A DNA stretch of 64,000 nt from the NCBI GenBank assembly GCA_017439185.1, contig JAFRTM010000003.1, positions 1-64,000 of the forward strand, given 5' to 3'. This stretch comes from Bacteroidales bacterium (GTDB lineage Bacteria; Bacteroidota; Bacteroidia; Bacteroidales; P3). Under the pieces are notes generated by a model. It was given only the letters and a program-made list of their open reading frames with translations, did not search any database and was not told the origin of the DNA. Below, piece by piece: positions 1 to 64,000 of the stretch; within the stretch, counting starts at the first letter, position 1, and every line of letters begins with the position of its first letter. Both the position numbers and the translations under genes were made by a program.

Positions 1-336
1 CACGTCGCCCTGTGCGAGTGCATCGGAGAACAGTTTGCAGTCGTCGCTGCTGATATAGACCTTCTTGTCGCACATGCGGCTACGGGTGGGCAGATAGACG
101 AAGTGCGACATGGCACCGGTGAGGCTCATCGCGGTGAGCACTATTCCCACGGCGGTGGTGATGAGACCTAGGGTGAGGCAGGTGGCACCAAGAGTGTCGC
201 CCATGCCCACAGTGCGCAGCAGCACCATCAGTCCTATGCCGCAGGCCAGCACCAGGATGCTCGGCAGCGGTGAGTTTTTCTTGCGTGTTATTTTGCCGTT
301 CATTTCGGCTTCGATATATTGTTCTATTGTTTTCAT
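1..336 (-). CDS. Two-TM membrane protein, partial (C-terminus outside window)
   Basis: Seen: the minus frame is open from an ATG at 336 to the window edge (112 codons). It begins MKTIEQYIEAEMNGKITRKK, then has two hydrophobic stretches at about residues 24-42 and 50-72, then a soluble part containing SRMCDKKVYISSDD that runs off the edge. The start overlaps the stop of the upstream gene by 4 bases (ATGA), which suggests translational coupling. The post-TM part (a Cys-Lys/Asp step, a run of beta-like residues, then a helix ending ALAQGD) resembles the same region of the upstream neighbour, so the two are probably diverged paralogues. I do not recognise the family. Function unknown. Confidence 0.7.
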   Translation of the reverse strand, partial: MKTIEQYIEAEMNGKITRKKNSPLPSILVLACGIGLMVLLRTVGMGDTLGATCLTLGLITTAVGIVLTAMSLTGAMSHFVYLPTRSRMCDKKVYISSDDCKLFSDALAQGDV

Positions 337-830
337 TTTGATTGTTGTTTGTGGTTAACGAATATGTCGGTAAGTGGGATGTATTTGTGACCCTCGACGC
401 GTATGAGCTGCGAGTAGAATACGCGCTCGTCGCGGTCGCTGTAGCGCACTAGTGCCAGTTCGGGGTTGGCCTGACGTTTCACGGCGTCGAGCGCCGTCTC
501 GTCGCCTCGTTCCAATGCATCCACCAACTGTTTTTCCTGCGAAAAGGAGTAGTAGGTGTAGGTGGGTTCCAGCACAGCGTGAATGTCCTTGCAGTAAGGA
601 CGGCGACTGTCGCCGAAAATCCAGTAGCAGAGGACTGTCACGAGGCCGCAGCCACCCACCACCATGCCACCGAGCAAAGCTGACGACGCACCAGTGGATA
701 TGTTATCGTGAAGAATGTATATCGCACCGCACAAAACGCCGACAGCTGTCAGCGCCCAAGCCGACCAGAGGGGCAACAGCGTGCGGCGTATCTCCGGACG
801 GGAATAGATTTGTTTTCTGATGTATTCCAT
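333..830 (-). CDS. Two-TM membrane protein of unknown function
   Basis: 165 residues. A basic N-terminus (MEYIRKQIYSRPEIRR) is followed by two predicted membrane helices, about residues 22-40 and 52-71, then a soluble C-terminal domain of about 90 residues with a QEKQLVDALERGDE helix. There is no cleavable signal peptide; the first helix probably acts as an anchor. The stop overlaps the start of the next gene by 4 bases, so the pair is co-translated. The upstream side (884-920) carries a terminator for the preceding gene, so this pair probably forms its own transcript. I do not recognise the family. A two-subunit membrane assembly is possible but is inference only. Confidence 0.75.
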   Translation of the reverse strand: MEYIRKQIYSRPEIRRTLLPLWSAWALTAVGVLCGAIYILHDNISTGASSALLGGMVVGGCGLVTVLCYWIFGDSRRPYCKDIHAVLEPTYTYYSFSQEKQLVDALERGDETALDAVKRQANPELALVRYSDRDERVFYSQLIRVEGHKYIPLTDIFVNHKQQSK

Positions 831-883
831 ATCTGTAATCTTTAAAGTTTATAGGAATCTATAGAATGTACAGAAATCTATAG

Positions 884-920
884 AAAAAAAATACAAGGCC
901 GCAACGTCGAAGTTGCAGCC
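884..920 (-). terminator. Rho-independent terminator after the small exported protein gene
   Basis: Read on the minus strand: GGCTGCAAC, loop TTCGAC, GTTGCGGCC, then TTGTATTTTTTTT. The stem lies at 897-920 and the T-run at 884-891. It sits directly downstream of the minus-strand gene that ends at 943. Confidence 0.7.
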
Positions 921-942
921 GAAAATAAGGATATGGAAACAA

Positions 943-1296
943 TCAGAGCCTGAGGCAGCGTATCAGGTATATGTAGCCGCCCTTCATAGGACGACTGCTA
1001 TGGGTGGTGAGTCGCAGGGGCTTATAATGCCGCGCCTGCGCCATTTGAGCAGTGGGAGCGGTGCTGGCCTGGCTGTCGTGGACAACTCGCACCGTTGTGG
1101 GAGGCACAATGGATGTGGAACCCGTTACAGCCAGCACATCGTTCATGCCGATGTCTTGCCACTGCGGAGCATTGTCTGTTCGGCCGATACTCTCGGACGA
1201 GATGCCGGAGGCGTTGCGTTGTACTGCCGAAACGTTCGTTGGCAGTAGCAGGCATAGCGCGGCAATCGTGAAGAGTATAAACCGTCTATAGGACAT
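943..1296 (-). CDS. Small exported protein of unknown function
   Basis: 117 residues. Residues 1-25 form a clear Sec signal peptide: basic MSYRR, a hydrophobic core, then a probable cleavage after NVSA. The mature part is about 90 residues, low in complexity and rich in Ser/Thr/Pro, ending in a short hydrophobic stretch (GGYIYLIRCLRL). No known domain is visible. It is followed by a good terminator, which supports a real transcription unit, but no TAnnTTTG promoter stands out upstream. Overlapping open frames on the plus strand lack any signal sequence and are treated as shadows. Confidence 0.6.
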   Translation of the reverse strand: MSYRRFILFTIAALCLLLPTNVSAVQRNASGISSESIGRTDNAPQWQDIGMNDVLAVTGSTSIVPPTTVRVVHDSQASTAPTAQMAQARHYKPLRLTTHSSRPMKGGYIYLIRCLRL

Positions 1297-1412
1297 ATTG
1301 CGAAATCATGATCGTATATAAAACGAGAAGAGACTCCTTATATTGTGTTATTTGCCGTTTAATTTTGATGCCACAATATTAATATAGATTAACAAGAATG
1401 TCGGGAGTCTTG

Positions 1413-2096
1413 TTACCGTATGTTGGTCCAGTCTATCGGTTTCTGTCCTTGCTGCTGCAGTAGGGCGTTTGCCTTGGAGAAGTGGCGGCAACCGAAGAAA
1501 CCCCTGTAGGCCGACAACGGCGAAGGGTGAGGCGCTGTGAGTATGTGGTGCTTGGTCTTGTCTATGAGTGCCGACTTGGCTATGGCAAAGGAGCCCCAGA
1601 GGAGGAACACTATGCCTGAACGCCGGGTGGATAGCGCCTGTATGGCGGCGTCGGTGAACTGCTCCCATCCGTGCTTCTGGTGCGAGCCGGCCTGATGGGC
1701 CCTTACGGTGAGGGTGGCGTTGAGCAACAGTACTCCCTGCTCGGCCCAGCCGGTGAGGTCGCCGTGGAGGGTGTCAATATTGCATCCGAGGTCGCTGTTG
1801 ATCTCTTTTATTATGTTGACCAGCGAAGGGGGGACGGCTATGCCTTGCTTCACCGAGAAGCAGAGGCCGTGGGCCTGTCCGGGCTCGTGGTAGGGGTCTT
1901 GTCCTATGATGACCACTTTCACCTTGTCGAAAGGCGTGGTGTTGAAGGCGTTGAATATCTCGCTGCCGGGAGGATAGCAGGTATGTTGCTGTCGCTCGCT
2001 GACGAGGAAGTCTTTGAGCTCGGCGAAATAGGGTGCTTCGAACTGGGGTCGCAGTACTTCGAGCCAGGTGGGTTCTATGCGGGGATTTACAGCCAT
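1413..2096 (-). CDS. ung: Uracil-DNA glycosylase (family 1 UDG)
   Basis: 227 residues, normal for the family. It removes uracil from DNA in base-excision repair. Seen: the water-activating loop GQDPYH at 65-70, followed by PGQAHGLCFSV, and the DNA-intercalation loop HPSPLSAYRGFFGC from His190. These are the two signature motifs of family-1 UDG. The start chosen is ATG at 2096 (MAVNPRIEPTWLEVL), which overlaps the end of the MBL gene by 10 bases. The frame stays open upstream to 2690, but that part only mirrors the MBL gene in another frame. Third gene of the lysS-MBL-ung unit. Confidence 0.96.
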   Translation of the reverse strand: MAVNPRIEPTWLEVLRPQFEAPYFAELKDFLVSERQQHTCYPPGSEIFNAFNTTPFDKVKVVIIGQDPYHEPGQAHGLCFSVKQGIAVPPSLVNIIKEINSDLGCNIDTLHGDLTGWAEQGVLLLNATLTVRAHQAGSHQKHGWEQFTDAAIQALSTRRSGIVFLLWGSFAIAKSALIDKTKHHILTAPHPSPLSAYRGFFGCRHFSKANALLQQQGQKPIDWTNIR

Positions 2097-2743
2097 TGGT
2101 CGCCTCCGAGGAATGGGTTGAATTTCCGTTCGTCTCCTACAGTGGACACCTCGCCGTGTCCGGGCAGTACGGTGTAGTCGTCGTCGAGGGTGAGGATCTC
2201 GGAACGTATGCGCTGCATCAGCAGGTCGTAGTTGCCGCCGGGGAGGTCTGTGCGTCCTATGCTGAAGCGGAAGAGTGCGTCGCCGGTGAACACCATGTTT
2301 GACGCTTTCACCACGAAGCAGAGGCTTCCGGGGCAGTGGCCTGGGACATAGCGGCATTCTATATCTTCGTTGCCCAGCTTGAGGTGCTGGTATTCTTTCA
2401 GGAACGTCAGCGGTATGGAGTCGAAGCCGTCGTCGCGGAAGCCCATCATCGGGGCCATGTCGCGTGCGGCGGCTATCAGTGGCTGTCCCTCCTCGTGGAG
2501 CGAGAGGGGAAGTCCGTAGGTGTCGGTTGCCTGCCGTGCTCCGCAGAGGTGGTCCACATGGGCATGGGTGAGCAGGAGGTATTTCACCGCCAGACTGTTG
2601 TCCTTGACGTAGGTGAGCAGCCTGTCGGCTTCCCAGGAGTCTTCGGCGGTGGGGTCTATGATGGCGCACTCGCGGCTCTCGGGCTCCCACAGCACGTAGC
2701 AGTTGGTGCCGTAGTGGTTGAAGGCGAATTGCTTGACGTGCAT
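2087..2743 (-). CDS. MBL-fold metallo-hydrolase (glyoxalase II-like)
   Basis: 218 residues from the ATG at 2743, which follows the lysS stop codon almost directly; an in-frame ATG at 2767 inside lysS would add eight residues. The metal-binding motif THAHVDH is present, with further ligands in PGHCPGS, FTGDALF and PGHGE. This pattern fits small hydroxyacylglutathione-hydrolase-like or persulfide-dioxygenase-like proteins. The substrate cannot be told from sequence: Bacteroidales often lack glutathione, so a classic glyoxalase II role is uncertain. It sits between lysS and ung with overlapping ends, so it is certainly co-transcribed. Confidence 0.9.
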   Translation of the reverse strand: MHVKQFAFNHYGTNCYVLWEPESRECAIIDPTAEDSWEADRLLTYVKDNSLAVKYLLLTHAHVDHLCGARQATDTYGLPLSLHEEGQPLIAAARDMAPMMGFRDDGFDSIPLTFLKEYQHLKLGNEDIECRYVPGHCPGSLCFVVKASNMVFTGDALFRFSIGRTDLPGGNYDLLMQRIRSEILTLDDDYTVLPGHGEVSTVGDERKFNPFLGGDQWL

Positions 2744-2745
2744 GG

Positions 2746-4470
2746 CTACTGGGCTGCGTTGATCCATTTCTCCAGCTCCTCTTTCTGGAGTGCCGGGACT
2801 TCGAGTTTCAGCTTCTTGCGGAGTCCTCCGAGGTCGTTGAACAGCTTGTTGACGTTAGCCTCTTTCAGCTGTGCTATGGTGTTGATTCCCGCCTTGCGGA
2901 GGGCCGGCACCCATTCGGCAGCCATGCCCAGCGCCACAAACTCTTCGTCGCTGGTCACCACGGCTTTCTTCTCGGGCTTCATCTGCGGGAACAGCAGCAC
3001 GTCCTGTATGCTCTGCTCGCCGGTCATCATCATTACCAGACGGTCTATGCCGATGCCCATGCCAGAGGTCGGCGGCATGCCGAACTCGAGGGCTCTCACG
3101 AAGTCCATGTCGATGAACATGGCCTCGTCGTCACCTTTCTCGCTGAGGCGCAACTGCTCCTGGAAACGGCCCAGCTGGTCAATCGGGTCGTTGAGTTCGC
3201 TGTATGCGTTGGCCAGCTCTTTACCATTCACGAACAGCTCGAAGCGCTCGGTCAGTTCGGGATTGTCGCGGTGGCGCTTGCAGAGGGGGCTCATCTCTAT
3301 CGGGTAGTCGGTGACGAAGGTGGGCTGAATCAGCTTGTGTTCGCATTTCTCGCCGAATATGGCGTCTATCAGCTTGCCCTTGCCCATGGTGGCGTCGGTC
3401 TCCACTCCCAGCTGCTTGCAGGCCTCGCGCAGCTGCTCCTCGTCCATGCCGCTCACATCCACTCCTGTCTCTTCTTTTATCAGCTCTATCATAGGAGCCC
3501 TGCGGAAAGGTGCTTTGAAGTCTATCTCGTTGCCCCATACGTTGACTTTGGTGGTGCCGTGGAGTTCCATGGCTATGCGGTTGAGCATCTGCTCCACGAA
3601 GGTCATCATCCAGTTGTAGTCTTTGTAGGCCACATATATCTCCATGCAGGTGAATTCGGGGTTGTGTGTGCGGTCCATGCCCTCGTTGCGGAAGTTGCGC
3701 GAGAACTCATAGACTCCGCTGTAGCCGCCCACGATGAGCCTCTTCAGGTAGAGCTCGTTGGCGATACGCAGGTAGAGGTCTATGTCCAGTGCGTTGTGGT
3801 GGGTGATGAACGGACGTGCCGCCGCTCCTCCCGGTATGGACTGCAGCACCGGCGTGTCCACCTCCAGGTATCCCTGCTCGTTGAAGTAGTTGCGCATGAT
3901 ATTCACTATCTTCGCCCTTTTTACGAAGGTCTCCCTTACCTGCGGGTTCACTATCAGGTCCACATATCTCATGCGGTAACGCTGCTCGGGGTCGGTGAAG
4001 GCGTCGTAAACCACTCCGTCCTTCTCCTTCACTATAGGCAGCGGCCTCAGGCTCTTGCTCAGCACTTTGAGGCTTTTCACATGTATCGAGGTCTCGCCCA
4101 TCTGGGTGATGAACACATAGCCCGTGACTCCGATGATGTCGCCGATGTCGAGGAGACGCTTGAACACCGTGTTGTACATCGTCTTGTCTTCGTCGGGGCA
4201 TATCTCGTCGCGTTTGATGTAGAGCTGTATCCTGCCGCTCTCGTCCTGCAGCTCCACGAACGAGGCTGCTCCCATGATCCTGCGGCTCATGATACGTCCT
4301 GCAATGCTCACGTTCTGGTAGTCGCTGCTGCCCTCTTTGAAATTATCCAGGATTTCCTTGCTTTTCACGTTGACCTCGTAAAGGGCTGCGGGGTAGGGGT
4401 TGATACCCAGTTTTCTCAGCTCTTCGAGCGAATTACGCCTCATCTGTTCCTGTTCTGTCAATTGTGCCAT
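2746..4470 (-). CDS. lysS: Lysyl-tRNA synthetase, class II
   Basis: 574 residues. Charges tRNA-Lys. Domains: N-terminal OB-fold anticodon-binding domain (about 50-160), then the class II catalytic core with motif 2 ([15 protein letters not shown], from about 260) and motif 3 ([11 protein letters not shown]). The last 75 or so residues after motif 3 (from [12 protein letters not shown]) form an extra helical domain with an [23 protein letters not shown] stretch that looks like a helix-hairpin-helix. This tail is usual for Bacteroidetes LysRS but absent from the E. coli enzyme. First gene of the lysS-MBL-ung unit, read from a promoter at about 4545. Confidence 0.97.
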
Positions 4471-4540
4471 GGTATGCTATTATTTAATTTTCAGATAATT
4501 ATATAAGAAAAAATATCTTCCAGTGGGAGGATTTGAAACT

Positions 4541-4575
4541 GCAAAGATACAAAAAAACTATATATTTAAGGATAA
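4541..4575 (-). promoter_or_regulatory. Promoter of lysS
   Basis: On the minus strand TATCTTTGC occupies 4549-4541 and matches the Bacteroidetes -7 box TAnnTTTG. The upstream -33 element is weak. It predicts a transcription start near 4536 and a leader of about 65 bases before lysS. Confidence 0.65.
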
Positions 4576-4614
4576 TATTATAAAAAAATATGCCAATGTC
4601 ATAGAGTGTCAAGA

Positions 4615-4660
4615 TGGCTTTTTTATGTTAAAATTTCGCTCCTGGGGCAATAAAAATTGT
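4615..4660 (+). promoter_or_regulatory. Shared upstream box (copy 1): TTTCGCTCCTGGGGCAAT
   Basis: The box begins at 4634, 67 bases before the lipoprotein start codon. The surrounding bases (T-run, ATGTTAAA, box, AATAAA) match copy 2 at 5712 nearly base for base over about 40 positions. A degenerate third copy lies at 55329. The near-constant distance to the start codons points to a promoter or operator. Confidence 0.55.
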
Positions 4661-4700
4661 GAATGTGCGTTAGTCATACATAAACTTAAAACACCTTACT

Positions 4701-5579
4701 ATGAAAAAGAAATTGTATTTTATTGCGGCTCTACTGAGCCTGGCATTTTTGTCGTGCGAGAAACCTACGGAAACCACCGAATTGAGCACGTTTGACCAAT
4801 TTGGAAGCACCCGGTCGCTGTTTTCGGTCGGCGATGGGGCTCGGATACGTTTTTCGAGAGGAAACCTGCAGTATCAGGCCAGTACCGGCATTTGGCGCTT
4901 TGCAGAGAACCAATATGACTACATTGGAGAGGAAAACCGAAATATAGCCCAGGGTTACGATGGATGGATTGACCTCTTCGGATGGGGAACCAGCGGCTGG
5001 TACAGTGGAGCCGGAAGTTACCTGCCTTATGATACGAGCACATATTATTATGAGTATAACTTAGGTCCACATACAGGTTTGTCGGGAGACTATGCCCAGG
5101 CCGACTGGGGCGTGTATAACGCCATAAGCAACGGAGGCAACGAGGCCGGTATGTGGCGTACTCTTACGGCCGACGAGTGGAGCTATTTGATGGGCGATTC
5201 GGGAGTGAGGGCAGGCAAGTGGGCAAGAGCCATCATAGGCGGCAGATATAAAGGTGTTGTCATCTTGCCCGACGAGTGGACAACACCCGAGGGCCTGACT
5301 TTTGCGGTGAGAGAAGGAGCGGGCTATGCCGAGAATGAGTATAGCGAGGAGGAATGGGCCTTGATGGAGAAAGCTGGAGCGGTATTCCTGCCGGCTGCCG
5401 GTAGCCGCAGGGGGATAGAGGTAAGCGAAGTTCAAGAGTGGGGAAACTATCATTCGGTGACGTCAGGCAGCGAGAGCCAAGCTATGGGAATGGGCTTCTG
5501 TGACACCATGGCACTTGTGGGATACGGATATAAATATAAGGGCTACTCGGTGCGTCTGGTCCGCGACTATAGGAGATAG
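4701..5579 (+). CDS. FISUMP-type surface lipoprotein
   Basis: 292 residues. A lipoprotein signal (MKKKLYFIAALLSLAFLSC) puts the lipidated Cys at 19, so it is an envelope protein, probably on the outer membrane. The body carries the pattern of Bacteroidetes FISUMP/DUF1566-like proteins: FSVGDGARIRFSRGNLQYQ, then WRFAENQYDYIG, WGTSGW, MWRTLTADEW, GAVFLPAAGSR and a final VRLVRDY. The protein at 25216-26088 has the same order of motifs and similar length, so the two are paralogues. Function is not established for the family; secreted adhesin or ligand-binding roles are only guesses. Confidence 0.85.
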   Translation: MKKKLYFIAALLSLAFLSCEKPTETTELSTFDQFGSTRSLFSVGDGARIRFSRGNLQYQASTGIWRFAENQYDYIGEENRNIAQGYDGWIDLFGWGTSGWYSGAGSYLPYDTSTYYYEYNLGPHTGLSGDYAQADWGVYNAISNGGNEAGMWRTLTADEWSYLMGDSGVRAGKWARAIIGGRYKGVVILPDEWTTPEGLTFAVREGAGYAENEYSEEEWALMEKAGAVFLPAAGSRRGIEVSEVQEWGNYHSVTSGSESQAMGMGFCDTMALVGYGYKYKGYSVRLVRDYRR

Positions 5580-5689
5580 CTGTCTTCTGTATCGGTAGGT
5601 CGTATCTTTCCCGGGGAGGGGAAGGGTTTGACTGTCGTATGTAGGTGCTCCCAAATACGAACCAACCATTAAGGGGAGTTAAAGGGGAG

Positions 5690-5740
5690 TCGTAACTTTT
5701 TTTATGTTAAATTTCGCTCCTGGGGCAATAAATTTTATAT
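5690..5740 (+). promoter_or_regulatory. Shared upstream box (copy 2): TTTCGCTCCTGGGGCAAT
   Basis: The box begins at 5712, 69 bases before the start of the receptor gene. The T-run and ATGTTAAA before it and the AATAAA after it are the same as in copy 1 at 4634. Confidence 0.55.
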
Positions 5741-5780
5741 ACTGCCGTTATTATCTTATTTAATATATAGTATCATTGAT

Positions 5781-8453
5781 ATGAGGAGATTTTTGCAAGT
5801 AGCTATACTGCTTTTGTCGTTGGTAACGGTTTATGACATGGTTGCCCAGCCGGGCGGCGGATTCCCTGGCGGAAGACCTCCCGGAGGCGGATTTCCCGGC
5901 GGTCGTCCCCCCGGAGGACGTCCAGGACAGAACGGTCCCAATATGAGGCCTGACGATGCGAAGGCTCAGAACGTGCGCCAGAAGAAAGTGCGCGAGGGCA
6001 GCACCTTCAAGGTGGTCGGCTCGCTCCGCGACAACGACACCAAGGAATTTCTCGCCTATGCCAACGTGGCTGTCCTCGACTCGGCCGACAGCTCTATGGT
6101 GAAGGGTGGACTGACCAACCTCGACGGCTACTTCGAGATCACGGGTGTGCCGGCAGGCTCTTACCTCTTGCGTGTCTCCTACGTGGGCTATAAGACCCTC
6201 TACCAGCCGTTCAAGGTGGAGAACAATACTGCGCTGGGGACTATCTTCGTACATCAGGGCACCACTCTCATGAAGGAGGTGACCATCTCGGCGGAGCGGC
6301 CGCTGTACTCGATGGAGGGTGAGAAGATGATATACAACGTCAGTGAAGACCCGTCGATACAGACCGGAACGACGACCGACGCCCTTCAGAATGCGCCGGG
6401 CGTGGAGGTGGACATCGAAGGCAACATAACGCTGAGGGGAGTGAGCAGTGTGGAGATATGGATCAACGACAAGCCGTCGAAGCTGACGGCCGAGAATCTG
6501 AAGACCTACCTCGAGACGTTGCCGGCGAACGCGCTGGACCGCATAGAGGCCATCACCAATCCAAGTGCCAAATACGCAACTGAGGCTGAGGCTGTGATCA
6601 ACATAGTGACTTCGGCTCATATCAAGAAGAACCACTTCATAAGCTTCGGCGTGTTCGGTTCGCCGCAGCCGTTCGTGAGCCCGTGGATGAGCTACATGTG
6701 GGCCAACGAGAAACTGTCGGTGAACATCTACGCTTCGGGGCGCTTCAACCAGAACAAGGGGATGAACTACGGCAGCTCTGTGATGCGTCGCGACGCGGCC
6801 GGCGGTGGCTACGACACCATCAAGACCGACACGTCGTACAGCGAGTCCAAGTCGCTCGGAGCCGGCGGCAACGTCTTTATGAATATCTCCTACACCATAG
6901 ACTCCACCTCCGACATCGACTTCTTCGGGAGTGTGAACTACAACTACAACAACTCTCTCTCTCAGATGTTCGACAGTTGTGGCTTAGACCCGTTGTTGGT
7001 GGGCGGCTACCTCTACGGCGACACCAATAAAAGCTGGGGCCACTCTTGGTTTGGCTTCATGGGAGCCAACTACACCAAGAAGTTCGACCGCATGGGGCAC
7101 AACCTGCGCATCGGCTTCGACGGCCATTTCAACACGGGTTACTCTTTCAACGACATCCTGCGTGAGTACGATACGACCTATTATATCGCCTCGCCGTTCC
7201 CCCTGGAGGGCTACCACAAGTACTACAAGACCAACCGCGGTAGTGGCTCTGCAAGCATAGAGGCTCGTTACAACCGCCCCTACAGCAAAGACGGCGAGAT
7301 GAGCTACGGACTGGAATTCAGCCACGAGAACGAGCATAACACCTACTACCGAAGTTTCATAGACGGCGACACCACACGCGACGGCTTGAGAAGCTACGAC
7401 TACGTGGGACGCGAGGACCAGCTGGACGCCGACGTCAATTGGACTCACCGCTGGGGCGGATTTACCCTCGAGCTGGGACTGGGCGGAACGTACCGCAACC
7501 TCCACTTCAACTACACACACGACAGCATCTGGAACTGCGACGACACCACATACAACCAGTTTACCGTGACGCCGTCCATCCACATGACCTACCGCACCGA
7601 GAGCATGCACAACTTCAAGATCAACTATACGCTCCGCATGCGCAATCCGCAGGAGTACCAGCTCACCACCTTCAAGACTTATACCGAGGACTCCTACTCG
7701 ATGGGTAACCGCGACCTCACACCCTCGCTCACCCATAACGCCGAGATTGGCTGGACCAAGTTCTTCGAGCGTTTCGGCTCGGTGGGATTGGAGGGCTACG
7801 GACGCCTGTCGCAGAACGAGATCGACAACCTCACCGACAACACGGGTCTCGAGGACGAATACTTCAAACGGGTGGTCAACTACTCGATACCTTACAATAT
7901 GGGCATGTCCTACCGCTACGGTCTCTCCGCCAACGTCACCTACCGCCCGACGGGCTTCCTGAACGTGAGGTTCTACGCCAACGTCTATGACTACGGCTAC
8001 CGCATGCAGTATGTGACCCGTGGCACCGAGATCAAGGACCACAAGTTCTCCTACAGCTTCCGCATCAACGCCTGGTACAAGTTCCTCGACAACTACCAGA
8101 TCCACGCCTCCGCCAACTACAACAGCCCGACCATAGGACTCTACAGCGTGCGCAAGGCCCGCTACAATATCAACCTCGGTTTCCGTGCCGACTTCTTCAA
8201 GCGCAAGATGTCAGTCTTCGTCAACGTCAACGACATCTTCAACTGGGGAGCCCGCTACGGCTCGGGTTCGGAAAATACCAACCCCTACTATCTCAGCAAC
8301 TCGACCTCCAAGAGCTACTACTTTGGCAAGCCTACCAAGCCCATCTCCACCTCCATCAGCGCCGGTATCACCTTCCGCTTCGGAAAGATGGAGCTCGAGC
8401 GTAACGCCAAGGAGGGCAGCGACGAGAGCGGCTCCAACGTGATGAGCGAATAA
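5781..8453 (+). CDS. TonB-dependent receptor-like outer membrane beta-barrel protein
   Basis: 890 residues. A signal peptide (to about residue 23, ...VTVYDMVAQ) is followed by an unusual Gly/Pro/Phe-rich linker at 24-50 (three GGFPGG/GRPPGG units). Next comes a carboxypeptidase-regulatory-like beta-sandwich (about 70-160: FKVVGSLRDNDTKEFL, GYFEITGVPAGSYLLRVSYVGYKT), a plug domain (GVEVDIEGNITLRGVSSVEIWIN, ETLPANALDRIEAITNPSAKY), and a barrel ending FRFGKMELER. This is the architecture of the outer membrane beta-barrel family (OMP_b-brl_3), related to TonB-dependent receptors. Substrate unknown. It has no SusD partner next to it, so a glycan-uptake role is not supported. Confidence 0.9.
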   Translation: MRRFLQVAILLLSLVTVYDMVAQPGGGFPGGRPPGGGFPGGRPPGGRPGQNGPNMRPDDAKAQNVRQKKVREGSTFKVVGSLRDNDTKEFLAYANVAVLDSADSSMVKGGLTNLDGYFEITGVPAGSYLLRVSYVGYKTLYQPFKVENNTALGTIFVHQGTTLMKEVTISAERPLYSMEGEKMIYNVSEDPSIQTGTTTDALQNAPGVEVDIEGNITLRGVSSVEIWINDKPSKLTAENLKTYLETLPANALDRIEAITNPSAKYATEAEAVINIVTSAHIKKNHFISFGVFGSPQPFVSPWMSYMWANEKLSVNIYASGRFNQNKGMNYGSSVMRRDAAGGGYDTIKTDTSYSESKSLGAGGNVFMNISYTIDSTSDIDFFGSVNYNYNNSLSQMFDSCGLDPLLVGGYLYGDTNKSWGHSWFGFMGANYTKKFDRMGHNLRIGFDGHFNTGYSFNDILREYDTTYYIASPFPLEGYHKYYKTNRGSGSASIEARYNRPYSKDGEMSYGLEFSHENEHNTYYRSFIDGDTTRDGLRSYDYVGREDQLDADVNWTHRWGGFTLELGLGGTYRNLHFNYTHDSIWNCDDTTYNQFTVTPSIHMTYRTESMHNFKINYTLRMRNPQEYQLTTFKTYTEDSYSMGNRDLTPSLTHNAEIGWTKFFERFGSVGLEGYGRLSQNEIDNLTDNTGLEDEYFKRVVNYSIPYNMGMSYRYGLSANVTYRPTGFLNVRFYANVYDYGYRMQYVTRGTEIKDHKFSYSFRINAWYKFLDNYQIHASANYNSPTIGLYSVRKARYNINLGFRADFFKRKMSVFVNVNDIFNWGARYGSGSENTNPYYLSNSTSKSYYFGKPTKPISTSISAGITFRFGKMELERNAKEGSDESGSNVMSE

Positions 8454-8456
8454 ACA

Positions 8457-8607
8457 CTTCACATATCCACATTAAACATATCCACATATCCACATTAAAC
8501 ATATCCACATATCCACATTTCACATATCCACAACAAACATATCAACAACAAACATATCAACAACAAACATATCAACATTAAACATATCCACCTATCAACA
8601 ATAAAAC
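8457..8607 (+). repeat. Tandem 15-base repeats between receptor gene and fabD
   Basis: The spacer is filled by about ten degenerate copies of a 15-base unit, CATATCCACATTAAA, varying to CATATCAACAACAAA. It ends 3 bases before the fabD start. The plus strand is almost free of G. No open frame, terminator or promoter box is visible in it. Confidence 0.85.
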
Positions 8608-8610
8608 TCA

Positions 8611-9489
8611 ATGAAAAAAGCCTATATTTTCCCCGGTCAGGGAGCCCAGTTCGTAGGAATGGGCAAAGACCTCTACGATAGCAACGGCGACGCCCGCAAA
8701 CTTTTTGAGCAGGCCAACGACATCCTCGGCTTCCGCATCACCGACATCATGTTCTCCGGCACCGACGAGGAGCTGAAGCAGACTCGTGTGACGCAGCCGG
8801 CCATCTTCCTCCACTCGGTGATAGCCGCCGTGTGTCTTGGAGAAGAGTTCAAGCCCGACATGGTGGCGGGACACTCCCTCGGCGAGTTCTCCGCCCTTAC
8901 GGCGGCGGGAGCGCTCTCCTTCGAAGAGGGCCTCACCCTCGTCTCCAAACGTGCCATGGCCATGCAGAAAGCCTGCGAGCTGCAGCCCTCCACGATGGCT
9001 GCGGTCCTCGGCGGCGAAGCCTCCGACATCGAGGCGGCCTGTGCTGGTGTGGAAGGCGAGGTGGTGGTGGCAGCCAACTACAACTGCCCCGGCCAGATAG
9101 TTATCTCGGGCACTCCTAAAGGTATAGAGCTGGCCTCAGAGGCGCTGAAAGGCAAGGTGAAAAGGGTGCTGCCGCTCAACGTCAGCGGTGCCTTCCACTC
9201 TCCGCTCATGGAGCCAGCAAGGGTAGAGCTCGCCGAGGCCATAGAGAAGGCTGTCGTCAGCCGTCCGATGTGCGTGGTCTATCAGAATGTCGATGCGCAG
9301 CCCCATGGCGAGCCCGAGGAGATAAAAGCCAACCTGCTGGCCCAGCTCACGGCTCCCGTACGCTGGACTCAGAGTGTCGTCAACATGGTCAACGGCGGAG
9401 CCGACGAGTTCGTCGAGCTTGGTCCCGGAGCCGTGCTGACCGGCCTCGTCGCCAAGGTACGCAAGGCCATGGAGGCGAGCTTGTTCTAA
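8611..9489 (+). CDS. fabD: Malonyl-CoA:ACP transacylase
   Basis: 292 residues, normal for FabD. Moves malonyl groups from CoA to acyl carrier protein to feed fatty-acid elongation, in the cytoplasm. Seen: GQGAQ at 9-13 (oxyanion loop), the nucleophile Ser89 in GHSLGE, and the catalytic His196 in GAFHSPLM. The gene stands apart from the other fab genes. The tandem repeat tract directly upstream leaves no room for a normal promoter, so it may be transcribed from the receptor gene. Confidence 0.96.
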   Translation: MKKAYIFPGQGAQFVGMGKDLYDSNGDARKLFEQANDILGFRITDIMFSGTDEELKQTRVTQPAIFLHSVIAAVCLGEEFKPDMVAGHSLGEFSALTAAGALSFEEGLTLVSKRAMAMQKACELQPSTMAAVLGGEASDIEAACAGVEGEVVVAANYNCPGQIVISGTPKGIELASEALKGKVKRVLPLNVSGAFHSPLMEPARVELAEAIEKAVVSRPMCVVYQNVDAQPHGEPEEIKANLLAQLTAPVRWTQSVVNMVNGGADEFVELGPGAVLTGLVAKVRKAMEASLF

Positions 9490-9524
9490 GCCTGCCGCTT
9501 GCTGGAATGTCTTACCAATAGATA

Positions 9525-10907
9525 ATGATTATGAAAAAAATCTTTTGTAGCATAGGGTTGTTGTTGCTCGCCGGATGGGCGTGGGGCGACCCCGTAGGGC
9601 CTGAGGATGCCCGGCAGGCTGTCCTGACGTTCTGGCAGCAGAGCGACTGCGCCAGCCTAAGTGGCGTGGAGGCAGGTGTCTTTGCCGACGTCACGGCACA
9701 GACGGAGTTTTCGCACCTCTACATCTTCAGCAGCCCCGGCGCCTTTGTCATACTCTCTGCCGACGACTGCGCCAAGCCGATACTAGCCTATTCCACCACC
9801 AGCGCTTTCGACCCCGGGGATATCCCTGTGGCGGTGCGCGACTGGCTCTTCACTTACGACAGTCGCATCGGGCAGGCGGTGAGCCTGCAGCTCGTGGCTA
9901 CGCCCGAGATCGCCGCTCAGTGGGAGCTGCTGCGGTCGGGCCGTTGGTTTGAGGGAAGGAAAGACCGGACCGTCGACCCTCTGGTCTCGGCCCAATGGGG
10001 ACAGAATACGCCTTATAACGCCATGTGCCCCTCCAACACCCTGGTGGGCTGCACGGCGGTGGCCATGGGCCAGATAATGCACTACTGGAAATATCCCGAG
10101 CACGGCACGGGCTCCCATGCCTACACCAGCAACGGATACTCCCACGATGTCGACTTCTCCGCCGCCACCTACGACTACGACGCCATGCCAAACAGCTGCA
10201 GCAGCGCCAATGAGGCTGTCGCCACGCTGCTCTACCACTGCGGCGTCGCCATCGAGACCTACTACACGTCGAACAACTCTACGGCATACGTGCTCAACAC
10301 GGCGTCGCACCCCTACAATGCGGAGTCGGCGATGAAGCAGTTCTTCGGCTTCAGCGGCAACGCCCATGGCGAACGGCGCATAATGTACGACAAGGACACG
10401 TGGATTGCCATGCTGAAAAGCAACCTCGACGCGGGTGTGCCTATGATATACAACGGATTCAACTCGTCCAACTCGGGCGGCCATTGTTTCGTCTGCGACG
10501 GCTACGACGCCAACGGATTCTTCCATTTCAACTGGGGTCTGAAAGGCTCCTACGACGGCTTCTTCGAGATCGACGCTATGACTCCTTCCAACCAGGATTT
10601 CTCCTACGACCAGGGAGCCATCATGGGCCTGGTGCCCGCCTCCTCCGAAGGTGTCGGCACGGTCTCCGGCAGCAGTCTCGCCGTCTATCCCAACCCCACC
10701 GCGGGGGTCGCGTTCCTCGAGGGCGGCATGGAGGCTTGCTCTTTCCGTGTCTATGACGCGGGCGGAAGGCTGGTACTTTCGGGCTCTCTGTCCGAGGGCT
10801 GTGGCGCCATCGACCTTTCGTGCCGTCCCGACGGGGTCTATTTCTTCCAATTGGTCGGGCAAGGTGCGCCTGGTTCTATGCAGAAGATTGTCAAAGTCAG
10901 TCTGTAA
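9525..10907 (+). CDS. C10 (streptopain-like) cysteine peptidase with type IX secretion tail
   Basis: 460 residues. Order: signal peptide (about 1-21), an N-terminal prodomain of the Spi type (about 24-125, with FVILSADDCAKPILAYS), the C10 catalytic domain with nucleophile Cys176 (TLVGCTAVAMGQ) and His320 (SGGHCFVCDGYD, then FHFNWG), and a C-terminal sorting domain (from LAVYPNPTAG, ending MQKIVKVSL) of the Por-secretion type. It is therefore probably exported by the Sec system, carried across the outer membrane by the type IX system, and activated by removal of the prodomain. An in-frame ATG at 9531 is an equally good start. The adjacent gene is a paralogue. Confidence 0.92.
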   Translation: MIMKKIFCSIGLLLLAGWAWGDPVGPEDARQAVLTFWQQSDCASLSGVEAGVFADVTAQTEFSHLYIFSSPGAFVILSADDCAKPILAYSTTSAFDPGDIPVAVRDWLFTYDSRIGQAVSLQLVATPEIAAQWELLRSGRWFEGRKDRTVDPLVSAQWGQNTPYNAMCPSNTLVGCTAVAMGQIMHYWKYPEHGTGSHAYTSNGYSHDVDFSAATYDYDAMPNSCSSANEAVATLLYHCGVAIETYYTSNNSTAYVLNTASHPYNAESAMKQFFGFSGNAHGERRIMYDKDTWIAMLKSNLDAGVPMIYNGFNSSNSGGHCFVCDGYDANGFFHFNWGLKGSYDGFFEIDAMTPSNQDFSYDQGAIMGLVPASSEGVGTVSGSSLAVYPNPTAGVAFLEGGMEACSFRVYDAGGRLVLSGSLSEGCGAIDLSCRPDGVYFFQLVGQGAPGSMQKIVKVSL

Positions 10908-10928
10908 CGATATTAGTACATTCAGCTT

Positions 10929-12350
10929 ATGAAGTCGAGATATATCCTTTTCCTTGTGTTGTCGGTCCTGGCGTCGTCCTATGCCAAGGGCGAGCCGGTT
11001 GACGCCACCGATGCGTGTGTCGTGGCGGCCCATTTCTATGCCTCCAAGTTTAAGCAGGCACCGGAGTCGCTGACTCCTTCCATCGTCTATGCGGCCCCTT
11101 CGCCCTATGCTGACGACCTGCCGGGCCACAGCTTCTATGTCGTGAACCTCAACTCCGACGGCTTCGTCATCGTGGCGGGCGACGACCGTGTGAAGCCTAT
11201 ACTGGCGTTCTCCGACGAGGGAGCCTTCGTGGCCGAAGGGATGCCGGCCAATGTGCGCTTCTTCCTGGAGGAATATACCCGTGGAATACGTTACGAGGTC
11301 GGGGAGAAGGGACAGGCCGACGAGGCGGTCCTGCGACAGTGGGCCGAACTGCTTGCCGGCACGCCGCCCGCCAGGAAGGACGGCGACGTGGTGGTGGGGC
11401 CGCTGCTGGGCAACAACAAGTGGAACCAGACGAAATACTATAACGACCTGTGCCCAGCCGACGCCACCGGCAACTCCGCCTATGGCGGCCATGCGGCCGT
11501 GGGCTGCGGCGCCCTGGTGATGGGGCAGGTGATGCGCTACTGGCGCTACCCGGTCACCGGCACGGGTTCTCATTCCTACTCCGCCACCGGCTACGGCACC
11601 CTCTCCGCCGACTTCGGCGCCACCACCTACCGCTATGCGGCGATGCCCGACAGGCTCATAGCCTCGACGCCCGACAGCTGCAAGGAGGCCGTGGCCACTC
11701 TGCTCTACCACTGCGGCGTGGCGGTCAACATGCGCTATGGCGCCGCTGCGAGTGTCGCCAACTCCAACAAGATAGTGAGTGCCCTCTCCACCTATTTCGG
11801 CTACCCCTCCACCGTACGCTATATCGAGAAGGGCAGCACCTCCATGTCGGTGTGGCTCGGCTACCTGAAAGGCGAGCTCGACGAGGGAGCCCCTTTCATG
11901 TACGGCGGCAGTGGCAGCTATGGCGGGCATGTGTGGACCTGCGACGGCTACCGCGACGACGACTATTTCCATTTCAACTGGGGCTGGGGTGGCGACCAGA
12001 ACGGCTACTACGCCCTCAGCAGCTGCAGCTCCTACGGCTTCAACAACGAGCACGCCATCATCATCGGAATCCGCGGCCCCGCGTTGCCGGGAGCCTCCGT
12101 GGCACGGTGTGAAAAGGGCGGTTTCAGCGTGTTCCCCAATCCTACCTCTGGCATGGTCCATGTCAGCTCCGAGGGGGGACTCACGGTGCAGGAGTTTCAG
12201 GTCTGCGACCTCTATGGCCGTACTCTCCTTCGCGAGCGGGTGGGCCAGGCGGCGTTCTCCGTTGACCTGTCGGCCTTCGCCACCGGCACCTACATGCTCA
12301 GGCTCGTGGCTGGCGACGGCGTCGAGTCCTTCCGTATTCTGAAGCGATAG
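10929..12350 (+). CDS. C10 (streptopain-like) cysteine peptidase with type IX secretion tail, second copy
   Basis: 473 residues with the same order as its upstream neighbour: signal peptide (1-20), prodomain (to about 145, with FVIVAGDDRVKPILAFSD), catalytic domain with Cys193 (HAAVGCGALVMGQ) and His334 (YGGHVWTCDGYR, then FHFNWGWGG), and a type IX sorting tail (FSVFPNPTSG...SFRILKR). It starts 21 bases after the first gene, so the two are one transcription unit made by duplication. Sequence between motifs has diverged a lot, so the substrates probably differ. Homologues in this order include the periodontain/PrtT group and Bacteroides fragilipains. Confidence 0.92.
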   Translation: MKSRYILFLVLSVLASSYAKGEPVDATDACVVAAHFYASKFKQAPESLTPSIVYAAPSPYADDLPGHSFYVVNLNSDGFVIVAGDDRVKPILAFSDEGAFVAEGMPANVRFFLEEYTRGIRYEVGEKGQADEAVLRQWAELLAGTPPARKDGDVVVGPLLGNNKWNQTKYYNDLCPADATGNSAYGGHAAVGCGALVMGQVMRYWRYPVTGTGSHSYSATGYGTLSADFGATTYRYAAMPDRLIASTPDSCKEAVATLLYHCGVAVNMRYGAAASVANSNKIVSALSTYFGYPSTVRYIEKGSTSMSVWLGYLKGELDEGAPFMYGGSGSYGGHVWTCDGYRDDDYFHFNWGWGGDQNGYYALSSCSSYGFNNEHAIIIGIRGPALPGASVARCEKGGFSVFPNPTSGMVHVSSEGGLTVQEFQVCDLYGRTLLRERVGQAAFSVDLSAFATGTYMLRLVAGDGVESFRILKR

Positions 12351-12412
12351 TTTTGTCTTTTGTTTGTCCCGGCGGCCGAGTGGTACCTCGGCTGGCTTGT
12401 CGTCTGCGTGCC

Positions 12413-13144
12413 TCAGGCGGGCAGGGGGTTGTGGTGCAGGAAGCGCGTCTCGGCAGGGGAGAGCTCGCGGAGTATCGCCTGGGCTATCAAGCGGTGGCCC
12501 TCCTCGTTGGGGTGCATGCCGTCGGCACACACGTACTTCCTGATCTCCTTCTGGCTGAGGAAGGCGGTGCTGATGTCTATCACCCGCAGGTTGCGCCGCG
12601 CCGCTATCTTGAAGACCTCCAGGTTGTACTGCTCGTGCCAGTTGCTGATGGTGTGGATGTCGCCGTGCAGCCACCTCAAGATGTTTTCACGGTCCAGCCC
12701 TTTCGTCACGTGGTCGAAGAACAGCTGGGGTTCCAGCTCGGGCAGTGACAGCAGCACCGGCACAGCCTTCCGCTCTTCCAGTCGGTCCAGCACACGGTTG
12801 TAGGTGCGCCGGAACTCCTCCAGGGTCAGCTGGGGACGGTGCTCCCCCTCGGGGTCGCGGCTGATGGCCGCCCAGTCGTAGTTGCAGTCGTTGCCGCCGA
12901 ACTCCAGCACCACGATGTCGCCCGCCGAGATCTTGGCGAAGTGGCGGTCCAGGTAGCTCAGGCCGCCCGTGATCGTCGAGCCGAAGCGGCTCAGGTTTTC
13001 TATGGGTATGCCAAGAAATGTCGCACATGAGTTCACGAAGTTGTTCTCGCACACCTTATATTTTATTATACCCTGGCTCAAGAGTTCGGGGTCGGTGGTC
13101 ACTCCCTTCATCACCGAGTCGCCGAATGCGAATATCTTTTTCAT
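12413..13144 (-). CDS. SGNH/GDSL-family hydrolase, cytoplasmic
   Basis: 243 residues from ATG 13144 (MKKIFAFGDSVMKG). An in-frame ATG at 13189 would only add a polar extension overlapping the promoter. SGNH blocks: block I GDS at about residues 8-10, block III FGGND, and block V DGMHPNEEGH, giving the Ser-Asp-His triad. There is no signal peptide, so it acts in the cytoplasm, probably as an esterase or deacetylase on an unknown small substrate. It is monocistronic and convergent with the C10 peptidase gene; no strong terminator hairpin is visible between them. Confidence 0.88.
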   Translation of the reverse strand: MKKIFAFGDSVMKGVTTDPELLSQGIIKYKVCENNFVNSCATFLGIPIENLSRFGSTITGGLSYLDRHFAKISAGDIVVLEFGGNDCNYDWAAISRDPEGEHRPQLTLEEFRRTYNRVLDRLEERKAVPVLLSLPELEPQLFFDHVTKGLDRENILRWLHGDIHTISNWHEQYNLEVFKIAARRNLRVIDISTAFLSQKEIRKYVCADGMHPNEEGHRLIAQAILRELSPAETRFLHHNPLPA

Positions 13145-13185
13145 GGTAGTATCTTTTTTTTGTTGTTTGATGTTCGAAAAACGGT

Positions 13186-13215
13186 GCAAAGATACACCCG
13201 TTTTTTATTCCGCAG
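13186..13215 (-). promoter_or_regulatory. Promoter of the SGNH hydrolase gene
   Basis: TATCTTTGC on the minus strand at 13194-13186, 42 bases before the start codon. It matches the Bacteroidetes -7 box. Confidence 0.65.
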
Positions 13216-13725
13216 GCGAAAATGGAACGTGGGACGAGCGGAAGGTGCCGAAGTGTTAAAATGGTGCCGAAAGGGGCAAAACCGATGATGAAAATGAGTG
13301 TTTTACGTTTTTGTCCCACCTTTTTGGTGTCCAATGGGACGAAAATTTTACCCTCTTTCAGCCCTTTCCCGGCAATTTTAGATGGGGAAAATAAGGCGAG
13401 AGATGCGATAGGAGGTATTGGATTTTGATTTTTTTTGTCTTGTAAAATTAAGTAGTTGATTTATAGAGAAATAGTAAAAATGTAAGAATTTTGATATGAA
13501 AATGGGGAACAACGGAATTTTATAAAAATATAATAGGTTGTAAATTAATGTCTTATTCGTATAAAGTCTATGGTAAGTCTATGTTTGATTTTAGGATGGG
13601 CGATAGTTTAGAAAATGGATAAATGTGGCAGGGTGATTTGAAATTTGATTAAAATATTGATGGAGAGTTTTAGTCTATAAAAAAGGCCATAAGAATATTG
13701 AAAGGACCAAGAAAAAAAAGAGGAA
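13216..13725. other. AT-rich intergenic region at the edge of the restriction-modification island
   Basis: No gene is supported here. The first part (to about 13420) has normal composition and one hairpin, TTTTGTCCCA with TGGGACGAAAA, at about 13311-13344. From about 13425 the DNA becomes strikingly AT-rich, and stays so through the two restriction-modification genes. This marks the left edge of a segment with foreign base composition. Confidence 0.6.
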
Positions 13726-13760
13726 TTGTTGTGGATTAAAAAAATATTTGTAATTTTGCA
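13726..13760 (+). promoter_or_regulatory. Promoter of the restriction-modification leader transcript
   Basis: A -33 TTGTTG at 13726-13731 and a -7 TAATTTTG at 13751-13758, 19 bases apart, match the Bacteroidetes consensus well. Transcription would begin near 13764, which gives a leader of about 280 bases before the endonuclease gene. Confidence 0.65.
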
Positions 13761-13932
13761 AAGTTAAAATAATATGATATAAAAATTATAAACGGTTGAT
13801 AAAAAGAAAATAACAAATAAATATAGATAGCGTTTGCTGATTAATTAAACGTTCTAAAGCTTGGCCGCAAAGAACTCTTGCATAAAATGAAGCAAATGCC
13901 TACTAGCGTGGGCATTTATCTTGCAAGAGTAG

Positions 13933-14008
13933 GTCAGGCCAAGCACCTAGGAACGTTGGATATGATGTCCACGTTTTTTTTGTGCTTGTCCTGACTTCCG
14001 TTTTTTTT
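13933..14008 (+). terminator. Terminator hairpin 2, overlaps helix P2
   Basis: GTCAGGCCAAGC (13933-13944) pairs with GCTTGTCCTGAC (13984-13995), 11 of 12 positions, followed by TTCCG and eight T (14001-14008). Its 5' arm contains the 3' strand of helix P2, so it can only form when P2 is open. Confidence 0.45.
13954..13981 (+). terminator. Terminator hairpin 1, overlaps helix P1
   Basis: CGT(T)GGA at 13954-13960 pairs with TCCACG at 13968-13973, followed by eight T (13974-13981). Its 5' arm uses bases that also form the 3' strand of helix P1, so the two structures exclude each other. Confidence 0.55.
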
Positions 14009-14041
14009 ATTCGGTTTGCGCATACATAAAATATGTGTGCT

Positions 14042-14827
14042 ATGAACAAATGGTTACAACTGAGTCTGGAATATGCAAAGACTAAAGCATATCTTGATGA
14101 CCTGTATGCTGTATATCCGACAATCCCGGATGGAATACGGTGTATGGATGAAGAAAAATTTTCAAAAGTAGAAAATGCATATAAATTAAGAGATAATAAA
14201 AAACTAATAAAATCTCTTCTTGCATTAGAACTTTTTCCTATAAAGGACAGTTATGTTTCATATTTACGACGTGATTCGTCTGCAATAGAGAGAAACCCAG
14301 AAACTATAGATAGGCTGTCGGGAATATTGTACGATTGGGGTATAGATAAAATTTACGAAAGATGCTGCGAACCTAAAGAGGCTAATAGAAAAATGGGGCC
14401 AAAATTTAAGGAATGGGTAAACAGCAAGGCGCTTGGCGTAGACCCCGTGTGCATAGATGATTTTTTGGCAAATGATGATAATGCAATATTGTCAGGGAGT
14501 GATGAGGAAATGAAAGATTTTGCTAAATCTCTTGGATATTCAAGAAATAAGGGACTTGACTTTGTTGCCCGCTGGCATGGAAAATATATACTTGGTGAAG
14601 CGAAGTTTCTAACGGACAATGGAGGGCATCAGAATGCACAATTTGAAGATGCAATAAGTACACTAACTTGTCCCCATGTTAATGCTATAATGATAGCTAT
14701 TTTAGATGGCGTTCTGTATATTGAGAGTCGAGAAAAAATGTATAGAAGTATTACGGGGACATATGAAAATCGCAATATAATGAGCGCTCTCTTATTAAGA
14801 AATTTTTTATATTCAATACCAAAATAA
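14042..14827 (+). CDS. Type II restriction endonuclease (PD-(D/E)XK, possibly Tsp45I family)
   Basis: 261 residues from ATG 14042 (MNKWLQLSLEYAKTKAYL); an ATG 9 bases upstream is also possible. A PD-(D/E)XK nuclease core is visible: Asp173 in GLDFV, then Glu186 and Lys188 in GEAK, followed by FLTDNGGHQNAQF. From memory the layout resembles Tsp45I-type enzymes (site GTSAC), but I hold this family call loosely. The stop overlaps the methyltransferase start (TAATG), so the pair is translationally coupled, endonuclease first. Base composition is far more AT-rich than in the flanking genes, a sign of horizontal transfer. No separate controller-protein gene is visible; the leader RNA may fill that role. 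Confidence 0.75.
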   Translation: MNKWLQLSLEYAKTKAYLDDLYAVYPTIPDGIRCMDEEKFSKVENAYKLRDNKKLIKSLLALELFPIKDSYVSYLRRDSSAIERNPETIDRLSGILYDWGIDKIYERCCEPKEANRKMGPKFKEWVNSKALGVDPVCIDDFLANDDNAILSGSDEEMKDFAKSLGYSRNKGLDFVARWHGKYILGEAKFLTDNGGHQNAQFEDAISTLTCPHVNAIMIAILDGVLYIESREKMYRSITGTYENRNIMSALLLRNFLYSIPK

Positions 14828-15861
14828 TGAAGAACAACATACTTATACATGGAAATAACATATATGGATTAAAATATCTTATTGAAAAAGAGCATCTTGC
14901 GGGCAAAGTCGATCTTGTATATATAGACCCACCATTTGCAACCGGTGGTGATTTTACAATATCAGAAGGTAGAACTTCTACAATAAGTAATTCTAAGAAC
15001 GGGACCTTGGCATATTCGGATAAACTTGTAGGGGTTGAGTTTATTGAGTTTTTAAGAGATAGATTAGTCCTTATACGAGAACTTCTTTCTGATAACGGTT
15101 CGATCTACCTTCATATAGATTATAAAATTGGTCATTATGTCAAGGTTATGATGGATGAGGTGTTTGGAATTGAGAATTTTAGAAATGATATAACTAGAAT
15201 CAAGTGTAATCCTAAGAATTTTCAAAGAGTAGGATATGGCAATATTAAAGATCTTATTTTGTTTTATACAAAAGGTAACAATCCAATATGGAATGAACCT
15301 AAAACAGAATATACAGCAGAGGACATAAAAAAACTTTTTCCTAAATGCGACAAGGATGGCAAACGATATACAACCGTTCCGATACATGCGCCAGGAGAAA
15401 CTAAAAATGGTTCGTCAAACCAACAATTTAAAGGAATGTATCCTCCTCCGGGAAGACATTGGAGAACTGATGTGAAAACGCTAGAGGAATGGGATAAAAA
15501 TGGTCTTATTGAGTGGTCTGCGAATGGTAACCCAAGAAAAATAATATATTTTGAAGATAGAGAAGGGAAAAGGGTTCAAGATATTTGGGAATTCAAGGAT
15601 CCTCAATATCCCAATTATCCGACAGAAAAGAATGAAGATATGCTTAATTTGATTGTAAAAACATCATCAAATGTTAACAGTATTGTTTTAGATTGTTTTT
15701 GTGGATCTGGAACAACACTTGTTGCTGCACATAAGAATAATCGTAAATGGATTGGTATTGATCAATCAAAATATGCTATAGAAGCAACGCAGAAAAAGCT
15801 TGATAATATAGAGACAACACTTTTTTATGACAGGCCAAAATTCGATATCATAGAGTTGTGA
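14827..15861 (+). CDS. Site-specific DNA methyltransferase, beta class (N6-adenine or N4-cytosine)
   Basis: 344 residues. Catalytic motif IV DPPF at 34-37 (VYIDPPFATGG) comes before the AdoMet-binding motif I DCFCGSG at 289-295, with the target-recognition region between them (about 110-260, with PPPGRHWRTDV). This IV-to-I order defines beta-class amino-methyltransferases. It protects host DNA from the endonuclease encoded just upstream. The start ATG overlaps the endonuclease stop by one base. It shares the AT-rich composition of the endonuclease gene, so the two arrived together. A short hairpin (ATTACC/GGTAAT, 15861-15876) follows but lacks a good T-run. Confidence 0.92.
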   Translation: MKNNILIHGNNIYGLKYLIEKEHLAGKVDLVYIDPPFATGGDFTISEGRTSTISNSKNGTLAYSDKLVGVEFIEFLRDRLVLIRELLSDNGSIYLHIDYKIGHYVKVMMDEVFGIENFRNDITRIKCNPKNFQRVGYGNIKDLILFYTKGNNPIWNEPKTEYTAEDIKKLFPKCDKDGKRYTTVPIHAPGETKNGSSNQQFKGMYPPPGRHWRTDVKTLEEWDKNGLIEWSANGNPRKIIYFEDREGKRVQDIWEFKDPQYPNYPTEKNEDMLNLIVKTSSNVNSIVLDCFCGSGTTLVAAHKNNRKWIGIDQSKYAIEATQKKLDNIETTLFYDRPKFDIIEL

Positions 15862-16202
15862 TTACCGTTTGGTAATATTGTAATATATAGTAGTATGACG
15901 AAACGGAATCTATATGGTGCGGAGTCCTATTAATACAAGCAGGGGGGGGCAAACAAAACAAGGGAAAGAGCCGAGAAGTGTAAACAAAAGCAGTGATGGT
16001 GTAAGCGTGATTGGGGATTTGAACGAAACAGTGCAAAACAATTTAGTTTAACCGTTTCAAATCTGTCAACCAATTTCAGAGAAAGTCTTTTTTTCAAAAA
16101 GTGGCTACGAAAAGTGTGGTTTTTTTATAAATGTACCTTATTTATACAATAAAAGGGCGGGGGTTGCGTTATTGTATATAGTCTAATAAAAATGGGACCA
16201 TT
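15862..16202. other. Intergenic region, right edge of the restriction-modification island
   Basis: No gene is supported. It contains a run of eight G near 15944, a short hairpin at 15861-15876, and a perfect 10-base inverted repeat, TATACAATAA (16143-16152) with TTATTGTATA (16169-16178), 25 bases before the next gene. AT-rich composition fades out across this stretch. A 62-codon minus-strand frame (15848-16036) has no supporting features. Confidence 0.5.
16143..16178 (+). promoter_or_regulatory. 10-base inverted repeat upstream of lipoprotein gene
   Basis: Perfect arms TATACAATAA / TTATTGTATA are separated by a 16-base GC-rich spacer. They may be an operator or an RNA hairpin in the leader of the lipoprotein gene at 16203. 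Confidence 0.4.
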
Positions 16203-16655
16203 ATGAAGAAGGTTGTAATTATGACTTTGGTGGCTGCCGTGGCGGTGCTGGCGGTGGGATGCAAGAAGGATCAGGGGAGCCAGACGGAAGACCTCACGAT
16301 GGGCAGCGTGACCTACTCGGCCTGCAAGAGCTATACCGACAAGCTGGCGAAGGCTATGGAGCCTTGGGGTGACCCCGACTCGGCGGCGGTGACCTACGAC
16401 GAGGGGACTCTGCACGTGACGCACTTCAACGTGCTGGTGAACTGCGTCTTCGAGGAGGTCGGCGTGGAGGTGGACCTGACGCAGAGCGTCGACACTATCA
16501 CCATAGAGGAACATGAGACCCGCACCGGACTGATGGCCGACTGCATGTGCTCGACGGACTGCTCGTACGACATCAAGGGGGTCAAGAAAGGCCACCACGT
16601 GTTGGTGTTCAAGAACTGGTACCCGGAGGAGAAGGTGATGAGCTTTGAATGGTAA
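16203..16655 (+). CDS. Small lipoprotein, paralogue of the gene at 54107
   Basis: 150 residues. A lipoprotein signal (MKKVVIMTLVAAVAVLAVGC) puts the lipidated Cys at 20. The mature part has conserved cysteines (YSACKS, LVNCVF, DCMCSTDC) that could form disulphides, and ends HHVLVFKNWYPEEKVMSFEW. The protein at 54107-54550 has the same length and motifs, with long identical DNA stretches such as the one coding for TLHVTHFNVLVNC. Function unknown. The M16 peptidase gene starts 20 bases downstream and is probably co-transcribed. Codon use is GC-rich, unlike the neighbouring restriction-modification island. Confidence 0.85.
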   Translation: MKKVVIMTLVAAVAVLAVGCKKDQGSQTEDLTMGSVTYSACKSYTDKLAKAMEPWGDPDSAAVTYDEGTLHVTHFNVLVNCVFEEVGVEVDLTQSVDTITIEEHETRTGLMADCMCSTDCSYDIKGVKKGHHVLVFKNWYPEEKVMSFEW

Positions 16656-16675
16656 TTGAAAATTGAAAATAATTA

Positions 16676-17935
16676 ATGATTGAATACGAACGGTTCAGGT
16701 TGGGTAACGGGTTGACGGTGCTGGTGACGGAGGACTGGAGCACGCCGCTGGTGACGTTGAACCTGCTGTGTGGCGTGGGAGCACGCGACGAGCGTGAGGG
16801 GCTTACGGGCTTCGCCCACCTCTTCGAGCACCTGATGTTCGGCGGCACGCCGAGGGTGCCCTCCTACGACAGGGAGGTGGAGCAGATGGGGGGCGAGTCG
16901 AACGCGTTCACGAACAACGACTATACGAATTTCTATATCACTGTGCCGGCGACGATGGTGGAGCGAGCTATGTGGTTGGAGGCCGACCGGCTGAGGGGCC
17001 TGGACTGGAGCGAGGGGGTGCTGGAGGTGCAGAAGAAGGTGGTGACGGAGGAATACCGTCAGCGCTACGAGAACCAGCCCTACGGCGATCTGTGGCTGTT
17101 GCTGAGGCCTCTCTGCTTCAAAGAGAGTGCCTATAGCTGGTGCACGATAGGGAAGGATATAAGGGACGTGAGCACGGCGAAGATGGAGGATGTGAGGGCG
17201 TTCCACGACCGCTTCTACGGTCCGGAGAACATGATACTGGCGGTGGCGGGAGGCGTGAAGGCCGAAGAGGTGAGGAGGCTGGCGGAGAAGCATTTCGGCG
17301 ACCTGGCGCCCCACGGAAAGATAGAAGTGGGAGTGGCGGCGGAACACCGCCAATACAGGCGCGAGCCGCTGCAGAAAGAGGCGAGGAGGCTGGAAGTGGA
17401 GCGGGAAGTGCTGGAGAACGTGTTCCTCAAGGCTTACCCCATGGCAGGCAAGGGGGAGAGGGATTTCGTGGTGTGGGATCTGCTGAGCGACGTGCTGAGC
17501 AACGGGAAATCGTCGAGGATGTACATAGACCTGGTGAAGGAGAACCCCCTGTTCACGGAGTTGTCGGCCTTTGTGAGCGGCGAATACGGCGAGGGACTCT
17601 TCGTGGTGAAGGGCATGTTGAACGAGGACGTGGCCTTCGAGGCCGCCGAGAGGGGAGTGGAGGAGCAGCTGGAGCGGCTGAGGAACGAAGAGTTAGCGGC
17701 GAGGAAACTGGAGAAGGTGGTGGACAAATACGAGGCGACATTCGCCTTCTCGCACTACAAGGCGTCGGAGAAGGCGGCGAACCTGTGCTACTACGAGTGG
17801 ATGGGGAAGACGGAATGGGTGAACAGCGAACCCGAAGAATACCGCAAGGTGACGACCTCCGACCTGCAGAGGGTGGCGCGCGAGGGACTGGCAGAAGAGC
17901 GGAGCAACACCATATACTACAAAAAGAAGAGTTAG
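16676..17935 (+). CDS. M16 family zinc peptidase (pitrilysin-like), processing-peptidase type
   Basis: 419 residues. The inverted zinc motif HLFEH (His48, Glu51, His52) is present, with the third metal ligand a Glu near 125-126 (KKVVTEEYRQRY). The N-terminal M16 domain spans about 8-160 and the C-terminal M16_C domain about 165-345. There is no signal peptide, so it probably works in the cytoplasm, degrading or processing peptides. Length fits the single two-domain half-enzymes that act as dimers. It is followed 3 bases later by the channel gene, so it lies within an operon with it. Confidence 0.92.
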   Translation: MIEYERFRLGNGLTVLVTEDWSTPLVTLNLLCGVGARDEREGLTGFAHLFEHLMFGGTPRVPSYDREVEQMGGESNAFTNNDYTNFYITVPATMVERAMWLEADRLRGLDWSEGVLEVQKKVVTEEYRQRYENQPYGDLWLLLRPLCFKESAYSWCTIGKDIRDVSTAKMEDVRAFHDRFYGPENMILAVAGGVKAEEVRRLAEKHFGDLAPHGKIEVGVAAEHRQYRREPLQKEARRLEVEREVLENVFLKAYPMAGKGERDFVVWDLLSDVLSNGKSSRMYIDLVKENPLFTELSAFVSGEYGEGLFVVKGMLNEDVAFEAAERGVEEQLERLRNEELAARKLEKVVDKYEATFAFSHYKASEKAANLCYYEWMGKTEWVNSEPEEYRKVTTSDLQRVAREGLAEERSNTIYYKKKS

Positions 17936-17938
17936 CAG

Positions 17939-18925
17939 ATGGACAAAGGGAACGATAAAAGACAGACGCAGCAGCCCGAAGAGAAGCACCACTTCTGGGA
18001 GAAGGCCTTCTGGAGAGGGCTCGGCAAGGTGGGCATGCGCTTCATAAGGATAGTGAGCGGCATATTCCACTGGCTGCTGTTCAAGGTGCTGATGCCGAAA
18101 CAGCTGAAGGTGGCGACGAAGAAAGACATATATACCGTGATCTTCAAGTCGGACACACCGGCTGGAAAGAAGTTCGACGTGTGGTTGCTGATAGCCATAG
18201 TGCTGAACATAGTGTTGCTGATAGTGGACAGCATGATAAGCGAAAACAGTACGCTGACCGACCGCGTGCACCGCAACAGCTCGTGGTTGTGGTGGACGAT
18301 GAAGGGTCTGGAGTGGGTGTTCACACTGGCCTTCACGCTGGAATACTACCTCAGGGTTTATTGCCTGAAGAAGCCGTGGCGCTACGTGTTCTCGTTCTAC
18401 GGCCTGATCGACTTTCTCTCGATATTCCCCGCCTACCTGAGCATCTTCCTGCCAGCCACACAGGCGCTGTCGGTGCTGAGGCTGCTGAGGCTGCTGAGAA
18501 TATTCAGGATATTCAGGATCGAGAGGTTTGTGGAGGAAGGACAGCTGCTGTTGGAGGCTCTCAAGCGGAGCGCCATAAAGATACTGATATTCATGTTCTT
18601 CGTGCTGATCACCGCCGTGATGCTCGGCACGATGATGTTCGCCGTAGAGGGAAACACTAACGAAGCGATGTCGAGTATCCCGAAAGGCGTCTATTGGGCG
18701 GTGGTGACGCTCACCACGGTGGGTTATGGCGACGTGACGCCCACCACCTCGCTGGGAAGGTTCATCTCCATTGTGGTGATGATACTCGGTTACTCTATCA
18801 TAGCGGTGCCGACGGGCATAGTGGCGGGTGAGACGATAGAGAGCCACAAGAAACGCAAGAAGTCGAAAAAGATAAAACAGCTGCTTGATCCGACGGATGA
18901 AGACTATGAGGAAGATATTAACTAA
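17939..18925 (+). CDS. Voltage-gated-type potassium channel (ion transporter family)
   Basis: 328 residues. Six-TM layout: S1 at about 80-98, S2 at about 122-140, S3 near 151-170, the S4 voltage-sensor helix with regularly spaced arginines at 181-194 (RLLRLLRIFRIFRI), then S5 (about 212-235), the pore with selectivity filter TTVGYGD (259-265), and S6 to about 297. The filter sequence indicates potassium selectivity. A polar N-terminus of about 60 residues and a Lys-rich then acidic C-terminus have no known domain. It lies in an operon with the M16 peptidase; its end overlaps the start of the receptor gene. Confidence 0.94.
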   Translation: MDKGNDKRQTQQPEEKHHFWEKAFWRGLGKVGMRFIRIVSGIFHWLLFKVLMPKQLKVATKKDIYTVIFKSDTPAGKKFDVWLLIAIVLNIVLLIVDSMISENSTLTDRVHRNSSWLWWTMKGLEWVFTLAFTLEYYLRVYCLKKPWRYVFSFYGLIDFLSIFPAYLSIFLPATQALSVLRLLRLLRIFRIFRIERFVEEGQLLLEALKRSAIKILIFMFFVLITAVMLGTMMFAVEGNTNEAMSSIPKGVYWAVVTLTTVGYGDVTPTTSLGRFISIVVMILGYSIIAVPTGIVAGETIESHKKRKKSKKIKQLLDPTDEDYEEDIN

Positions 18926-21302
18926 CCTGTTGCTGACGCTGGCCTGCAGTGCGGCGCTGGCGCAGACCCACACGGTGAGCGGCGTGGTCACCGACCGCGA
19001 AAGCGGCGAGACCATGATAGGTGTCGCCGTGGTGGACCGGGTGAGCGGCAAGGGGGCGGTGACCAACTCATACGGCTTCTACAGCCTCACGCTGAAAAAC
19101 GACAGTGTGAGCCTGAAGGTCTCCTTCGTGGGCTACAACCCCTACGAGAAAGACACGGTGCTGGGCGGCGACATGGAGATGAACGTGGCGTTGAGACCAG
19201 GAGTGGAACTGAAGGAGGTGGTGGTGAGCGCCGAAAGGGTGGGAAGCCTGAAGTCGTCGCAGATAAGTGCTGTGGACATGCCTCTTGAACATATCAAGGC
19301 TGTGCCTGTGCTGTTCGGCGAGACCGACGTACTTAAGGCCCTGCAGCTGCTGCCAGGCGTACAGAGCGGCACCGAGGGAACCAGCGGCATGTACGTGCGT
19401 GGCGGAGGACCCGACGAGAACCTCTTCCTGCTCGACGGTGTGCCGCTGTACAACGTGAACCACCTGGGAGGTTTCTTCTCGGCGTTCAACAGCGACGCGA
19501 TAAAGAACGTGACATTATACAAGGGGAGTTTCCCTGCCCACTTCAGCGGAAGGCTCTCGAGCGTGGTGGACGTGACTACCAACAACGGCAACGACAAGGA
19601 ATATCACGGAGTGGCGTCGCTGGGGCTCGTCTCGGCGAAACTTAGCGTGGAAGGGCCTATAGTGAAGGAAAAGACCACTTTCTCCCTCTCGGGACGCAGG
19701 ACCTACGCCGACCTGCTGATACAGCCGCTGCTGGGGCTGGTGTCGGCCGCCAACGACATAAACACCACGGCAGGCTACTACTTCTACGACGCCAACGCCA
19801 AGATCACGCACAAGTTCTCGGAGAGAAGCCGCCTCTACGGCTCGTTCTACATGGGCGACGACGTGGCGTATGCCCGGATGAAGACTCGTGAGAGCGGCTA
19901 TTCGGGCTACGAGGAATATATGAAACTGCGCTACGGCTGGGGCAACATCGTGGGCTCGGTGAGGTGGAACTACGTGATAAACCCCAAGATATTCATGAAC
20001 GTGACGGTAGCCTACACCCAGTACCGCAACAAGATAAGCCTCACGATGGAGGACAAGTACAGCGACGGGACCAACACCAGCGTCACCGAAGGGGAGATGA
20101 GCTACAAGTCGGGCATCAGGGACATCACGGCGAAGGTGGATTTCGACTATGCCCCCAACCCCAACCACAACGTGAAATTCGGCACCAGCTATATCCACCA
20201 TATCTTCCGCCCCGAGGTGAGCGGCGTAAGGCTGCACGAGCAGGGTGTGGAAGAGGGGGTGACCACCAACTTCAACTTCGACACGCTGATGGGACAGAGC
20301 CTCATCCATGCCGAGGAGTTCAACGCCTTCATAGAAGACGACTGGAGCATAGTGGAGGCGGTGAAGATCAACGGAGGTGTGAACCTCAGCGGATTCCTGG
20401 TGCAGGGGAAGTTCTATCCCTCCATCCAGCCAAGACTGAGCGGCCGTTTTCTCATCACCCCTGACCTCTCGCTGAAGGTGGGATATGCGTTGATGACGCA
20501 GTATATGCACCTGCTGTCCAACTCGTCGATAAGTCTGCCCACCGACCTGTGGGTGCCTGTGACGGCGAGGATCAAGCCTATGACCGCCCACCAGGTGGCA
20601 GTGGGGGCGATGTACAGTTGGAGCGGCATCGCCGACTTCTCGGTGGAAGGATATTACAAGCACATGGACAACCTGATGGAATACCGCGACGGAGCCTCGT
20701 TCTGGGGCAGCTCGGTGGGATGGGAGGACAAGGTGTGCCTCGGCGAGGGTTGGTCCTATGGCGTCGAGGTGCTCATACAGCGCAACATAGGGAAACTGAC
20801 CGGATGGATAGGCTACACGTGGAGCCACAGCGACCGGAGGTTCGACCGCGAAGGGCAGATGATCAACGGCGGCAAGGTGTTCCCCGCAAAGTACGACAGG
20901 CGCCACGACGTGTCGATAGTGCTGATGTACAAGTTCAACAAGAAGATAGACTGCAGCCTCACATGGGTGTTCAGCTCGGGCAATATGTGCACCTTGGGGA
21001 TGCAGGAATATGAGGGCGAAGGGGGCGTGTCCACAACATATATCGAGTCGCGCAACAACTACCGGATGCCGGCTTACCACAGGATGGACGCCAGCGTGAA
21101 CTTCCACCGTAAGCTCAAGAAAGGCGAAAGGACTATCAACGTGAGCGTGTACAACCTCTACAACCACAAGAACCCGTTCCTGATATATACCGCCGACGGG
21201 GTGTCTACCAACAGGACTACCGGGGAGATTTACCCGAGGACGCTCAAGCAACTCTCCATATTCCCCATCATCCCGTCGTTCACCTATACCTACAAATTCT
21301 AA
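18906..21302 (+). CDS. TonB-dependent receptor with carboxypeptidase-regulatory-like domain
   Basis: 798 residues from ATG 18906 (MRKILTNLLLTLACSAALAQ, a good signal peptide). ATGs at 18897 and 18885 would only extend it further into the channel gene. Domains: carboxypeptidase D regulatory-like (about 22-110, HTVSGVVTDRESGETMIGVAV), plug (about 115-220, with GTSGMYVRGGGPDENLFLLDG), and a 22-strand-type barrel ending IPSFTYTYKF. The downstream DUF4249 lipoprotein is its usual partner in Bacteroidetes. Transported substrate unknown. The start lies inside the channel coding region (20-base overlap), so expression is coupled. Confidence 0.93.
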   Translation: MRKILTNLLLTLACSAALAQTHTVSGVVTDRESGETMIGVAVVDRVSGKGAVTNSYGFYSLTLKNDSVSLKVSFVGYNPYEKDTVLGGDMEMNVALRPGVELKEVVVSAERVGSLKSSQISAVDMPLEHIKAVPVLFGETDVLKALQLLPGVQSGTEGTSGMYVRGGGPDENLFLLDGVPLYNVNHLGGFFSAFNSDAIKNVTLYKGSFPAHFSGRLSSVVDVTTNNGNDKEYHGVASLGLVSAKLSVEGPIVKEKTTFSLSGRRTYADLLIQPLLGLVSAANDINTTAGYYFYDANAKITHKFSERSRLYGSFYMGDDVAYARMKTRESGYSGYEEYMKLRYGWGNIVGSVRWNYVINPKIFMNVTVAYTQYRNKISLTMEDKYSDGTNTSVTEGEMSYKSGIRDITAKVDFDYAPNPNHNVKFGTSYIHHIFRPEVSGVRLHEQGVEEGVTTNFNFDTLMGQSLIHAEEFNAFIEDDWSIVEAVKINGGVNLSGFLVQGKFYPSIQPRLSGRFLITPDLSLKVGYALMTQYMHLLSNSSISLPTDLWVPVTARIKPMTAHQVAVGAMYSWSGIADFSVEGYYKHMDNLMEYRDGASFWGSSVGWEDKVCLGEGWSYGVEVLIQRNIGKLTGWIGYTWSHSDRRFDREGQMINGGKVFPAKYDRRHDVSIVLMYKFNKKIDCSLTWVFSSGNMCTLGMQEYEGEGGVSTTYIESRNNYRMPAYHRMDASVNFHRKLKKGERTINVSVYNLYNHKNPFLIYTADGVSTNRTTGEIYPRTLKQLSIFPIIPSFTYTYKF

Positions 21303-21314
21303 TACTTGACAACA

Positions 21315-22283
21315 ATGAAAAAGATAATATATTTGATAGCGGCGACACTGTTGTTGGCAGGGTGCGAGAAGCAGATAGACTTCAGGGGTGAGGAATCGTC
21401 TCCGGTGGTGGTGTTGATGTCGAAACCCGAGGTGGATAGCGCTGTGGCGGTAAGGCTTACCTACAGCCGATTCTTTCTCTCGGCGAGCAACTCGTTCAGG
21501 GTTATCTCCAACGCCGACGTGAGGCTCAGCGCCAATGGCACAGAGTATGTGGGGCTGTTCGACGGTGAGAACTACACGTTCGGATATACAGCCCACGAAG
21601 GCGACAATCTGTCGCTCGCGGTGAGAATGCGCAACGGCGGCGAGGACACGCTGGTGACGGCGACCACCAAGGTGCCGTACAAGGCGGGAGTTAACGTGGT
21701 GTCGTTTGAGAACAGGGAGCTGCGTTTCAAACTGAGCGACAGGGGAGGGGAGAGAAACTATTACAGGGTGTCGGTCAAGAAGGTGGACACTACGTTTAGC
21801 GTCAGCGTATATAATGAAGAGACCCATGAATACGACAAGGTGGACACATTGATAGTGACGGAAGAGGGCGCTTATTTCACGTGCAAGGATGTGGTGCTGA
21901 CCGAGAATCTGACGGAGACTGAACTAGATGTGGATCTGGGAGGCTCGGATACATATTACCGTGAGCTGCTCTTTACCGACGAGACATTCGACGGGCGCGA
22001 GTATGAGGTGAAGCTGGGAAGTCTGGACGGCGATGTGTATTATTGGGAGAAAGGGGGCTACGGAGAAGAGAGCGTGACGTATTATTATCTGGAGGTGGAG
22101 TCGCTGACGAGGGATGAGTATTTGTATATCTTGTCGATAATGAAACAGAACTCGTCGGATTTCTTTATGACGGAGCCGGTACAGGTTCAGTGCAACGTGG
22201 AAAACGGAATCGGGCTGTTTGCGGCGAAGGCGCGGACGGAGGTTTATGTAGGTAAAATTGAAGACGACGGTACTTGGAAATAA
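21315..22283 (+). CDS. DUF4249 family lipoprotein, partner of the TonB receptor
   Basis: 322 residues from ATG 21315. The lipoprotein signal MKKIIYLIAATLLLAGC puts the lipidated Cys at 17. The body fits DUF4249: an N-terminal Ig-like part (SSPVVVLMSKPEVDSAVAVRLTYSR, ISNADVRLSANG) and a C-terminal beta-rich part with LTRDEYLYILSIMKQ, a helix-turn common to the family. DUF4249 genes almost always follow a TonB receptor of the upstream type and are thought to work with it at the outer membrane. The gene starts 12 bases after the receptor stop. The exact role is unknown. Confidence 0.9.
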   Translation: MKKIIYLIAATLLLAGCEKQIDFRGEESSPVVVLMSKPEVDSAVAVRLTYSRFFLSASNSFRVISNADVRLSANGTEYVGLFDGENYTFGYTAHEGDNLSLAVRMRNGGEDTLVTATTKVPYKAGVNVVSFENRELRFKLSDRGGERNYYRVSVKKVDTTFSVSVYNEETHEYDKVDTLIVTEEGAYFTCKDVVLTENLTETELDVDLGGSDTYYRELLFTDETFDGREYEVKLGSLDGDVYYWEKGGYGEESVTYYYLEVESLTRDEYLYILSIMKQNSSDFFMTEPVQVQCNVENGIGLFAAKARTEVYVGKIEDDGTWK

Positions 22284-22351
22284 AGTAAAGGCAAAGCAAG
22301 GGTAAAGTAAGGGTAAGTTCGACATGAGTGGGAGATAACGGAAGATAAAAA

Positions 22352-23299
22352 ATGACGAAGAAAATATTGATAATAGACGATGTCCATCCTGTGATGGTTG
22401 AACGGCTGAGAGAAGCGGGGCTGGAGGTGTGTGTCAATCCGGGCATGAGTCGGAGAGAGTTGCTGAAAGCCGTCGGCGAGTATGACGGCCTTGTGGTGAG
22501 GAGCAAGATTGAAGTGGACAGGGAAGTGCTGGATGCGGCGGGTAAGCTGCATTGCGTGGGCCGCGTCGGCGCCGGCATGGAGACTATAGATGTGGAATAT
22601 GCCGAGGGGAAAGGCATAAGATGCCTGAATTCGCCCGAAGGCAACCGCGATGCCGTCGGGGAACATGCTGTGGGGCTGCTGCTGGCGCTGCTGAACAATA
22701 TAGCAAGGGCCGACAGCGAGGTCAGAGGCGGCCTGTGGCAAAGGGAGGCAAACCGCGGAGTGGAACTGCAGGGGAAGACGGTTGGTATTGTGGGCTATGG
22801 AAACATGGGCGCCGCTTTCGCCAGGAGATTGCAGGGCTTTGGCTGCAGAGTGGCGGCTTACGACAAATACAAGAAGGGCTTCGGCTCGGAATACGTCGAA
22901 GAGGTGACACTGGAGCAGTTGTACGAAGAGTCCGATGTGGTGTCGCTCCACGTGCCGCTGACGGACGAGACCCGTTATATGGTGGACAGACGCTTCCTGG
23001 AGCGCTTCTCGAAACCGATATATCTGCTGAACACGTCGCGCGGCGCGGTGGTGAAAACCGTTGATCTGGTTAAGGCGATGGAGAGCGGCAGTGTGACGGG
23101 GGCTGCGCTGGATGTGTTGGAATACGAGAATATGACCGCCGACGCTATGGGTGGAGAACATGAGCCGGAGGCTCTGACCTATCTGAAAAAATCGCCGCGA
23201 GTGGTGCTGACACCGCATGTGGCAGGCTGGACGGCGGAATCGAAGGTGAAACTGGCTGCGGTGCTGGCCGAGAAGATAAAGGAGGTAATATGCTCATAG
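22352..23299 (+). CDS. D-isomer-specific 2-hydroxyacid dehydrogenase (phosphoglycerate dehydrogenase-like)
   Basis: 315 residues. NAD-binding Rossmann motif GIVGYGNMG near 147-155 with the acidic residue in AYDKY; catalytic Arg in NTSRGAVV, Glu in LDVLEYE, His in LTPHVAGWT. It oxidises or reduces a 2-hydroxyacid with NAD. It has no ACT or regulatory C-terminal domain, so it is a short-form enzyme. It could be the serine-pathway SerA, but the usual neighbour serC is absent here, so a different hydroxyacid is possible. Its end overlaps the DUF3109 gene by 10 bases. The 68-base gap before it is a purine-rich tract with short GTAAAG repeats. Confidence 0.9.
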   Translation: MTKKILIIDDVHPVMVERLREAGLEVCVNPGMSRRELLKAVGEYDGLVVRSKIEVDREVLDAAGKLHCVGRVGAGMETIDVEYAEGKGIRCLNSPEGNRDAVGEHAVGLLLALLNNIARADSEVRGGLWQREANRGVELQGKTVGIVGYGNMGAAFARRLQGFGCRVAAYDKYKKGFGSEYVEEVTLEQLYEESDVVSLHVPLTDETRYMVDRRFLERFSKPIYLLNTSRGAVVKTVDLVKAMESGSVTGAALDVLEYENMTADAMGGEHEPEALTYLKKSPRVVLTPHVAGWTAESKVKLAAVLAEKIKEVICS

Positions 23300-23865
23300 T
23301 AGGAGACTGCATAATCACGGAAGACATAGCCGACTGTCGCTTCTGCTGCGACTTGGAGCAGTGCCAGGGGCAGTGTTGCGTGGAAGGCGACGACGGGGCA
23401 CCGGTGGAAGAGGATGAGATAGCGGTGATGGAAGAGATTTACCCCCAGGTGAAACCCTATATGACCGAGGATGGCCGCAAGGCGGTGGAGGAGCAAGGGG
23501 TGACGACTCTGGACAGGGCAGGGGAGCCCTGCACCCCGCTGGTGGGAGGGAGAGAGTGTGCCTACGTGGCCTGGCGTGACGGCAAAGCCCTCTGTGCCAT
23601 AGAGATGGCTTACAGGGAGGGCAAGATAGAGTTCGCCAAACCGGTGTCGTGCCACCTGTACCCCATAAGGGTCGATAACTTCGGCGAGTTCAGAGCCCTC
23701 AACTACCACAGGTGGGATGTGTGCCGCTGTGCCGTGGCGAAAGGCAAGAGAGAGGGCGTGCCGCTGTACCGTTACCTGCGCGAGCCGCTGATACGCAAGT
23801 TCGGCCAGGAATGGTACGACGAGCTGGCACTGTTATGTGAAAACTATATAGAAAGAAAGAAATAG
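23290..23865 (+). CDS. DUF3109 family cysteine-rich protein
   Basis: 191 residues. The N-terminus carries a cysteine cluster (CIITEDIADCRFCCDLEQCQGQCC in two overlapping parts), with further cysteines in GEPCTPL, RECAYV, VSCHLYPI and VCRCAVAK. The pattern is that of DUF3109, which resembles YkgJ-type zinc or iron-sulphur proteins. The function is not known. It overlaps the upstream dehydrogenase by 10 bases and ends 4 bases before lspA, so all three are one operon. Confidence 0.88.
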   Translation: MLIVGDCIITEDIADCRFCCDLEQCQGQCCVEGDDGAPVEEDEIAVMEEIYPQVKPYMTEDGRKAVEEQGVTTLDRAGEPCTPLVGGRECAYVAWRDGKALCAIEMAYREGKIEFAKPVSCHLYPIRVDNFGEFRALNYHRWDVCRCAVAKGKREGVPLYRYLREPLIRKFGQEWYDELALLCENYIERKK

Positions 23866-23869
23866 AAAT

Positions 23870-24520
23870 ATGAACACAAAAGCAAAGCAAATAACCATTG
23901 TGGCGACAGTAATCCCGTTGCTACTCATCGCCGACCAATGCCTCAAGTTCTGGGTCAAGACCCACATGCAGATAGGCGAGGATATACCTATCTGCTCGTG
24001 GTTCCACATCCATTTCGTGGAGAACCAGGGAATGGCCTTCGGCCTCTCCTTCGGCGAAAACATAGGCAAGTTTCTCCTCTCGATGTTTAGGATAGTGGCG
24101 TCGGGAATCCTGGTGTGGTTCATCGTCAACGGAATACGCAAAGGAATCTCCACGATATACGTGGTGTGCATGTCGCTCATCCTGGTAGGGGCGGTGGGCA
24201 ACCTCGTAGACAGCTGCTTCTACGGTCTTATCTTCAACGAGAGCTACTTTTCCGTGGCACAGATTTTCCCGCCCGAAGGGGGCTATGCACCGTTCCTCTA
24301 CGGCAAGGTTGTCGATATGTTCTACTTCCCGTTGTTCACCATTGACCTGCCCTGGGGAGGAGAATACCTGTTCTTCAACGCGATATTCAACATCGCCGAT
24401 GCGGCCATCACCGTGGGCACCATCCTGTTCATCATAGTTTACTTTGTGAGAAGACCCCAAAAAACGATCACCTCGCTTGTGAAGGACAAAAAAACTCCTA
24501 CCGATTCCGAAGAGAAATAA
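23870..24520 (+). CDS. lspA: Lipoprotein signal peptidase II
   Basis: 216 residues. It cleaves lipoprotein signal peptides after lipid attachment, in the inner membrane. Four membrane helices are visible (about 9-25, 64-88, 97-117, 169-193). Conserved boxes: FVENQGMAFGL, VGNLVDS, GKVVDMFYFP (first catalytic Asp) and FNIADAAI (second catalytic Asp). It is longer than the E. coli enzyme because of an insertion between the two catalytic Asp boxes, as is normal for Bacteroidetes. The many lipoproteins in this window are its expected substrates. Confidence 0.95.
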   Translation: MNTKAKQITIVATVIPLLLIADQCLKFWVKTHMQIGEDIPICSWFHIHFVENQGMAFGLSFGENIGKFLLSMFRIVASGILVWFIVNGIRKGISTIYVVCMSLILVGAVGNLVDSCFYGLIFNESYFSVAQIFPPEGGYAPFLYGKVVDMFYFPLFTIDLPWGGEYLFFNAIFNIADAAITVGTILFIIVYFVRRPQKTITSLVKDKKTPTDSEEK

Positions 24521-24571
24521 AAAAATATTCCTTTGGTAATCAGTGGTTAATGAAAAAAAAAGAAAAATAAT

Positions 24572-24602
24572 TTTGTCAGAATAAAAAAAGTTAGTACTTT
24601 TG
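24572..24602 (+). promoter_or_regulatory. Promoter of tRNA-Phe
   Basis: A -33 TTTG at 24572-24575 and a -7 TACTTTTG at 24595-24602. The whole 31-base block is nearly the same as the tRNA-Pro promoter at 52483. It is followed by a leader hairpin, CGATTTT/AAAATCG, just before the tRNA. Confidence 0.8.
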
Positions 24603-24629
24603 CACCCGATTTTGTGAGAAAAAATCGAT

Positions 24630-24702
<73 letters not shown>

Positions 24703-24707
24703 CGCCC

Positions 24708-24739
24708 GAGGGAAACACACGAGTGCTTCCCTCTTTTTT
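24708..24739 (+). terminator. Terminator after tRNA-Phe
   Basis: GAGGGAA (24708-24714) pairs with TTCCCTC (24727-24733), followed by six T. Confidence 0.85.
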
Positions 24740-24799
24740 ATGTGCTGCACAATAAAACCGCCCGCGTGGCGTTATTATAAGGTTATTAATACTATTACG

Positions 24800-25204
24800 A
24801 TGCACACCTTACCGATACAGATACGCTTCAACGACATAGACCAGATGGGGCATGTCAACAATGCAGTGATAATGGAGTATTTCGACTTGGCGAAGTCGGA
24901 CTACTTCACCGCCGTGGGACTGCCTCCCGAGGAGGGCGACTTCACCGTGATGATAGTTCATTTCGAGGTCGATTTCAAGGCACAGATACACTTCCACGAC
25001 AAGGTGGCCGTGAGCACACGGGTGGAGCGTTTCGGCACCAAGAGCCTCACGGTGGAGCAGCAGGTGGTCTCGCCCGAGGGGGACAAAGTGTATGCCGTAT
25101 GCCACACGGTGATGGCCGGATATTGCCGCAGCGCGGCCTCGGCAGCCCCGATACCCGAAGAGGTGAAAGAGCGAATCAGAAACTTCGATATGCAAAACGC
25201 CTAA
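24800..25204 (+). CDS. Acyl-CoA thioesterase, hotdog fold (4HBT family)
   Basis: 134 residues from ATG 24800 (MHTLPIQIRFNDID). An open frame reaches back to 24671, but that part overlaps the tRNA and its terminator. The 4-hydroxybenzoyl-CoA thioesterase signature is clear: DIDQMGHVNNAVIMEYFD, where the Asp after DQ/DID serves as the catalytic acid, then a hotdog helix. It hydrolyses acyl-CoA or acyl-ACP esters in the cytoplasm; the acyl group is unknown. The FISUMP lipoprotein gene starts 11 bases downstream. Confidence 0.9.
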   Translation: MHTLPIQIRFNDIDQMGHVNNAVIMEYFDLAKSDYFTAVGLPPEEGDFTVMIVHFEVDFKAQIHFHDKVAVSTRVERFGTKSLTVEQQVVSPEGDKVYAVCHTVMAGYCRSAASAAPIPEEVKERIRNFDMQNA

Positions 25205-25215
25205 CATATTAACTT

Positions 25216-26088
25216 ATGAAATATAAAGCCTTTCCGTTTATCATAGCCATCATGCTCCTCGCGGCATGCAACAAGGACAGCCACGAGGGAATCTCCGAAG
25301 CGGGCGCCATACAGGCTCCCTTCTCGGTAAGCGACAGCACGAAGGTGCTCTTCTCGATGGGTAACCTGCAATACTGCGGCGAGACTGGCGTCTGGCGTTT
25401 TGCCGAGCACCAATACGACTTTATAGGCTCCGACAACGTGAATATCGACGCCACCTATTCCGACTTTATAGACCTTTTCGGCTTCGGCACCAGCGGCTGG
25501 AATAGCGGAGCAGCCGCCTACCAGCCCTATGCCATATCCACCAACTATAATGACTATTACCCTGCCGACTCGTCGGCGGCGCTCTCCACGCTCGCCGACT
25601 GGGGCCACAACGCCATAGAGAACGGAGGAGGTCAGGCCGGAGTGTGGCGCACGCTGACCAAGGACGAGTGGACTTATCTCCTGAACTCTCGTCCCTCGGC
25701 TTCGCAGAAATATGCCCTCGCACGCGTCAACCGTACCGAGGGATTGCTCCTGCTTCCCGACGGATTCTCGCTTCCTGACGGCCTTTCGTTCACTCCCGGC
25801 ACGGCGAAAGGCTACAAGACCAACAGCTATACGGTGTCGCAGTTCTCCAAGATGCAGGCGGCAGGGGCAGTGTTCCTCCCGGCAGCAGGCTACCGCAAAG
25901 CCACCGACTACTTCTATCCTTCGCAATATGGGTTCTACTGGTCGGCCTCGGTGCTCCTGAACAACGACAGCGTACTCAGTCCTTCGCCCAGCGCCTACGT
26001 GTGCTTTTTCGGCGAGGAGGGAGCTAACCCGCAGAACTACTCGCACCGCGACCACGGACTCTCCGTGCGATTGGTGCAGGACTTCTAA
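25216..26088 (+). CDS. FISUMP-type surface lipoprotein, paralogue of 4701-5579
   Basis: 290 residues. The lipoprotein signal MKYKAFPFIIAIMLLAAC puts the lipidated Cys at 18. The same chain of motifs as the 4701 protein is present: FSVSDSTKVLFSMGNLQY, WRFAEHQYDFIG, GTSGWNSGA, VWRTLTKDEW, GAVFLPAAGYR, and a final SVRLVQDF. The three bases around its stop overlap the convergent glycosylase gene. Unlike the 4701 gene it lacks the shared upstream box and probably depends on the thioesterase transcript. Function unknown; the protein is expected to be anchored in the envelope. Confidence 0.85.
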   Translation: MKYKAFPFIIAIMLLAACNKDSHEGISEAGAIQAPFSVSDSTKVLFSMGNLQYCGETGVWRFAEHQYDFIGSDNVNIDATYSDFIDLFGFGTSGWNSGAAAYQPYAISTNYNDYYPADSSAALSTLADWGHNAIENGGGQAGVWRTLTKDEWTYLLNSRPSASQKYALARVNRTEGLLLLPDGFSLPDGLSFTPGTAKGYKTNSYTVSQFSKMQAAGAVFLPAAGYRKATDYFYPSQYGFYWSASVLLNNDSVLSPSPSAYVCFFGEEGANPQNYSHRDHGLSVRLVQDF

Positions 26089-26663
26089 AGAATTCCTACA
26101 GCAGACATCAACCTAAGGTAATATTCCGCCTTACGTGGCAAGGCCATAGGATAGGCGCGTGAGGTTGACGGCATACGCCATATCCTTACCTGGCGGTTTC
26201 CGATTGAGCCTTCGCAGTGCTCGCCCATCTTGGGTACCGCCAAGCCATACTCTTCACACACCTCCTCGGCGCTCTTGGTTCCGGTGCACGCTATGTCGTG
26301 GCACCCGGGCATGGACCTCAGCAACTCGGCGATATCGGTACGTTCTACCACTTCCAGTTCTTTGTCCGACGCAATGTCGGCCAGTCGCCTCACAGCCGTT
26401 GCCGTGTCGTACATGCCTATGCCCTTGTCGCTCAGCAGCTGCTTTATCTCCGCGAGGTTGAATTCTTTGCCGTCGTCGCTCAGCAGATGTCCGCTGTCGC
26501 CGTAGAACACCGATCCCATAACCTCCCACATCATATTGCTGCGGTTGGGGTAGTAGAACTCCATACTCCACCGTTTAGGCTGGGGAGGGAAGCTTCCCAA
26601 CATAAGCAAACGTCCGCCCTCGGGCAGAAAGGGTTTCCACGGATGTTTTTCTATTTCAGGCAT
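26085..26663 (-). CDS. Uracil-DNA glycosylase family protein (Mug-like)
   Basis: 192 residues. The UDG-superfamily fold is suggested by LLMLGSFPPQPKRWSMEFYYPN with RSNMMWEVMGSVFYGD near the N-terminus (the region of motif 1) and the C-terminal loop RMPSTSRAY (motif 2 region). It lacks the GQDPYH of the family-1 Ung at 1413, so it is a different class, probably acting on mismatched or damaged pyrimidines. No iron-sulphur cysteines of UDG families 4/5 are seen. Convergent with the lipoprotein gene, overlapping by 4 bases. Confidence 0.82.
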   Translation of the reverse strand: MPEIEKHPWKPFLPEGGRLLMLGSFPPQPKRWSMEFYYPNRSNMMWEVMGSVFYGDSGHLLSDDGKEFNLAEIKQLLSDKGIGMYDTATAVRRLADIASDKELEVVERTDIAELLRSMPGCHDIACTGTKSAEEVCEEYGLAVPKMGEHCEGSIGNRQVRIWRMPSTSRAYPMALPRKAEYYLRLMSAVGIL

Positions 26664-26694
26664 ATAGTCACTTGTATGTTACCAAACATAATTT

Positions 26695-26703
26695 GCAAAG
26701 TTA
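26695..26703 (-). promoter_or_regulatory. -7 box of the Mug-like gene promoter
   Basis: TAACTTTGC on the minus strand, 32 bases before the start codon. Divergent from the promoter at 26746. Confidence 0.6.
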
Positions 26704-26745
26704 CAAAAAATATTCCGTACCGGACCGCAATCTCATTTTTTTTCG

Positions 26746-26754
26746 TATCTTTGC
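26746..26754 (+). promoter_or_regulatory. -7 box of the HerA-like ATPase promoter
   Basis: TATCTTTGC at 26746-26754, 49 bases before the ATPase start codon, matches the consensus. Confidence 0.65.
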
Positions 26755-26802
26755 ATTTCATAAACAATAATATATTCATCATTAAATAAAACACATTCAG
26801 TT

Positions 26803-28395
26803 ATGTACGACCAGACACGCGGACTTTACATCGCCCACTCTTCATACGGGGGACCACTTTCAATACTCGGCAATATGGCCAATCGCCACGGACTCATAGC
26901 AGGAGCTACCGGTACCGGCAAGACGGTGACGCTGCAAGTGCTCGCCGAGACTTTCTCGCAGGCGGGAGTGCCTTGCTTTATGGCCGATATGAAAGGCGAC
27001 CTCTCGGGCATAGCCCGTCCGGGTGCCATGTCCGACTTCATAGCCAAGCGGCTGCCGGAGTTCGGCATCGAAAACCCGCAGTTCTCCGCCTGCCCGGTAC
27101 GTTTCTACGACGTCTATGGCCAGCAGGGTCATCCCATACGTACCACCGTGTCGGAGATGGGGCCACAGCTGCTGTCGCGTCTGCTCGGCCTCAACGACAC
27201 TCAGGACGGTGTGCTCAATATTGTCTTCCGTGTGGCTGACGAGCGGGGTCTCCTCATCCTCGATATGAAGGACCTGCGTTCCATGCTCGACTTTGTGGCA
27301 CAGAACGCCAAGGAATATTCAGCCCAGTACGGCAACATCTCCACTGCTTCAGTATCAGCAATCCAGCGGGGTCTCCTGCAGCTCGAAAACCAGGGTGCCG
27401 ACCTCTTCTTCGGCGAGCCAGCCTTCGACATCTTCGACCTCCTGCAGGTCGAGCAGGGCAAGGGTGTCCTCTCGGTGCTCGCCGCCGACCGTCTGATGCT
27501 GCAGCCCAAGCTCTACAGCACCTTCCTCCTCTGGCTCCTCAGCGAACTCTACGACACACTCCCCGAGGTGGGCGACCAGCCGTTGCCTCGTCTCGTGTTC
27601 TTCTTCGACGAGGCCCACATGCTTTTCGAGGACACCTCGAAGGCGATGGTAGATAAAATCGAGCAGGTCATCCGTCTTATCCGTTCCAAAGGGGTCGGCA
27701 TCTATTTCGTTACCCAGTCGCCGTCGGACATTCCCGACTCCATCCTCGGCCAGTTGGGCAACCGGGTGCAGCACGCCCTCCGTGCCTACACGCCCAAAGA
27801 TCAGAAGGCGGTGAAGACTGCCGCCGACACCTTCCGTCCCAACCCGGCTTTCAAGACCGATGTGGCCATCACTACACTGGAGACGGGCGAGGCTCTCGTG
27901 AGTTTCCTTGACGCAGCCGGCGCTCCCTCGGTGGTCCAGCGTGCCAACATCTTGTTCCCGCTCTCCCAGATAGGTGCCATATCGTCTGCCGAACGCGAAA
28001 ATATCATACGTTCGAGCCGCATCTACGGCAAATACGACACTCCCGTCGATCGTGAGAGTGCCTACGAGGTCCTCCTTCGCGAGCAGCAGGCACTCATAGA
28101 GCAGCAGGAAGCCGAGGCGGCGGCACTTGCCGAAGAGAAGGCAGCAGCCAAGGAGTCGAAGGCAGGCAAGGCGACGACGTCCAAGTCCAACGGTCTCGGC
28201 AAGAAGGTCCTGAAAGGAGTAGCCACAGCCGCCACTGCCACCGTGGCTACAGCCGTAGGCACTTCCATAAGCAACAAGATTACGGGCAAGAAGACCAAGT
28301 CGCGCACCTCCACCACCCAGAAGGTGATCAAGAACTCCTCCTCGGCAGCTGTGCGAACTCTCGTTAGAGGCTTGTTCGGTACACTTCTGAAATAA
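26803..28395 (+). CDS. HerA-like ATPase (DUF853/YjgR family)
   Basis: 530 residues. Walker A GATGTGKT at 34-41 and Walker [10 protein letters not shown] near 264-273. The N-terminus ([26 protein letters not shown]) is typical of DUF853, a HerA/FtsK-type hexameric ATPase family whose role is not settled. The last 100 residues are a Glu/Ala/Lys-rich coiled coil (about 420-455), then a Gly/Thr/Ala stretch ([17 protein letters not shown]) and a basic tail. The gene has its own promoter and a bidirectional terminator shared with htpG, so it is monocistronic. Confidence 0.92.
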
Positions 28396-28422
28396 ACAGA
28401 GAAATCGTCTCAACAAAAAATG

Positions 28423-28450
28423 AGAAAGGGTGGCAGTCGCCACCCTTTCT
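28423..28450. terminator. Bidirectional terminator between HerA-like gene and htpG
   Basis: A perfect 12-base stem, AGAAAGGGTGGC / GCCACCCTTTCT, with loop AGTC. An A-run precedes it (28413-28420), so it should work for both converging genes. Confidence 0.85.
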
Positions 28451-28469
28451 ATATTTTCAGGACTCAGCC

Positions 28470-30350
28470 CTATTTTATCATCTCCACGCTGCGCTCCACG
28501 AACTTCGTCAGCGCCTCGCCTTTCAGCAGTCCGTTGCTCAGCAGGGCCAAGTCGGTCAGTTGGTGAATCAGCTGTTTCTGCTTCTCGCCGTCTTCCTCTT
28601 TCAGCACCTGCTCGATCAGCGGGTGGTTCACGTTTACCACCAGGTTGTAGCTCTCGGGCATCTCGCCGTAGAACGCCATGCCGCCGCCCATCGCCGCCAT
28701 CTCGCGGTAACGTCTCATAAACTCGCTCTGCGTGATGGTCATCGGCTGGTCGTCGCTCTCCATGCTCTCCATCTCTACCGTGAACTTCTGCTTGTCCACC
28801 TCGGCCTCAATCAGCGGTTTCAGCTTTTCCTGCTCTTCCTTGCTTAGTTTCTCGGGAATCTTGTCCTCGTGGGGTATCAGTTTCTCCACCACGTCGCTGT
28901 CCACTCTCACAAAGCGGCATTTCTCCACATTCCGCTCCAGCAGGTTCACGAAATGGGGCGTCAGCACGCTGTCCGTCACCAGAACGTCGTAGCCCTTGGC
29001 CTTGGCTTTCTCTATGTAGGAGTGCTGCTCTTCGGCGTCGGTGGCGTAAAGCAGGCACAGGTTCCCGTCCTTGTCGGTCTGCAGGGCTTTCACTTTCTCC
29101 TTATACTCCTCTATCGTGAAATATTTTCCTTCCGTGTTCTTCAGCAGGGCAAACTTCATGGCTCTTTCGCAGAACTTCTCTTCGGTCAGCATTCCGTATT
29201 CCACGAATATCTTTATGTCGTCCCATTTCTTCTCGAAGTCCTCACGCTCGTTTTTGAACATCTCCTCCAGCTTGTCGGCCACCTTTTTGCTTATGTGGCT
29301 TGCAATCTTTTTCACGTTGCCGTCGCTCTGCAGGTAGCTGCGGCTCACGTTCAGCGGAATGTCCGGCGAATCCAGCACGCCGTGCAGCAGCATCAGGTAC
29401 TCCGGCACCACGCCCTCCACCTGGTCTGTCACAAACACCTGGTTGCAGTACAGCTGTATCTTGTTGCGGTTCGGGTCTATGGTCTTCTTCACCTTCGGGA
29501 AATACAGTATTCCCGTCAGGTTGAACGGGTAGTCCACGTTCAGGTGAATCCAGAACAGCGGCTCCTCGAAGTTCATCGGGTACAGTTCGTGGTAGAACGC
29601 CTTGTAGTCCTCGTCGGTCAAGTTCGACGGCTGTTTCCTCCATGCCGGTTCCGTGTTGTTCACTATCCTCGGCTGCTTCTTCTCCACCTGTTTCGGCTTT
29701 CCGTCCTGGTCGCAGTCGGTCTCGCTGTCCACCCACACCGTCTCCTCGCCGCACCTTATGGCCACGGGCATAAAGCGGCAGTATTTCCTCAGCAGGTCCA
29801 GCACTTTTCCTTCTTCCAGAAATTCGCTGCAGTCCTCCGACACCGTCAGCACCACGTCGGTTCCCCTCTCGGCCCTCTCGCACTCCTCCATCACAAAGTC
29901 GGGATTTCCCGTGCACTCCCATCTCACTGCCTTCGCGTCCTTGTAGCTCTTGGTCCGCAGCTCCACCTTGTCGGCCACCATGAACGCCGAGTAGAAACCC
30001 AGTCCGAAATGTCCTATCAGCCCCTCCTTCACATCCTTGTATTTCTCCATCCATTCCTCGGCTCCCGAGAAAGCTATCTGGTTGATATACTTCTCCACCT
30101 CCTCGGCGGTCATGCCAATTCCCCTGTCGCTCACCGTCAAAGTCTTCTTCTCCTTGTCCACCTTCACCTCCACCGTCAGGTCGCCCAATTCGCCGTCAAC
30201 CTCGCCCCTGCTCGACAAGGCCTTCAGCTTCAGCGTCGCATCCACTGCGTTACTCACCAGCTCCCTCAGGAAAATCTCGTGGTCCGAATAGAGGAACTTC
30301 TTGATTACCGGGAAAATGTTCTCCGTCTGTACATTCAGTTTACCGTTCAT
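28470..30350 (-). CDS. htpG: Chaperone HtpG (Hsp90 family)
   Basis: 626 residues. An ATP-dependent chaperone of the cytoplasm. GHKL ATPase domain at 1-220 with LVSNAVDA (Asn34), DRGIGMT and GHFGLGFYSAFMVAD; middle domain at about 240-480 (LFWIHLNVDYPFNLTGILYFPK, NVSRSYLQ); C-terminal dimerisation domain to the end. A sigma-54-type promoter lies at 30416-30431 and arrays of the TGACAGAAATGGCA element lie further upstream. No ordinary TAnnTTTG box is seen. The gene is monocistronic. Its sense strand is rich in AGA/AGG and GAG codons, unlike the adjacent HerA-like gene. Confidence 0.97.
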   Translation of the reverse strand: MNGKLNVQTENIFPVIKKFLYSDHEIFLRELVSNAVDATLKLKALSSRGEVDGELGDLTVEVKVDKEKKTLTVSDRGIGMTAEEVEKYINQIAFSGAEEWMEKYKDVKEGLIGHFGLGFYSAFMVADKVELRTKSYKDAKAVRWECTGNPDFVMEECERAERGTDVVLTVSEDCSEFLEEGKVLDLLRKYCRFMPVAIRCGEETVWVDSETDCDQDGKPKQVEKKQPRIVNNTEPAWRKQPSNLTDEDYKAFYHELYPMNFEEPLFWIHLNVDYPFNLTGILYFPKVKKTIDPNRNKIQLYCNQVFVTDQVEGVVPEYLMLLHGVLDSPDIPLNVSRSYLQSDGNVKKIASHISKKVADKLEEMFKNEREDFEKKWDDIKIFVEYGMLTEEKFCERAMKFALLKNTEGKYFTIEEYKEKVKALQTDKDGNLCLLYATDAEEQHSYIEKAKAKGYDVLVTDSVLTPHFVNLLERNVEKCRFVRVDSDVVEKLIPHEDKIPEKLSKEEQEKLKPLIEAEVDKQKFTVEMESMESDDQPMTITQSEFMRRYREMAAMGGGMAFYGEMPESYNLVVNVNHPLIEQVLKEEDGEKQKQLIHQLTDLALLSNGLLKGEALTKFVERSVEMIK

Positions 30351-30415
30351 ATCTCTGTCTTTTTATTATTACTTCAATAACCGTAGGCGTCCGTCGCCTA
30401 TACATTATTATATAT

Positions 30416-30431
30416 AGCAACTTCCGTGCCA
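30416..30431 (-). promoter_or_regulatory. Sigma-54 (RpoN) type promoter of htpG
   Basis: On the minus strand TGGCACGGAAGTTGCT matches the -24/-12 consensus TGGCACG-N4-TTGCW exactly, with the required 10 bases between GG and GC. It predicts a start near 30405 and a leader of about 55 bases, which includes the hairpin GGCG/CGCC at 30392-30402. Confidence 0.75.
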
Positions 30432-30444
30432 CCCGCTCCAGCCC

Positions 30445-30490
30445 TGTCAGCAGTCTGCCATTTCTGTCAGTACTGACACAAATGGCAGAC
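30445..30490 (-). promoter_or_regulatory. Palindromic upstream activating sequences of htpG
   Basis: A 38-base palindrome at 30453-30490 (one mismatched pair) is made of two inverted copies of TGCCATTTCTGTCA, or a close variant, around a central GTAC. Another half-site TGTCA is at 30445. The centre lies about 66 bases upstream of the predicted start, where sigma-54 activators usually bind. Confidence 0.65.
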
Positions 30491-30561
30491 CTCCCCCTCT
30501 CGAACCAATGTAGGCTTTACCCTTACATTGTGTCCTACCAACCTCCTATGTGCCTCCTACC

Positions 30562-30584
30562 TGCCACCTCTGCCATTTCTGTCA
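30562..30584 (-). promoter_or_regulatory. Second upstream activating element of htpG
   Basis: TGCCACCTC directly followed by TGCCATTTCTGTCA (30571-30584), the same 14-mer (reverse complement TGACAGAAATGGCA) found in the palindrome and before the exonuclease gene. Confidence 0.5.
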
Positions 30585-30609
30585 CACCACCCGCCTCCTC
30601 TCCGCAACC

Positions 30610-30640
30610 AAAAAAGTCCCCGGAAACATCTCCCGGGAAC
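30610..30640 (-). terminator. Terminator of the guaA-to-barrel gene cluster
   Basis: On the minus strand GTTCCCGG pairs with CCGGGGAC (one G-T pair) around a 9-base loop, followed by six T. It lies about 80 bases after the stop of the beta-barrel gene. The rest of 30351-30721 holds the htpG promoter and its activator sites. Confidence 0.7.
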
Positions 30641-30721
30641 TTCACTTATTATATATAATACCTTATATATATATTACTCAATCTCTCCAGGTAAAAGAAA
30701 GTTGCCTATTGGAAATCCTGA

Positions 30722-31282
30722 TTATTGGTGTTTGCGTGGCATAAATTCAAGTGCAAGGTGTAGTGATGCTCCGCTAAAAGGATACCACGCCGTTTGTGTA
30801 TTGGTTACAGCAGTATAGAGAAGTATTTCATACCCGGCAGAAAGGTTAATGGCAGTCTGGCTTCCGACTTCAATACGGAGGCCAGCCCCGAGGTCAAGAT
30901 AGGCGGCAGGACTGAGTTCAAGCGTAATGCCATCTCGAATTTGGAAGAAAGCCTTGTATCTGGTGGAAGATCTTATATCCCATCGCACTGCTACAAAGGC
31001 AGGAATACTATAGAGCCATGGAGTAACATTGGTTGGTGGAAAATAGTTAAATGCAATACCTCCCCCGAGAAAAAATATGTCGCTGAACTGGCGACCATGG
31101 ATTGTTCCAAGTGTAATGCGTCCGTACGGATTCGTACCAAAACCTACGGTATATCCAGTATATGCAAATCCGCGATAGCCTTTGTCGATACCGTAACGTG
31201 GTGAGTCTCCATTTAGAGTTGTAGCATTAGATGCCGTAATAGTTAATAATACGAGAAAAAATGCTATAAATAAACGTTTCAT
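30722..31282 (-). CDS. Small outer-membrane beta-barrel protein
   Basis: 186 residues. A signal peptide (MKRLFIAFFLVLLTITASNA) is followed by alternating hydrophobic/polar stretches typical of an eight-strand barrel: GFAYTGYTVGFGTNPYGRITLGTIHGRQ, IFFLGGGIAFNYF, PAFVAVRWDIR, YKAFFQIRDGITL, YLDLGAGLRIEV, AINLSAGYEILLY. A final strand (ASLHLALEFMPR) closes the barrel. No enzyme motif is visible; function unknown. Codons are more AT-rich than in the neighbouring lpx genes. It is the last gene of the minus-strand cluster and is followed by a good terminator. Confidence 0.8.
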   Translation of the reverse strand: MKRLFIAFFLVLLTITASNATTLNGDSPRYGIDKGYRGFAYTGYTVGFGTNPYGRITLGTIHGRQFSDIFFLGGGIAFNYFPPTNVTPWLYSIPAFVAVRWDIRSSTRYKAFFQIRDGITLELSPAAYLDLGAGLRIEVGSQTAINLSAGYEILLYTAVTNTQTAWYPFSGASLHLALEFMPRKHQ

Positions 31283-31308
31283 AATGTATGTTTTTTAGTG
31301 TTGATTCC

Positions 31309-32094
31309 TCAGTCTCTCCTCATATAGGTGTAGCCCTTCATCAGGCCCGTGTTGGCGCTGCCGATGAAGCCCAGGATAACCTTCGCCTCGTCGGTGTTGC
31401 CGTAATGTTCCTTCACCGCCTCCACCGCATGGCTGATAGTCAAGCCCTTCTGGAAAATATAGCGGTAGATGTCCTGTATGTTGTTGATCTGCTCCTGGGT
31501 GTAGCCTCTGCGTTTAAGACCTAGCGAGTTCACTCCGGCGTAGCTGATCGGATATCTCGCAGCCTTCACAAACGGCGGAATGTCCTTGTCAATCAGTGAG
31601 CCTCCTGCCGTGATCACGTGCGAACCGATATGCACGAACTGCAGTATCGCAGTCTTGCCGCCCATTATCACGTAGTCGCCCACAATGATATGTCCCGCCA
31701 GCGTCGTGTTGTTGGCAAACACACAGTTGTCGCCCACCACGCAGTCGTGCGCCACATGCACGTAGGCCATTATCAGGTTGCTGTTTCCCACCACCGTCTT
31801 GCCCGAGGCCGCCGTGCCGCGGTTGATGGTGCAGCATTCGCGAATCACGTTGTTGTCGCCGATTTCTACAGTGCTGTATTCTCCAGAGAACTTCAAGTCC
31901 TGAGGCACTGCTGCAATAACCGTGCCGGGGAATATCTTGCAGTTCTTACCAATTCGAGCACCGGGGAATATGGTCACATTGGGACCAATCCAGCATCCGT
32001 CGCCAATTTCCACATCCTCGTATATGGTGGTGAAGTTACAAATTGTCACATCCTTGCCTATCTTGGCATTAGGGTTGAGGTCGTATAGAGTCAT
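31309..32094 (-). CDS. lpxA: UDP-N-acetylglucosamine acyltransferase
   Basis: 261 residues. First step of lipid A synthesis: adds a 3-hydroxyacyl chain from ACP to UDP-GlcNAc. Left-handed beta-helix hexapeptide repeats fill about 1-180 (ISNFTTIYEDVEIGDGCWIG pattern), with the catalytic His in HVAHDCVVGDNC. The C-terminal helical part includes LGLKRRGYTQEQINNIQDIYR, the standard LpxA tail. Its start overlaps the lpxC stop by 4 bases (ATGA). No FabZ gene or domain lies between them, although that is the usual order in Bacteroidetes. Confidence 0.96.
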   Translation of the reverse strand: MTLYDLNPNAKIGKDVTICNFTTIYEDVEIGDGCWIGPNVTIFPGARIGKNCKIFPGTVIAAVPQDLKFSGEYSTVEIGDNNVIRECCTINRGTAASGKTVVGNSNLIMAYVHVAHDCVVGDNCVFANNTTLAGHIIVGDYVIMGGKTAILQFVHIGSHVITAGGSLIDKDIPPFVKAARYPISYAGVNSLGLKRRGYTQEQINNIQDIYRYIFQKGLTISHAVEAVKEHYGNTDEAKVILGFIGSANTGLMKGYTYMRRD

Positions 32095-33011
32095 ATTTTG
32101 TTGTGTATATAATTCATCAAATATTTTGCAAAAGCGTTATTGGCCTTATGTCCGGGCTTGTACACCTTGAAATGCCCTTTCAGCAGGCATCCCGTAAGCC
32201 TTATGTCACCCAGGAAGTCCAGCAGCTTGTGGCGTGCCGGCTCGTTGGGGAAATAGAGGTCAGTGGTGTTCAGTAGGCCGTCGTGCACGCGGAACTGCGA
32301 CGTGTCCTTGTGGAACGTCTTGCCCAGCCTCTTAAGCTGACGTGATCCCAGTTCCTTGTTCACAAACACCAGCGCGTTGTCCAGGCTTCCGCCCTTTATG
32401 AGATTCAGGTGCAGCAACGGCTCGATCTCGTGAAGAAACACGAACGTGCGGCTGGGTGCTATCTGGCCGGCATATTGAGAGTAGTCCTCCAGCACTGCCT
32501 CCTGCACTCCTATCACGTTGCCGGTAAAGTCAATCTTGCAGTTCACCGAGAAATGGTCCGAAGGCTCCACGTCATACACCGAGCCGGTCGGCGTATACTC
32601 GAAATGGAGCGGTTCCGTTATCTCGAAATAGTGGCGCTCGTTCTCCAGCTGCACCGTTCCCACCCTTTGCAGCTGCTGCAGCCACGGCAGTGCCGAACCG
32701 TCGAGGATAGGCACCTCACCTCCGTCGAGTTCCACCAGTGCGTTGTCGATTTGCATTCCGTGCAGAGCCGACATCAAGTGCTCGATCGTCGCAATGGTAT
32801 GGCGTCCGGTGCCGAGCGTGGTGCCGCGTGCCGTGCTTCCCACCTTGTCGGCGAGGGCGTGCTGGGTGATGATGTTAACCCGGTCGGTCCTCCGGAAAGC
32901 GATGCCGAAGTTGCCCGCCGCCGGTCTCACCAGCACCGTCACCGTCTTGCCGGTATGCAGTCCGGGTCCGGTAAGTCTGAATGGTATTCTGATTGTTGTC
33001 TGTTGTTCCAT
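32091..33011 (-). CDS. lpxC: UDP-3-O-acyl-N-acetylglucosamine deacetylase, single-domain form
   Basis: 306 residues. Zinc deacetylase, the committed step of lipid A synthesis. Metal and catalytic residues match LpxC: His78 in IEHLMSAL, His261 and Asp265 in HKLLDFLGD, His288 in PGHKANNAF. Length equals that of the single-domain proteobacterial enzyme. In most Bacteroidetes LpxC is fused to FabZ (about 460 residues); here the protein stops straight after the LpxC domain and overlaps lpxA. So the FabZ part has been lost or is encoded elsewhere. Confidence 0.95.
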   Translation of the reverse strand: MEQQTTIRIPFRLTGPGLHTGKTVTVLVRPAAGNFGIAFRRTDRVNIITQHALADKVGSTARGTTLGTGRHTIATIEHLMSALHGMQIDNALVELDGGEVPILDGSALPWLQQLQRVGTVQLENERHYFEITEPLHFEYTPTGSVYDVEPSDHFSVNCKIDFTGNVIGVQEAVLEDYSQYAGQIAPSRTFVFLHEIEPLLHLNLIKGGSLDNALVFVNKELGSRQLKRLGKTFHKDTSQFRVHDGLLNTTDLYFPNEPARHKLLDFLGDIRLTGCLLKGHFKVYKPGHKANNAFAKYLMNYIHNKI

Positions 33012-33020
33012 TGTGTTGTC

Positions 33021-34691
33021 TTATCTGCGTCCCTGGGCGGGCACAAAGTGGTAGTTGGAGAGTTTGTAGAAGTGGGCGGTCTCGTTCTCAAATCCGTGGC
33101 CAGGGTCGCTCTGCTTGAAGTTCAGACCATAGACCATGCCGGCAGGTTTCGACATCACCGGGTTCTTGAAAAACTCAGTTCCCCTCTGGCTGAGGCCGCT
33201 GGCAAAGTATATCATCAGGTCGTTGCCGCTCGCAGCATAAAGACCTTGAGGCTCGGTCTTGAACTCTGCCCGGTACAGGTCGGCGAAAGCCTTCTTGTCG
33301 GGGTCGGAGAAGTCTATCTCGGTATAGATTGTCGTATAGTGGGCGTGGTCCAGCTGCATGAAGTCCAGGTCGCTGAATTTGTTCAGGTAGTTTTCCATAG
33401 ACACCAGCGTGACGCCAGTTTTCACCATTATCAGTCGGTTGAGCAGCGTGCTTATCTGTATGTGGTTCTTGTCCTTGTTCTGGTCGTAGATGTTGAGTAC
33501 CACACAATTGGGAGTCTTCTTCAGCGTTGCCGGCAACTTGGAGTTGGCGCTCCAGTCGAAGAAGGTGTATTCCACTTTCCCGTTAGCTTTCAGTTCCTTT
33601 TCCAGCACTTCGCGCATACGGGCCTCGTTGCGGGAGCCTGTGTGCACGATGTAGAGGTGAGGCTTGGCGGGACTGTGCTCGATCATCCTGAGCAGGCATT
33701 TCACCTGACCTTCCATCGACGGCATGCATTTGAACACGTAAGGGTTGCCTTCCACTATCTCGCTACGCTCGGACAGCGGGTTTACAATGAACAGCTGGTT
33801 CTGCTGTGCCAGGTTGGCGGCCTGCTCGAACTGCTGTCTCGGCAGCAGTGCAATCAGGATGTCCGACTCGGCCACACGGTGGGTGTTGAACGCCGTGGTG
33901 ACATCCTGGGTGGTGGTTCCCGACACGTCCACGACGTTGAGGACAACCTTGCAGCCGGTGCGTTCCAACCGCTCCAGGCCCATCAATATGCCTTCGTAGA
34001 ACTGGATGTATTCAAAAGCGCCGTAGTTTTTCTTGCCTCGCTGGTCGAGGTCGAACTTGGTGGTGGATATCTTGTCCAGGTCGGCCAGATGCAGAGGCAT
34101 CATCACAGAGACGTGCACCTTGCCCGCCTCGGTCAGCGGCCTTATGACGGCAGGCGCTGCCGGCGGTTTGGGAGTGTACTGGGCGGGAGTGCGGCCCTGC
34201 TTGGCCGGTTGGGTGGCAGGCTTCTGCTGTGTGGCGGCAGGCTTGGACTCGCTCTTGGTGTCCGTTTTCGAGTCGCCCGCTCCGGCTACCTTTACCATCT
34301 GGCCCGCTTTCAGTCCGTTGGCTTTTACGTCGGGGTTGAGCTCGTAGATGTCCTCCACCGTCATGCCGTAGGCCTTGGAGAGACTGTAGAGAGTCTGTCC
34401 CGGCTCAACCTTGACATAGTGGTAGCTCTTGGCCTCTTCCACCACGGTCTGACCCTTGTAGGGCAGCCAGATGGTGTCGCCCACCGAGATGTGGTGTATG
34501 TCGGTCTTGAGCACCGCCTCGTAGTCTTTCACGCCGTAGGCGCGGCTGATGGAATAGACAGTCTGGCCTTCGCCAACGATGTGGACGTAGTATTTCTTAC
34601 CGTTGAGAGTCTGCACCTGGTCGGAGATGGCGATCTGAGCCATGGCACCGAATACGGGGAGCAGCATTATCAATATTGTAAGTTTTTTCAT
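33021..34691 (-). CDS. LysM-domain exported protein with type 1 periplasmic-binding fold
   Basis: 556 residues. Signal peptide (1-18, ...PVFGAMA). Two LysM domains at about 33-78 (YYVHIVGEGQTVYSISRAYGV) and about 90-135 (YHYVKVEPGQTLYSLSKAYGM), which bind peptidoglycan. Then a Lys/Pro/Thr/Gln-rich linker (about 138-180) and a domain like the Leu/Ile/Val-binding ABC proteins (about 190-540: VSVMMPLHLADLD, YEGILMGLERLERTGCKV). The domain order is common in Bacteroidetes; no permease genes are present, so transport is unlikely. It probably has a cell-wall sensing or assembly role. It sits between guaA and lpxC. Confidence 0.88.
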   Translation of the reverse strand: MKKLTILIMLLPVFGAMAQIAISDQVQTLNGKKYYVHIVGEGQTVYSISRAYGVKDYEAVLKTDIHHISVGDTIWLPYKGQTVVEEAKSYHYVKVEPGQTLYSLSKAYGMTVEDIYELNPDVKANGLKAGQMVKVAGAGDSKTDTKSESKPAATQQKPATQPAKQGRTPAQYTPKPPAAPAVIRPLTEAGKVHVSVMMPLHLADLDKISTTKFDLDQRGKKNYGAFEYIQFYEGILMGLERLERTGCKVVLNVVDVSGTTTQDVTTAFNTHRVAESDILIALLPRQQFEQAANLAQQNQLFIVNPLSERSEIVEGNPYVFKCMPSMEGQVKCLLRMIEHSPAKPHLYIVHTGSRNEARMREVLEKELKANGKVEYTFFDWSANSKLPATLKKTPNCVVLNIYDQNKDKNHIQISTLLNRLIMVKTGVTLVSMENYLNKFSDLDFMQLDHAHYTTIYTEIDFSDPDKKAFADLYRAEFKTEPQGLYAASGNDLMIYFASGLSQRGTEFFKNPVMSKPAGMVYGLNFKQSDPGHGFENETAHFYKLSNYHFVPAQGRR

Positions 34692-34717
34692 TGTCGCTGT
34701 TTTACTCGTTCATTAGG

Positions 34718-36244
34718 TTATTCCCACTCTATGGTTGCCGGCGGTTTTGAGCTTATGTCGTAGACCACGCGGTTGACGCCTTTTACTCGATTGATGATGT
34801 CGTTAGAGACACGAGCGAGGAATTCGTAGGGGAGGTGGCTCCAGTCGGCGGTCATGCCGTCGACAGACTCCACAGCGCGGAGAGCCACGACGCTCTCGTA
34901 GGTGCGTTCGTCGCCCATCACGCCGACGGACTGAACCGGCAGGAGCATGCAGCCCGCCTGCCACACCTTGTCGTAGAGGCCGTTGTCGCGGAGGCCGCGG
35001 ATGAAGATGTCGTCAACCTCCTGGAGGATGCGTACCTTTTCCGGGGTCACGTCGCTGAGGATGCGGATAGCCAGTCCTGGGCCGGGGAAGGGATGACGCC
35101 CTATGAGCTCGTCTTTGATGCCCAATTGACGGCCCACGCGGCGCACCTCGTCTTTGAAGAGGGAGCGGAGAGGCTCGACGAGCTGGAGTTTCATATAGTC
35201 GGGGAGTCCGCCCACGTTGTGGTGGCTCTTGATTGTCTGTGAAGGGCCTTTGACCGAACTGCTCTCAATCACGTCGGGGTAGATGGTGCCCTGGCCGAGC
35301 CATTTGGCGTCGGTGATGAGCTTGGCTTCGGCATCGAAGACGTCGATGAAAGTCTTGCCGATTGCCTTGCGCTTCTTCTCCGGGTCGGTGACGCCGGCGA
35401 GGACGGAATAGAAACGGTCCTTGGCGTCGACACCTTTCACGTTGAGACCCATGTCCTTGTAGGACTCGAGGACTCCCTCGAACTCGTTTTTGCGGAGGAG
35501 TCCGTTGTCGACGAAAATGCAGTGGAGCTGATGGCCGATGGCGCGGTTGAGGAGGACGGCAGCGACCGTGGAGTCGACGCCGCCGCTGAGGCCGAGGACT
35601 ACTTTGTCGCCGCCCACTTTGGCTTTGAGTTCAGCTATGGTGGTCTCGATGAAAGACTCGGGAGTCCAGCTCTGTGAGCAGTGGCAGATGTCCACGACGA
35701 AGTTGCGGAGGAGCGTCTGTCCGTCGGTGGAGTGGTGCACCTCGGGGTGGAACTGAATGGCGTAGGTGGGCTCGCCCTCGATGTGGTAGCCGGCGAAGCG
35801 CACGTTGTCGGTGGAGCATATGCAGTGGTAGTTGTCGGGGACCTCCTCGATGGTGTCGCCGTGGCTCATCCAGACCTGGCTTCCGGTGGAGATGCCTTTC
35901 ATGAGTGGCGACTCGGAGTCGATGAACTGGAGGTTGGCGCGGCCATATTCGCGTATCTTGGACTGCTGGACTTTACCGCCGCCCCATTTGGCGAGATACT
36001 GTGCGCCGTAGCATACGGCGAGGAGAGGCAGGCGGCCCTTGATGTTGGACATGTCGGGCACGGGTGCGTCGGCTGCGTTGCAGCTGTATGGGCTACCGGA
36101 AAAAATCACACCTTTGATGTTGGAAGTGAGCTCCGGAATTTTGTTAAAAGGATGAATTTCACAATAAACATTAAGTTCGCGAACTTTGCGTGCAATCAAC
36201 TGAGTGTATTGAGAACCAAAGTCTAAGATAAGTATTGAATCCAT
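34718..36244 (-). CDS. guaA: GMP synthase, glutamine-hydrolysing
   Basis: 508 residues. Converts XMP to GMP with ATP and glutamine. Class I amidotransferase domain at about 3-190 with nucleophile Cys78 (LLAVCYGAQ) and the catalytic His/Glu in [11 protein letters not shown]-pyrophosphatase domain with P-loop [10 protein letters not shown] near 218-227. C-terminal dimerisation domain ends in [15 protein letters not shown], the conserved GuaA tail. A -7 box TAGTTTTGC lies 22-30 bases before the start codon, which leaves a very short leader. First gene of a minus-strand cluster. Confidence 0.97.
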
Positions 36245-36265
36245 ATTTATTTATTATAATAAATT

Positions 36266-36274
36266 GCAAAACTA
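36266..36274 (-). promoter_or_regulatory. -7 box of the guaA promoter
   Basis: TAGTTTTGC on the minus strand. It predicts a start near 36261, 17 bases before the guaA ATG. Confidence 0.6.
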
Positions 36275-36366
36275 CGAATTTATTTTTTAATGGCAAAAAA
36301 AAGTTTTCCACAATCTGTTATTTAGTACCAGAAAGGGTGAAATTATTGAAAAATTAGTGGAATATT

Positions 36367-36397
36367 TTTGTGGAGTAAAATAATGTTAGTATCTTTG
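36367..36397 (+). promoter_or_regulatory. Promoter of the B12-riboswitch transcript
   Basis: A -33 TTTG at 36367-36370 and a -7 TATCTTTG at 36390-36397, 19 bases apart, which is the ideal spacing. The transcript would begin near 36402, ahead of the riboswitch. Confidence 0.75.
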
Positions 36398-36464
36398 CAA
36401 CGCAATTGACTGAGGGGTTACTGCTTTTAAGTTTTTTGCAATCAGTTATTTGACACATGGAATA

Positions 36465-36632
36465 GTCTTTTAGGTGCCGCTTGAAAAAGAGGCTAAGAGG
36501 GAATCACGTGGGAATCGTGAGCTGTCGCGCAACTGTAAGTTCCGCAAAAAAAACGATGACGGGAGAGACCATTGGACGAGGAGTCCGAGAAGGTGCCGCC
36601 AATCGGGGACGAGTCAGGAAACCTGCCTTTGA
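36465..36632 (+). promoter_or_regulatory. Cobalamin (B12) riboswitch
   Basis: The conserved blocks of the aptamer occur in order: AGGTGCCG (36472), AGAGGGAATCACGTGGGAATC (36498-36516), the B12 box as GCTGTCGCGCAACTGTAAG (36521-36539), CCATTGG (36569-36575), GAGAAGGTGCCGCC (36587-36600) and GAGTCAGGAAACCTGCC (36611-36627). After it, TGCCTTTGA can pair with TCAAAGGC around 36623-36660, a possible expression platform that overlaps the end of the aptamer. There is no T-run, so control is not by a simple terminator. Confidence 0.88.
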
Positions 36633-36849
36633 GACTTGGCAATGCTTTCGCGTCAAAGGCGGTTGTCAGCGTTACGGAAGTTCTTGGGAGACGAGATGAT
36701 TCTTACCCAGAAAAGAAGTGACGAGAGGAACGCAGGAATAGAGTTGCTGCGGTTGTGTTTTTCCACCACTGGGGGGCAGGGGAGCCCAGGTGCGATAGCA
36801 TTGTATATGTGTTTTGTTAGAGAAAGAAATGTAAAACACTATAAATGCT
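36633..36849 (+). other. Long spacer between riboswitch and CoA-transferase gene
   Basis: 217 bases with no convincing gene. An ATG at 36696 opens a frame that runs into the CoA-transferase gene in another phase; its codons look random. The bases just before the CoA-transferase start are AT-rich (TTAGAGAAAGAAATGTAAAACAC in part), giving only a weak ribosome-binding site. Confidence 0.4.
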
Positions 36850-38157
36850 ATGAACTGGAAAGACGAATACAAGAAAAAGGTTTCTACGCCCGAGCGGGCG
36901 ATTGCCGACATACACGACGGCAATTGTGTGATAATGGGGCATGCGGCTGCTGCGCCGAGGGTGGTGCAGAAGGCGTTGGCTGAGCATTGTCTGGACTATA
37001 ACGATGTGTTGTTGTTCCACATGACGACGTTGGGGGAGAACGAGTGTCTTCAGCCGAAGTGCTACGGGCATTTCCGGCATGTGTCGAATTTTCTGGCGGC
37101 GAACTCGCGAGAGGTCGTGGAAGAGCTGGCCGGAGATTTCTTTCCTGCCTATTTCAAGGATGTGCCGGGAATGATAGGAGGAGACATCCCGTGTGACGTG
37201 GCAGTGTTTCAGGCCACGCCACCGAACGAGGAGGGATACTGCTCGTTGGGAGTGTCGTGCGACTATGCGATAGCGGCTATCAGGGCGGCGAAGACGGTGA
37301 TAATAGAGACGAACGAGCTGATGCCGTTCACATACGGGGAGACGATGATACATGTGTCGCAGATAGACCATATTCTGCCGTGTGCATACAGGTTGCCGGA
37401 GTTGCTGTCGCAGGAGCCGTCTGAGACAGAGTTGGCGATAGGGAAGAATTGTGCGGAACTGATAAGCGACGGCTCGACGCTGCAGTTGGGTATTGGTACG
37501 ATACCGAACGCAGTGTTGGCGTCTCTCGGGGAGAAGAACGACTTGGGAATACACTCGGAGATGTTTTCGGACGGAGTGGCGAGACTTATGAGGAGTGGCA
37601 ACATCAATGGGAGGAGGAAGACGATACATAAAGACAAGGTGGTGGCGACGTTTGTGATGGGTTCGAATGATTTGTATGAGTTTGTGGACGGGAATCATGA
37701 CATAGAATTGTATCCAGTTGATTATGTGAACGATCCGTTTGTGATAGCGCAGAATTACAGGATGGTGTCGATCAATTCGTGTCTGGAGGTAGATTTGATG
37801 GGGCAGGTGAGCAGTGAGGCGATAGGAATGAGACAGTACAGCGGAACCGGAGGTCAGGTGGATTTTATAAGAGGAGCGTGTTTGTCGAGGGAAGGGAAGA
37901 GCATAATAGCTATGCCGTCGACGGCGGCGAACGGAACGATATCGAGGATAAAACCTTTTTTGACGCCCGGTTCGGCGGTGACGACGTCGAGGAATGACGT
38001 GGACTATATAGTTACAGAGTATGGATCGGCGAGATTGAAGGGAAGGACGCTGATGCACAGGGCTGAGGACTTGATAAGGATAGCGCACCCGAAGTTCAGG
38101 CCGGAACTGGCGGAGGAGTATGAGAGGAGGTTTGACTGTCCGTTAATTTATGAATAA
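36850..38157 (+). CDS. Acetyl-CoA hydrolase/4-hydroxybutyrate CoA-transferase family protein
   Basis: 435 residues. A family I CoA-transferase: moves CoA between acetate and another acid. Both halves are present: N-terminal domain (about 5-200) and C-terminal domain with LGIGTIPNAVL, the catalytic Glu237 in GIHSEMFSDG, and the CoA-binding GTGGQVDFIRGA. It most resembles 4-hydroxybutyrate or butyryl-CoA:acetate CoA-transferases, but propionyl-CoA:succinate transferases of the same fold cannot be excluded. The upstream B12 riboswitch suggests a link to B12-dependent methylmalonyl-CoA metabolism. Codons are rich in ATA and AGG. marC follows 12 bases later. Confidence 0.9.
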   Translation: MNWKDEYKKKVSTPERAIADIHDGNCVIMGHAAAAPRVVQKALAEHCLDYNDVLLFHMTTLGENECLQPKCYGHFRHVSNFLAANSREVVEELAGDFFPAYFKDVPGMIGGDIPCDVAVFQATPPNEEGYCSLGVSCDYAIAAIRAAKTVIIETNELMPFTYGETMIHVSQIDHILPCAYRLPELLSQEPSETELAIGKNCAELISDGSTLQLGIGTIPNAVLASLGEKNDLGIHSEMFSDGVARLMRSGNINGRRKTIHKDKVVATFVMGSNDLYEFVDGNHDIELYPVDYVNDPFVIAQNYRMVSINSCLEVDLMGQVSSEAIGMRQYSGTGGQVDFIRGACLSREGKSIIAMPSTAANGTISRIKPFLTPGSAVTTSRNDVDYIVTEYGSARLKGRTLMHRAEDLIRIAHPKFRPELAEEYERRFDCPLIYE

Positions 38158-38169
38158 AAAAGCAGAGAT

Positions 38170-38763
38170 ATGTTAGGAAGTATAAGTATAGTAGAGATTT
38201 TAAGCACTTTTATAGTGATGTTTGCGATAATAGACATCACCGGGTCGATACCGATCTTCATAGCGATGAAGGAGCAGGGGAAGTCGATCAAAGCGTTACA
38301 GGCCGCAGGCGTCGCCTTGTTGCTCTTCGTCGTCTTCTTTTTTGCGGGCGACGCGTTGCTGCGGCTCTTCAGCATAGACGCTGCGTCGTTTGCAGTGGCC
38401 GGGGCCGTGGTGCTGTTTATCTTGTCGATAGAGATGATAACGGACCGTGAGCTGATAAAGAACAACCACAGGTCGTCGGGAGCGTCGATAGTGCCGGTGG
38501 CATTTCCACTGATAGCGGGGCCGGGAGCGATCACGGCACTGCTGTCGCTGAGGGCGGAGTATTCGGTGCCGAACATTATGATCGGGTTGCTGCTGAATAT
38601 TGTGATAGATTATCTGGTGATAAGGTATCTGAGCCGGCTACACAAGTTCTTGGGAGGGGACATAATATTCGTGATCCGGAAGTTTTTCGGAGTGATATTG
38701 CTGGCGATAGCGGTGAAGTTGTTTGTGGGGAATATCCAATCGGTGGTGGGGACGGCGCTGTAG
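38170..38763 (+). CDS. MarC family integral membrane protein
   Basis: 197 residues with six hydrophobic helices (about 8-27, 42-60, 66-84, 101-122, 134-152, 168-187). The first helix region carries the family motif FAIIDITGSIPIFIAM and the fourth carries VPVAFPLIAGPGAITALL, both typical of MarC/UPF0056. These proteins were once linked to multiple antibiotic resistance, but that role was not confirmed; the substrate is unknown. Co-transcribed with the CoA-transferase gene, so it may also fall under the B12 riboswitch. Confidence 0.9.
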   Translation: MLGSISIVEILSTFIVMFAIIDITGSIPIFIAMKEQGKSIKALQAAGVALLLFVVFFFAGDALLRLFSIDAASFAVAGAVVLFILSIEMITDRELIKNNHRSSGASIVPVAFPLIAGPGAITALLSLRAEYSVPNIMIGLLLNIVIDYLVIRYLSRLHKFLGGDIIFVIRKFFGVILLAIAVKLFVGNIQSVVGTAL

Positions 38764-38775
38764 GAGAGAGGAGGA

Positions 38776-39513
38776 TCAGTCGGGCGGCTGGGAGGGAGTC
38801 TCGGGAGTTAGGGCTGTGGAGTCTGGGTATTTGATTCTCACCCAGTTGTGGGCGAGTTGGCGGCAGAAGGTGTGTAGGGCGGCGGCTCTGAGGAGGTCGC
38901 CTTCGGGGGAGCCGAGTTCGGCGAGGAGGAGGGAGTCGGATGCGAGGCCGGTTTTGGGGTCGCGCCAGAAGGCATAGACCCAGATGTGGTCGCCTTGCCA
39001 CTCGGAAGGAATGCTGATATTCAGTGCGTTGCCGCGGCGTGAGGCTACGTCTTGCATCAGGAGGGAGGCGGTCTTGGTCTGGCTGTATAGGACTATGGAG
39101 AGGCGGTCGTTGGAGTTGCCGTGGCCGTGGAGGAAGTGGAGTCGGAGGCCGTTGCTGGTTTGCTGGAGGTCGCTGACTTGCAGAGGCTCTAACGGTCCGC
39201 GGGCGACTTTGAGGAAGGAGGGGTTGAGGGTGCCGTCGGGTTGGAGGACGTCGGCGAAGACCTGCTCGGTGAAGCGCACCCGTGGCGAGCGCTCGGACCT
39301 ATATTCTTTATAGCCAAGTTTATAGACTTTCTTCAGGGAGGCTACGAAGGAGGAGACGAGGGCGAACTGCCGGCGGTGGGATTGCTGGGCCTCGGTGCGG
39401 GGGTTGGCGACGGAGGCGGGCATGGAGCGGAAATAGCGGTGACCGCGTACGGTGTAGCCGATGATGGGGCCGAGTTTGCCGGAGAAGTTTACCAAGGAAC
39501 AGTTTTGTGCCAT
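38776..39513 (-). CDS. DUF6266 family protein, copy 1
   Basis: 245 residues from ATG 39513 (MAQNCSLVNFSGKLGPIIGYTVRG). The frame extends further upstream, but past the promoter. The protein has no signal peptide and is basic, with GHRYFRSMPASVANPRTEAQQ near the start and a C-terminal half of beta strands (RLSIVLYSQTKTASLLMQDV). The gene at 61782 encodes a protein of the same length that is alike throughout; the two are paralogues. DUF6266 is a Bacteroidetes family of unknown function. Monocistronic, with its own promoter. Confidence 0.87.
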   Translation of the reverse strand: MAQNCSLVNFSGKLGPIIGYTVRGHRYFRSMPASVANPRTEAQQSHRRQFALVSSFVASLKKVYKLGYKEYRSERSPRVRFTEQVFADVLQPDGTLNPSFLKVARGPLEPLQVSDLQQTSNGLRLHFLHGHGNSNDRLSIVLYSQTKTASLLMQDVASRRGNALNISIPSEWQGDHIWVYAFWRDPKTGLASDSLLLAELGSPEGDLLRAAALHTFCRQLAHNWVRIKYPDSTALTPETPSQPPD

Positions 39514-39560
39514 GGGGGTGAATGTTGATATGTGGATAAGTTGATATGTTGAAATCGGGG

Positions 39561-39569
39561 GCAAAGGTA
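39561..39569 (-). promoter_or_regulatory. -7 box of the DUF6266 copy 1 promoter
   Basis: TACCTTTGC on the minus strand, 48 bases before the start codon. Between them lie GATATG repeats like those at 8457-8607 (TTGATATGTGGATAAGTTG read on the plus strand). Confidence 0.6.
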
Positions 39570-39671
39570 CGAAATGTTTTTGTTTTGGCGGAGTTTTTTT
39601 TGAGTTTTTTTTTTGTGGGGGTTGTGAGTGGATGATTTTCGGGGTGGGACGGGGGTTGGACAAGTGGGTGG

Positions 39672-39725
39672 TTTATAGGTGGTTGAGAGGTATCAAGTCT
39701 GACTGAAATCTGAGGGAAGACTGAT
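39672..39725 (+). repeat. Dispersed intergenic repeat, copy 1
   Basis: Core GGTATCAAGTCTGAC at 39689-39703, preceded by TTTATAGGTGGTTGAGA and followed by TGAAATCTGAGGGAAGACTGA. Matching copies lie at about 47393 and 61400. The rest of 39514-39941 is G/T-rich spacer with two promoters and no gene. Confidence 0.7.
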
Positions 39726-39906
39726 AATTGTTTTTGGTTGAAAAGGGATGTTTTTAGTGGTCAGTATTCAGTATTCAGTAGCTGGTTTTTGGGGAGGAAA
39801 TGTTAAATATAGAGGTCGGATAGTCGGAGGTTTGTTGAAGGTGGTTTTAGGGGAGGGGAAGGGTTGGGGATTTTTGGGGGGTGGAGGAAAAAATTATATA
39901 AAAATG

Positions 39907-39936
39907 TTTACAATATAAAAAATGTTTGTATATTTG
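39907..39936 (+). promoter_or_regulatory. Promoter of the bamD operon, possibly leaderless
   Basis: A -7 box TATATTTG at 39929-39936 with a -33 TTTA near 39907. The bamD ATG is at 39942, so the expected start point falls on or within a base or two of the A of the start codon. Confidence 0.6.
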
Positions 39937-39941
39937 CGGCT

Positions 39942-40757
39942 ATGAAAAATTGTTGGCTTATAGTGCTAAGTATGGTGACAGTCAGTGTGTTGGCTGGCTG
40001 TAGCGGTACGAGTAAACTGGTGAAAAGTAACGATTATGACGCTAAATACGAGGCTGCGGTGAAGTTTTACGAGGAGGGGAGTTACTCGAAGGCGATACAG
40101 TTGTTTGAGAATTTGTCGATGCATTACAGGGGGAGGGACTATTCGGAGAATATCTCGTGGTATTACGGTCAGTCGTTGCTGAAGGAGAAGGATTATTACA
40201 CGGCTGCGTACCAGTTCAAGAATTTTGTGAGGCAGTTTCCGTATAGTGTGCATGTGGAGGAGGCGATGTTTTTGAGTGCTTACTGCAAGTATATGGATTC
40301 GCCGGAGTATACGCTGGACCAGACGGTGACGAGGGAGGCGATCACGGAGTTTGAGCAGTTTTCGGACAAGTATCCGCAGTCGGTGCACATACCGGAGGTG
40401 AACGGGTATCTGGATGAGATGAGGGGTAAGCTGATTATGAAGGATTATGAGATTGCGTACGGGTATTACAGGATTCAGTCGTATCATGCGGCGTATGTGG
40501 CGTTGCAGAGTTTTCTGAATTATTACCCTGACTCGCCAAAGAGGGAGGAGGCGATGTACTATATGCTGAAGTCGGGGTATGAGTATGCGATAAACAGCAA
40601 GGAGGAGAAGGTGAGGGAGAGGCTGCAGCTGGTGGTGAACGATTTTGACAAGTTTGCGTCGTCGTTTACGGATTCGAAGTATATGGCGAGTGCGCAGGTG
40701 ATATACAGCAAGAGCAAGGCGGCTCTGGCGAAGATAGAGGCGGGAGAGAAGCAATGA
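39942..40757 (+). CDS. bamD: Outer membrane assembly lipoprotein BamD
   Basis: 271 residues from ATG 39942. The lipoprotein signal MKNCWLIVLSMVTVSVLAGC puts the lipidated Cys at 20. The mature part is built of TPR helices: KYEAAVKFYEEGSYSKAIQLFENL (TPR1), YYGQSLLKEKDYYTAAYQFKNFVRQFP (TPR2), then three more to about 250. This is the BamD/YfiO fold, a part of the complex that inserts beta-barrel proteins. An in-frame start further upstream lies before the promoter and is not used. It heads the bamD-rpoZ-coaBC operon found across Bacteroidetes. Confidence 0.94.
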   Translation: MKNCWLIVLSMVTVSVLAGCSGTSKLVKSNDYDAKYEAAVKFYEEGSYSKAIQLFENLSMHYRGRDYSENISWYYGQSLLKEKDYYTAAYQFKNFVRQFPYSVHVEEAMFLSAYCKYMDSPEYTLDQTVTREAITEFEQFSDKYPQSVHIPEVNGYLDEMRGKLIMKDYEIAYGYYRIQSYHAAYVALQSFLNYYPDSPKREEAMYYMLKSGYEYAINSKEEKVRERLQLVVNDFDKFASSFTDSKYMASAQVIYSKSKAALAKIEAGEKQ

Positions 40758-40787
40758 ATCAGGGAACAAATAAATTTAACAAATAAA

Positions 40788-41237
40788 ATGGAAAAGAAGG
40801 AAACAGCAAAGGTGGTGGCGAAGAAGCCCCGCGTGATCAACACGACGATTACACGAAACACAAATGATTTCAGCCAGATGACTGATAATATCTATGAGAC
40901 GGTGGCGATGCTTTCGAAGAGGGCGAACCAGCTGGCGGTGCAGGAGAAGAGGGAGCTGCACAAGAAGATAGAGGAGTTTGCGACGGGAACGGACGCGATA
41001 GACGAGATGTATGAGAACCGCGAGCAGATAGAGGTAGTGAAGCATTACGAGCAGATGCCGAAGCCGGTGCTGAACGCTACGCAGGAGTATCTGGACCACA
41101 AGCTTTTCTATAAGAACCCTATGAAGAGCAAGACGATGGTGAGCATGATGGAGGAGCTGGAGGACGAGCTGGTGGAGTCGGCGGTGAAGACGAACGACGA
41201 GGAGAAGCCGAAGAAGCGCAAGAGCGCGAAGAAATAA
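40788..41237 (+). CDS. rpoZ: RNA polymerase omega subunit-like protein (Bacteroidetes type)
   Basis: 149 residues. The core TDNIYETVAMLSKRANQLAVQEKRELHKKIEEF (about 31-63) matches the Bacteroidetes RpoZ-like family, with the omega motif region IYETVAMLSKRANQL. Basic N-terminal (KVVAKKPRV) and C-terminal (EEKPKKRKSAKK) tails flank it. The position between bamD and coaBC is the standard one for this gene. Omega helps assemble RNA polymerase and, in some bacteria, binds ppGpp. Whether this distant version does so is not known. Confidence 0.85.
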   Translation: MEKKETAKVVAKKPRVINTTITRNTNDFSQMTDNIYETVAMLSKRANQLAVQEKRELHKKIEEFATGTDAIDEMYENREQIEVVKHYEQMPKPVLNATQEYLDHKLFYKNPMKSKTMVSMMEELEDELVESAVKTNDEEKPKKRKSAKK

Positions 41238-41246
41238 GAGGAGGAG

Positions 41247-42446
41247 ATGAAGATAATAGTCGGCATAAGCGGCGGTATAGCGGCGTATAAGGTGCCCCAG
41301 CTGGTGAGGTTGCTGAAGAAGAGAGGGCATGAGGTGCAGTGTGTGGTCACTGCGCATGCGCTGGAGTTTGTGACGAAGGTGACGCTGGAGACGGTGTCGG
41401 AGAGGCGGCTGTACTGTGACTTGTTCGACGACGGAAACGAGCGGACGACGGAGCATATCTCGCTGAAAGACTGGGGCGATGTGCTGCTGCTGGCTCCGGC
41501 GACTGCGAATATCATAGGGAAGATGGCGAACGGGATAGGCGACGACGCGCTGAGCACGCTGCTGCTTTCGTTTGGCGGCAAGCCGATGTTCGTTTGCCCG
41601 GCGATGAACACGCAGATGGCGGAGAATGTGGCGGTGGCGGAGAACTTGAGGGTGCTGGAGGAGAGGGGAGTGAGGGTGATGGATTACGAAGTGGGAGAGC
41701 TGGCCTGCGGAGCAGTGGGGAAGGGGAGAATGGCAGAGCCGGAGAAGATAGTGGAGTGGCTGGAAGAGAAGCTGGAAGAGGGGAAGAGCATGAGAGGGAA
41801 GAGGGTGCTGATTACAGCCGGTCCGACCTACGAGAAGATAGACGCGGTGCGGTTTATAGGCAACTATTCGAGCGGGAAGATGGGCTTTGCGCTTGCCGAA
41901 GAGTTTGCGGAGAGAGGGGCAGAGGTGACGCTGGTGGCCGGACCGTGCAACCAAACGACGAAGAGCCGTGGAGTGAGAAGGATAGACGTGGAGTCGGCGC
42001 AGGAGATGTACGACGCGGCAACCGAGGCGTTCGAGAGAGCCGATGTGGCGATACTGTCGGCTGCAGTGGCCGATTTCCGTCCCGACCACCAAGAAGAGCA
42101 GAAGATAAAGAAGCAGGGCGACGGAGGAATGACGCTTAAGCTGGTGCAGAATCCGGATATACTGGCCACACTGGGAAAGAGGAAGAGAGAGGGTCAGCTG
42201 CTGGTGGGCTTTGCGCTGGAGACGAACAACGAGATGACCTACGCCACGGAGAAGCTGAAGAAGAAAGGGCTGGACATGATAGTGATGAACTCGCTGAGAG
42301 ACGAGGGAGCCGGCTTCGGGACAGACACCAACAAGGTTACGATAATAGACAAGGCAGGGAACGTGGAGAGCGGCGAGCTGAAAAGCAAGAGAGAGGTGGC
42401 CGGCGACATAGCCGACGCGGTGGAGAGGCAGATGGAAAACAAATAA
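41247..42446 (+). CDS. coaBC: Phosphopantothenoylcysteine decarboxylase/phosphopantothenate-cysteine ligase
   Basis: 399 residues. Two consecutive steps of coenzyme A synthesis. CoaC flavoprotein half at about 1-180: GISGGIAAYKV (FMN loop), CPAMNTQMAENV, and the catalytic Cys in ELACGAVGKGRMAEP. CoaB half at about 185-399: LITAGPTYEKIDAVRFIGNYSSGKMG, then AAVADFRP and a Lys-rich stretch, with EGQLLVGFALETN. Starts 9 bases after rpoZ and is followed 9 bases later by the transglycosylase gene, so all four are one operon. Confidence 0.96.
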   Translation: MKIIVGISGGIAAYKVPQLVRLLKKRGHEVQCVVTAHALEFVTKVTLETVSERRLYCDLFDDGNERTTEHISLKDWGDVLLLAPATANIIGKMANGIGDDALSTLLLSFGGKPMFVCPAMNTQMAENVAVAENLRVLEERGVRVMDYEVGELACGAVGKGRMAEPEKIVEWLEEKLEEGKSMRGKRVLITAGPTYEKIDAVRFIGNYSSGKMGFALAEEFAERGAEVTLVAGPCNQTTKSRGVRRIDVESAQEMYDAATEAFERADVAILSAAVADFRPDHQEEQKIKKQGDGGMTLKLVQNPDILATLGKRKREGQLLVGFALETNNEMTYATEKLKKKGLDMIVMNSLRDEGAGFGTDTNKVTIIDKAGNVESGELKSKREVAGDIADAVERQMENK

Positions 42447-42455
42447 AGGAAAGAA

Positions 42456-43442
42456 ATGAAGAAACTGAGCATAGTGGCAATAGTACTCGCCGGAGTGGCC
42501 CTTCTGGCGCTTGTGGGCGAGACGTTGATATTTGCGACGCACAAAGAGACGCCGATAGAGGTTCAGAAGCAGGCGATACAGCACGGTTCCAGGATATATG
42601 CGCCGCCGATACCCGACAGTGTGAGTTTCTGTGGAGAGAAGCTGCCGCTGGAAAACTACTATGTGAAAGAGGCGCTGGACAGAGAGCTGATAGTGAACAT
42701 GTACGGGCACACCAATATGATATTGTGGATGAAGAGAGCCAACCGAGTGTTCCCGGTAATAGAGCCGATACTGAAAAAGAACGGAGTGCCGGCGGATATG
42801 AAATACCTGTGTGTGGCAGAGAGCGGACTGACCACGGCCACGTCGCCCGCCAAGGCACAAGGATACTGGCAGTTCATGGAGATGACTGGGAAGACCTACG
42901 GCTTGGAGATAAACGCCGACGTGGATATGCGCAACGACTTGGAGGCCTCGACCGAAGCGGCGTGCAAGTTCCTGAAAGTGCTGTATTCCCATCTGGGAAG
43001 CTGGTCGGCGGCAGCGGCAGCCTACAATTGCGGAGAGGGAGGATTGTCGAAGAGGATGGGGCAGCAGTCGGCCAAGTCGTACTACGACACAAGGCTTAAC
43101 AGCGAGACGGCGCGATATGTGTTCAGAATAGTGGCGATAAAGCTGGTGATGCAACATCCGCAAGACTACGGGTTCTACCTGAGGAAATGCGATCTTTACC
43201 CGGTGATACCCACCACCACAGCTACGCTGGAAGGACAGAACGTAGATTTGTACGAGTTTGCCAAGAAGAAGGGAGTGAGCTACAAGGTGCTGAGAGAGCT
43301 GAACCCGTGGCTGAACGCCGAGAAGATAGTGAACAAAGGCAACAAAAAATATACGGTGAAGCTGCCTACCGAGAAAGGGACGAGCCTTTCGAAAATCCTG
43401 AAAGACGAAGACCGGTCAACTTCGATAGTCGGACGATTCTGA
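42456..43442 (+). CDS. Membrane-bound lytic transglycosylase (MltD-like)
   Basis: 328 residues. An N-terminal membrane anchor (about 5-26), then a transglycosylase SLT domain at about 100-230 with the catalytic Glu in YLCVAESGLTT, the ATSPAKAQGYWQFM motif and AYNCGEGG. It cleaves the glycan strands of peptidoglycan to form anhydro-muropeptides. The last 80 residues (about 250-310: LYEFAKKKGVSYKVLRELNPWL) look like one LysM-type module. It follows coaBC by 9 bases and is followed by uvrA after a 29-base gap. Confidence 0.92.
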   Translation: MKKLSIVAIVLAGVALLALVGETLIFATHKETPIEVQKQAIQHGSRIYAPPIPDSVSFCGEKLPLENYYVKEALDRELIVNMYGHTNMILWMKRANRVFPVIEPILKKNGVPADMKYLCVAESGLTTATSPAKAQGYWQFMEMTGKTYGLEINADVDMRNDLEASTEAACKFLKVLYSHLGSWSAAAAAYNCGEGGLSKRMGQQSAKSYYDTRLNSETARYVFRIVAIKLVMQHPQDYGFYLRKCDLYPVIPTTTATLEGQNVDLYEFAKKKGVSYKVLRELNPWLNAEKIVNKGNKKYTVKLPTEKGTSLSKILKDEDRSTSIVGRF

Positions 43443-43471
43443 GGAGCTCCGCAGAGAAAGAGGAGAAAAAG

Positions 43472-46312
43472 ATGGAAGAATTAGAGGTATTAGGAGCCCG
43501 GTCGCACAATTTACAGAATGTAGATGTCACGGTGCCGCGCAACAAGCTGGTGGTGTTTACCGGATTGAGCGGCAGCGGAAAGTCGTCGTTGGCGTTCGAC
43601 ACGATATATGCCGAAGGGCAGAGAAGATATATGGAGACATTCTCGGCATATGCCAGGCATTTCATAGGAAACATGGAGAGGCCCGACGTGGACAGAATCA
43701 ACGGATTGAGTCCCGTGATCTCGATAGAGCAGAAGACGACGAACAAGAACCCGCGGTCGACGGTGGGTACGGTGACGGAGATATACGATTTTGTGAGGCT
43801 TCTGTATGCGAGAATCGGCGATGCCTATTCCCATATCACGGGGAAGCCGATGGTGAAGCATACAGAAGGGCAGATACTGGAGCTGATAAAAAACGACTAC
43901 GAGGGGAAAGAGGTGATAGTGCTGGCTCCGCTGGTGAAGAGGAGGAAGGGACATTACAGAGACCTGTTTGTTCAGGTGGCGAAGAAAGGATTCCTGAGAG
44001 TGAGGATAGACGGGGAGATAAAAGAGTTGACCTACAATATGCAGGTGGACCGATACAAGACGCACGACATAGAGCTGGTGATAGACCGGCTGAGAGTGAA
44101 CGAGAAGAGCGAGAGCCGGCTGCAGGAGGCAGTGAAGACGGCATTCAAGCACGGGAAGGGAGTCTTGATGGTGCTGGAGCATAGCATAATACCCGGACAG
44201 GAACACATACACTACTACAGCAAGCTGCTGATGGACCCCGAGAACGGAATTTCCTATCCCGAGCCGGAGCCCAACACGTTCTCGTTCAACTCGCCCTATG
44301 GAGCGTGCCCGAAGTGTAACGGACTTGGAGAAATCACCGAGATAGACATAAAGAAGCTGATACCCGACCCGAAGAAGAGCATAAAAGAGGGAGCGTTTGA
44401 GGTGCTGGGGAAATATTCGGCGACGAACTATTCGTACAGGCAGATGGAGAGGTTGGGCAGGAGTTACGGATTCTCGATAGACGACCCGGTGGAGTCGTTC
44501 AGCGAGGAGGCCATGAACGCGATACTGTACGGCACGAGCGACTACAGCGGCTACCATGGGACGGACGACGACTATGGCACAGGATTCCAGGGCATAGTAA
44601 ACTATATATTGGAGCTGACCAATGACGAGAGTCCGGCGTCGCTGCAGAAGTGGGCGAACAGCTTCATGAATCCGATAGAGTGTCCCGAATGCCACGGCCA
44701 CCGGCTGAAAGAAGAGTCGCTGAGTTTCAGGATAGACGGCAAGAACATAGGAGAGGTGGCGGACATGGACCTCACGGAGCTTTACGAGTGGGCAACCACG
44801 CTGGAGGGCAAACTTGACGGACACAAGAGGACAATAGCGCACGAGATACTGCACGAGATAACTACGAGGACCAAATTTATGATAGACGTGGGTATCGGAT
44901 ACCTGTCGCTGAACAGGAGTTCCAAGTCGCTGTCGGGCGGAGAGAGCCAGAGGATAAGGCTTGCGACGCAGATAGGGGCGCAGCTGGTGAACGTGCTGTA
45001 TATCCTCGACGAGCCGTCGATAGGGCTGCACCAGAGAGACAACCGCAAGCTGATAAACGCCATGAAAGAGTTGCGGGACTTGGGGAACAGTGTGATAGTG
45101 GTGGAGCACGACAGAGACATGATATTGAATGCCGACTATGTGGTGGATATCGGACCCGGAGCGGGAATCAACGGAGGGAAGATAATATTTGCGGGAAGCC
45201 ACGAGGAGTTGCTGTCGGGGAATCACCACACCACGACGCTCGACTACCTGCTGAGGAACAAAGACATTGAGATTCCCGAGAGGAGAGAGATGAAAGACTG
45301 CCAGTATCTGGTGATAGAGGGGGCGAAGGGGAACAACCTGAAAGACGTTACGGCAAAGATACCGCTGAGGCGGTTTGTGTGTGTAACGGGAGTGTCGGGG
45401 AGCGGGAAGTCGTCGCTTATAAACGAGACGCTGCATCCGATACTGTCGTCGTATTTCTTCCACTCGCAGGCGCGGCCGTTGGAGTACAAGGCGGTATATG
45501 GAATAGACCAGGTGAACAAGGTAATAGAGATAGACCAGTCGCCGATAGGAAGGAGTCCGAGAAGCAATCCGGCGACATACGTCGGGGTGTTTGACGAGAT
45601 CAGGCAGTTGTTTGCCCAGTTGCCGAGTGCGAGAATCAGAGGGTATAAGCCGGGGAGATTCTCGTTCAATGTGGCCGGCGGGCGCTGCGAGAACTGCAAG
45701 GGAGCGGGAGTGAGAACGATAGAGATGAACTTCCTGCCCGACGTGTATGTGAACTGTGAGGTGTGCAACGGGAAGAGATACAACCGCGAGACGCTGGAGA
45801 TAAGGTATAAAGGAAAGAGTATCGCCGATGTGCTGGACATGACGGTGAACGAGGCGGTGGACTTTTTCGAGTCGTATCCCAAGATACACAAGAAGCTGAA
45901 GACGATAAAAGACGTGGGACTGGGATATATCACGCTGGGGCAGTCGGCTACGACCCTGTCGGGCGGAGAGGCGCAGAGGATAAAGCTGGCCAGCGAACTG
46001 TCGAAGCCCGACACGGGAAATACGCTGTATATACTTGACGAACCTACCACCGGACTGCATTTCGAGGACATAAAGGTGCTGCTGCAGGTGCTGCAGAGGC
46101 TGGTGGACAAGGGGAACAGCGTGCTGGTGATAGAACACAACATGGACGTGATAAAGGTGGCGGACTGGATAATAGACATGGGGCCCGACGGGGGCAAGAA
46201 GGGAGGAATGATAGTGTTTGAGGGGACTCCCGAGGAGCTGGCGGAGCAGAAAGACAACGCCACGGGAATCTTCCTGAGAGAGGAACTGGAGGCCTGCGGA
46301 GGGAAGAAATAA
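43472..46312 (+). CDS. uvrA: Excinuclease ABC subunit UvrA
   Basis: 946 residues from ATG 43472 (MEELEVLGARSHNLQNVDV). The DNA damage-recognition ATPase of nucleotide excision repair. Two ABC ATPase halves: Walker A GLSGSGKSSL (31-40) and GVSGSGKSSL (in the second half); ABC signatures SLSGGESQR and TLSGGEAQR; Walker B YILDEPSIGL and YILDEPTTGL. Two zinc-finger sets: CPKCNGLG with CPECHGHR, and CENCKGAG with CEVCNGKR. The long insertion region (about 85-280) is typical. The frame is open upstream to 43187 only as a shadow of the transglycosylase gene. Confidence 0.97.
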   Translation: MEELEVLGARSHNLQNVDVTVPRNKLVVFTGLSGSGKSSLAFDTIYAEGQRRYMETFSAYARHFIGNMERPDVDRINGLSPVISIEQKTTNKNPRSTVGTVTEIYDFVRLLYARIGDAYSHITGKPMVKHTEGQILELIKNDYEGKEVIVLAPLVKRRKGHYRDLFVQVAKKGFLRVRIDGEIKELTYNMQVDRYKTHDIELVIDRLRVNEKSESRLQEAVKTAFKHGKGVLMVLEHSIIPGQEHIHYYSKLLMDPENGISYPEPEPNTFSFNSPYGACPKCNGLGEITEIDIKKLIPDPKKSIKEGAFEVLGKYSATNYSYRQMERLGRSYGFSIDDPVESFSEEAMNAILYGTSDYSGYHGTDDDYGTGFQGIVNYILELTNDESPASLQKWANSFMNPIECPECHGHRLKEESLSFRIDGKNIGEVADMDLTELYEWATTLEGKLDGHKRTIAHEILHEITTRTKFMIDVGIGYLSLNRSSKSLSGGESQRIRLATQIGAQLVNVLYILDEPSIGLHQRDNRKLINAMKELRDLGNSVIVVEHDRDMILNADYVVDIGPGAGINGGKIIFAGSHEELLSGNHHTTTLDYLLRNKDIEIPERREMKDCQYLVIEGAKGNNLKDVTAKIPLRRFVCVTGVSGSGKSSLINETLHPILSSYFFHSQARPLEYKAVYGIDQVNKVIEIDQSPIGRSPRSNPATYVGVFDEIRQLFAQLPSARIRGYKPGRFSFNVAGGRCENCKGAGVRTIEMNFLPDVYVNCEVCNGKRYNRETLEIRYKGKSIADVLDMTVNEAVDFFESYPKIHKKLKTIKDVGLGYITLGQSATTLSGGEAQRIKLASELSKPDTGNTLYILDEPTTGLHFEDIKVLLQVLQRLVDKGNSVLVIEHNMDVIKVADWIIDMGPDGGKKGGMIVFEGTPEELAEQKDNATGIFLREELEACGGKK

Positions 46313-46330
46313 TAGAATTTGGGTAGAGAG

Positions 46331-47308
46331 ATGCAGTTTGCAGGAGAGATGATATCGTTGTTTGTGGCAGTGTCGTGGACGGCCACCGCGCTGTTTGCGG
46401 AGGTGGCGTCGAAGAGGATGGGGTCGCTGCCGCTGAATGTGGTGAGGATGACGATGTCGCTGCTGTTGCTGACGGGGACGTTGTGGCTGATAATGGGGAC
46501 GCCCTACCCGAGGTATGCCGACGGAGGGACGTGGTGGTGGCTGGTGCTGTCGGGAGTGGTGGGATATGTGATAGGCGACTACTGCCTGATGCAGGGATAC
46601 ATATATATAGGGTCGCGTTTCGGGCAGCTGTTCATGACCCTTTCGGCGCCGACGGCCGCGATAATGGGGAGAATGCTGATAGGAGAGGAGATGAGGCCGC
46701 TGGCGATAGCTGGAATGATGGTGACGCTTACGGGAATAGCGATTTCGATATTGTCGAGAGGGAGCGAGGAGAAGAAGCTGAGGCTTGCGTTGCCCGGGAA
46801 GGGAATATTTTTTGCGAGCATGGCGGGCATCTGCCAGGGATTGGGGCTTGTGCTGAGCAAGATAGGACTGGAACATTACGACCGGGCGATAGAGATGCAG
46901 GGAGTTGACAGTCAGGTGGCCGTTGAAGGAGCTGCGGTTGGAGTGCCGCTGTTTCTGGCGGTGCCGTTTGCGGCGACGATGATAAGGGCGTCGATAGGGC
47001 TTGTGGGTTTTATGCTGGTGCTGATGGTGTTCAACAAAGACTGGAAGGAGAAACTAGGGAGGGCGGTGAAGGACCGGAAGGCGATGTGGTGTGTGCTGGG
47101 CGCTACGGTGTTCGGGCCGTTTATAGGGGTGAGCGCGTCGCTGCTGGCCACCCAATATACGTCAACGGGGATAGCGCAGACCCTGTTTGCGTTGACGCCG
47201 ATACTGATAATAGCGCCTGCTGCATTGCTGTTCAAGCAGAAGGTGAGGGTGAAAGAGGTGATAGGGGCGGTGATCAGTGTGGGAGGAGTTTGCCTGTTTT
47301 TTATTTGA
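46331..47308 (+). CDS. EamA/DMT-superfamily transporter
   Basis: 325 residues from ATG 46331 (MQFAGEMISLFVAVSWTATAL); an upstream TTG at 46319 is less likely. Ten hydrophobic helices are spread over the whole length in two EamA repeats, with GTWWWLVLSGVVGYVIGDYC and the second repeat including GATVFGPFIGVSASLLATQYTSTGIAQTLF. A drug/metabolite-type exporter of the inner membrane; the substrate is unknown. It starts 18 bases after uvrA and ends the operon. Confidence 0.9.
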   Translation: MQFAGEMISLFVAVSWTATALFAEVASKRMGSLPLNVVRMTMSLLLLTGTLWLIMGTPYPRYADGGTWWWLVLSGVVGYVIGDYCLMQGYIYIGSRFGQLFMTLSAPTAAIMGRMLIGEEMRPLAIAGMMVTLTGIAISILSRGSEEKKLRLALPGKGIFFASMAGICQGLGLVLSKIGLEHYDRAIEMQGVDSQVAVEGAAVGVPLFLAVPFAATMIRASIGLVGFMLVLMVFNKDWKEKLGRAVKDRKAMWCVLGATVFGPFIGVSASLLATQYTSTGIAQTLFALTPILIIAPAALLFKQKVRVKEVIGAVISVGGVCLFFI

Positions 47309-47392
47309 GAGAGAGGGTCGGAGAGAGAGGTAGTGGCAGAGGTGTAGAAAGGGCCGAAAACGGTCAATTTTAACACTTTGGTAAGTTGCTGG

Positions 47393-47450
47393 TTTATAGG
47401 ATACTTATAGGTATCAAGTCTGACACAAGTCTGACATAACTCTGATGCAA
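47393..47450 (+). repeat. Dispersed intergenic repeat, copy 2
   Basis: Core GGTATCAAGTCTGAC at 47410-47424, preceded by TTTATAGGATACTTATA and followed by ACAAGTCTGACATAACTCTGATG. Same family as the repeats at 39672 and 61400. It sits just before the activator array. Confidence 0.7.
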
Positions 47451-47488
47451 GTTTGAGATAGAAATATGGGTGAGGCGGCAGAGGAGTA

Positions 47489-47611
47489 TGACAGAAATGG
47501 CAGAAGTGTGACAGGGGGGTTGGCAGAAGTTTTTTTTGACGACGGTAGAGGGTTGGCAGAGGTATGACAGGAGAGTGGCAGAGGTGGCAGAAGGGTATGA
47601 CAGAAGTGGCA
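47489..47611 (+). promoter_or_regulatory. Array of ten TGACA/TGGCA half-sites upstream of the exonuclease gene
   Basis: Half-sites start at 47489, 47498, 47509, 47521, 47554, 47565, 47576, 47585, 47598 and 47607, mostly 9-12 bases apart and all in the same orientation. The first two form TGACAGAAATGGCA, identical to the htpG element; the last two form TGACAGAAGTGGCA. The array ends 13 bases before a sigma-54-like site. Confidence 0.7.
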
Positions 47612-47624
47612 GAGGGGAGAGAGG

Positions 47625-47640
47625 TGGCACGGAAGTTGTT
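47625..47640 (+). promoter_or_regulatory. Sigma-54 (RpoN) type promoter of the exonuclease gene
   Basis: TGGCACGGAAGTTGTT: the -24 half is perfect, and the -12 half is TTGT instead of TTGC. 15 of 16 bases match the htpG site. It predicts a start near 47652 and a leader of about 75 bases. Confidence 0.65.
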
Positions 47641-47726
47641 GGGATATAAGATAGGGGAGTGTTGTGCCCGGAGGAGAAAAAGGTATAATATAAATAAAGG
47701 TATTCTATATATAAAAAGTAAAAGTT

Positions 47727-48440
47727 ATGGCAGTGGAATTGGAAAACATAATGTTTCTGGACATAGAGACGGTGCCGGGAGCGAAGAGGTTCGACGATTT
47801 GGAAGAGGCGATGCAGAGGCTGTGGGAGAAGAAGGCGCAGACGATGAGCGAGTTTGTGAACTTCAGCGAGAATAGTGCGAGGGAGCTGTACAACCGGGCG
47901 GCGATATACTCGGAGTTCGGGAAGATAGTGTGCATCTCGGTGGGGATACTGAGGGGAGGAAAGTTTGTGGAGCATTCGTTTGCGGGAGACGACGAGAAGG
48001 CGTTGTTGGAGGACTTCAAGGAGACGATGGCCGGATTCCTGGGCGATCCTTATCACGCGATATGCGGGCATAACGTCAAGGAGTTCGACATACCGTTTAT
48101 AGCGCGGAGGATGCTGATAAACGGAGTGAAGCTGCCGCCGATGCTGCAGTTGAGCGGAAAGAAGCCGTGGGAGGTGCCGCATATAGACACGTTGGAGATG
48201 TGGAAATTCGGTGATTATAAGCATTTTACGTCGCTGGAGCTGTTGTCGGCGGTGTTTGGGATACCGACTCCGAAAGATGACATAAACGGGAGTCAGGTGG
48301 GTCAGGTGTATTGGCAGGACCACGACCTGGAGAGAATAGCGGTGTATTGCCAGAAAGATGTGCTGACGACGGCGCGTCTGTACCTGAAGATGACGGGGAG
48401 CGAGAGGGAGATAAGCGACGATATGGTGGAGATAAGGTGA
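47727..48440 (+). CDS. 3'-5' exonuclease, DEDD family (PolB-like)
   Basis: 237 residues. DEDD motifs: exo I LDIETV (Asp11 and Glu13 region), exo II GHNVKEFDIPFI, and exo III YCQKDVLTT. This matches the predicted 3'-5' exonuclease family related to the PolB proofreading domain. It degrades single-stranded DNA or RNA ends; the real substrate is not known. It is preceded by a sigma-54-like promoter with an activator array and is followed by lon after 123 bases. Codons rich in ATA/AGG. Confidence 0.88.
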   Translation: MAVELENIMFLDIETVPGAKRFDDLEEAMQRLWEKKAQTMSEFVNFSENSARELYNRAAIYSEFGKIVCISVGILRGGKFVEHSFAGDDEKALLEDFKETMAGFLGDPYHAICGHNVKEFDIPFIARRMLINGVKLPPMLQLSGKKPWEVPHIDTLEMWKFGDYKHFTSLELLSAVFGIPTPKDDINGSQVGQVYWQDHDLERIAVYCQKDVLTTARLYLKMTGSEREISDDMVEIR

Positions 48441-48563
48441 GGATAATGTTAAAAGAGCGGGCGGAGTGTAACATTTTGTGTGAAAATCCGTATTAAAAAG
48501 GGCGTGTGGAAAAAGAGAAGCGCAAAGAAACAGAATATAAACGAAAAAGATAAACGACAGACA

Positions 48564-50987
48564 ATGAAGGTGTTTACAGAAGTGGAGAAAGATATATTGG
48601 CAGGATCATCGGGAGTGGCGGATTTTATTCCATTGATTTCGAAGGAGGAGGAAGAGTTTTTGCTGAAAGACGACGAGGTGCCCAACGAGGTGCCGATATT
48701 GCCGATAAGAGACAATGTGCTGTTTCCGGGAGTGATACTGCCGGTGTCGGCAAGCCGGAAGACGTCGGTGAAGCTGCTGAAAGAGGCGCACCAGAAGGGA
48801 TTGAGGATAGGAGTGGTGGCGCAGAAGAACGACGCCGAAGAGCCGAGTGAAGAAGATATCTTCGACATAGGGACCGTGGGGCGAGTACTGAAGGTGTTTG
48901 ACCTGCCCAACGGGACCACGATGGGAGTGGTGCAGGGAGTGAAGAGATTCAAACTCAACGCGTTGACGTCGAGGGAACCTTATTTCAAAGGAGAGATAGA
49001 GCCGTTTGGTGACGACGCACCGGCGAAGATGGGGAAGGAGTTCAAGGGCAAGATGACGACGCTGAGGAAGCAATATGCGGCATACCTGAAGAGCAAAGAC
49101 GCCAAGAACGAGCTGGCCCACAACATAAAAGCCATAGGGAGCGACCTGATACTGGTGAACTACATAGCTTCGCACATAGAAGCCGAGGTGGGGAGGAAAC
49201 AGATGATGCTACTGATGGACTACGAAGAGAGAGTGGAGTCGCTGCTGAACTATATGGCTGAGATGGAGGACTATATGGACCTGAGAGAGGAAGTGGCGCA
49301 GAAGACGAAGAGCATCATGGACAGGCAGCAGAGAGAGTACTACCTGAACCAGCAGATGAGAGTGATACAGGACGAGCTGGGCGGCTCGCCGATAGACCAG
49401 GACATAGAAGAACTGCAGTCGAGGGCGAGGAAGAAGAAATGGAACAAAGAGACGAAAGAGAGTTTCAACAAAGAGTTGAGGAGGCTGGAGAGATACCAAC
49501 CGCAGTCGCCCGACTATTCGGTACAGTACAACTATCTGGACCTGATGCTCGAGTTGCCGTGGAACCAGTTCACCGTTGACGACCTCAACACAGAACACGC
49601 GAGAAAAGTGCTGGACAAAGAGCATTACGGCATAGAGAAGGTGAAAGAGAGAATACTGGAGCACATAGCCGTGCTGAGCCTGAAGAAAGACATGAAGTCG
49701 CCGATACTGTGCCTGGTAGGCCCTCCGGGCACGGGCAAGACCTCGTTGGGACGGAGTATCGCCACAGCGTTGGGGAGGAAATATGTGAGAGTGGCGCTGG
49801 GAGGCCTGCACGACGAGGCAGAGGTGAGGGGACACCGGAGGACATATATCGGAGCCATGCCCGGAAGAATATTGCAGGGAATCAAGAAGGCCGGTTCGTC
49901 GAATCCCGTGTTCATATTGGACGAGATAGACAAGGTTCAGACCAACTCGTTCAACGGAGACCCGACATCGGCGCTGCTGGAGGTGCTGGACCCCGAGCAG
50001 AACTCGGCATTCCACGACAACTACCTGGATATCGACTACGACCTGTCGCACGTGATGTTTATAGCGACTGCCAACAGTCTGGCGACCATACAGTCGGCCC
50101 TGCTGGACAGGATGGAGGTTATAGACCTGAACGGATATATACTGGAAGAGAAACTGGAGATAGCGACGCGGCACCTGATACCAAAACAGTTGGTAGAGAA
50201 CGGATTTAAGAAGACGTCGATAAAGTTCGAGCCCGAGGCGCTGGTGAAGATAGTGAGTGAATACACGAGAGAGAGCGGCGTGAGACAGCTGGACAAGGCG
50301 ATAGCCAAGATAGTGAGGAGGAGAGCGGTAGATGTGGCATCGGGCAAAGACCTGAAGAAGACCGTCACGGCAGGCGAACTGAAAGACATACTGGGATTGC
50401 CGATACACACCGGCGAGCACAGAGGGAAAGAGTCGAAGGTGGGAGTGGTGACCGGATTGGCGTGGACGAGTGTGGGAGGCGAGATACTGTTTGTGGAATC
50501 GAGCATCTCCAAAGGAAAAGGGACTCTGACGATGACCGGCAACCTGGGAGACGTGATGAAAGAGTCGGCTACGCTGGCGTTCGAATACCTGAAAGCCAAC
50601 GCCAAAGAATTCGGGGTGGATTCGAAGAAGATAGAAGAGTCCAATATCCATATCCATGTTCCCGAAGGGGCGACGCCGAAAGACGGCCCGTCGGCAGGCA
50701 TCACGATGTTTGTGGCGATGGTGTCGGCCTTCAGCCAGAAGAAGGTGAAGGCCAATTACGCGATGACCGGCGAGATAACGCTGAGAGGAGCGGTGACGCC
50801 TGTGGGAGGCATCAAAGAGAAGATACTGGCAGCCAAGAGGGCCGAGATAACAGACATAGTGCTGAGCGAAGAAAACCGCAGAGACATAGAGGACATAAAC
50901 GCCGATTATCTGAAAGGGCTTAAGTTTCACTATATCACAGAGATGAAAGAGGCCCTGCCGTTGATGCTGGAGAAAGGGAAGAAATGA
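48564..50987 (+). CDS. lon: ATP-dependent protease Lon
   Basis: 807 residues from ATG 48564 (MKVFTEVEKDILAG); a GTG at 48480 would add a very basic N-terminus that is not expected. The LON substrate-binding domain spans about 38-240 (VPILPIRDNVLFPGVILPV), the AAA+ domain has Walker A GPPGTGKTSLG (from 386) and DEIDKV, and the protease domain has Ser710 in PKDGPSAGIT with Lys in GGIKEK (751-753). It degrades misfolded proteins in the cytoplasm. No strong ordinary promoter lies in the 123-base gap, so it may be read from the sigma-54-type promoter before the exonuclease gene. Confidence 0.96.
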   Translation: MKVFTEVEKDILAGSSGVADFIPLISKEEEEFLLKDDEVPNEVPILPIRDNVLFPGVILPVSASRKTSVKLLKEAHQKGLRIGVVAQKNDAEEPSEEDIFDIGTVGRVLKVFDLPNGTTMGVVQGVKRFKLNALTSREPYFKGEIEPFGDDAPAKMGKEFKGKMTTLRKQYAAYLKSKDAKNELAHNIKAIGSDLILVNYIASHIEAEVGRKQMMLLMDYEERVESLLNYMAEMEDYMDLREEVAQKTKSIMDRQQREYYLNQQMRVIQDELGGSPIDQDIEELQSRARKKKWNKETKESFNKELRRLERYQPQSPDYSVQYNYLDLMLELPWNQFTVDDLNTEHARKVLDKEHYGIEKVKERILEHIAVLSLKKDMKSPILCLVGPPGTGKTSLGRSIATALGRKYVRVALGGLHDEAEVRGHRRTYIGAMPGRILQGIKKAGSSNPVFILDEIDKVQTNSFNGDPTSALLEVLDPEQNSAFHDNYLDIDYDLSHVMFIATANSLATIQSALLDRMEVIDLNGYILEEKLEIATRHLIPKQLVENGFKKTSIKFEPEALVKIVSEYTRESGVRQLDKAIAKIVRRRAVDVASGKDLKKTVTAGELKDILGLPIHTGEHRGKESKVGVVTGLAWTSVGGEILFVESSISKGKGTLTMTGNLGDVMKESATLAFEYLKANAKEFGVDSKKIEESNIHIHVPEGATPKDGPSAGITMFVAMVSAFSQKKVKANYAMTGEITLRGAVTPVGGIKEKILAAKRAEITDIVLSEENRRDIEDINADYLKGLKFHYITEMKEALPLMLEKGKK

Positions 50988-52426
50988 GAAGACTGCTGAT
51001 AGCCATAATAGCGCTGCTGCCGCTGGCGGCCGTTGCTCAGGAAGGGGCCTACGCCAAGAAAGTGGGCGAGCCGAAGCAGTTGCCCGGACAGGTGAGCAGT
51101 GTGGTGACCTTCGACGGAGACATATACGTGTCGGTCGATGGCTTGCTGATGAGGATACACGAGAGCGACGGCGAGGTGGCGTATGTGCTGCCCGACACGT
51201 TGCCGGTGCCCAGCGAGAGGAAAGCCGAATATGTGACCAGGCATCCGAAGAGCGGAGTGGTCTATTTCACTAAGACGAAAATGTTCGGGAAACATGTGCT
51301 TTACAGGATAGTGCAGAAAGAGAACGGCAAGCAGGTCGCCGAGAAAGTGAAACCCGGAGGCAGGAGCATCTCGATAGAGACCCCCGCCTTCTCGCCCGAC
51401 GGGAATTTTATGGTATTTGTGAGCAAAGAGTTACGAGGATTTGGAGGATATGACGTGTATATCAGCGAGTGGGGAATAGGAGGCTGGGGAGCTCCGCTGA
51501 ACATAGGAGAGCAGGTGAACGGAAAAGGCAACGAGACGACGCCGTTCTTTGTCAACGATTACCTGGTGTATGCCAGCAACGGGAATGCCGACGGCTACGG
51601 GGGCTACGATTTCTATGCCAGCAAGATGAAGAAATACCTCAACGAAGACGGCAGTGTGGCGAGAGTCACGTTCCTGAGGCCGCAGCACCTGCCGATGCCC
51701 CTTTCGTCGGAAGAAGACGACAGAGCCATGACGGTGAGCGGCAAGAAGGTATATTTGGGTTCCGACCGCGACAGTGCGGAGATGGGAGACCGGCTATATG
51801 TGTATGAATGCGAGTTGGACGGCTTTATGCTTACCGGAGTGGTGACAGACATGCGCGACCGTCCGCAGGCGAGGGCTATGATAACGGTGAGAGAAGGAGG
51901 AGTGGAGGTTGCGAGTGCGCAGACCGATTTCGAAGGAAGATATGTGGTGTATCTGAGGAAGAATAGAAGTTATGAGGTGATATTCAGTAAGATAGGGTTT
52001 GGTATGGACAGGTTGCGTCTTTATACTGAGAGGAAAGACGAGAGCACGCTGTTTTACAAGATGACCCACGATGTGAAGCTCGAAAGCTTCGAGCCGGGGC
52101 AGTATATGGAGCTGGAAGGGCTGTTCGGCAACGATGCTGCGGTGGAATTGACCGCCGAAGGGAGGAAGAAGCTGCAGTCGGTGGCAGGGTTCCTGATGGT
52201 GAATCCCCATGCGCCGGTCTCGATTACGATGTATTGCAACGTTAGTGGGGACAAGGAGTTCAATATGCTTGTGGCAGAGCAGAGAGTGGTGAGTGTGAAG
52301 AAATTCCTGAAATCGAACGCGCCGAAAGCCGACAGATATACGGTGCAAAATGGGGGAGAATATGCATCGAAGGAGAACAAAAATCCGAGGAACGACCTGA
52401 TGACGGTGACGTTTGGGAATTTCTAA
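50984..52426 (+). CDS. OmpA-family protein with PD40-like repeats
   Basis: 480 residues. Signal peptide (1-18, ...LAAVA). The N-terminal half holds WD40-like PD40 repeats (ETPAFSPDGNFMVFVSKELRGFGGYDVYIS, then NDYLVYASNGNADGYGGYDFYAS). In the middle (about 280-365) there is a carboxypeptidase-regulatory-like fold (LTGVVTDMRDRPQARAMITV). The C-terminal about 100 residues form an OmpA-like peptidoglycan-binding domain, which ends early and shows weak conservation (VAGFLMVNPHAPVSITMYCNVSG). It is likely anchored in the envelope and linked to the cell wall. It overlaps the lon stop by 4 bases. Confidence 0.85.
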   Translation: MRRLLIAIIALLPLAAVAQEGAYAKKVGEPKQLPGQVSSVVTFDGDIYVSVDGLLMRIHESDGEVAYVLPDTLPVPSERKAEYVTRHPKSGVVYFTKTKMFGKHVLYRIVQKENGKQVAEKVKPGGRSISIETPAFSPDGNFMVFVSKELRGFGGYDVYISEWGIGGWGAPLNIGEQVNGKGNETTPFFVNDYLVYASNGNADGYGGYDFYASKMKKYLNEDGSVARVTFLRPQHLPMPLSSEEDDRAMTVSGKKVYLGSDRDSAEMGDRLYVYECELDGFMLTGVVTDMRDRPQARAMITVREGGVEVASAQTDFEGRYVVYLRKNRSYEVIFSKIGFGMDRLRLYTERKDESTLFYKMTHDVKLESFEPGQYMELEGLFGNDAAVELTAEGRKKLQSVAGFLMVNPHAPVSITMYCNVSGDKEFNMLVAEQRVVSVKKFLKSNAPKADRYTVQNGGEYASKENKNPRNDLMTVTFGNF

Positions 52427-52482
52427 AGAGGGCTGAGAATAAGGAAGATAGAAGAAGGAAGAAAAAAAAGTTTGCGAAAAAG

Positions 52483-52513
52483 TTTGTCAGAATAATAAAA
52501 GTTAGTACTTTTG
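52483..52513 (+). promoter_or_regulatory. Promoter of tRNA-Pro
   Basis: A -33 TTTG at 52483-52486 and a -7 TACTTTTG at 52506-52513, 19 bases apart. It is nearly identical to the tRNA-Phe promoter. The leader hairpin CGATTT/AAATCG follows at 52519-52538. Confidence 0.8.
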
Positions 52514-52536
52514 CAGCCGATTTGAGAGAAAAAAAT

Positions 52537-52610
52537 CGGGGCGTGGCGCAGTTGGCTAGCGCACTTGCATGGGGTGCAAGGGGTCGGAAGTTCGAGTCTT
52601 CTCGCCCCGA
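52537..52610 (+). tRNA. tRNA-Pro (anticodon GGG)
   Basis: 74 bases. Acceptor CGGGGCG/CGCCCCG with discriminator A, D-arm GCGC/GCGC, anticodon stem CTTGC/GCAAG with loop ATGGGGT (anticodon GGG, G at 37), T-arm GGAAG/CTTCT with loop TTCGAGT. CCA is not encoded. Confidence 0.95.
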
Positions 52611-52626
52611 CAACAAATCGGGAAAG

Positions 52627-52659
52627 CAGCTTTGACGAAAGAGTCAAGGCTGTTTTTTT
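52627..52659 (+). terminator. Terminator after tRNA-Pro
   Basis: CAGCTTTGAC (52627-52636) pairs with GTCAAGGCTG (52643-52652), with one G-T pair, followed by seven T. Confidence 0.85.
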
Positions 52660-52823
52660 AGATTGGAGAGTTGAGTAAAAACGAGTGGAAATTAAGAATG
52701 GAGGGTTGAAAAAATGGGGAAAGAAGAGGGAGGAAGGAGAAAAAGTTTGGAGGGATTTTGGGATGTAAGTTGTTGTTAATTAAGGGTGTAGTGTAGGAAG
52801 AGGAGGGCGAGGATAAAAAAAGT

Positions 52824-52854
52824 TTTGTGGGAATAAAAAAAGTTTGTATCTTTG
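52824..52854 (+). promoter_or_regulatory. Promoter of rpmE2
   Basis: A -33 TTTG at 52824-52827 and a -7 TATCTTTG at 52847-52854, 19 bases apart. Leader of about 85 bases. The 165 bases between the tRNA terminator and this promoter are purine-rich with no gene. Confidence 0.75.
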
Positions 52855-52944
52855 CAAACTCAAATTAAGAGGAAAAAGAGTAAAAAAATAGAGTATAAAC
52901 AATCGTTTAAGAGCCACTGCTTAAAACGGCAAAAAGAGAAAAAG

Positions 52945-53202
52945 ATGAAAAAAGGAATCCATCCCGAGAGCTACAGACTGGTTGTGTTCAAAGACATGTC
53001 GAATGACAATATGATACTGACCAAGAGCTGTGCAAACACGAAAGAGACTGTTGTTTACACCGACGGTAACGAGTATCCTGTGGTGAAGTTGGAAATCAGT
53101 AACACGTCGCACCCGTTCTTCACGGGAAAGATGAAGCTGGTTGACACTGCCGGACGCGTCGATAAGTTCAACAGCAAGTACAAAAGAGCTGGAAGAAAGT
53201 AA
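52945..53202 (+). CDS. rpmE2: Ribosomal protein bL31, type B
   Basis: 85 residues from ATG 52945 (MKKGIHPESYRLVVFKDMS). The sequence matches type B L31: IHPESYR start, FTGKMKLVDTAGRVDKFNSKYK end. The four zinc-binding cysteines of type A L31 are absent (a single Cys remains), which marks it as the zinc-independent form. An upstream in-frame extension lies in the leader. It stands alone with a strong promoter and terminator, as is normal for a ribosomal protein gene. Confidence 0.95.
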   Translation: MKKGIHPESYRLVVFKDMSNDNMILTKSCANTKETVVYTDGNEYPVVKLEISNTSHPFFTGKMKLVDTAGRVDKFNSKYKRAGRK

Positions 53203-53227
53203 TTTGTCTTTAGATTTTGATCGAGGG

Positions 53228-53262
53228 AGCTCCTACCGCTTAGGTAGGAGCTTTCTTTTTTT
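53228..53262 (+). terminator. Terminator after rpmE2
   Basis: A perfect 10-base stem, AGCTCCTACC / GGTAGGAGCT, with loop GCTTA, followed by TTCTTTTTTT. Confidence 0.9.
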
Positions 53263-53341
53263 GAGGGTGAGAAGATTGAATCTATAGAATCAATAGAATT
53301 TATAAGAGGGAGGCGTTTTTTGTTAATTTTAGGGAGAAAAG

Positions 53342-53371
53342 TTTGCAATTAGAAAATATTTAGTATTTTTG
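53342..53371 (+). promoter_or_regulatory. Promoter of the 6S-like RNA
   Basis: A -33 TTTG at 53342-53345 and a -7 TATTTTTG at 53364-53371. It is followed by GCAGCCGATTT, the same bases that follow the tRNA-Pro promoter. Confidence 0.75.
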
Positions 53372-53376
53372 CAGCC

Positions 53377-53565
53377 GATTTCGAGAGAGAAATCATGAAG
53401 CGTTATGCTTAACTCTTGCCTACGGAAACGTGAGAAACTTCCAAGGAATTGCAAGGATAGTATAGCGGTTCACGAGTATAGCGTGGACTGTTCCATTTCT
53501 TCAATTCAAGGTAATTCTCACGACCTCCGTAGGGAGAAGTGGTGTACGGTGCCACGCTTCTTTTT
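53377..53565 (+). ncRNA. ssrS: Candidate 6S RNA
   Basis: About 190 bases with its own strong promoter and a terminator hairpin with five T (53535-53565). It folds into one long interrupted hairpin: CCTACGG (53419)/CCGTAGG (53527), CGTGAGAA (53429)/TTCTCACG (53515), GAATTG (53446)/CAATTC (53502), and apical GTTCACG (53468)/CGTGGAC (53482) with loop AGTATAG. Size, a rod-like shape with a central bubble, and the stable-RNA promoter fit 6S RNA, which binds RNA polymerase. It lacks SRP RNA, RNase P and tmRNA motifs. The family name rests on structure only. Confidence 0.55.
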
Positions 53566-53637
53566 CTGTGAATTTGTCGTTTTGGCATTGGGCGACAGGT
53601 AAAAGTTGCGCCCGAAAACGTAATAGGGTAGAAAAAC

Positions 53638-53982
53638 ATGACGCTCATAGTAATAACAACTTTGTTAATGCTCTTCTTATCAATAATATTAGGGGATAGA
53701 CGAATAGATGGGGTTGGTAGGAAATCCGATTACGAGTCAGTAGAACCGAATGATTATTTGGGATGGTCAATTTTGGCTGCGCTGTGTTGCTTTTGGCCAA
53801 CAGGCATAGTTGCGATTATTTTTTCGGCTAAAGTGAAAAGCGAGTGGCGTCTCGGACACAAAAGCTATGCGTATGAGTTATCGAAAAAAGCTAAAAAGTT
53901 TTGTTGGATTAGTTTAGTTGCGGCAATATGCATGTGGGAGTTGGTATGGGTCTCTATTTATGAGGGATGGTGGGAGGTGTAG
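53638..53982 (+). CDS. CD225/dispanin family membrane protein
   Basis: 114 residues. Helix 1 at about 3-19, then a CD225 (dispanin) domain at about 38-105: NDYLGWSILAALCCFWPTGIVAIIFSAKV, a basic loop SEWRLGHKSYAYELSKKAKKFCW, and the final helix ISLVAAICMWELVWVS. The pattern DYLxWSI...CCxxPxGIVAI...A.KV is the signature shared with interferon-induced transmembrane proteins. Bacterial members have unknown function. More AT-rich than its neighbours. It lies 73 bases after the 6S-like RNA and no clear promoter precedes it. Confidence 0.82.
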   Translation: MTLIVITTLLMLFLSIILGDRRIDGVGRKSDYESVEPNDYLGWSILAALCCFWPTGIVAIIFSAKVKSEWRLGHKSYAYELSKKAKKFCWISLVAAICMWELVWVSIYEGWWEV

Positions 53983-54106
53983 ATATCTCTAATGGTGGCG
54001 TGTTTTTCGATTTTTTTTCTTCTTGGTGTAATATTTTTAGTGGTTTTTGCGTTTAATAGGGGTGTAAATTAAGCAAATTGTTGTGAATATTAAAGAAGAA
54101 GGAATT

Positions 54107-54550
54107 ATGAAAAAGATTGTTTTGTTGGCTATTGTGGCGGTATTGGCGGTGCTGGCTGTGGGGTGCAAGAAGAATCAGGCGGGAGACCTCTCGTTGGGTA
54201 ATGTGACCTACTCGGCATGCAAGAGCCATACAGACAATCTGGCGAAGGCTATGGATCCTTATGGAGACCCCGACTCGGTGACGGTGACCTACGACGAGGG
54301 AACTCTGCACGTGACGCACTTCAACGTGCTGGTGAACTGCGCCTTTGAGGAGACAGGGGTGGATGTGGACTTGACCCAAAGCGGCGACACCATAACCATA
54401 GAGGAACATGAAAACCGCGACGGAGAGCTGGACCGCTGTATGTGTGCGACAGACTGCACGTACGACATAAAGGGGGTGGAGAAAGGACACCATGTGTTGG
54501 TGTTCAAGAACTGGTATCCGGAGGAGAAGATTTTGAGTTTTGAGTTCTAA
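54107..54550 (+). CDS. Small lipoprotein, paralogue of the gene at 16203
   Basis: 147 residues from ATG 54107 (an upstream in-frame ATG at 54083 is less likely because the signal peptide starts here). The lipoprotein signal MKKIVLLAIVAVLAVLAVGC puts the lipidated Cys at 20. Mature part: NVTYSACKSHTDNLAKAMDPYGDPDS, TLHVTHFNVLVNCAFEE, RCMCATDCTYDIKGVEKGHHVLVFKNWYPEEK. It corresponds over its full length to the 16203 protein. The cysteines are conserved in both, suggesting disulphides in the periplasm or at the surface. Function unknown. Confidence 0.85.
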   Translation: MKKIVLLAIVAVLAVLAVGCKKNQAGDLSLGNVTYSACKSHTDNLAKAMDPYGDPDSVTVTYDEGTLHVTHFNVLVNCAFEETGVDVDLTQSGDTITIEEHENRDGELDRCMCATDCTYDIKGVEKGHHVLVFKNWYPEEKILSFEF

Positions 54551-54553
54551 GTT

Positions 54554-54628
54554 TTTCGCTTCGCGAAAGACGTTTCCTTGGCTCGACAATGTAAGCAAAC
54601 TTCCATTGTTCTCGCTTTTCGGAAACGT
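54554..54628 (+). repeat. Nested inverted repeats between two lipoprotein genes
   Basis: TTTCGC/GCGAAA (54554-54568), then ACGTTTCC (54570-54577) with GGAAACGT (54621-54628), enclosing ACAATG (54586-54591) with CATTGT (54604-54609). The block is flanked by GAGTTCT on both sides (54543 and 54632). No T-run follows. Confidence 0.55.
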
Positions 54629-54677
54629 TGTGAGTTCTGAGTGAAGTCATTGTTTAATATAAAAAAAAGGAGGGATT

Positions 54678-55133
54678 ATGAAAAAAGTAATGTTGGCGTG
54701 TGCGACGGTGGTGTTGCTTGTCGCCATGGGAGCCTGTAAGGGCGGAGCGGACAACAAAAAGGCGGAAGAGGTAGAGTTTACGCTGGTTGGGACTACGTGG
54801 ATGGGTGTCTTTGAGGAGGATTGGACGGAACCGCTGGTGCAACACAACACCGACACAAGTATCTGGCGATTCGAGACAGATAGCACGGGGAGTATCTATG
54901 AGCATTGGATTGCGGAATATCCAGACCCCTACATGGCAAACTATGATAGCGGAGGGGAGGACATCCCAATGACATATACTTACGACCCGGCGACGAAGAA
55001 AGGCGTGCTGCACGGCTATCAGACGTCAGACTTTTCGGACAAGGCGATAGAGTTTACCTATAATCCGGAGAAGAAGACTCTTGAGTATAGCAGCGATGCA
55101 GGTATGATAGTTCATCATTTAGTAACGGAATAA
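54678..55133 (+). CDS. Lipoprotein of unknown function
   Basis: 151 residues. The lipoprotein signal MKKVMLACATVVLLVAMGAC puts the lipidated Cys at 20. The mature part has beta-rich sequence: FTLVGTTWMGVFEEDW, SIWRFETDSTGSIYEHW, MTYTYDPATKKGVLHG, KAIEFTYNPEKKTLEYSSD. This pattern recalls lipocalin-like small lipoproteins of Bacteroidetes (a GTTW opening with alternating strands), but I cannot name the family. A tiny membrane-protein gene follows 10 bases later. Confidence 0.75.
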   Translation: MKKVMLACATVVLLVAMGACKGGADNKKAEEVEFTLVGTTWMGVFEEDWTEPLVQHNTDTSIWRFETDSTGSIYEHWIAEYPDPYMANYDSGGEDIPMTYTYDPATKKGVLHGYQTSDFSDKAIEFTYNPEKKTLEYSSDAGMIVHHLVTE

Positions 55134-55143
55134 ATCAAATGTT

Positions 55144-55239
55144 ATGAAAGAGAAGAATAAAAAGCTATGGGGCATAGCGATATCGTTTTTTGTGGCGTCG
55201 GTGGCTGTGTGGTTGGTGATGAAATTCCTTTGGAAGTAG
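55144..55239 (+). CDS. 31-residue single-TM protein
   Basis: A complete small frame: ATG at 55144, TAG at 55237-55239. MKEKNKKLW is followed by about 18 hydrophobic residues (GIAISFFVASVAVWLVMKFL) and a final WK. A basic N-terminus and one helix suggest a small inner-membrane protein with its N-terminus inside. It starts 10 bases after the lipoprotein stop, so it could be co-expressed. There is no homology evidence; it is supported by its shape and position only. Confidence 0.45.
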   Translation: MKEKNKKLWGIAISFFVASVAVWLVMKFLWK

Positions 55240-55317
55240 AACGTTGAGGAGAGGGAAGCGGGCGACAGGAAGTGCCGCCCGCCGTTTGTTTAGCGGGGTA
55301 GGGATGAGATGGTCTGC

Positions 55318-55346
55318 GGAGAAAAAAGTTTCGCTGCAGGGCAATA
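55318..55346 (+). promoter_or_regulatory. Shared upstream box (copy 3, degenerate)
   Basis: TTTCGCTGCAGGGCAATAAA at 55329-55348 matches the boxes at 4634 and 5712 except for CTGG to GCAG-type changes and one deleted base. It begins 71 bases before the start codon of the thioredoxin-like gene. Confidence 0.45.
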
Positions 55347-55399
55347 AATATATATTAGTTGCGTTAATATAAAAAGTCATATATAAAATAATACTGACT

Positions 55400-56863
55400 A
55401 TGAAAGCTTGTAAAATGCAGACTATGAAAGCGAGAATCATATTGGTGGCGGCGTTGGCGTTGCTGGTGGTGCTTCCTGTGGGAGTGCAGGCCCAGAAGAA
55501 AGGGAAGAAGCAGGCGGAGAAAAACGTGCTGACGCTCCATATAGAAAATTCAGCCGACGACACGGTGTATATGGGGAACTATTATGCCAAAGGGACATAC
55601 GCTACCGACACGGCGCTGAACGACGGGAAAGGAAACTATGTGTTCAAGCGTCTGCCGGAATATGACGGACTCTATTTTTTCACCAACCAGAAGGGAAAAT
55701 ATGTGGAGTTTGTGGTGTATGGCGGCGAGAAACCGACATTCGAGTTTACCACCAACGACGAGGACTGGAAGGCGTTTATGAGAGTGAAAGGGTCTAGAGA
55801 GAACGAGGTGTTCTTTGCGTTCCACAACGAGCGGAGGCTGCTGATGGAGAAGCTGGAGGAGGCGTCGAAGAAGATGAAGAAAGAGGAATTCGAGGAATAC
55901 AGGAAAGAGGTGCTGAGAGAGAACGACACGCTGATGCTCAAGTATATAGACAAATATCCCGACTGTATGTTCACCAAGATGATGCTGGCCACCAAGCCGG
56001 TGGAGGTGCCGTTCGTGAATGCGGCGGGAGACTCGCTGAGCCAGAACGAGAGATACTACTACTATGTGGATCACTTCTTCGACAATGTGCCACTGAACGA
56101 GGATTTCATAGTGAGGACGCCGCAGGGGACCTTCTACCAGAAGGTGGAAGATTTCTTCAACCAGGCGCTGAAGAACCAGATGCCGGAGTTTATCATAGAG
56201 AAGACCGACAGAGTGATAGAGCGGTCGAGGCCTGCACCAGAGGTGTTCAAATATCTGGTGCACACCACGGCGGAGCGGTTCCTGCAGAGCAACGTGATGG
56301 TTTACGACGAGGTGTATGTCCACATGATAAAGAAATACTACGCCAGCGGAGACGCCGTGTGGGCAAGTCCTAGTGCGATAGACGAGAACGTGAAGAGAGC
56401 CGAGACGTGGGAGAAAATACTGGTGGGCAAGCAGGCCCCCGAGCTGATACTGAAAGACACGCTGGGAGCATACCACATGCTCGGCATGGAGTGTAAGAGG
56501 CACAAATACACACTGCTGATGTTCTGGAGTCCCACATGCGGCCATTGCAAGGTGACTATTCCCGAACTCCACGAGAAATACGTGAAATACAAAGACGAAT
56601 ACGACATCGGAGCCTTTGCCATACTTAGCGAGCCCGACGACCATACCCGTCCGCTGTGGAAGAAGTTTATCAAAGACCATGACCTCAACTGGCTCAACCT
56701 CGACGGGGGAGAGTGCAACATAGACTGGAAAGAGGTGTATGACGTCATCACCACGCCCAAGATATTCCTCCTGGACCAAGACCGCAAGATTATAGCCAAG
56801 AAATTCAGTCCGGAAGTGTTCGAGGAGGTTATACTCAAGCAGTTGGAGAAGAATAATAAATAA
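55400..56863 (+). CDS. Thioredoxin-like (TlpA-type) thiol-disulphide protein
   Basis: 487 residues. An N-terminal signal peptide (MKARIILVAALALLVVLPVGVQA, starting at an in-frame ATG at 55424; ATGs at 55400 and 55415 give a longer start). Residues 35-340 are an N-terminal domain of the DUF5106/DUF4369 kind seen in Bacteroidetes TlpA proteins. The C-terminal thioredoxin fold (about 345-480) has the active site CGHC at 380-383 (FWSPTCGHCKVTIPELHE) and the cis-Pro in TTPKIFLLD. A periplasmic reductase or oxidase is likely. The M3 peptidase gene starts 9 bases downstream. Confidence 0.88.
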   Translation: MKACKMQTMKARIILVAALALLVVLPVGVQAQKKGKKQAEKNVLTLHIENSADDTVYMGNYYAKGTYATDTALNDGKGNYVFKRLPEYDGLYFFTNQKGKYVEFVVYGGEKPTFEFTTNDEDWKAFMRVKGSRENEVFFAFHNERRLLMEKLEEASKKMKKEEFEEYRKEVLRENDTLMLKYIDKYPDCMFTKMMLATKPVEVPFVNAAGDSLSQNERYYYYVDHFFDNVPLNEDFIVRTPQGTFYQKVEDFFNQALKNQMPEFIIEKTDRVIERSRPAPEVFKYLVHTTAERFLQSNVMVYDEVYVHMIKKYYASGDAVWASPSAIDENVKRAETWEKILVGKQAPELILKDTLGAYHMLGMECKRHKYTLLMFWSPTCGHCKVTIPELHEKYVKYKDEYDIGAFAILSEPDDHTRPLWKKFIKDHDLNWLNLDGGECNIDWKEVYDVITTPKIFLLDQDRKIIAKKFSPEVFEEVILKQLEKNNK

Positions 56864-56872
56864 TATAACAAT

Positions 56873-58981
56873 ATGAAAAAGACAATGTTAATGGCAGTGT
56901 GCGCCGGACTTTTGCTGTTCGGCGGCTGCAAAAGCAAGGACAAAGTAATGGAAGAGAATCCTTTTATCGCGGGCTTTAACACGCCCTACGGCATTCCCGA
57001 CTTCGGAAAGATCAAGACCGAGCATTATATGCCGGCCTTCGAGGAGGGAATGAGACAGCAGAAAGCAGAAATAGACGAGATAGTGAACAATACCGAGGCG
57101 CCGACCTTCGAGAACACCATAGAGGCTTACGAATACAGCGGCGAGCTGTTGGGCAGAGTGTCCAGCGTGTTCTTCAACCTCAGCGAGTGCGAGAACAGCG
57201 AGGAGATGGAGAAGATAGCCGATACGATTACTCCTATGCTCTCGGCTCACGGCGACGACATAGCTCTGAATGCCAAACTGTTTGCGAGAATCAAGGCAGT
57301 TTATGACCAGAAAGAGAGCCTCAACCTCGACCCCGAGCAGATGAGACTCCTCGAGGAGACATATAAAGGATTTGTCCGTAGCGGCGCCAACGTGCCTGCC
57401 GAGCAGCAGGAGAGATTCCGTCAGCTGAACGAGCAGATTGCCTCGCTGACCCTGAGATTTGCCCAGAACGTGCTGAAAGCCACCAACGCCTATAAGCTGG
57501 TGCTGACTGCTGACCAACTCGAAGGACTTACCGAGGGTCAGATAGCCGCCGCCAAAGAGGCAGCCGAAGCCGACCCCGAGACCAAAGGAAAATATGTCAT
57601 CACGCTGCACATGCCGAGCATGGAGCCGTTCCTGCAGAACTGCCCCAACAGAGAGCTGAGGAAAGAGCTTTGGGACGCATACTCCAGCCGTTGCAACGGA
57701 GACAAATTCGACAACACCAAGATTATCGACACATTGGTAAATCTCCGTCTTGAGAGAGCCAACATACTGGGCTTCAAGAGTCATGCCGACTATGTCCTCG
57801 ACGACTGCCTGGCCAAGACCCCCGAAGCCGTTTACGCCTGCCTGATGCAGATATGGAACCCGGCACTGAAGAAGGCCAAAGCCGAATGTGCAGAATACCA
57901 GAAGATGATAGCCAAAGACATAGAAGGCGCCAAACTGGAGCCATGGGACTGGCGTTACTATAGCGAGAAACTCCGCAAGGAGAAATATGACCTCGACGAC
58001 GAAGTGGTGAGACCCTATTTCTCGCTGGACAACGTGCTGGGCGGAGCCTTCATGGTGGCCAACAAGCTGTACAACATAGAATTTGCCGAGACCGACACCC
58101 TGCCCACCTACGACAAAGAGGCGAGAGTCTTCGAAGTCAAGGACGGCGGAAAAGTGATCGGAATCCTGTATATGGACTTCTTCCCGAGAGAGAGCAAGCG
58201 CAGCGGAGCCTGGATGACCGAGTTCAGGGGCCAGAGAGTCAACCGTCAGGGCGAGAACGAGATTCCCATCATACAGGTTGTATGCAACTTTACCAAACCC
58301 AGCGGCGACAAGCCATCGCTGCTGAACTTCGACGAGAGCGAGACGTTGTTCCACGAGTTCGGCCATGCGTTGCACGGCTTGCTGAGCAAGTGCCACTATC
58401 CGTCGTTGGCCGGAACGAGCGTGCCGAGAGACTTCGTGGAGCTGCCCTCACAGATAATGGAGAACTGGTGCCGCAACCCGCAGGTGATGAAGACCTACGC
58501 CAAGCATTACAAGACTGGAGAGGCAATCCCCGACGAGCTGATAGCCAAGATTGCGGCGGCCCAGACCTACGGACAGGGATTTATCAACACCGAGTTGCTT
58601 GCTGCTTCGCTGCTCGACATGGACTACCACTCGATTACCGCCAAGCAGGCGGTTGACGCCAACGCCTTCGAGGCCGAGCACCTGAACAAGATAGGCTTGA
58701 TACCCGAAATCATCAGCAGATACAAGAGCCCTTACTTCCAGCATATCTTCACCACGGGCTACGATGCAGGCTATTACAGCTACACGTGGACAGCCATATT
58801 GGATGCCGACGCCTTCGAGGCGTTCAAGGAGAGCGGAGACCTGTACAATCCCGAATTGGCCAATAAGTTCCGCAAGATACTGGAGAGCGGCAACACCACC
58901 GACCTTATGCAGCTGTACCGCGACTTCAGAGGTAAGGACCCCGATGTGAAGCCGTTGCTGAGGAACCGCGGACTTATTTAA
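56873..58981 (+). CDS. dcp: M3 family metallopeptidase (dipeptidyl carboxypeptidase), lipoprotein
   Basis: 702 residues. The lipoprotein signal MKKTMLMAVCAGLLLFGGC puts the lipidated Cys at 19, so unlike the E. coli Dcp this copy is membrane-anchored in the envelope. Zinc motif HEFGH at 494-498 (LFHEFGHALHG), with the downstream Glu ligand in the NTELLAASLLDMDYH region. Length fits the Dcp/oligopeptidase A group. Substrate specificity cannot be told from sequence. Operon with the thioredoxin-like gene, ended by a strong terminator at 59011. Confidence 0.94.
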   Translation: MKKTMLMAVCAGLLLFGGCKSKDKVMEENPFIAGFNTPYGIPDFGKIKTEHYMPAFEEGMRQQKAEIDEIVNNTEAPTFENTIEAYEYSGELLGRVSSVFFNLSECENSEEMEKIADTITPMLSAHGDDIALNAKLFARIKAVYDQKESLNLDPEQMRLLEETYKGFVRSGANVPAEQQERFRQLNEQIASLTLRFAQNVLKATNAYKLVLTADQLEGLTEGQIAAAKEAAEADPETKGKYVITLHMPSMEPFLQNCPNRELRKELWDAYSSRCNGDKFDNTKIIDTLVNLRLERANILGFKSHADYVLDDCLAKTPEAVYACLMQIWNPALKKAKAECAEYQKMIAKDIEGAKLEPWDWRYYSEKLRKEKYDLDDEVVRPYFSLDNVLGGAFMVANKLYNIEFAETDTLPTYDKEARVFEVKDGGKVIGILYMDFFPRESKRSGAWMTEFRGQRVNRQGENEIPIIQVVCNFTKPSGDKPSLLNFDESETLFHEFGHALHGLLSKCHYPSLAGTSVPRDFVELPSQIMENWCRNPQVMKTYAKHYKTGEAIPDELIAKIAAAQTYGQGFINTELLAASLLDMDYHSITAKQAVDANAFEAEHLNKIGLIPEIISRYKSPYFQHIFTTGYDAGYYSYTWTAILDADAFEAFKESGDLYNPELANKFRKILESGNTTDLMQLYRDFRGKDPDVKPLLRNRGLI

Positions 58982-59010
58982 GTCGCAATAACGACTAAAA
59001 TGAGATAGAA

Positions 59011-59046
59011 AGTGGGCAAGCAACTTGTTGCTTGCCCACTTGTTTT
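59011..59046 (+). terminator. Terminator after the M3 peptidase gene
   Basis: A perfect 13-base stem, AGTGGGCAAGCAA / TTGCTTGCCCACT, with loop CTTG, followed by TGTTTTT. Confidence 0.9.
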
Positions 59047-59114
59047 TATCACTGTTCCAACACTTTTGGGAGATATAACATTAGTCACAAGAGAGTAATT
59101 TTTTTTCGCAAAAA

Positions 59115-59145
59115 AGCATATATATATAAAATATATGTATATTTG
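59115..59145 (+). promoter_or_regulatory. Promoter of the OmpA-like gene
   Basis: A -7 box TATATTTG at 59138-59145, 49 bases before the start codon; the -33 region is a poor match within an AT-rich tract. Confidence 0.6.
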
Positions 59146-59193
59146 CAAATTGGAATAACATGTGAAATATAAACAAAAAAAAACTTGAATAGT

Positions 59194-60561
59194 ATGAAAA
59201 TCAAAGGATTAGTTGCCTTAATGAGTATGCTTTGCCTTATGGCGGCAGGAGCCAGCGCCCAAGGGTGGCTGAACAATGTGGTAAACCGTGCCAAGGACAA
59301 GGCCAAGGAGAAAATCGAGGAGAAGATAGAGGAGAAGGTGGATCAGGCGATAGACGAGTCGATGGAAGCCCTCGAGAACAAGAAGAACAACAAGAAGAAC
59401 AAGCAGGAGCAGACCCAGGAGGCCCAGCCCCAGCAGCAGGAAGCCGTAGATGAGAGTTATGAGGCCCAGCCAGAGGTGGCTACCCAAACTGCCAAGACGC
59501 AGCAGCGTCAGCCCTTGCAGCAGAAGTGGAACAACTACGACTTCGTGAGCGGCGACCAGATAATCTTCGAGGACAACAGTGCGGGAGAGCAGTTGGGCGA
59601 ATTCCCCTCGATGTGGGACGCCTTCAAGGGTGCAGCGGAGATAGTGGAAATCGATGGCAAGAAATGTATCAACTACCAGAACGCGAGGATTACGCCGCTG
59701 TTCAACAACAACCAGCCCTACCTCACCGACGTTTGCACGATAGAGTGGGACGTCTATTTCATCCACGAGAAAGTGTGGGAGGCCAACGAAGGGACCGACC
59801 TGCACGGATGGGCAGGCCAGAACGTCTCGCTCGTCACGAAAGACAAGATCACCAAAGATTTCGACTGGGGATCGGAAAGGGCGCTCAAGATACATTTCGA
59901 GAGCCAGGCCGACCCCGACCGCAACGTGATGACAGCCGACTTCGCCTTCTACTACGAGTGGTGGACCCCTTCAGGAGAGCACCGTGACGGAAAATATGAC
60001 CTACATAACGTGGATCTGGAAGCGTGGCACCACATAGCGATAAGCTTCAATAAGAGGGCTTACAAGGTCTATTTTGACAATCAGAGAGTTGCGAATATTC
60101 CCAACGCCAAGGCGCCCAAGTGGGTGGAATGGGAGACCAACAGCGACTCGCAGAGGTCGCACTTCATCAAGAACGTGAGAATGGCGAAAGGGGCAGTGCC
60201 GCTGTATGACAGATTGGCGAGCGACGGCAAGATTGTGACCTACGCCATCACCTTCGAGGTTGGCAAAGCCGACATCAAGCCCGAATCGACGGGAGAGATC
60301 AACAGGATTACCAAGATGATGCAGGACGACCCGAGCCTGAAGTTCGAGGTGCAGGGCCACTGCGACAACACCGGAGCTGCCGTAGCCAACGAGAAACTCT
60401 CGCAGCAGAGAGCCGAAGCGTTAGTGGCAGCTTTGGTTGCCAACGGAATAGCTAAGGATAGGCTGACCGCGGTGGGTAAAGGAAGCTCGGTGCCAATCGG
60501 AGACAACTCAACCGACGAGGGAAGAGCGAAGAACAGAAGGGTTGAGTTTGTGAAGAAATAA
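59194..60561 (+). CDS. OmpA-family outer membrane protein with coiled-coil region
   Basis: 455 residues from ATG 59194 (MKIKGLVALMSMLCLMAAGASAQ, signal peptide). Residues 30-110 are highly charged: a Lys/Glu coiled coil (AKDKAKEKIEEKIEEKVDQ), then a Gln-rich linker. A jelly-roll-like domain follows (about 115-330, with YVDFVSGDQIIFEDNS-type and CTIEWDVYFIHEKVW strands; the LamG fold is possible). The C-terminal OmpA domain (about 340-455) has VGKADIKPESTGEINRI and VGKGSSVPIGDNSTDEGRAKNRRVEF, the peptidoglycan-binding motif. It links the outer membrane to the cell wall. Confidence 0.9.
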   Translation: MKIKGLVALMSMLCLMAAGASAQGWLNNVVNRAKDKAKEKIEEKIEEKVDQAIDESMEALENKKNNKKNKQEQTQEAQPQQQEAVDESYEAQPEVATQTAKTQQRQPLQQKWNNYDFVSGDQIIFEDNSAGEQLGEFPSMWDAFKGAAEIVEIDGKKCINYQNARITPLFNNNQPYLTDVCTIEWDVYFIHEKVWEANEGTDLHGWAGQNVSLVTKDKITKDFDWGSERALKIHFESQADPDRNVMTADFAFYYEWWTPSGEHRDGKYDLHNVDLEAWHHIAISFNKRAYKVYFDNQRVANIPNAKAPKWVEWETNSDSQRSHFIKNVRMAKGAVPLYDRLASDGKIVTYAITFEVGKADIKPESTGEINRITKMMQDDPSLKFEVQGHCDNTGAAVANEKLSQQRAEALVAALVANGIAKDRLTAVGKGSSVPIGDNSTDEGRAKNRRVEFVKK

Positions 60562-60578
60562 GGCTTGAGAGAGGTAGA

Positions 60579-61274
60579 ATGGGCATAATAATGGTGAGAA
60601 AGGGACTTTGTGCGGTTGTTGCTGCGGTGGTGTCGGTGTTGGTGCTTGCCTCATGTGGAGGGGGAAACGGAGAGAAGAAGGCCGGAGAGTGGGTGGACCT
60701 CGGATTGCCGAGCGGGACCTTGTGGTACAGCGTAAACCTCGGAGCGGGAGCGCCCGAAGAGTACGGCGACTGCTACGCCTGGGGCGAGACGGAGGAGAAA
60801 GATGAGTGCACCTGGGAGACCTACCGGTGGTGCAACGGAGCCCATGAGCTGCTCACAAAATATTGTAACTCAGTGACCTTTGCCGCCGACAGCGTTACCG
60901 ACCAGTTGGAAGAACTAGAGCCGGCGGACGACGTGGCGACAGTAGTGTTGGGCGAAGGAGCCAGCATACCGACGCGCTACGACTGGGAAGAGCTGAAGAG
61001 CTGCACCCGGTCGAAATGGACGACAGTCAACGGGGTGAAGGGGCGCAAATTCTCGGCCCATGGCAAGTCGATATTCCTGCCGGCCGGCGGGTGCCAGCTT
61101 GGCGGCGAGCGGCAGGGAGCGGAGACGAGAGGCGACTACTGGTCCTCGTCGCTGAACCCCTACGACCCCGGCAACGCGTGGTATTTCTACTTCGACGAGG
61201 GTGGCAAGTATGTGAGTTATTATTACAGGTACTACGGGCGGAGCATAAGGCCGGTGCGTCATGTGTGCCAGTAA
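60579..61274 (+). CDS. FISUMP-type lipoprotein
   Basis: 231 residues; ATG 60591 is an alternative start. The lipoprotein signal MVRKGLCAVVAAVVSVLVLASC leads to a lipidated Cys. The body starts with the family's commonest form, EWVDLGLPSGTLWYSVNLGAGAPEEYGDCYAWGET, followed by IPTRYDWEEL, FLPAGGCQLGG, YWSSSLN and SIRPVRHV, all typical of Bacteroidetes FISUMP/DUF1566 proteins. A shorter and distinct subtype from the paralogues at 4701 and 25216. It starts 17 bases after the OmpA-like gene and is followed by a strong terminator. Confidence 0.87.
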   Translation: MGIIMVRKGLCAVVAAVVSVLVLASCGGGNGEKKAGEWVDLGLPSGTLWYSVNLGAGAPEEYGDCYAWGETEEKDECTWETYRWCNGAHELLTKYCNSVTFAADSVTDQLEELEPADDVATVVLGEGASIPTRYDWEELKSCTRSKWTTVNGVKGRKFSAHGKSIFLPAGGCQLGGERQGAETRGDYWSSSLNPYDPGNAWYFYFDEGGKYVSYYYRYYGRSIRPVRHVCQ

Positions 61275-61301
61275 ACACTGAATAACTGATATATAGTATA
61301 T

Positions 61302-61333
61302 AGTCCCCCGACGCCGTCAGGCGTCGGGGGACT
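61302..61333 (+). terminator. Terminator after the FISUMP gene
   Basis: A perfect 14-base GC-rich stem, AGTCCCCCGACGCC / GGCGTCGGGGGACT, with loop GTCA. The T-run after it is poor. Confidence 0.85.
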
Positions 61334-61399
61334 TGCTTTATGGGAGTCGGAAGGAGAGGGAAGAGATCGGATCAAGACGGGGAAGTGTTAGGAGGTTGA

Positions 61400-61455
61400 T
61401 AGATAGGTGTTTGAGAGGTATCAAGTCTGACTGAACTCTGAGAGAACTCCGAGAT
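61400..61455 (+). repeat. Dispersed intergenic repeat, copy 3
   Basis: Core GGTATCAAGTCTGAC at 61417-61431, preceded by ATAGGTGTTTGAGA and followed by TGAACTCTGAGAGAACTCCGAG. It is closest to copy 1 at 39672. The following 61460-61590 is a purine-rich spacer with no gene. Confidence 0.7.
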
Positions 61456-61590
61456 TCGGTTTTGGCAAAAAGGGGAGGAATTTAAGAAAAGGAGGAGAGA
61501 AAAAGAGGGCGGATTCGGGGGCGGGAGAAAAAAAGTTCGGGGCGGAAAAGGGGGAGGGGAGAGGTTTTCGGGAAAGAGGGCGAAAAAAAG

Positions 61591-61622
61591 TTTGGTAGAT
61601 ATAAAAATAATGAGTATCTTTG
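61591..61622 (+). promoter_or_regulatory. Promoter of DUF6266 copy 2
   Basis: A -33 TTTG at 61591-61594 and a -7 TATCTTTG at 61615-61622. It gives a leader of about 155 bases. Confidence 0.7.
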
Positions 61623-61639
61623 CGGGGTAAAAAGTTGAT

Positions 61640-61745
61640 AATAAGGTGGGGCCTTTAGAAAGCGCGTCTCTTCAAGGCGCTGTGACAGATAGCAGAGAAA
61701 CCCCACACTACGTGCGGGGTTATAGAGAGTTAGCCTCTTCGAGGC
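61640..61745 (+). other. Structured 5' leader of DUF6266 copy 2
   Basis: Three hairpins can form: AGCGC/GCGCT at about 61658-61681, AACCCC-A-CAC/GTG-C-GGGGTT at 61699-61722, and AGCCTC/GAGGCT at 61732-61746. GTGGGG near 61646 can also pair with CCCCAC of the second hairpin, an alternative fold. No known riboswitch is recognised. Confidence 0.45.
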
Positions 61746-61781
61746 TGTTTATAGAAGTAATATAAGATAAAAAAGAGATAT

Positions 61782-62519
61782 ATGGCAACAAATTGTTCGT
61801 TAAACCACTGGTCGGGGAACGTAGGAGGGCTGATAGGCTATACCGTGCGGGGGCAGCGATATTTCCGGTCGATGCCTGCGAGGGTGGCCAATCCGCGCAC
61901 CGAGGCGCAGCAGGCCCACAGGCAGCAGTTCGCGATAGTGTCGTCGTTTGTGGCGACACTGAAGAGAGTGTATAAGGTTGGTTATAAAGAATATAGGACC
62001 GAGAGATCGCCGAGGGTGAGATTTACCGAGCAGGTGTTCGGCGAGGTGCTGCAGGCCGACGGCACGTTGGATATGAGCAGGCTGAAGGTGGCCCGCGGGC
62101 CGATGGAGCCGTTGCAAGTCAGAGACTTGCGGCAAGAGGAGGGAGTCCTCAGGCTGGAGTGGCTTCACGGACGCGGCAAAGGCGACGACCGTCTGAGCAT
62201 AGTGCTCTACAGCCAGAGTAAGGGAGTCGCGCTGATGATGCAAGATGTGGCCTCGCGCAGAGGCAACGCGCTGAATATCAATATCCCTTCCGAATGGGAA
62301 GGCGACCATATCTGGGTTTATGGCTTCTGGCGCGACCCGAAGAGCGGAATAGCCTCCGACTCCGTGGTCCTTGCCGAGCTGGGCTCGCCCGAAGGGGACA
62401 TCCTGAGAGCCGCCGAGAGGCGCGACTTCAATAGGAGACTTGCCCACAACTGGGTGAGAATCAGATATAAAGAGTGGGCGGCCGAAAGTCCCGAGGGAAA
62501 TCTGCAGCCGCCCGACTAA
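61782..62519 (+). CDS. DUF6266 family protein, copy 2
   Basis: 245 residues, the same length as the protein at 38776-39513 and similar throughout (IGYTVRGQRYFRSMPARVANPRTEAQQ; RFTEQVF; RGPMEPLQV; LSIVLYSQSKGVALMMQDVASRRGNALNI; IWVYGFWRDPKSGIASDSV). No signal peptide. Function unknown. The two copies differ in the upstream region: this one has a structured 155-base leader, the other a short leader. Its end faces the end of glmM, with 30 bases between. Confidence 0.88.
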   Translation: MATNCSLNHWSGNVGGLIGYTVRGQRYFRSMPARVANPRTEAQQAHRQQFAIVSSFVATLKRVYKVGYKEYRTERSPRVRFTEQVFGEVLQADGTLDMSRLKVARGPMEPLQVRDLRQEEGVLRLEWLHGRGKGDDRLSIVLYSQSKGVALMMQDVASRRGNALNINIPSEWEGDHIWVYGFWRDPKSGIASDSVVLAELGSPEGDILRAAERRDFNRRLAHNWVRIRYKEWAAESPEGNLQPPD

Positions 62520-62549
62520 GATTACCGAATAAGTGTAATTGCCTCTTCC

Positions 62550-63941
62550 TCAATCATTCACCATCGCTATAATTTCCTTCGCCAGCCGCTCGGCCACCTC
62601 GGCCGAGTGAGCCTCGGAATAGACGCGGATGATAGGCTCGGTGTTAGACTTGCGGAGGTGCACCCAACCCTCCTCGAAGTCGATCTTCACCCCGTCGATG
62701 GTGTTGACCGAGGCCCCTTCGAGCTTAGAGTAGTGGAGAGCCAGGTTTTTGAGGATGGCGTCCACGTCGGTAGAGGGCTTGAGGTCGATGCGGTTCTTGG
62801 AAATGATGTATTGCGGCAGACTGTCGCGTAGGGCTGTGGCTTTCATGTTTTTATGAGCCAGATGGCTGAGGAAGAGAGCCACGCCAACGAGTGCGTCGCG
62901 GCCGTAGTGGAGTTCGGGATAGATGACGCCGCCGTTGCCCTCGCCGCCGATGACCGCGTGAGTGGCCCTCATCTTCTCCACCACGTTGACCTCGCCGACA
63001 GCTGCTGCGGAGTAGGAGCAGTTGGGGTAACGGCGAGTTACGTCGGCCAGAGCCCGAGAGGAGGAGAGGTTAGAGACCGTGTTGCCCGGAGTGCGACCCA
63101 GAATGTAGTCCGCCACCGTGACCAGAGTGTATTCCTCGCCGTACATAGAGCCGTCCTCGCATACCAGAGCCAGGCGGTCCACGTCAGGGTCGACGACGAT
63201 GCCCAGGTGGCAGTGTTCGCGTGCGACGGTAGCGGCGATGTCGGAGAGATTCTGCGGAATCGGCTCAGGATTGTGGGCAAAATGGCCGTCAGGAGTACAG
63301 TTCAGCTCGACGATGTCGTTCACCCCCAAAGCTTTCAGCAGGGGAATTATGGCCAGCGAGCCTGTGGAGTTGACCGCGTCGAGAGCCACGCGGAAGCCGG
63401 CTTTGGAGATAGCCTCGCGGTCCACCAGCTTCAGTTTCAGGACCTCGTCGATATGACGGGCGATGGCATCGTTGTCGTGAGCGACCTTGCCCAACTTATC
63501 CACCGAGGCATAGGAGTAGTCGTCCTTTTCGGCGATAGACAGGACCTCGTTGCCTTCGGCTGCGGAGATGAAAGTGCCGTCGCTGCCGAGGAGTTTCAGA
63601 GCGTTGTATACCACTGGGTTGTGAGAAGCTGTGATGATGATGCCGCCGTCAGCCTTGTGGTAAGTCACGGCGAGTTCCACCGTAGGAGTAGTGGAGAGAC
63701 CCAGCAGCATCACGTCGGCGCCCATAGCCTGGAGAGTGGCGACTACCAGCGATTCCACCATAGGTCCCGAAGGCCGCGCGTCGCGACCCACCACCAGAGA
63801 GAGCTGCTTGCCCTCGTTACGACGCTGCAGGAAAGTGGCGAACGCCGAGGTAAATTTCACAATGTCGAGCGGCGTAAGGTTGTCAGACGGAAGGCCGCCG
63901 ATAGTGCCGCGAATACCCGATATACTTTTAATCAGAGCCAT
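62550..63941 (-). CDS. glmM: Phosphoglucosamine mutase (phosphohexomutase superfamily)
   Basis: 463 residues. Converts glucosamine-6-phosphate to glucosamine-1-phosphate for the cell wall and LPS. Four phosphohexomutase loops: TASHNP with the phosphoserine Ser106 at 104-109, metal loop DPDVDRLAL, sugar loop GGEGNGGVIYP, and phosphate loop KSNTEPIIRVYSEA. The EGNGG sugar loop differs from the GEQSGH of classic GlmM, so a phosphomannomutase/phosphoglucomutase activity is also possible; Bacteroidetes GlmM assignments share this loop. Only 22 bases remain after the start region in the window; its promoter is not clearly seen. Confidence 0.9.
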   Translation of the reverse strand: MALIKSISGIRGTIGGLPSDNLTPLDIVKFTSAFATFLQRRNEGKQLSLVVGRDARPSGPMVESLVVATLQAMGADVMLLGLSTTPTVELAVTYHKADGGIIITASHNPVVYNALKLLGSDGTFISAAEGNEVLSIAEKDDYSYASVDKLGKVAHDNDAIARHIDEVLKLKLVDREAISKAGFRVALDAVNSTGSLAIIPLLKALGVNDIVELNCTPDGHFAHNPEPIPQNLSDIAATVAREHCHLGIVVDPDVDRLALVCEDGSMYGEEYTLVTVADYILGRTPGNTVSNLSSSRALADVTRRYPNCSYSAAAVGEVNVVEKMRATHAVIGGEGNGGVIYPELHYGRDALVGVALFLSHLAHKNMKATALRDSLPQYIISKNRIDLKPSTDVDAILKNLALHYSKLEGASVNTIDGVKIDFEEGWVHLRKSNTEPIIRVYSEAHSAEVAERLAKEIIAMVND

Positions 63942-64000
63942 ATTTGTGTTCTATTGATGATAAAATGCAAATTTTACAGTGATGCGGAAAACGCAAAATT

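Follow-up and report, generated by a model that had tools for sequence, protein, structure and literature searches.

The chaperone and protease genes of this Bacteroidales genome, htpG and lon among them, belong to a sigma-54 proteostasis regulon that is real and widely conserved, and whose layout is uncommon, with a presumed enhancer standing beside the promoter in fixed register. We consider it probable (roughly 0.78) that the only true sigma-54 activator found in the assembly opens these promoters from a phased ladder of TGNCA half-sites next to the polymerase.

Sigma-54 promoters before htpG and the exonuclease-lon cluster

The stretch of DNA analysed (hereafter, the window) is 64,000 nucleotides long. 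The two promoters found in it, and the features around them, are as follows; half-site positions are counted from the T of TGGCAC.

28470..30350, minus strand: htpG (Hsp90), 626 aa; Pfam PF00183 and HATPase, above the NCBIfam HtpG cut-off
30416..30431, minus strand: htpG sigma-54 promoter TGGCACGGAAGTTGCT, from a sequence scan; predicted transcription start near 30405, assuming GC at -13/-12
30445..30584, minus strand: htpG half-site ladder, TGNCA at -18, -29, -38, -47, -56, -135, -144 and -153
30453..30490, no strand assigned: 38-base palindrome in the htpG ladder, two inverted 14-mers with a GTAC joint and one mismatched pair
47421..47611, plus strand: exonuclease-lon half-site ladder, TGNCA at -18, -27, -40, -49, -60, -71, -104, -116, -127 and -136, plus -193 and -204
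47625..47640, plus strand: exonuclease-lon sigma-54 promoter TGGCACGGAAGTTGTT, from a sequence scan; predicted transcription start near 47651
47727..48440, plus strand: predicted 3'-5' exonuclease (PolB-exonuclease related), first gene of the cluster; Pfam PF10108
48480..50987, plus strand: lon, ATP-dependent protease, 835 aa; Pfam Lon domains, above the NCBIfam TIGR00763 cut-off
50984..52426, plus strand: PD40 protein with weak OmpA-like matches; its start overlaps the lon end by 4 bases

An initial annotation of the window had proposed both sites and their repeats, and both were recovered, as members of a wider group than it claimed. It also took the two to be the only sites of their kind in the window. 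There, TGGCACGGAAGTTGCT is the single exact match to TGGCACG-N4-TTGCW; TGGCACGGAAGTTGTT has one mismatch and is equalled in this by CGGCACGGTTATTGCA at 31912 (minus strand). When up to two mismatches were allowed, 10 matches were found in the window versus 9.85 expected, so the boxes by themselves are not significant there. The pattern TGGCAC-N5-TTGCW, in which GG and GC are ten bases apart, is exact at htpG and has one mismatch (TTGTT) at lon.

The window holds three exact copies of the 14-mer TGACAGAAATGGCA, at 30456, 30571 and 47489, and two copies that differ from it by one base, at 30474 and 47598. The palindrome reported at htpG is real, and the ten half-sites reported on the lon side are present between -136 and -18, together with the two more distant ones. 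Arrays of the 14-mer do lie upstream of both genes, as had been claimed; phased TGNCA half-sites are the more fitting description of their unit.

The same promoter type before other chaperone genes

The source assembly (2.15 Mb, 28 contigs, 92.3% complete) contains 14 sites matching TGGCAY-N5-TTGYW, versus 10 for a reversed-pattern control. Across the whole genome, a copy of the 14-mer with at most one mismatch lies within 200 bp upstream of five of these 14 sites, where 0.13% would be expected for each (binomial probability ~7e-12). Conversely, 11 of the 14 such copies in the genome fall within 200 bp upstream of a TGGCAY-N5-TTGYW site; most copies are thus tied to such promoters, in line with the initial annotation. 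The dnaK promoter is a sixth with the 14-mer, in a two-mismatch copy. Three of the 14 copies lie outside the strict scan, one of them before a TolC-type outer-membrane efflux gene, where TGGCTCGGAAATTGTG and a ladder make a seventh promoter. No sigma-54 box was visible near the exact 14-mers at C2:41765 and C24:166920, which stand in similar intergenic stretches.

The common promoter with its repeats thereby precedes htpG, the exonuclease-lon cluster, dnaK, grpE, a clpB-type gene, hsp20 and the TolC-type gene. Pfam confirmed the domains of the hsp20, grpE, dnaK (HSP70), clpB-type and outer-membrane efflux genes, and the part of the clpB-type gene that was read carries Clp_N, AAA and AAA-lid domains. 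A heat-shock-type gene set (htpG, lon, dnaK, grpE, clpB, hsp20) is therefore found under one element, and the genome-wide search for further chaperone genes that the initial annotation called for yielded dnaK, grpE, clpB and hsp20. At grpE the first in-frame ATG precedes the predicted transcription start, and translation likely begins at a later ATG. A Cpn10 search found no true groESL in the 92.3%-complete assembly; its one match, without the element, precedes an alaS-like gene and is presumably a GroES-like paralogue.

The eight sigma-54-like sites without a ladder (L003, L005-L007, L011-L014) were set aside as chance matches, seven of them lying in open frames of at least 249 codons. This open-frame argument is weak, because the lon-side site itself lies in a 404-codon open frame.

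A ladder of half-sites along one face of the helix

The 14-mer is made of two half-sites, TGACA and TGGCA (consensus TGNCA), set 9 apart. The seven promoters hold 36 TGNCA half-sites at distances of up to 80 bp from the -24 box, versus a shuffle mean of 1.6 and maximum of 8. Their centres recur with a period of 10.4 bp (R 0.70, against at most 0.54 in 2000 random placements), and neighbours are mostly spaced by 9 (20 times), 11 (8), 13 (4) or 10 (3). In this genome the half-sites are thus arranged as a ladder along one face of the helix. The periodicity arises in part because a 14-mer with its halves 9 apart is used repeatedly.

Counted from the T of TGGC, the nearest half-site is at -18 for htpG, lon and grpE, at -17 for dnaK and hsp20, at -19 for the TolC-type gene and at -28 for clpB. 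The usual nearest half-site would therefore lie at about -43 from the predicted transcription start, if GC is at -13/-12. The palindromic 14-mer was considered as the unit of the element and dropped in favour of phased TGNCA, because relatives have their half-sites otherwise arranged, as TGACA-N3-TGTCA or TGACA-N3-TGACA.

Sigma-54 and a single true activator

The assembly contains rpoN, as the initial annotation would lead one to expect, and its product has all three sigma-54 domains including the one that interacts with activators. Only one true sigma-54 activator was found, a protein of 423 aa that matches PF00158 at 225.6 bits in the genome scan and at 222.8 bits in the domain analysis; the remaining four PF00158 matches of the assembly, including one at the clpB-type gene, score 22-37 bits. 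With its completeness of 92%, the assembly may have missed a second activator. The activator has an AAA+ domain from residue 18, an AAA lid and a C-terminal HTH_8 (PF02954, 41.3 bits against a cut-off of 22), and no sensor domain, only 17 residues preceding the AAA+ domain. Its GSFTGA motif fits the sigma-54-contacting loop G[AS]FTGA. Between AAA+ and the HTH lies a long, variable linker that includes a conserved coil-like stretch; the HTH itself is conserved and ends in ISERTLYRKIKEY. The protein scored below the cut-off of all 25 NCBIfam families listed.

Sigma-54 polymerase is unable to open promoters without an AAA+ activator, and a genome with a single activator must therefore use that activator at its sigma-54 promoters. 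Its HTH_8 is predicted to bind the TGNCA half-sites. The initial annotation had anticipated an activator with an HTH for this motif, and had supposed that one activator turns on Hsp90 and Lon together; the presence of rpoN, the single activator and the shared promoters support such a circuit.

An activator match was found in 293 of 295 genomes of the order (E<=1e-100 in 280), and exactly one match in 25 of the 295, in a survey where genomes with more than six candidates mostly had six scored. Full-length matches were also found in the seven genomes of the class outside the order. In the genus g93 (G092, G194) no activator match was found though rpoN is present; these genomes are 68-74% complete and are thus uninformative as natural knock-outs.

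Conservation within the order

Regions upstream of htpG and grpE were collected from 30 genomes, hand-picked from the 295 of the order with complete ones preferred. TGGCA-N6-TTG precedes htpG in 21 of 30 and grpE in 23 of 30, versus shuffle means of 0.23 and 0.20 and opposite-strand counts of 0 and 1; the strict box is missing at 9/30 htpG and 7/30 grpE loci. The control upstream regions did not contain it, neither that of the activator gene (0/30) nor that of rpoN (0/26; four of 30 loci were unparsed). Half-site register was counted in 43 of the 44 box promoters, one (L102) having too little upstream DNA. TGNCA is most frequent 17 bases (17 promoters) and 25 bases (12) before the -24 box, a weaker cluster lies near -46, and a half-site occurs at -16 to -19 or -24 to -27 in 36/43 promoters (shuffle mean 1.07, maximum 5).

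The register windows were kept unchanged for a second set from a separate collection, the best 80 of 577 htpG loci, which may share species with the first and is not fully independent of it. The box is present at 66 of these best 80 loci and absent at 14. A half-site in register was found at 41/66 (shuffle mean 1.6, maximum 6), for example in Carboxylicivirga sp. M1479, Sunxiuqinia dokdonensis, Alistipes sp. Marseille-P5061 and Draconibacterium sediminis, and 25/66 have none. Nineteen of these 25 out-of-register loci, again among the best 80 of 577, carry Prevotella, Prevotellaceae or Segatella titles; put the other way, 19 of the 21 Prevotella-type loci with the box are without an in-register half-site. 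In Prevotella denticola and Segatella albensis the box stands without any TGNCA in the preceding 60 bases, and in Parabacteroides distasonis the only half-sites that accompany the box are those at -47 and -60. A motif search in 21 hand-chosen Prevotella-type loci returned no replacement motif: TGNCA is absent within 60 bp at 13 of them and present at least once at eight, one in register.

The box itself varies in the other genus of the source family. In one of its genomes (G183), both loci have TGGAA-N6-TTG with half-sites in register at -17 and -25, and in two others (G079 and G273) the four loci lack a TGGCA or TGGAA box and contain TGACA-N3-TGTCA pairs. A further genome, G001, which has one activator match, has the boxes without half-sites; just 32 bases were available before its htpG box.

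HrcA and the wider phylum

For the comparison across the phylum, one grpE locus per genome was used (30 loci including that of the source genome; G306 was left out of 31). At the level of the class, the box is present at 5 of 6 loci and all five are in register, two of them sharing a genus. Outside the class, the box was found at 3 of 23 loci, one in register. A search for HrcA gave no match in any of the 38 class genomes searched, the source genome included, whereas 16 of the 23 phylum genomes outside the class have HrcA, directly before grpE on the same contig in 15 of the 16. It thus appears that the class either never possessed HrcA or gave up HrcA control in favour of sigma-54. To our knowledge, sigma-32 is absent from Bacteroidota.

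A model for activation from the ladder and its alternatives

In the reading preferred here, sigma-54 RNA polymerase would wait closed at the -24/-12 elements of htpG, exonuclease-lon, dnaK, grpE, clpB and hsp20, and the sensor-less AAA+ activator, its HTH_8 on TGNCA half-sites, would open these closed complexes. The half-sites, on one helical face and starting just upstream of the polymerase, would hold the activator beside its target, and with the activator adjacent the usual distant DNA loop would be unneeded. The trigger may be heat or protein misfolding. A more ambitious scheme for the class (presumably Bacteroidia) is possible, if rather doubtful: HrcA repression would have been replaced by one sensor-less sigma-54 activator that works loop-free from a polymerase-touching ladder with half-sites about one helical turn apart. 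As the activator has no sensor domain, free chaperones (e.g. DnaK) would keep it inactive, and it would be freed when damaged protein occupies them.

That the activator itself occupies the ladder is an interpretation, and the promoters might be opened by the activator acting from solution or from a distant site, with another protein, a stress-sensing repressor or an architectural one, on the TGNCA half-sites. Such an arrangement would suit half-sites that start near -43, far nearer than the glnA sites near -90 and -140 in the accessible text of PMC7408454, and most Prevotella-type loci, which retain the box without in-register half-sites. Against this, the half-site register is fixed relative to the -24 box and the activator retains a conserved HTH ending in ISERTLYRKIKEY, and we regard a different occupant as unlikely. 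The promoters could also be of the housekeeping Bacteroidetes type, with TAnnTTTG as their -7 box and a repressor operator upstream, in place of sigma-54. The T-rich spacers ending in TTTG (TGGCATTTTTTTTG) in many relatives do resemble a -7 box, and the count of sigma-54-like sites in the genome barely exceeds its control (14 vs 10). However, sites of the genome itself such as TGGCACGGAAGTTGCT have mixed spacers, the register spans TGG to TTG, and the starts of the same genes in Flavobacterium psychrophilum carry -24/-12 elements distinct from TAnnTTTG, as far as the available portion of that study reports (PMC9723704); we give housekeeping promoters very little weight.

We find it scarcely credible that the 14-mer is an intergenic repeat, mobile or tandem, which came to lie near stress genes by accident. 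The exact copies at C2:41765 and C24:166920, which stand in similar intergenic DNA with no sigma-54 box visible, are what such a repeat would produce, but 11 of 14 copies have a sigma-54-like site no more than 200 bp downstream, and other genomes of the order keep the TGNCA register, mostly with spacings that are not those of the 14-mer.

Relation to known systems

The group COG0466 we take to be Lon. The textbook picture of sigma-54 systems is one of action from afar through DNA looping, and a proximal enhancer in fixed register, if true, would be unusual among them. At glnA, the enhancer sites are ~90 and ~140 bp upstream and act by looping, according to the part of the source available (PMC7408454). 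The likeness to NtrC at glnA is that an AAA+ activator at upstream sites, as predicted here, drives sigma-54 promoters; the sites there are distant and looped, whereas the half-sites here adjoin the promoter in fixed register. With PspF the activator shares the combination of AAA+ and HTH without an N-terminal sensor, and TIGR02974 matches it over 1-336 of 336. It is nevertheless not a PspF, since its score of 253.8 bits is below the NCBIfam cut-off of 443.55; it also differs in its long variable linker with a coil-like stretch and in its target genes. The HrcA/CIRCE system is tied to the same genes, but HrcA is a repressor and has no match in the 38 class genomes, where sigma-54 boxes are found instead.

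The initial annotation knew of no described regulon of this kind in Bacteroidales; one has been described in the phylum. In F. psychrophilum, the portion of a 2021 study available to us gives mapped sigma-54 starts for groESL, lon, dnaK, grpE-dnaJ, htpG and clpB, and leaves the activator undecided among three PF00158 proteins (PMC9723704). A 2025 survey lists chaperones, Hsp90 and ATP-dependent proteases including COG0466 among the enriched predicted sigma-54 targets in Bacteroidota, and cites PMC2780778 for sigma-54 control of grpE and groES, in the sections accessible (PMC12316311). Given these two sources, sigma-54 control of chaperones was already known for the phylum. The F. psychrophilum genes are the same chaperone and protease set behind -24/-12 promoters; the text available mentions no half-site element (PMC9723704), in contrast to the single sensor-less activator and phased proximal ladder described here. 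Likewise, the accessible sections of the survey name no activator or enhancer element for the chaperone targets (PMC12316311). In our literature search, with most subscription journals outside it, no published account turned up of the ladder of half-sites, of its register or of the single sensor-less activator, and as far as that literature goes, chaperone induction without HrcA is little described in the group. The present analysis puts forward a particular regulator gene, lists the genes concerned and describes a DNA element whose spacing rule can be measured.

The nearest relatives of HtpG are in three genomes of the same family (64-66% identity), followed, among the best 80 of 577 records, by entries titled Bacteroidales and Paludibacteraceae. 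Downstream of lon, the PD40/OmpA-like gene perhaps shares the lon transcript; as the two genes overlap by four bases, the regulon may extend to the envelope.

Chaperone and efflux genes

In the Bacteroidales bacterium genome, a TolC-type outer-membrane efflux gene (L030, C1:27222) is preceded by a sigma-54-type box and a ladder of phased TGNCA half-sites, the arrangement found before the chaperone genes, which ties envelope export to the chaperone regulon. The dnaK frame (L010, contig C24) is interrupted by a stop codon following codon 466, and HSP70-like sequence goes on beyond it in the same frame. The stop could be either a sequencing fault or real. The sole Cpn10 match in this genome is a GroES-like gene located before an alaS-like gene (L051, C10:23956).

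Boxes and half-sites found apart

In the second set of htpG loci (best 80 of 577), 13 promoters had near-consensus boxes with no TGNCA within the 60 bases upstream. Their record titles were Prevotella-type for 12 and Bacteroidaceae for one.

htpG promoters with a box and no TGNCA
L257, L258, L264, L265, L268, L272, L274, L276, L280, L290, L291, L293, L297

Many other htpG promoters combined a T-rich box with half-sites, and across the two groups box strength may be traded against the enhancer.

The 14-mer, made of two half-sites, was also found in long intergenic stretches that resemble one another, with no sigma-54 box visible.

14-mer copies without a visible box
C2:41765, L021
C2:42012, L039, with two mismatches
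C24:166920, L026

The site may serve another role at these places, or the copies may belong to a repeat of intergenic DNA.

The rpoN and activator genes

No stop separates rpoN from the M23 peptidase sequence in the Bacteroidales bacterium genome.

Joint frame on contig C24
L001:577-2877, rpoN and M23 peptidase with LysM, 766 aa

The rpoN frames of 37 other genomes are 450-589 aa long, and all 26 whose end was read stop after the sigma-54 domain. The joint frame could be a fusion particular to this lineage, or else an error of the assembly.

Among 295 genomes of the order, only G092 and G194 (genus g93; both 68-74% complete) had no match at all to the activator, and rpoN was present in both. 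The activator gene of the Bacteroidales bacterium (L016, contig C28) is flanked by genes that look dnaG-like and aroA-like, and in several relatives from the same class outside the order, the sequence preceding it resembles the end of MiaB.
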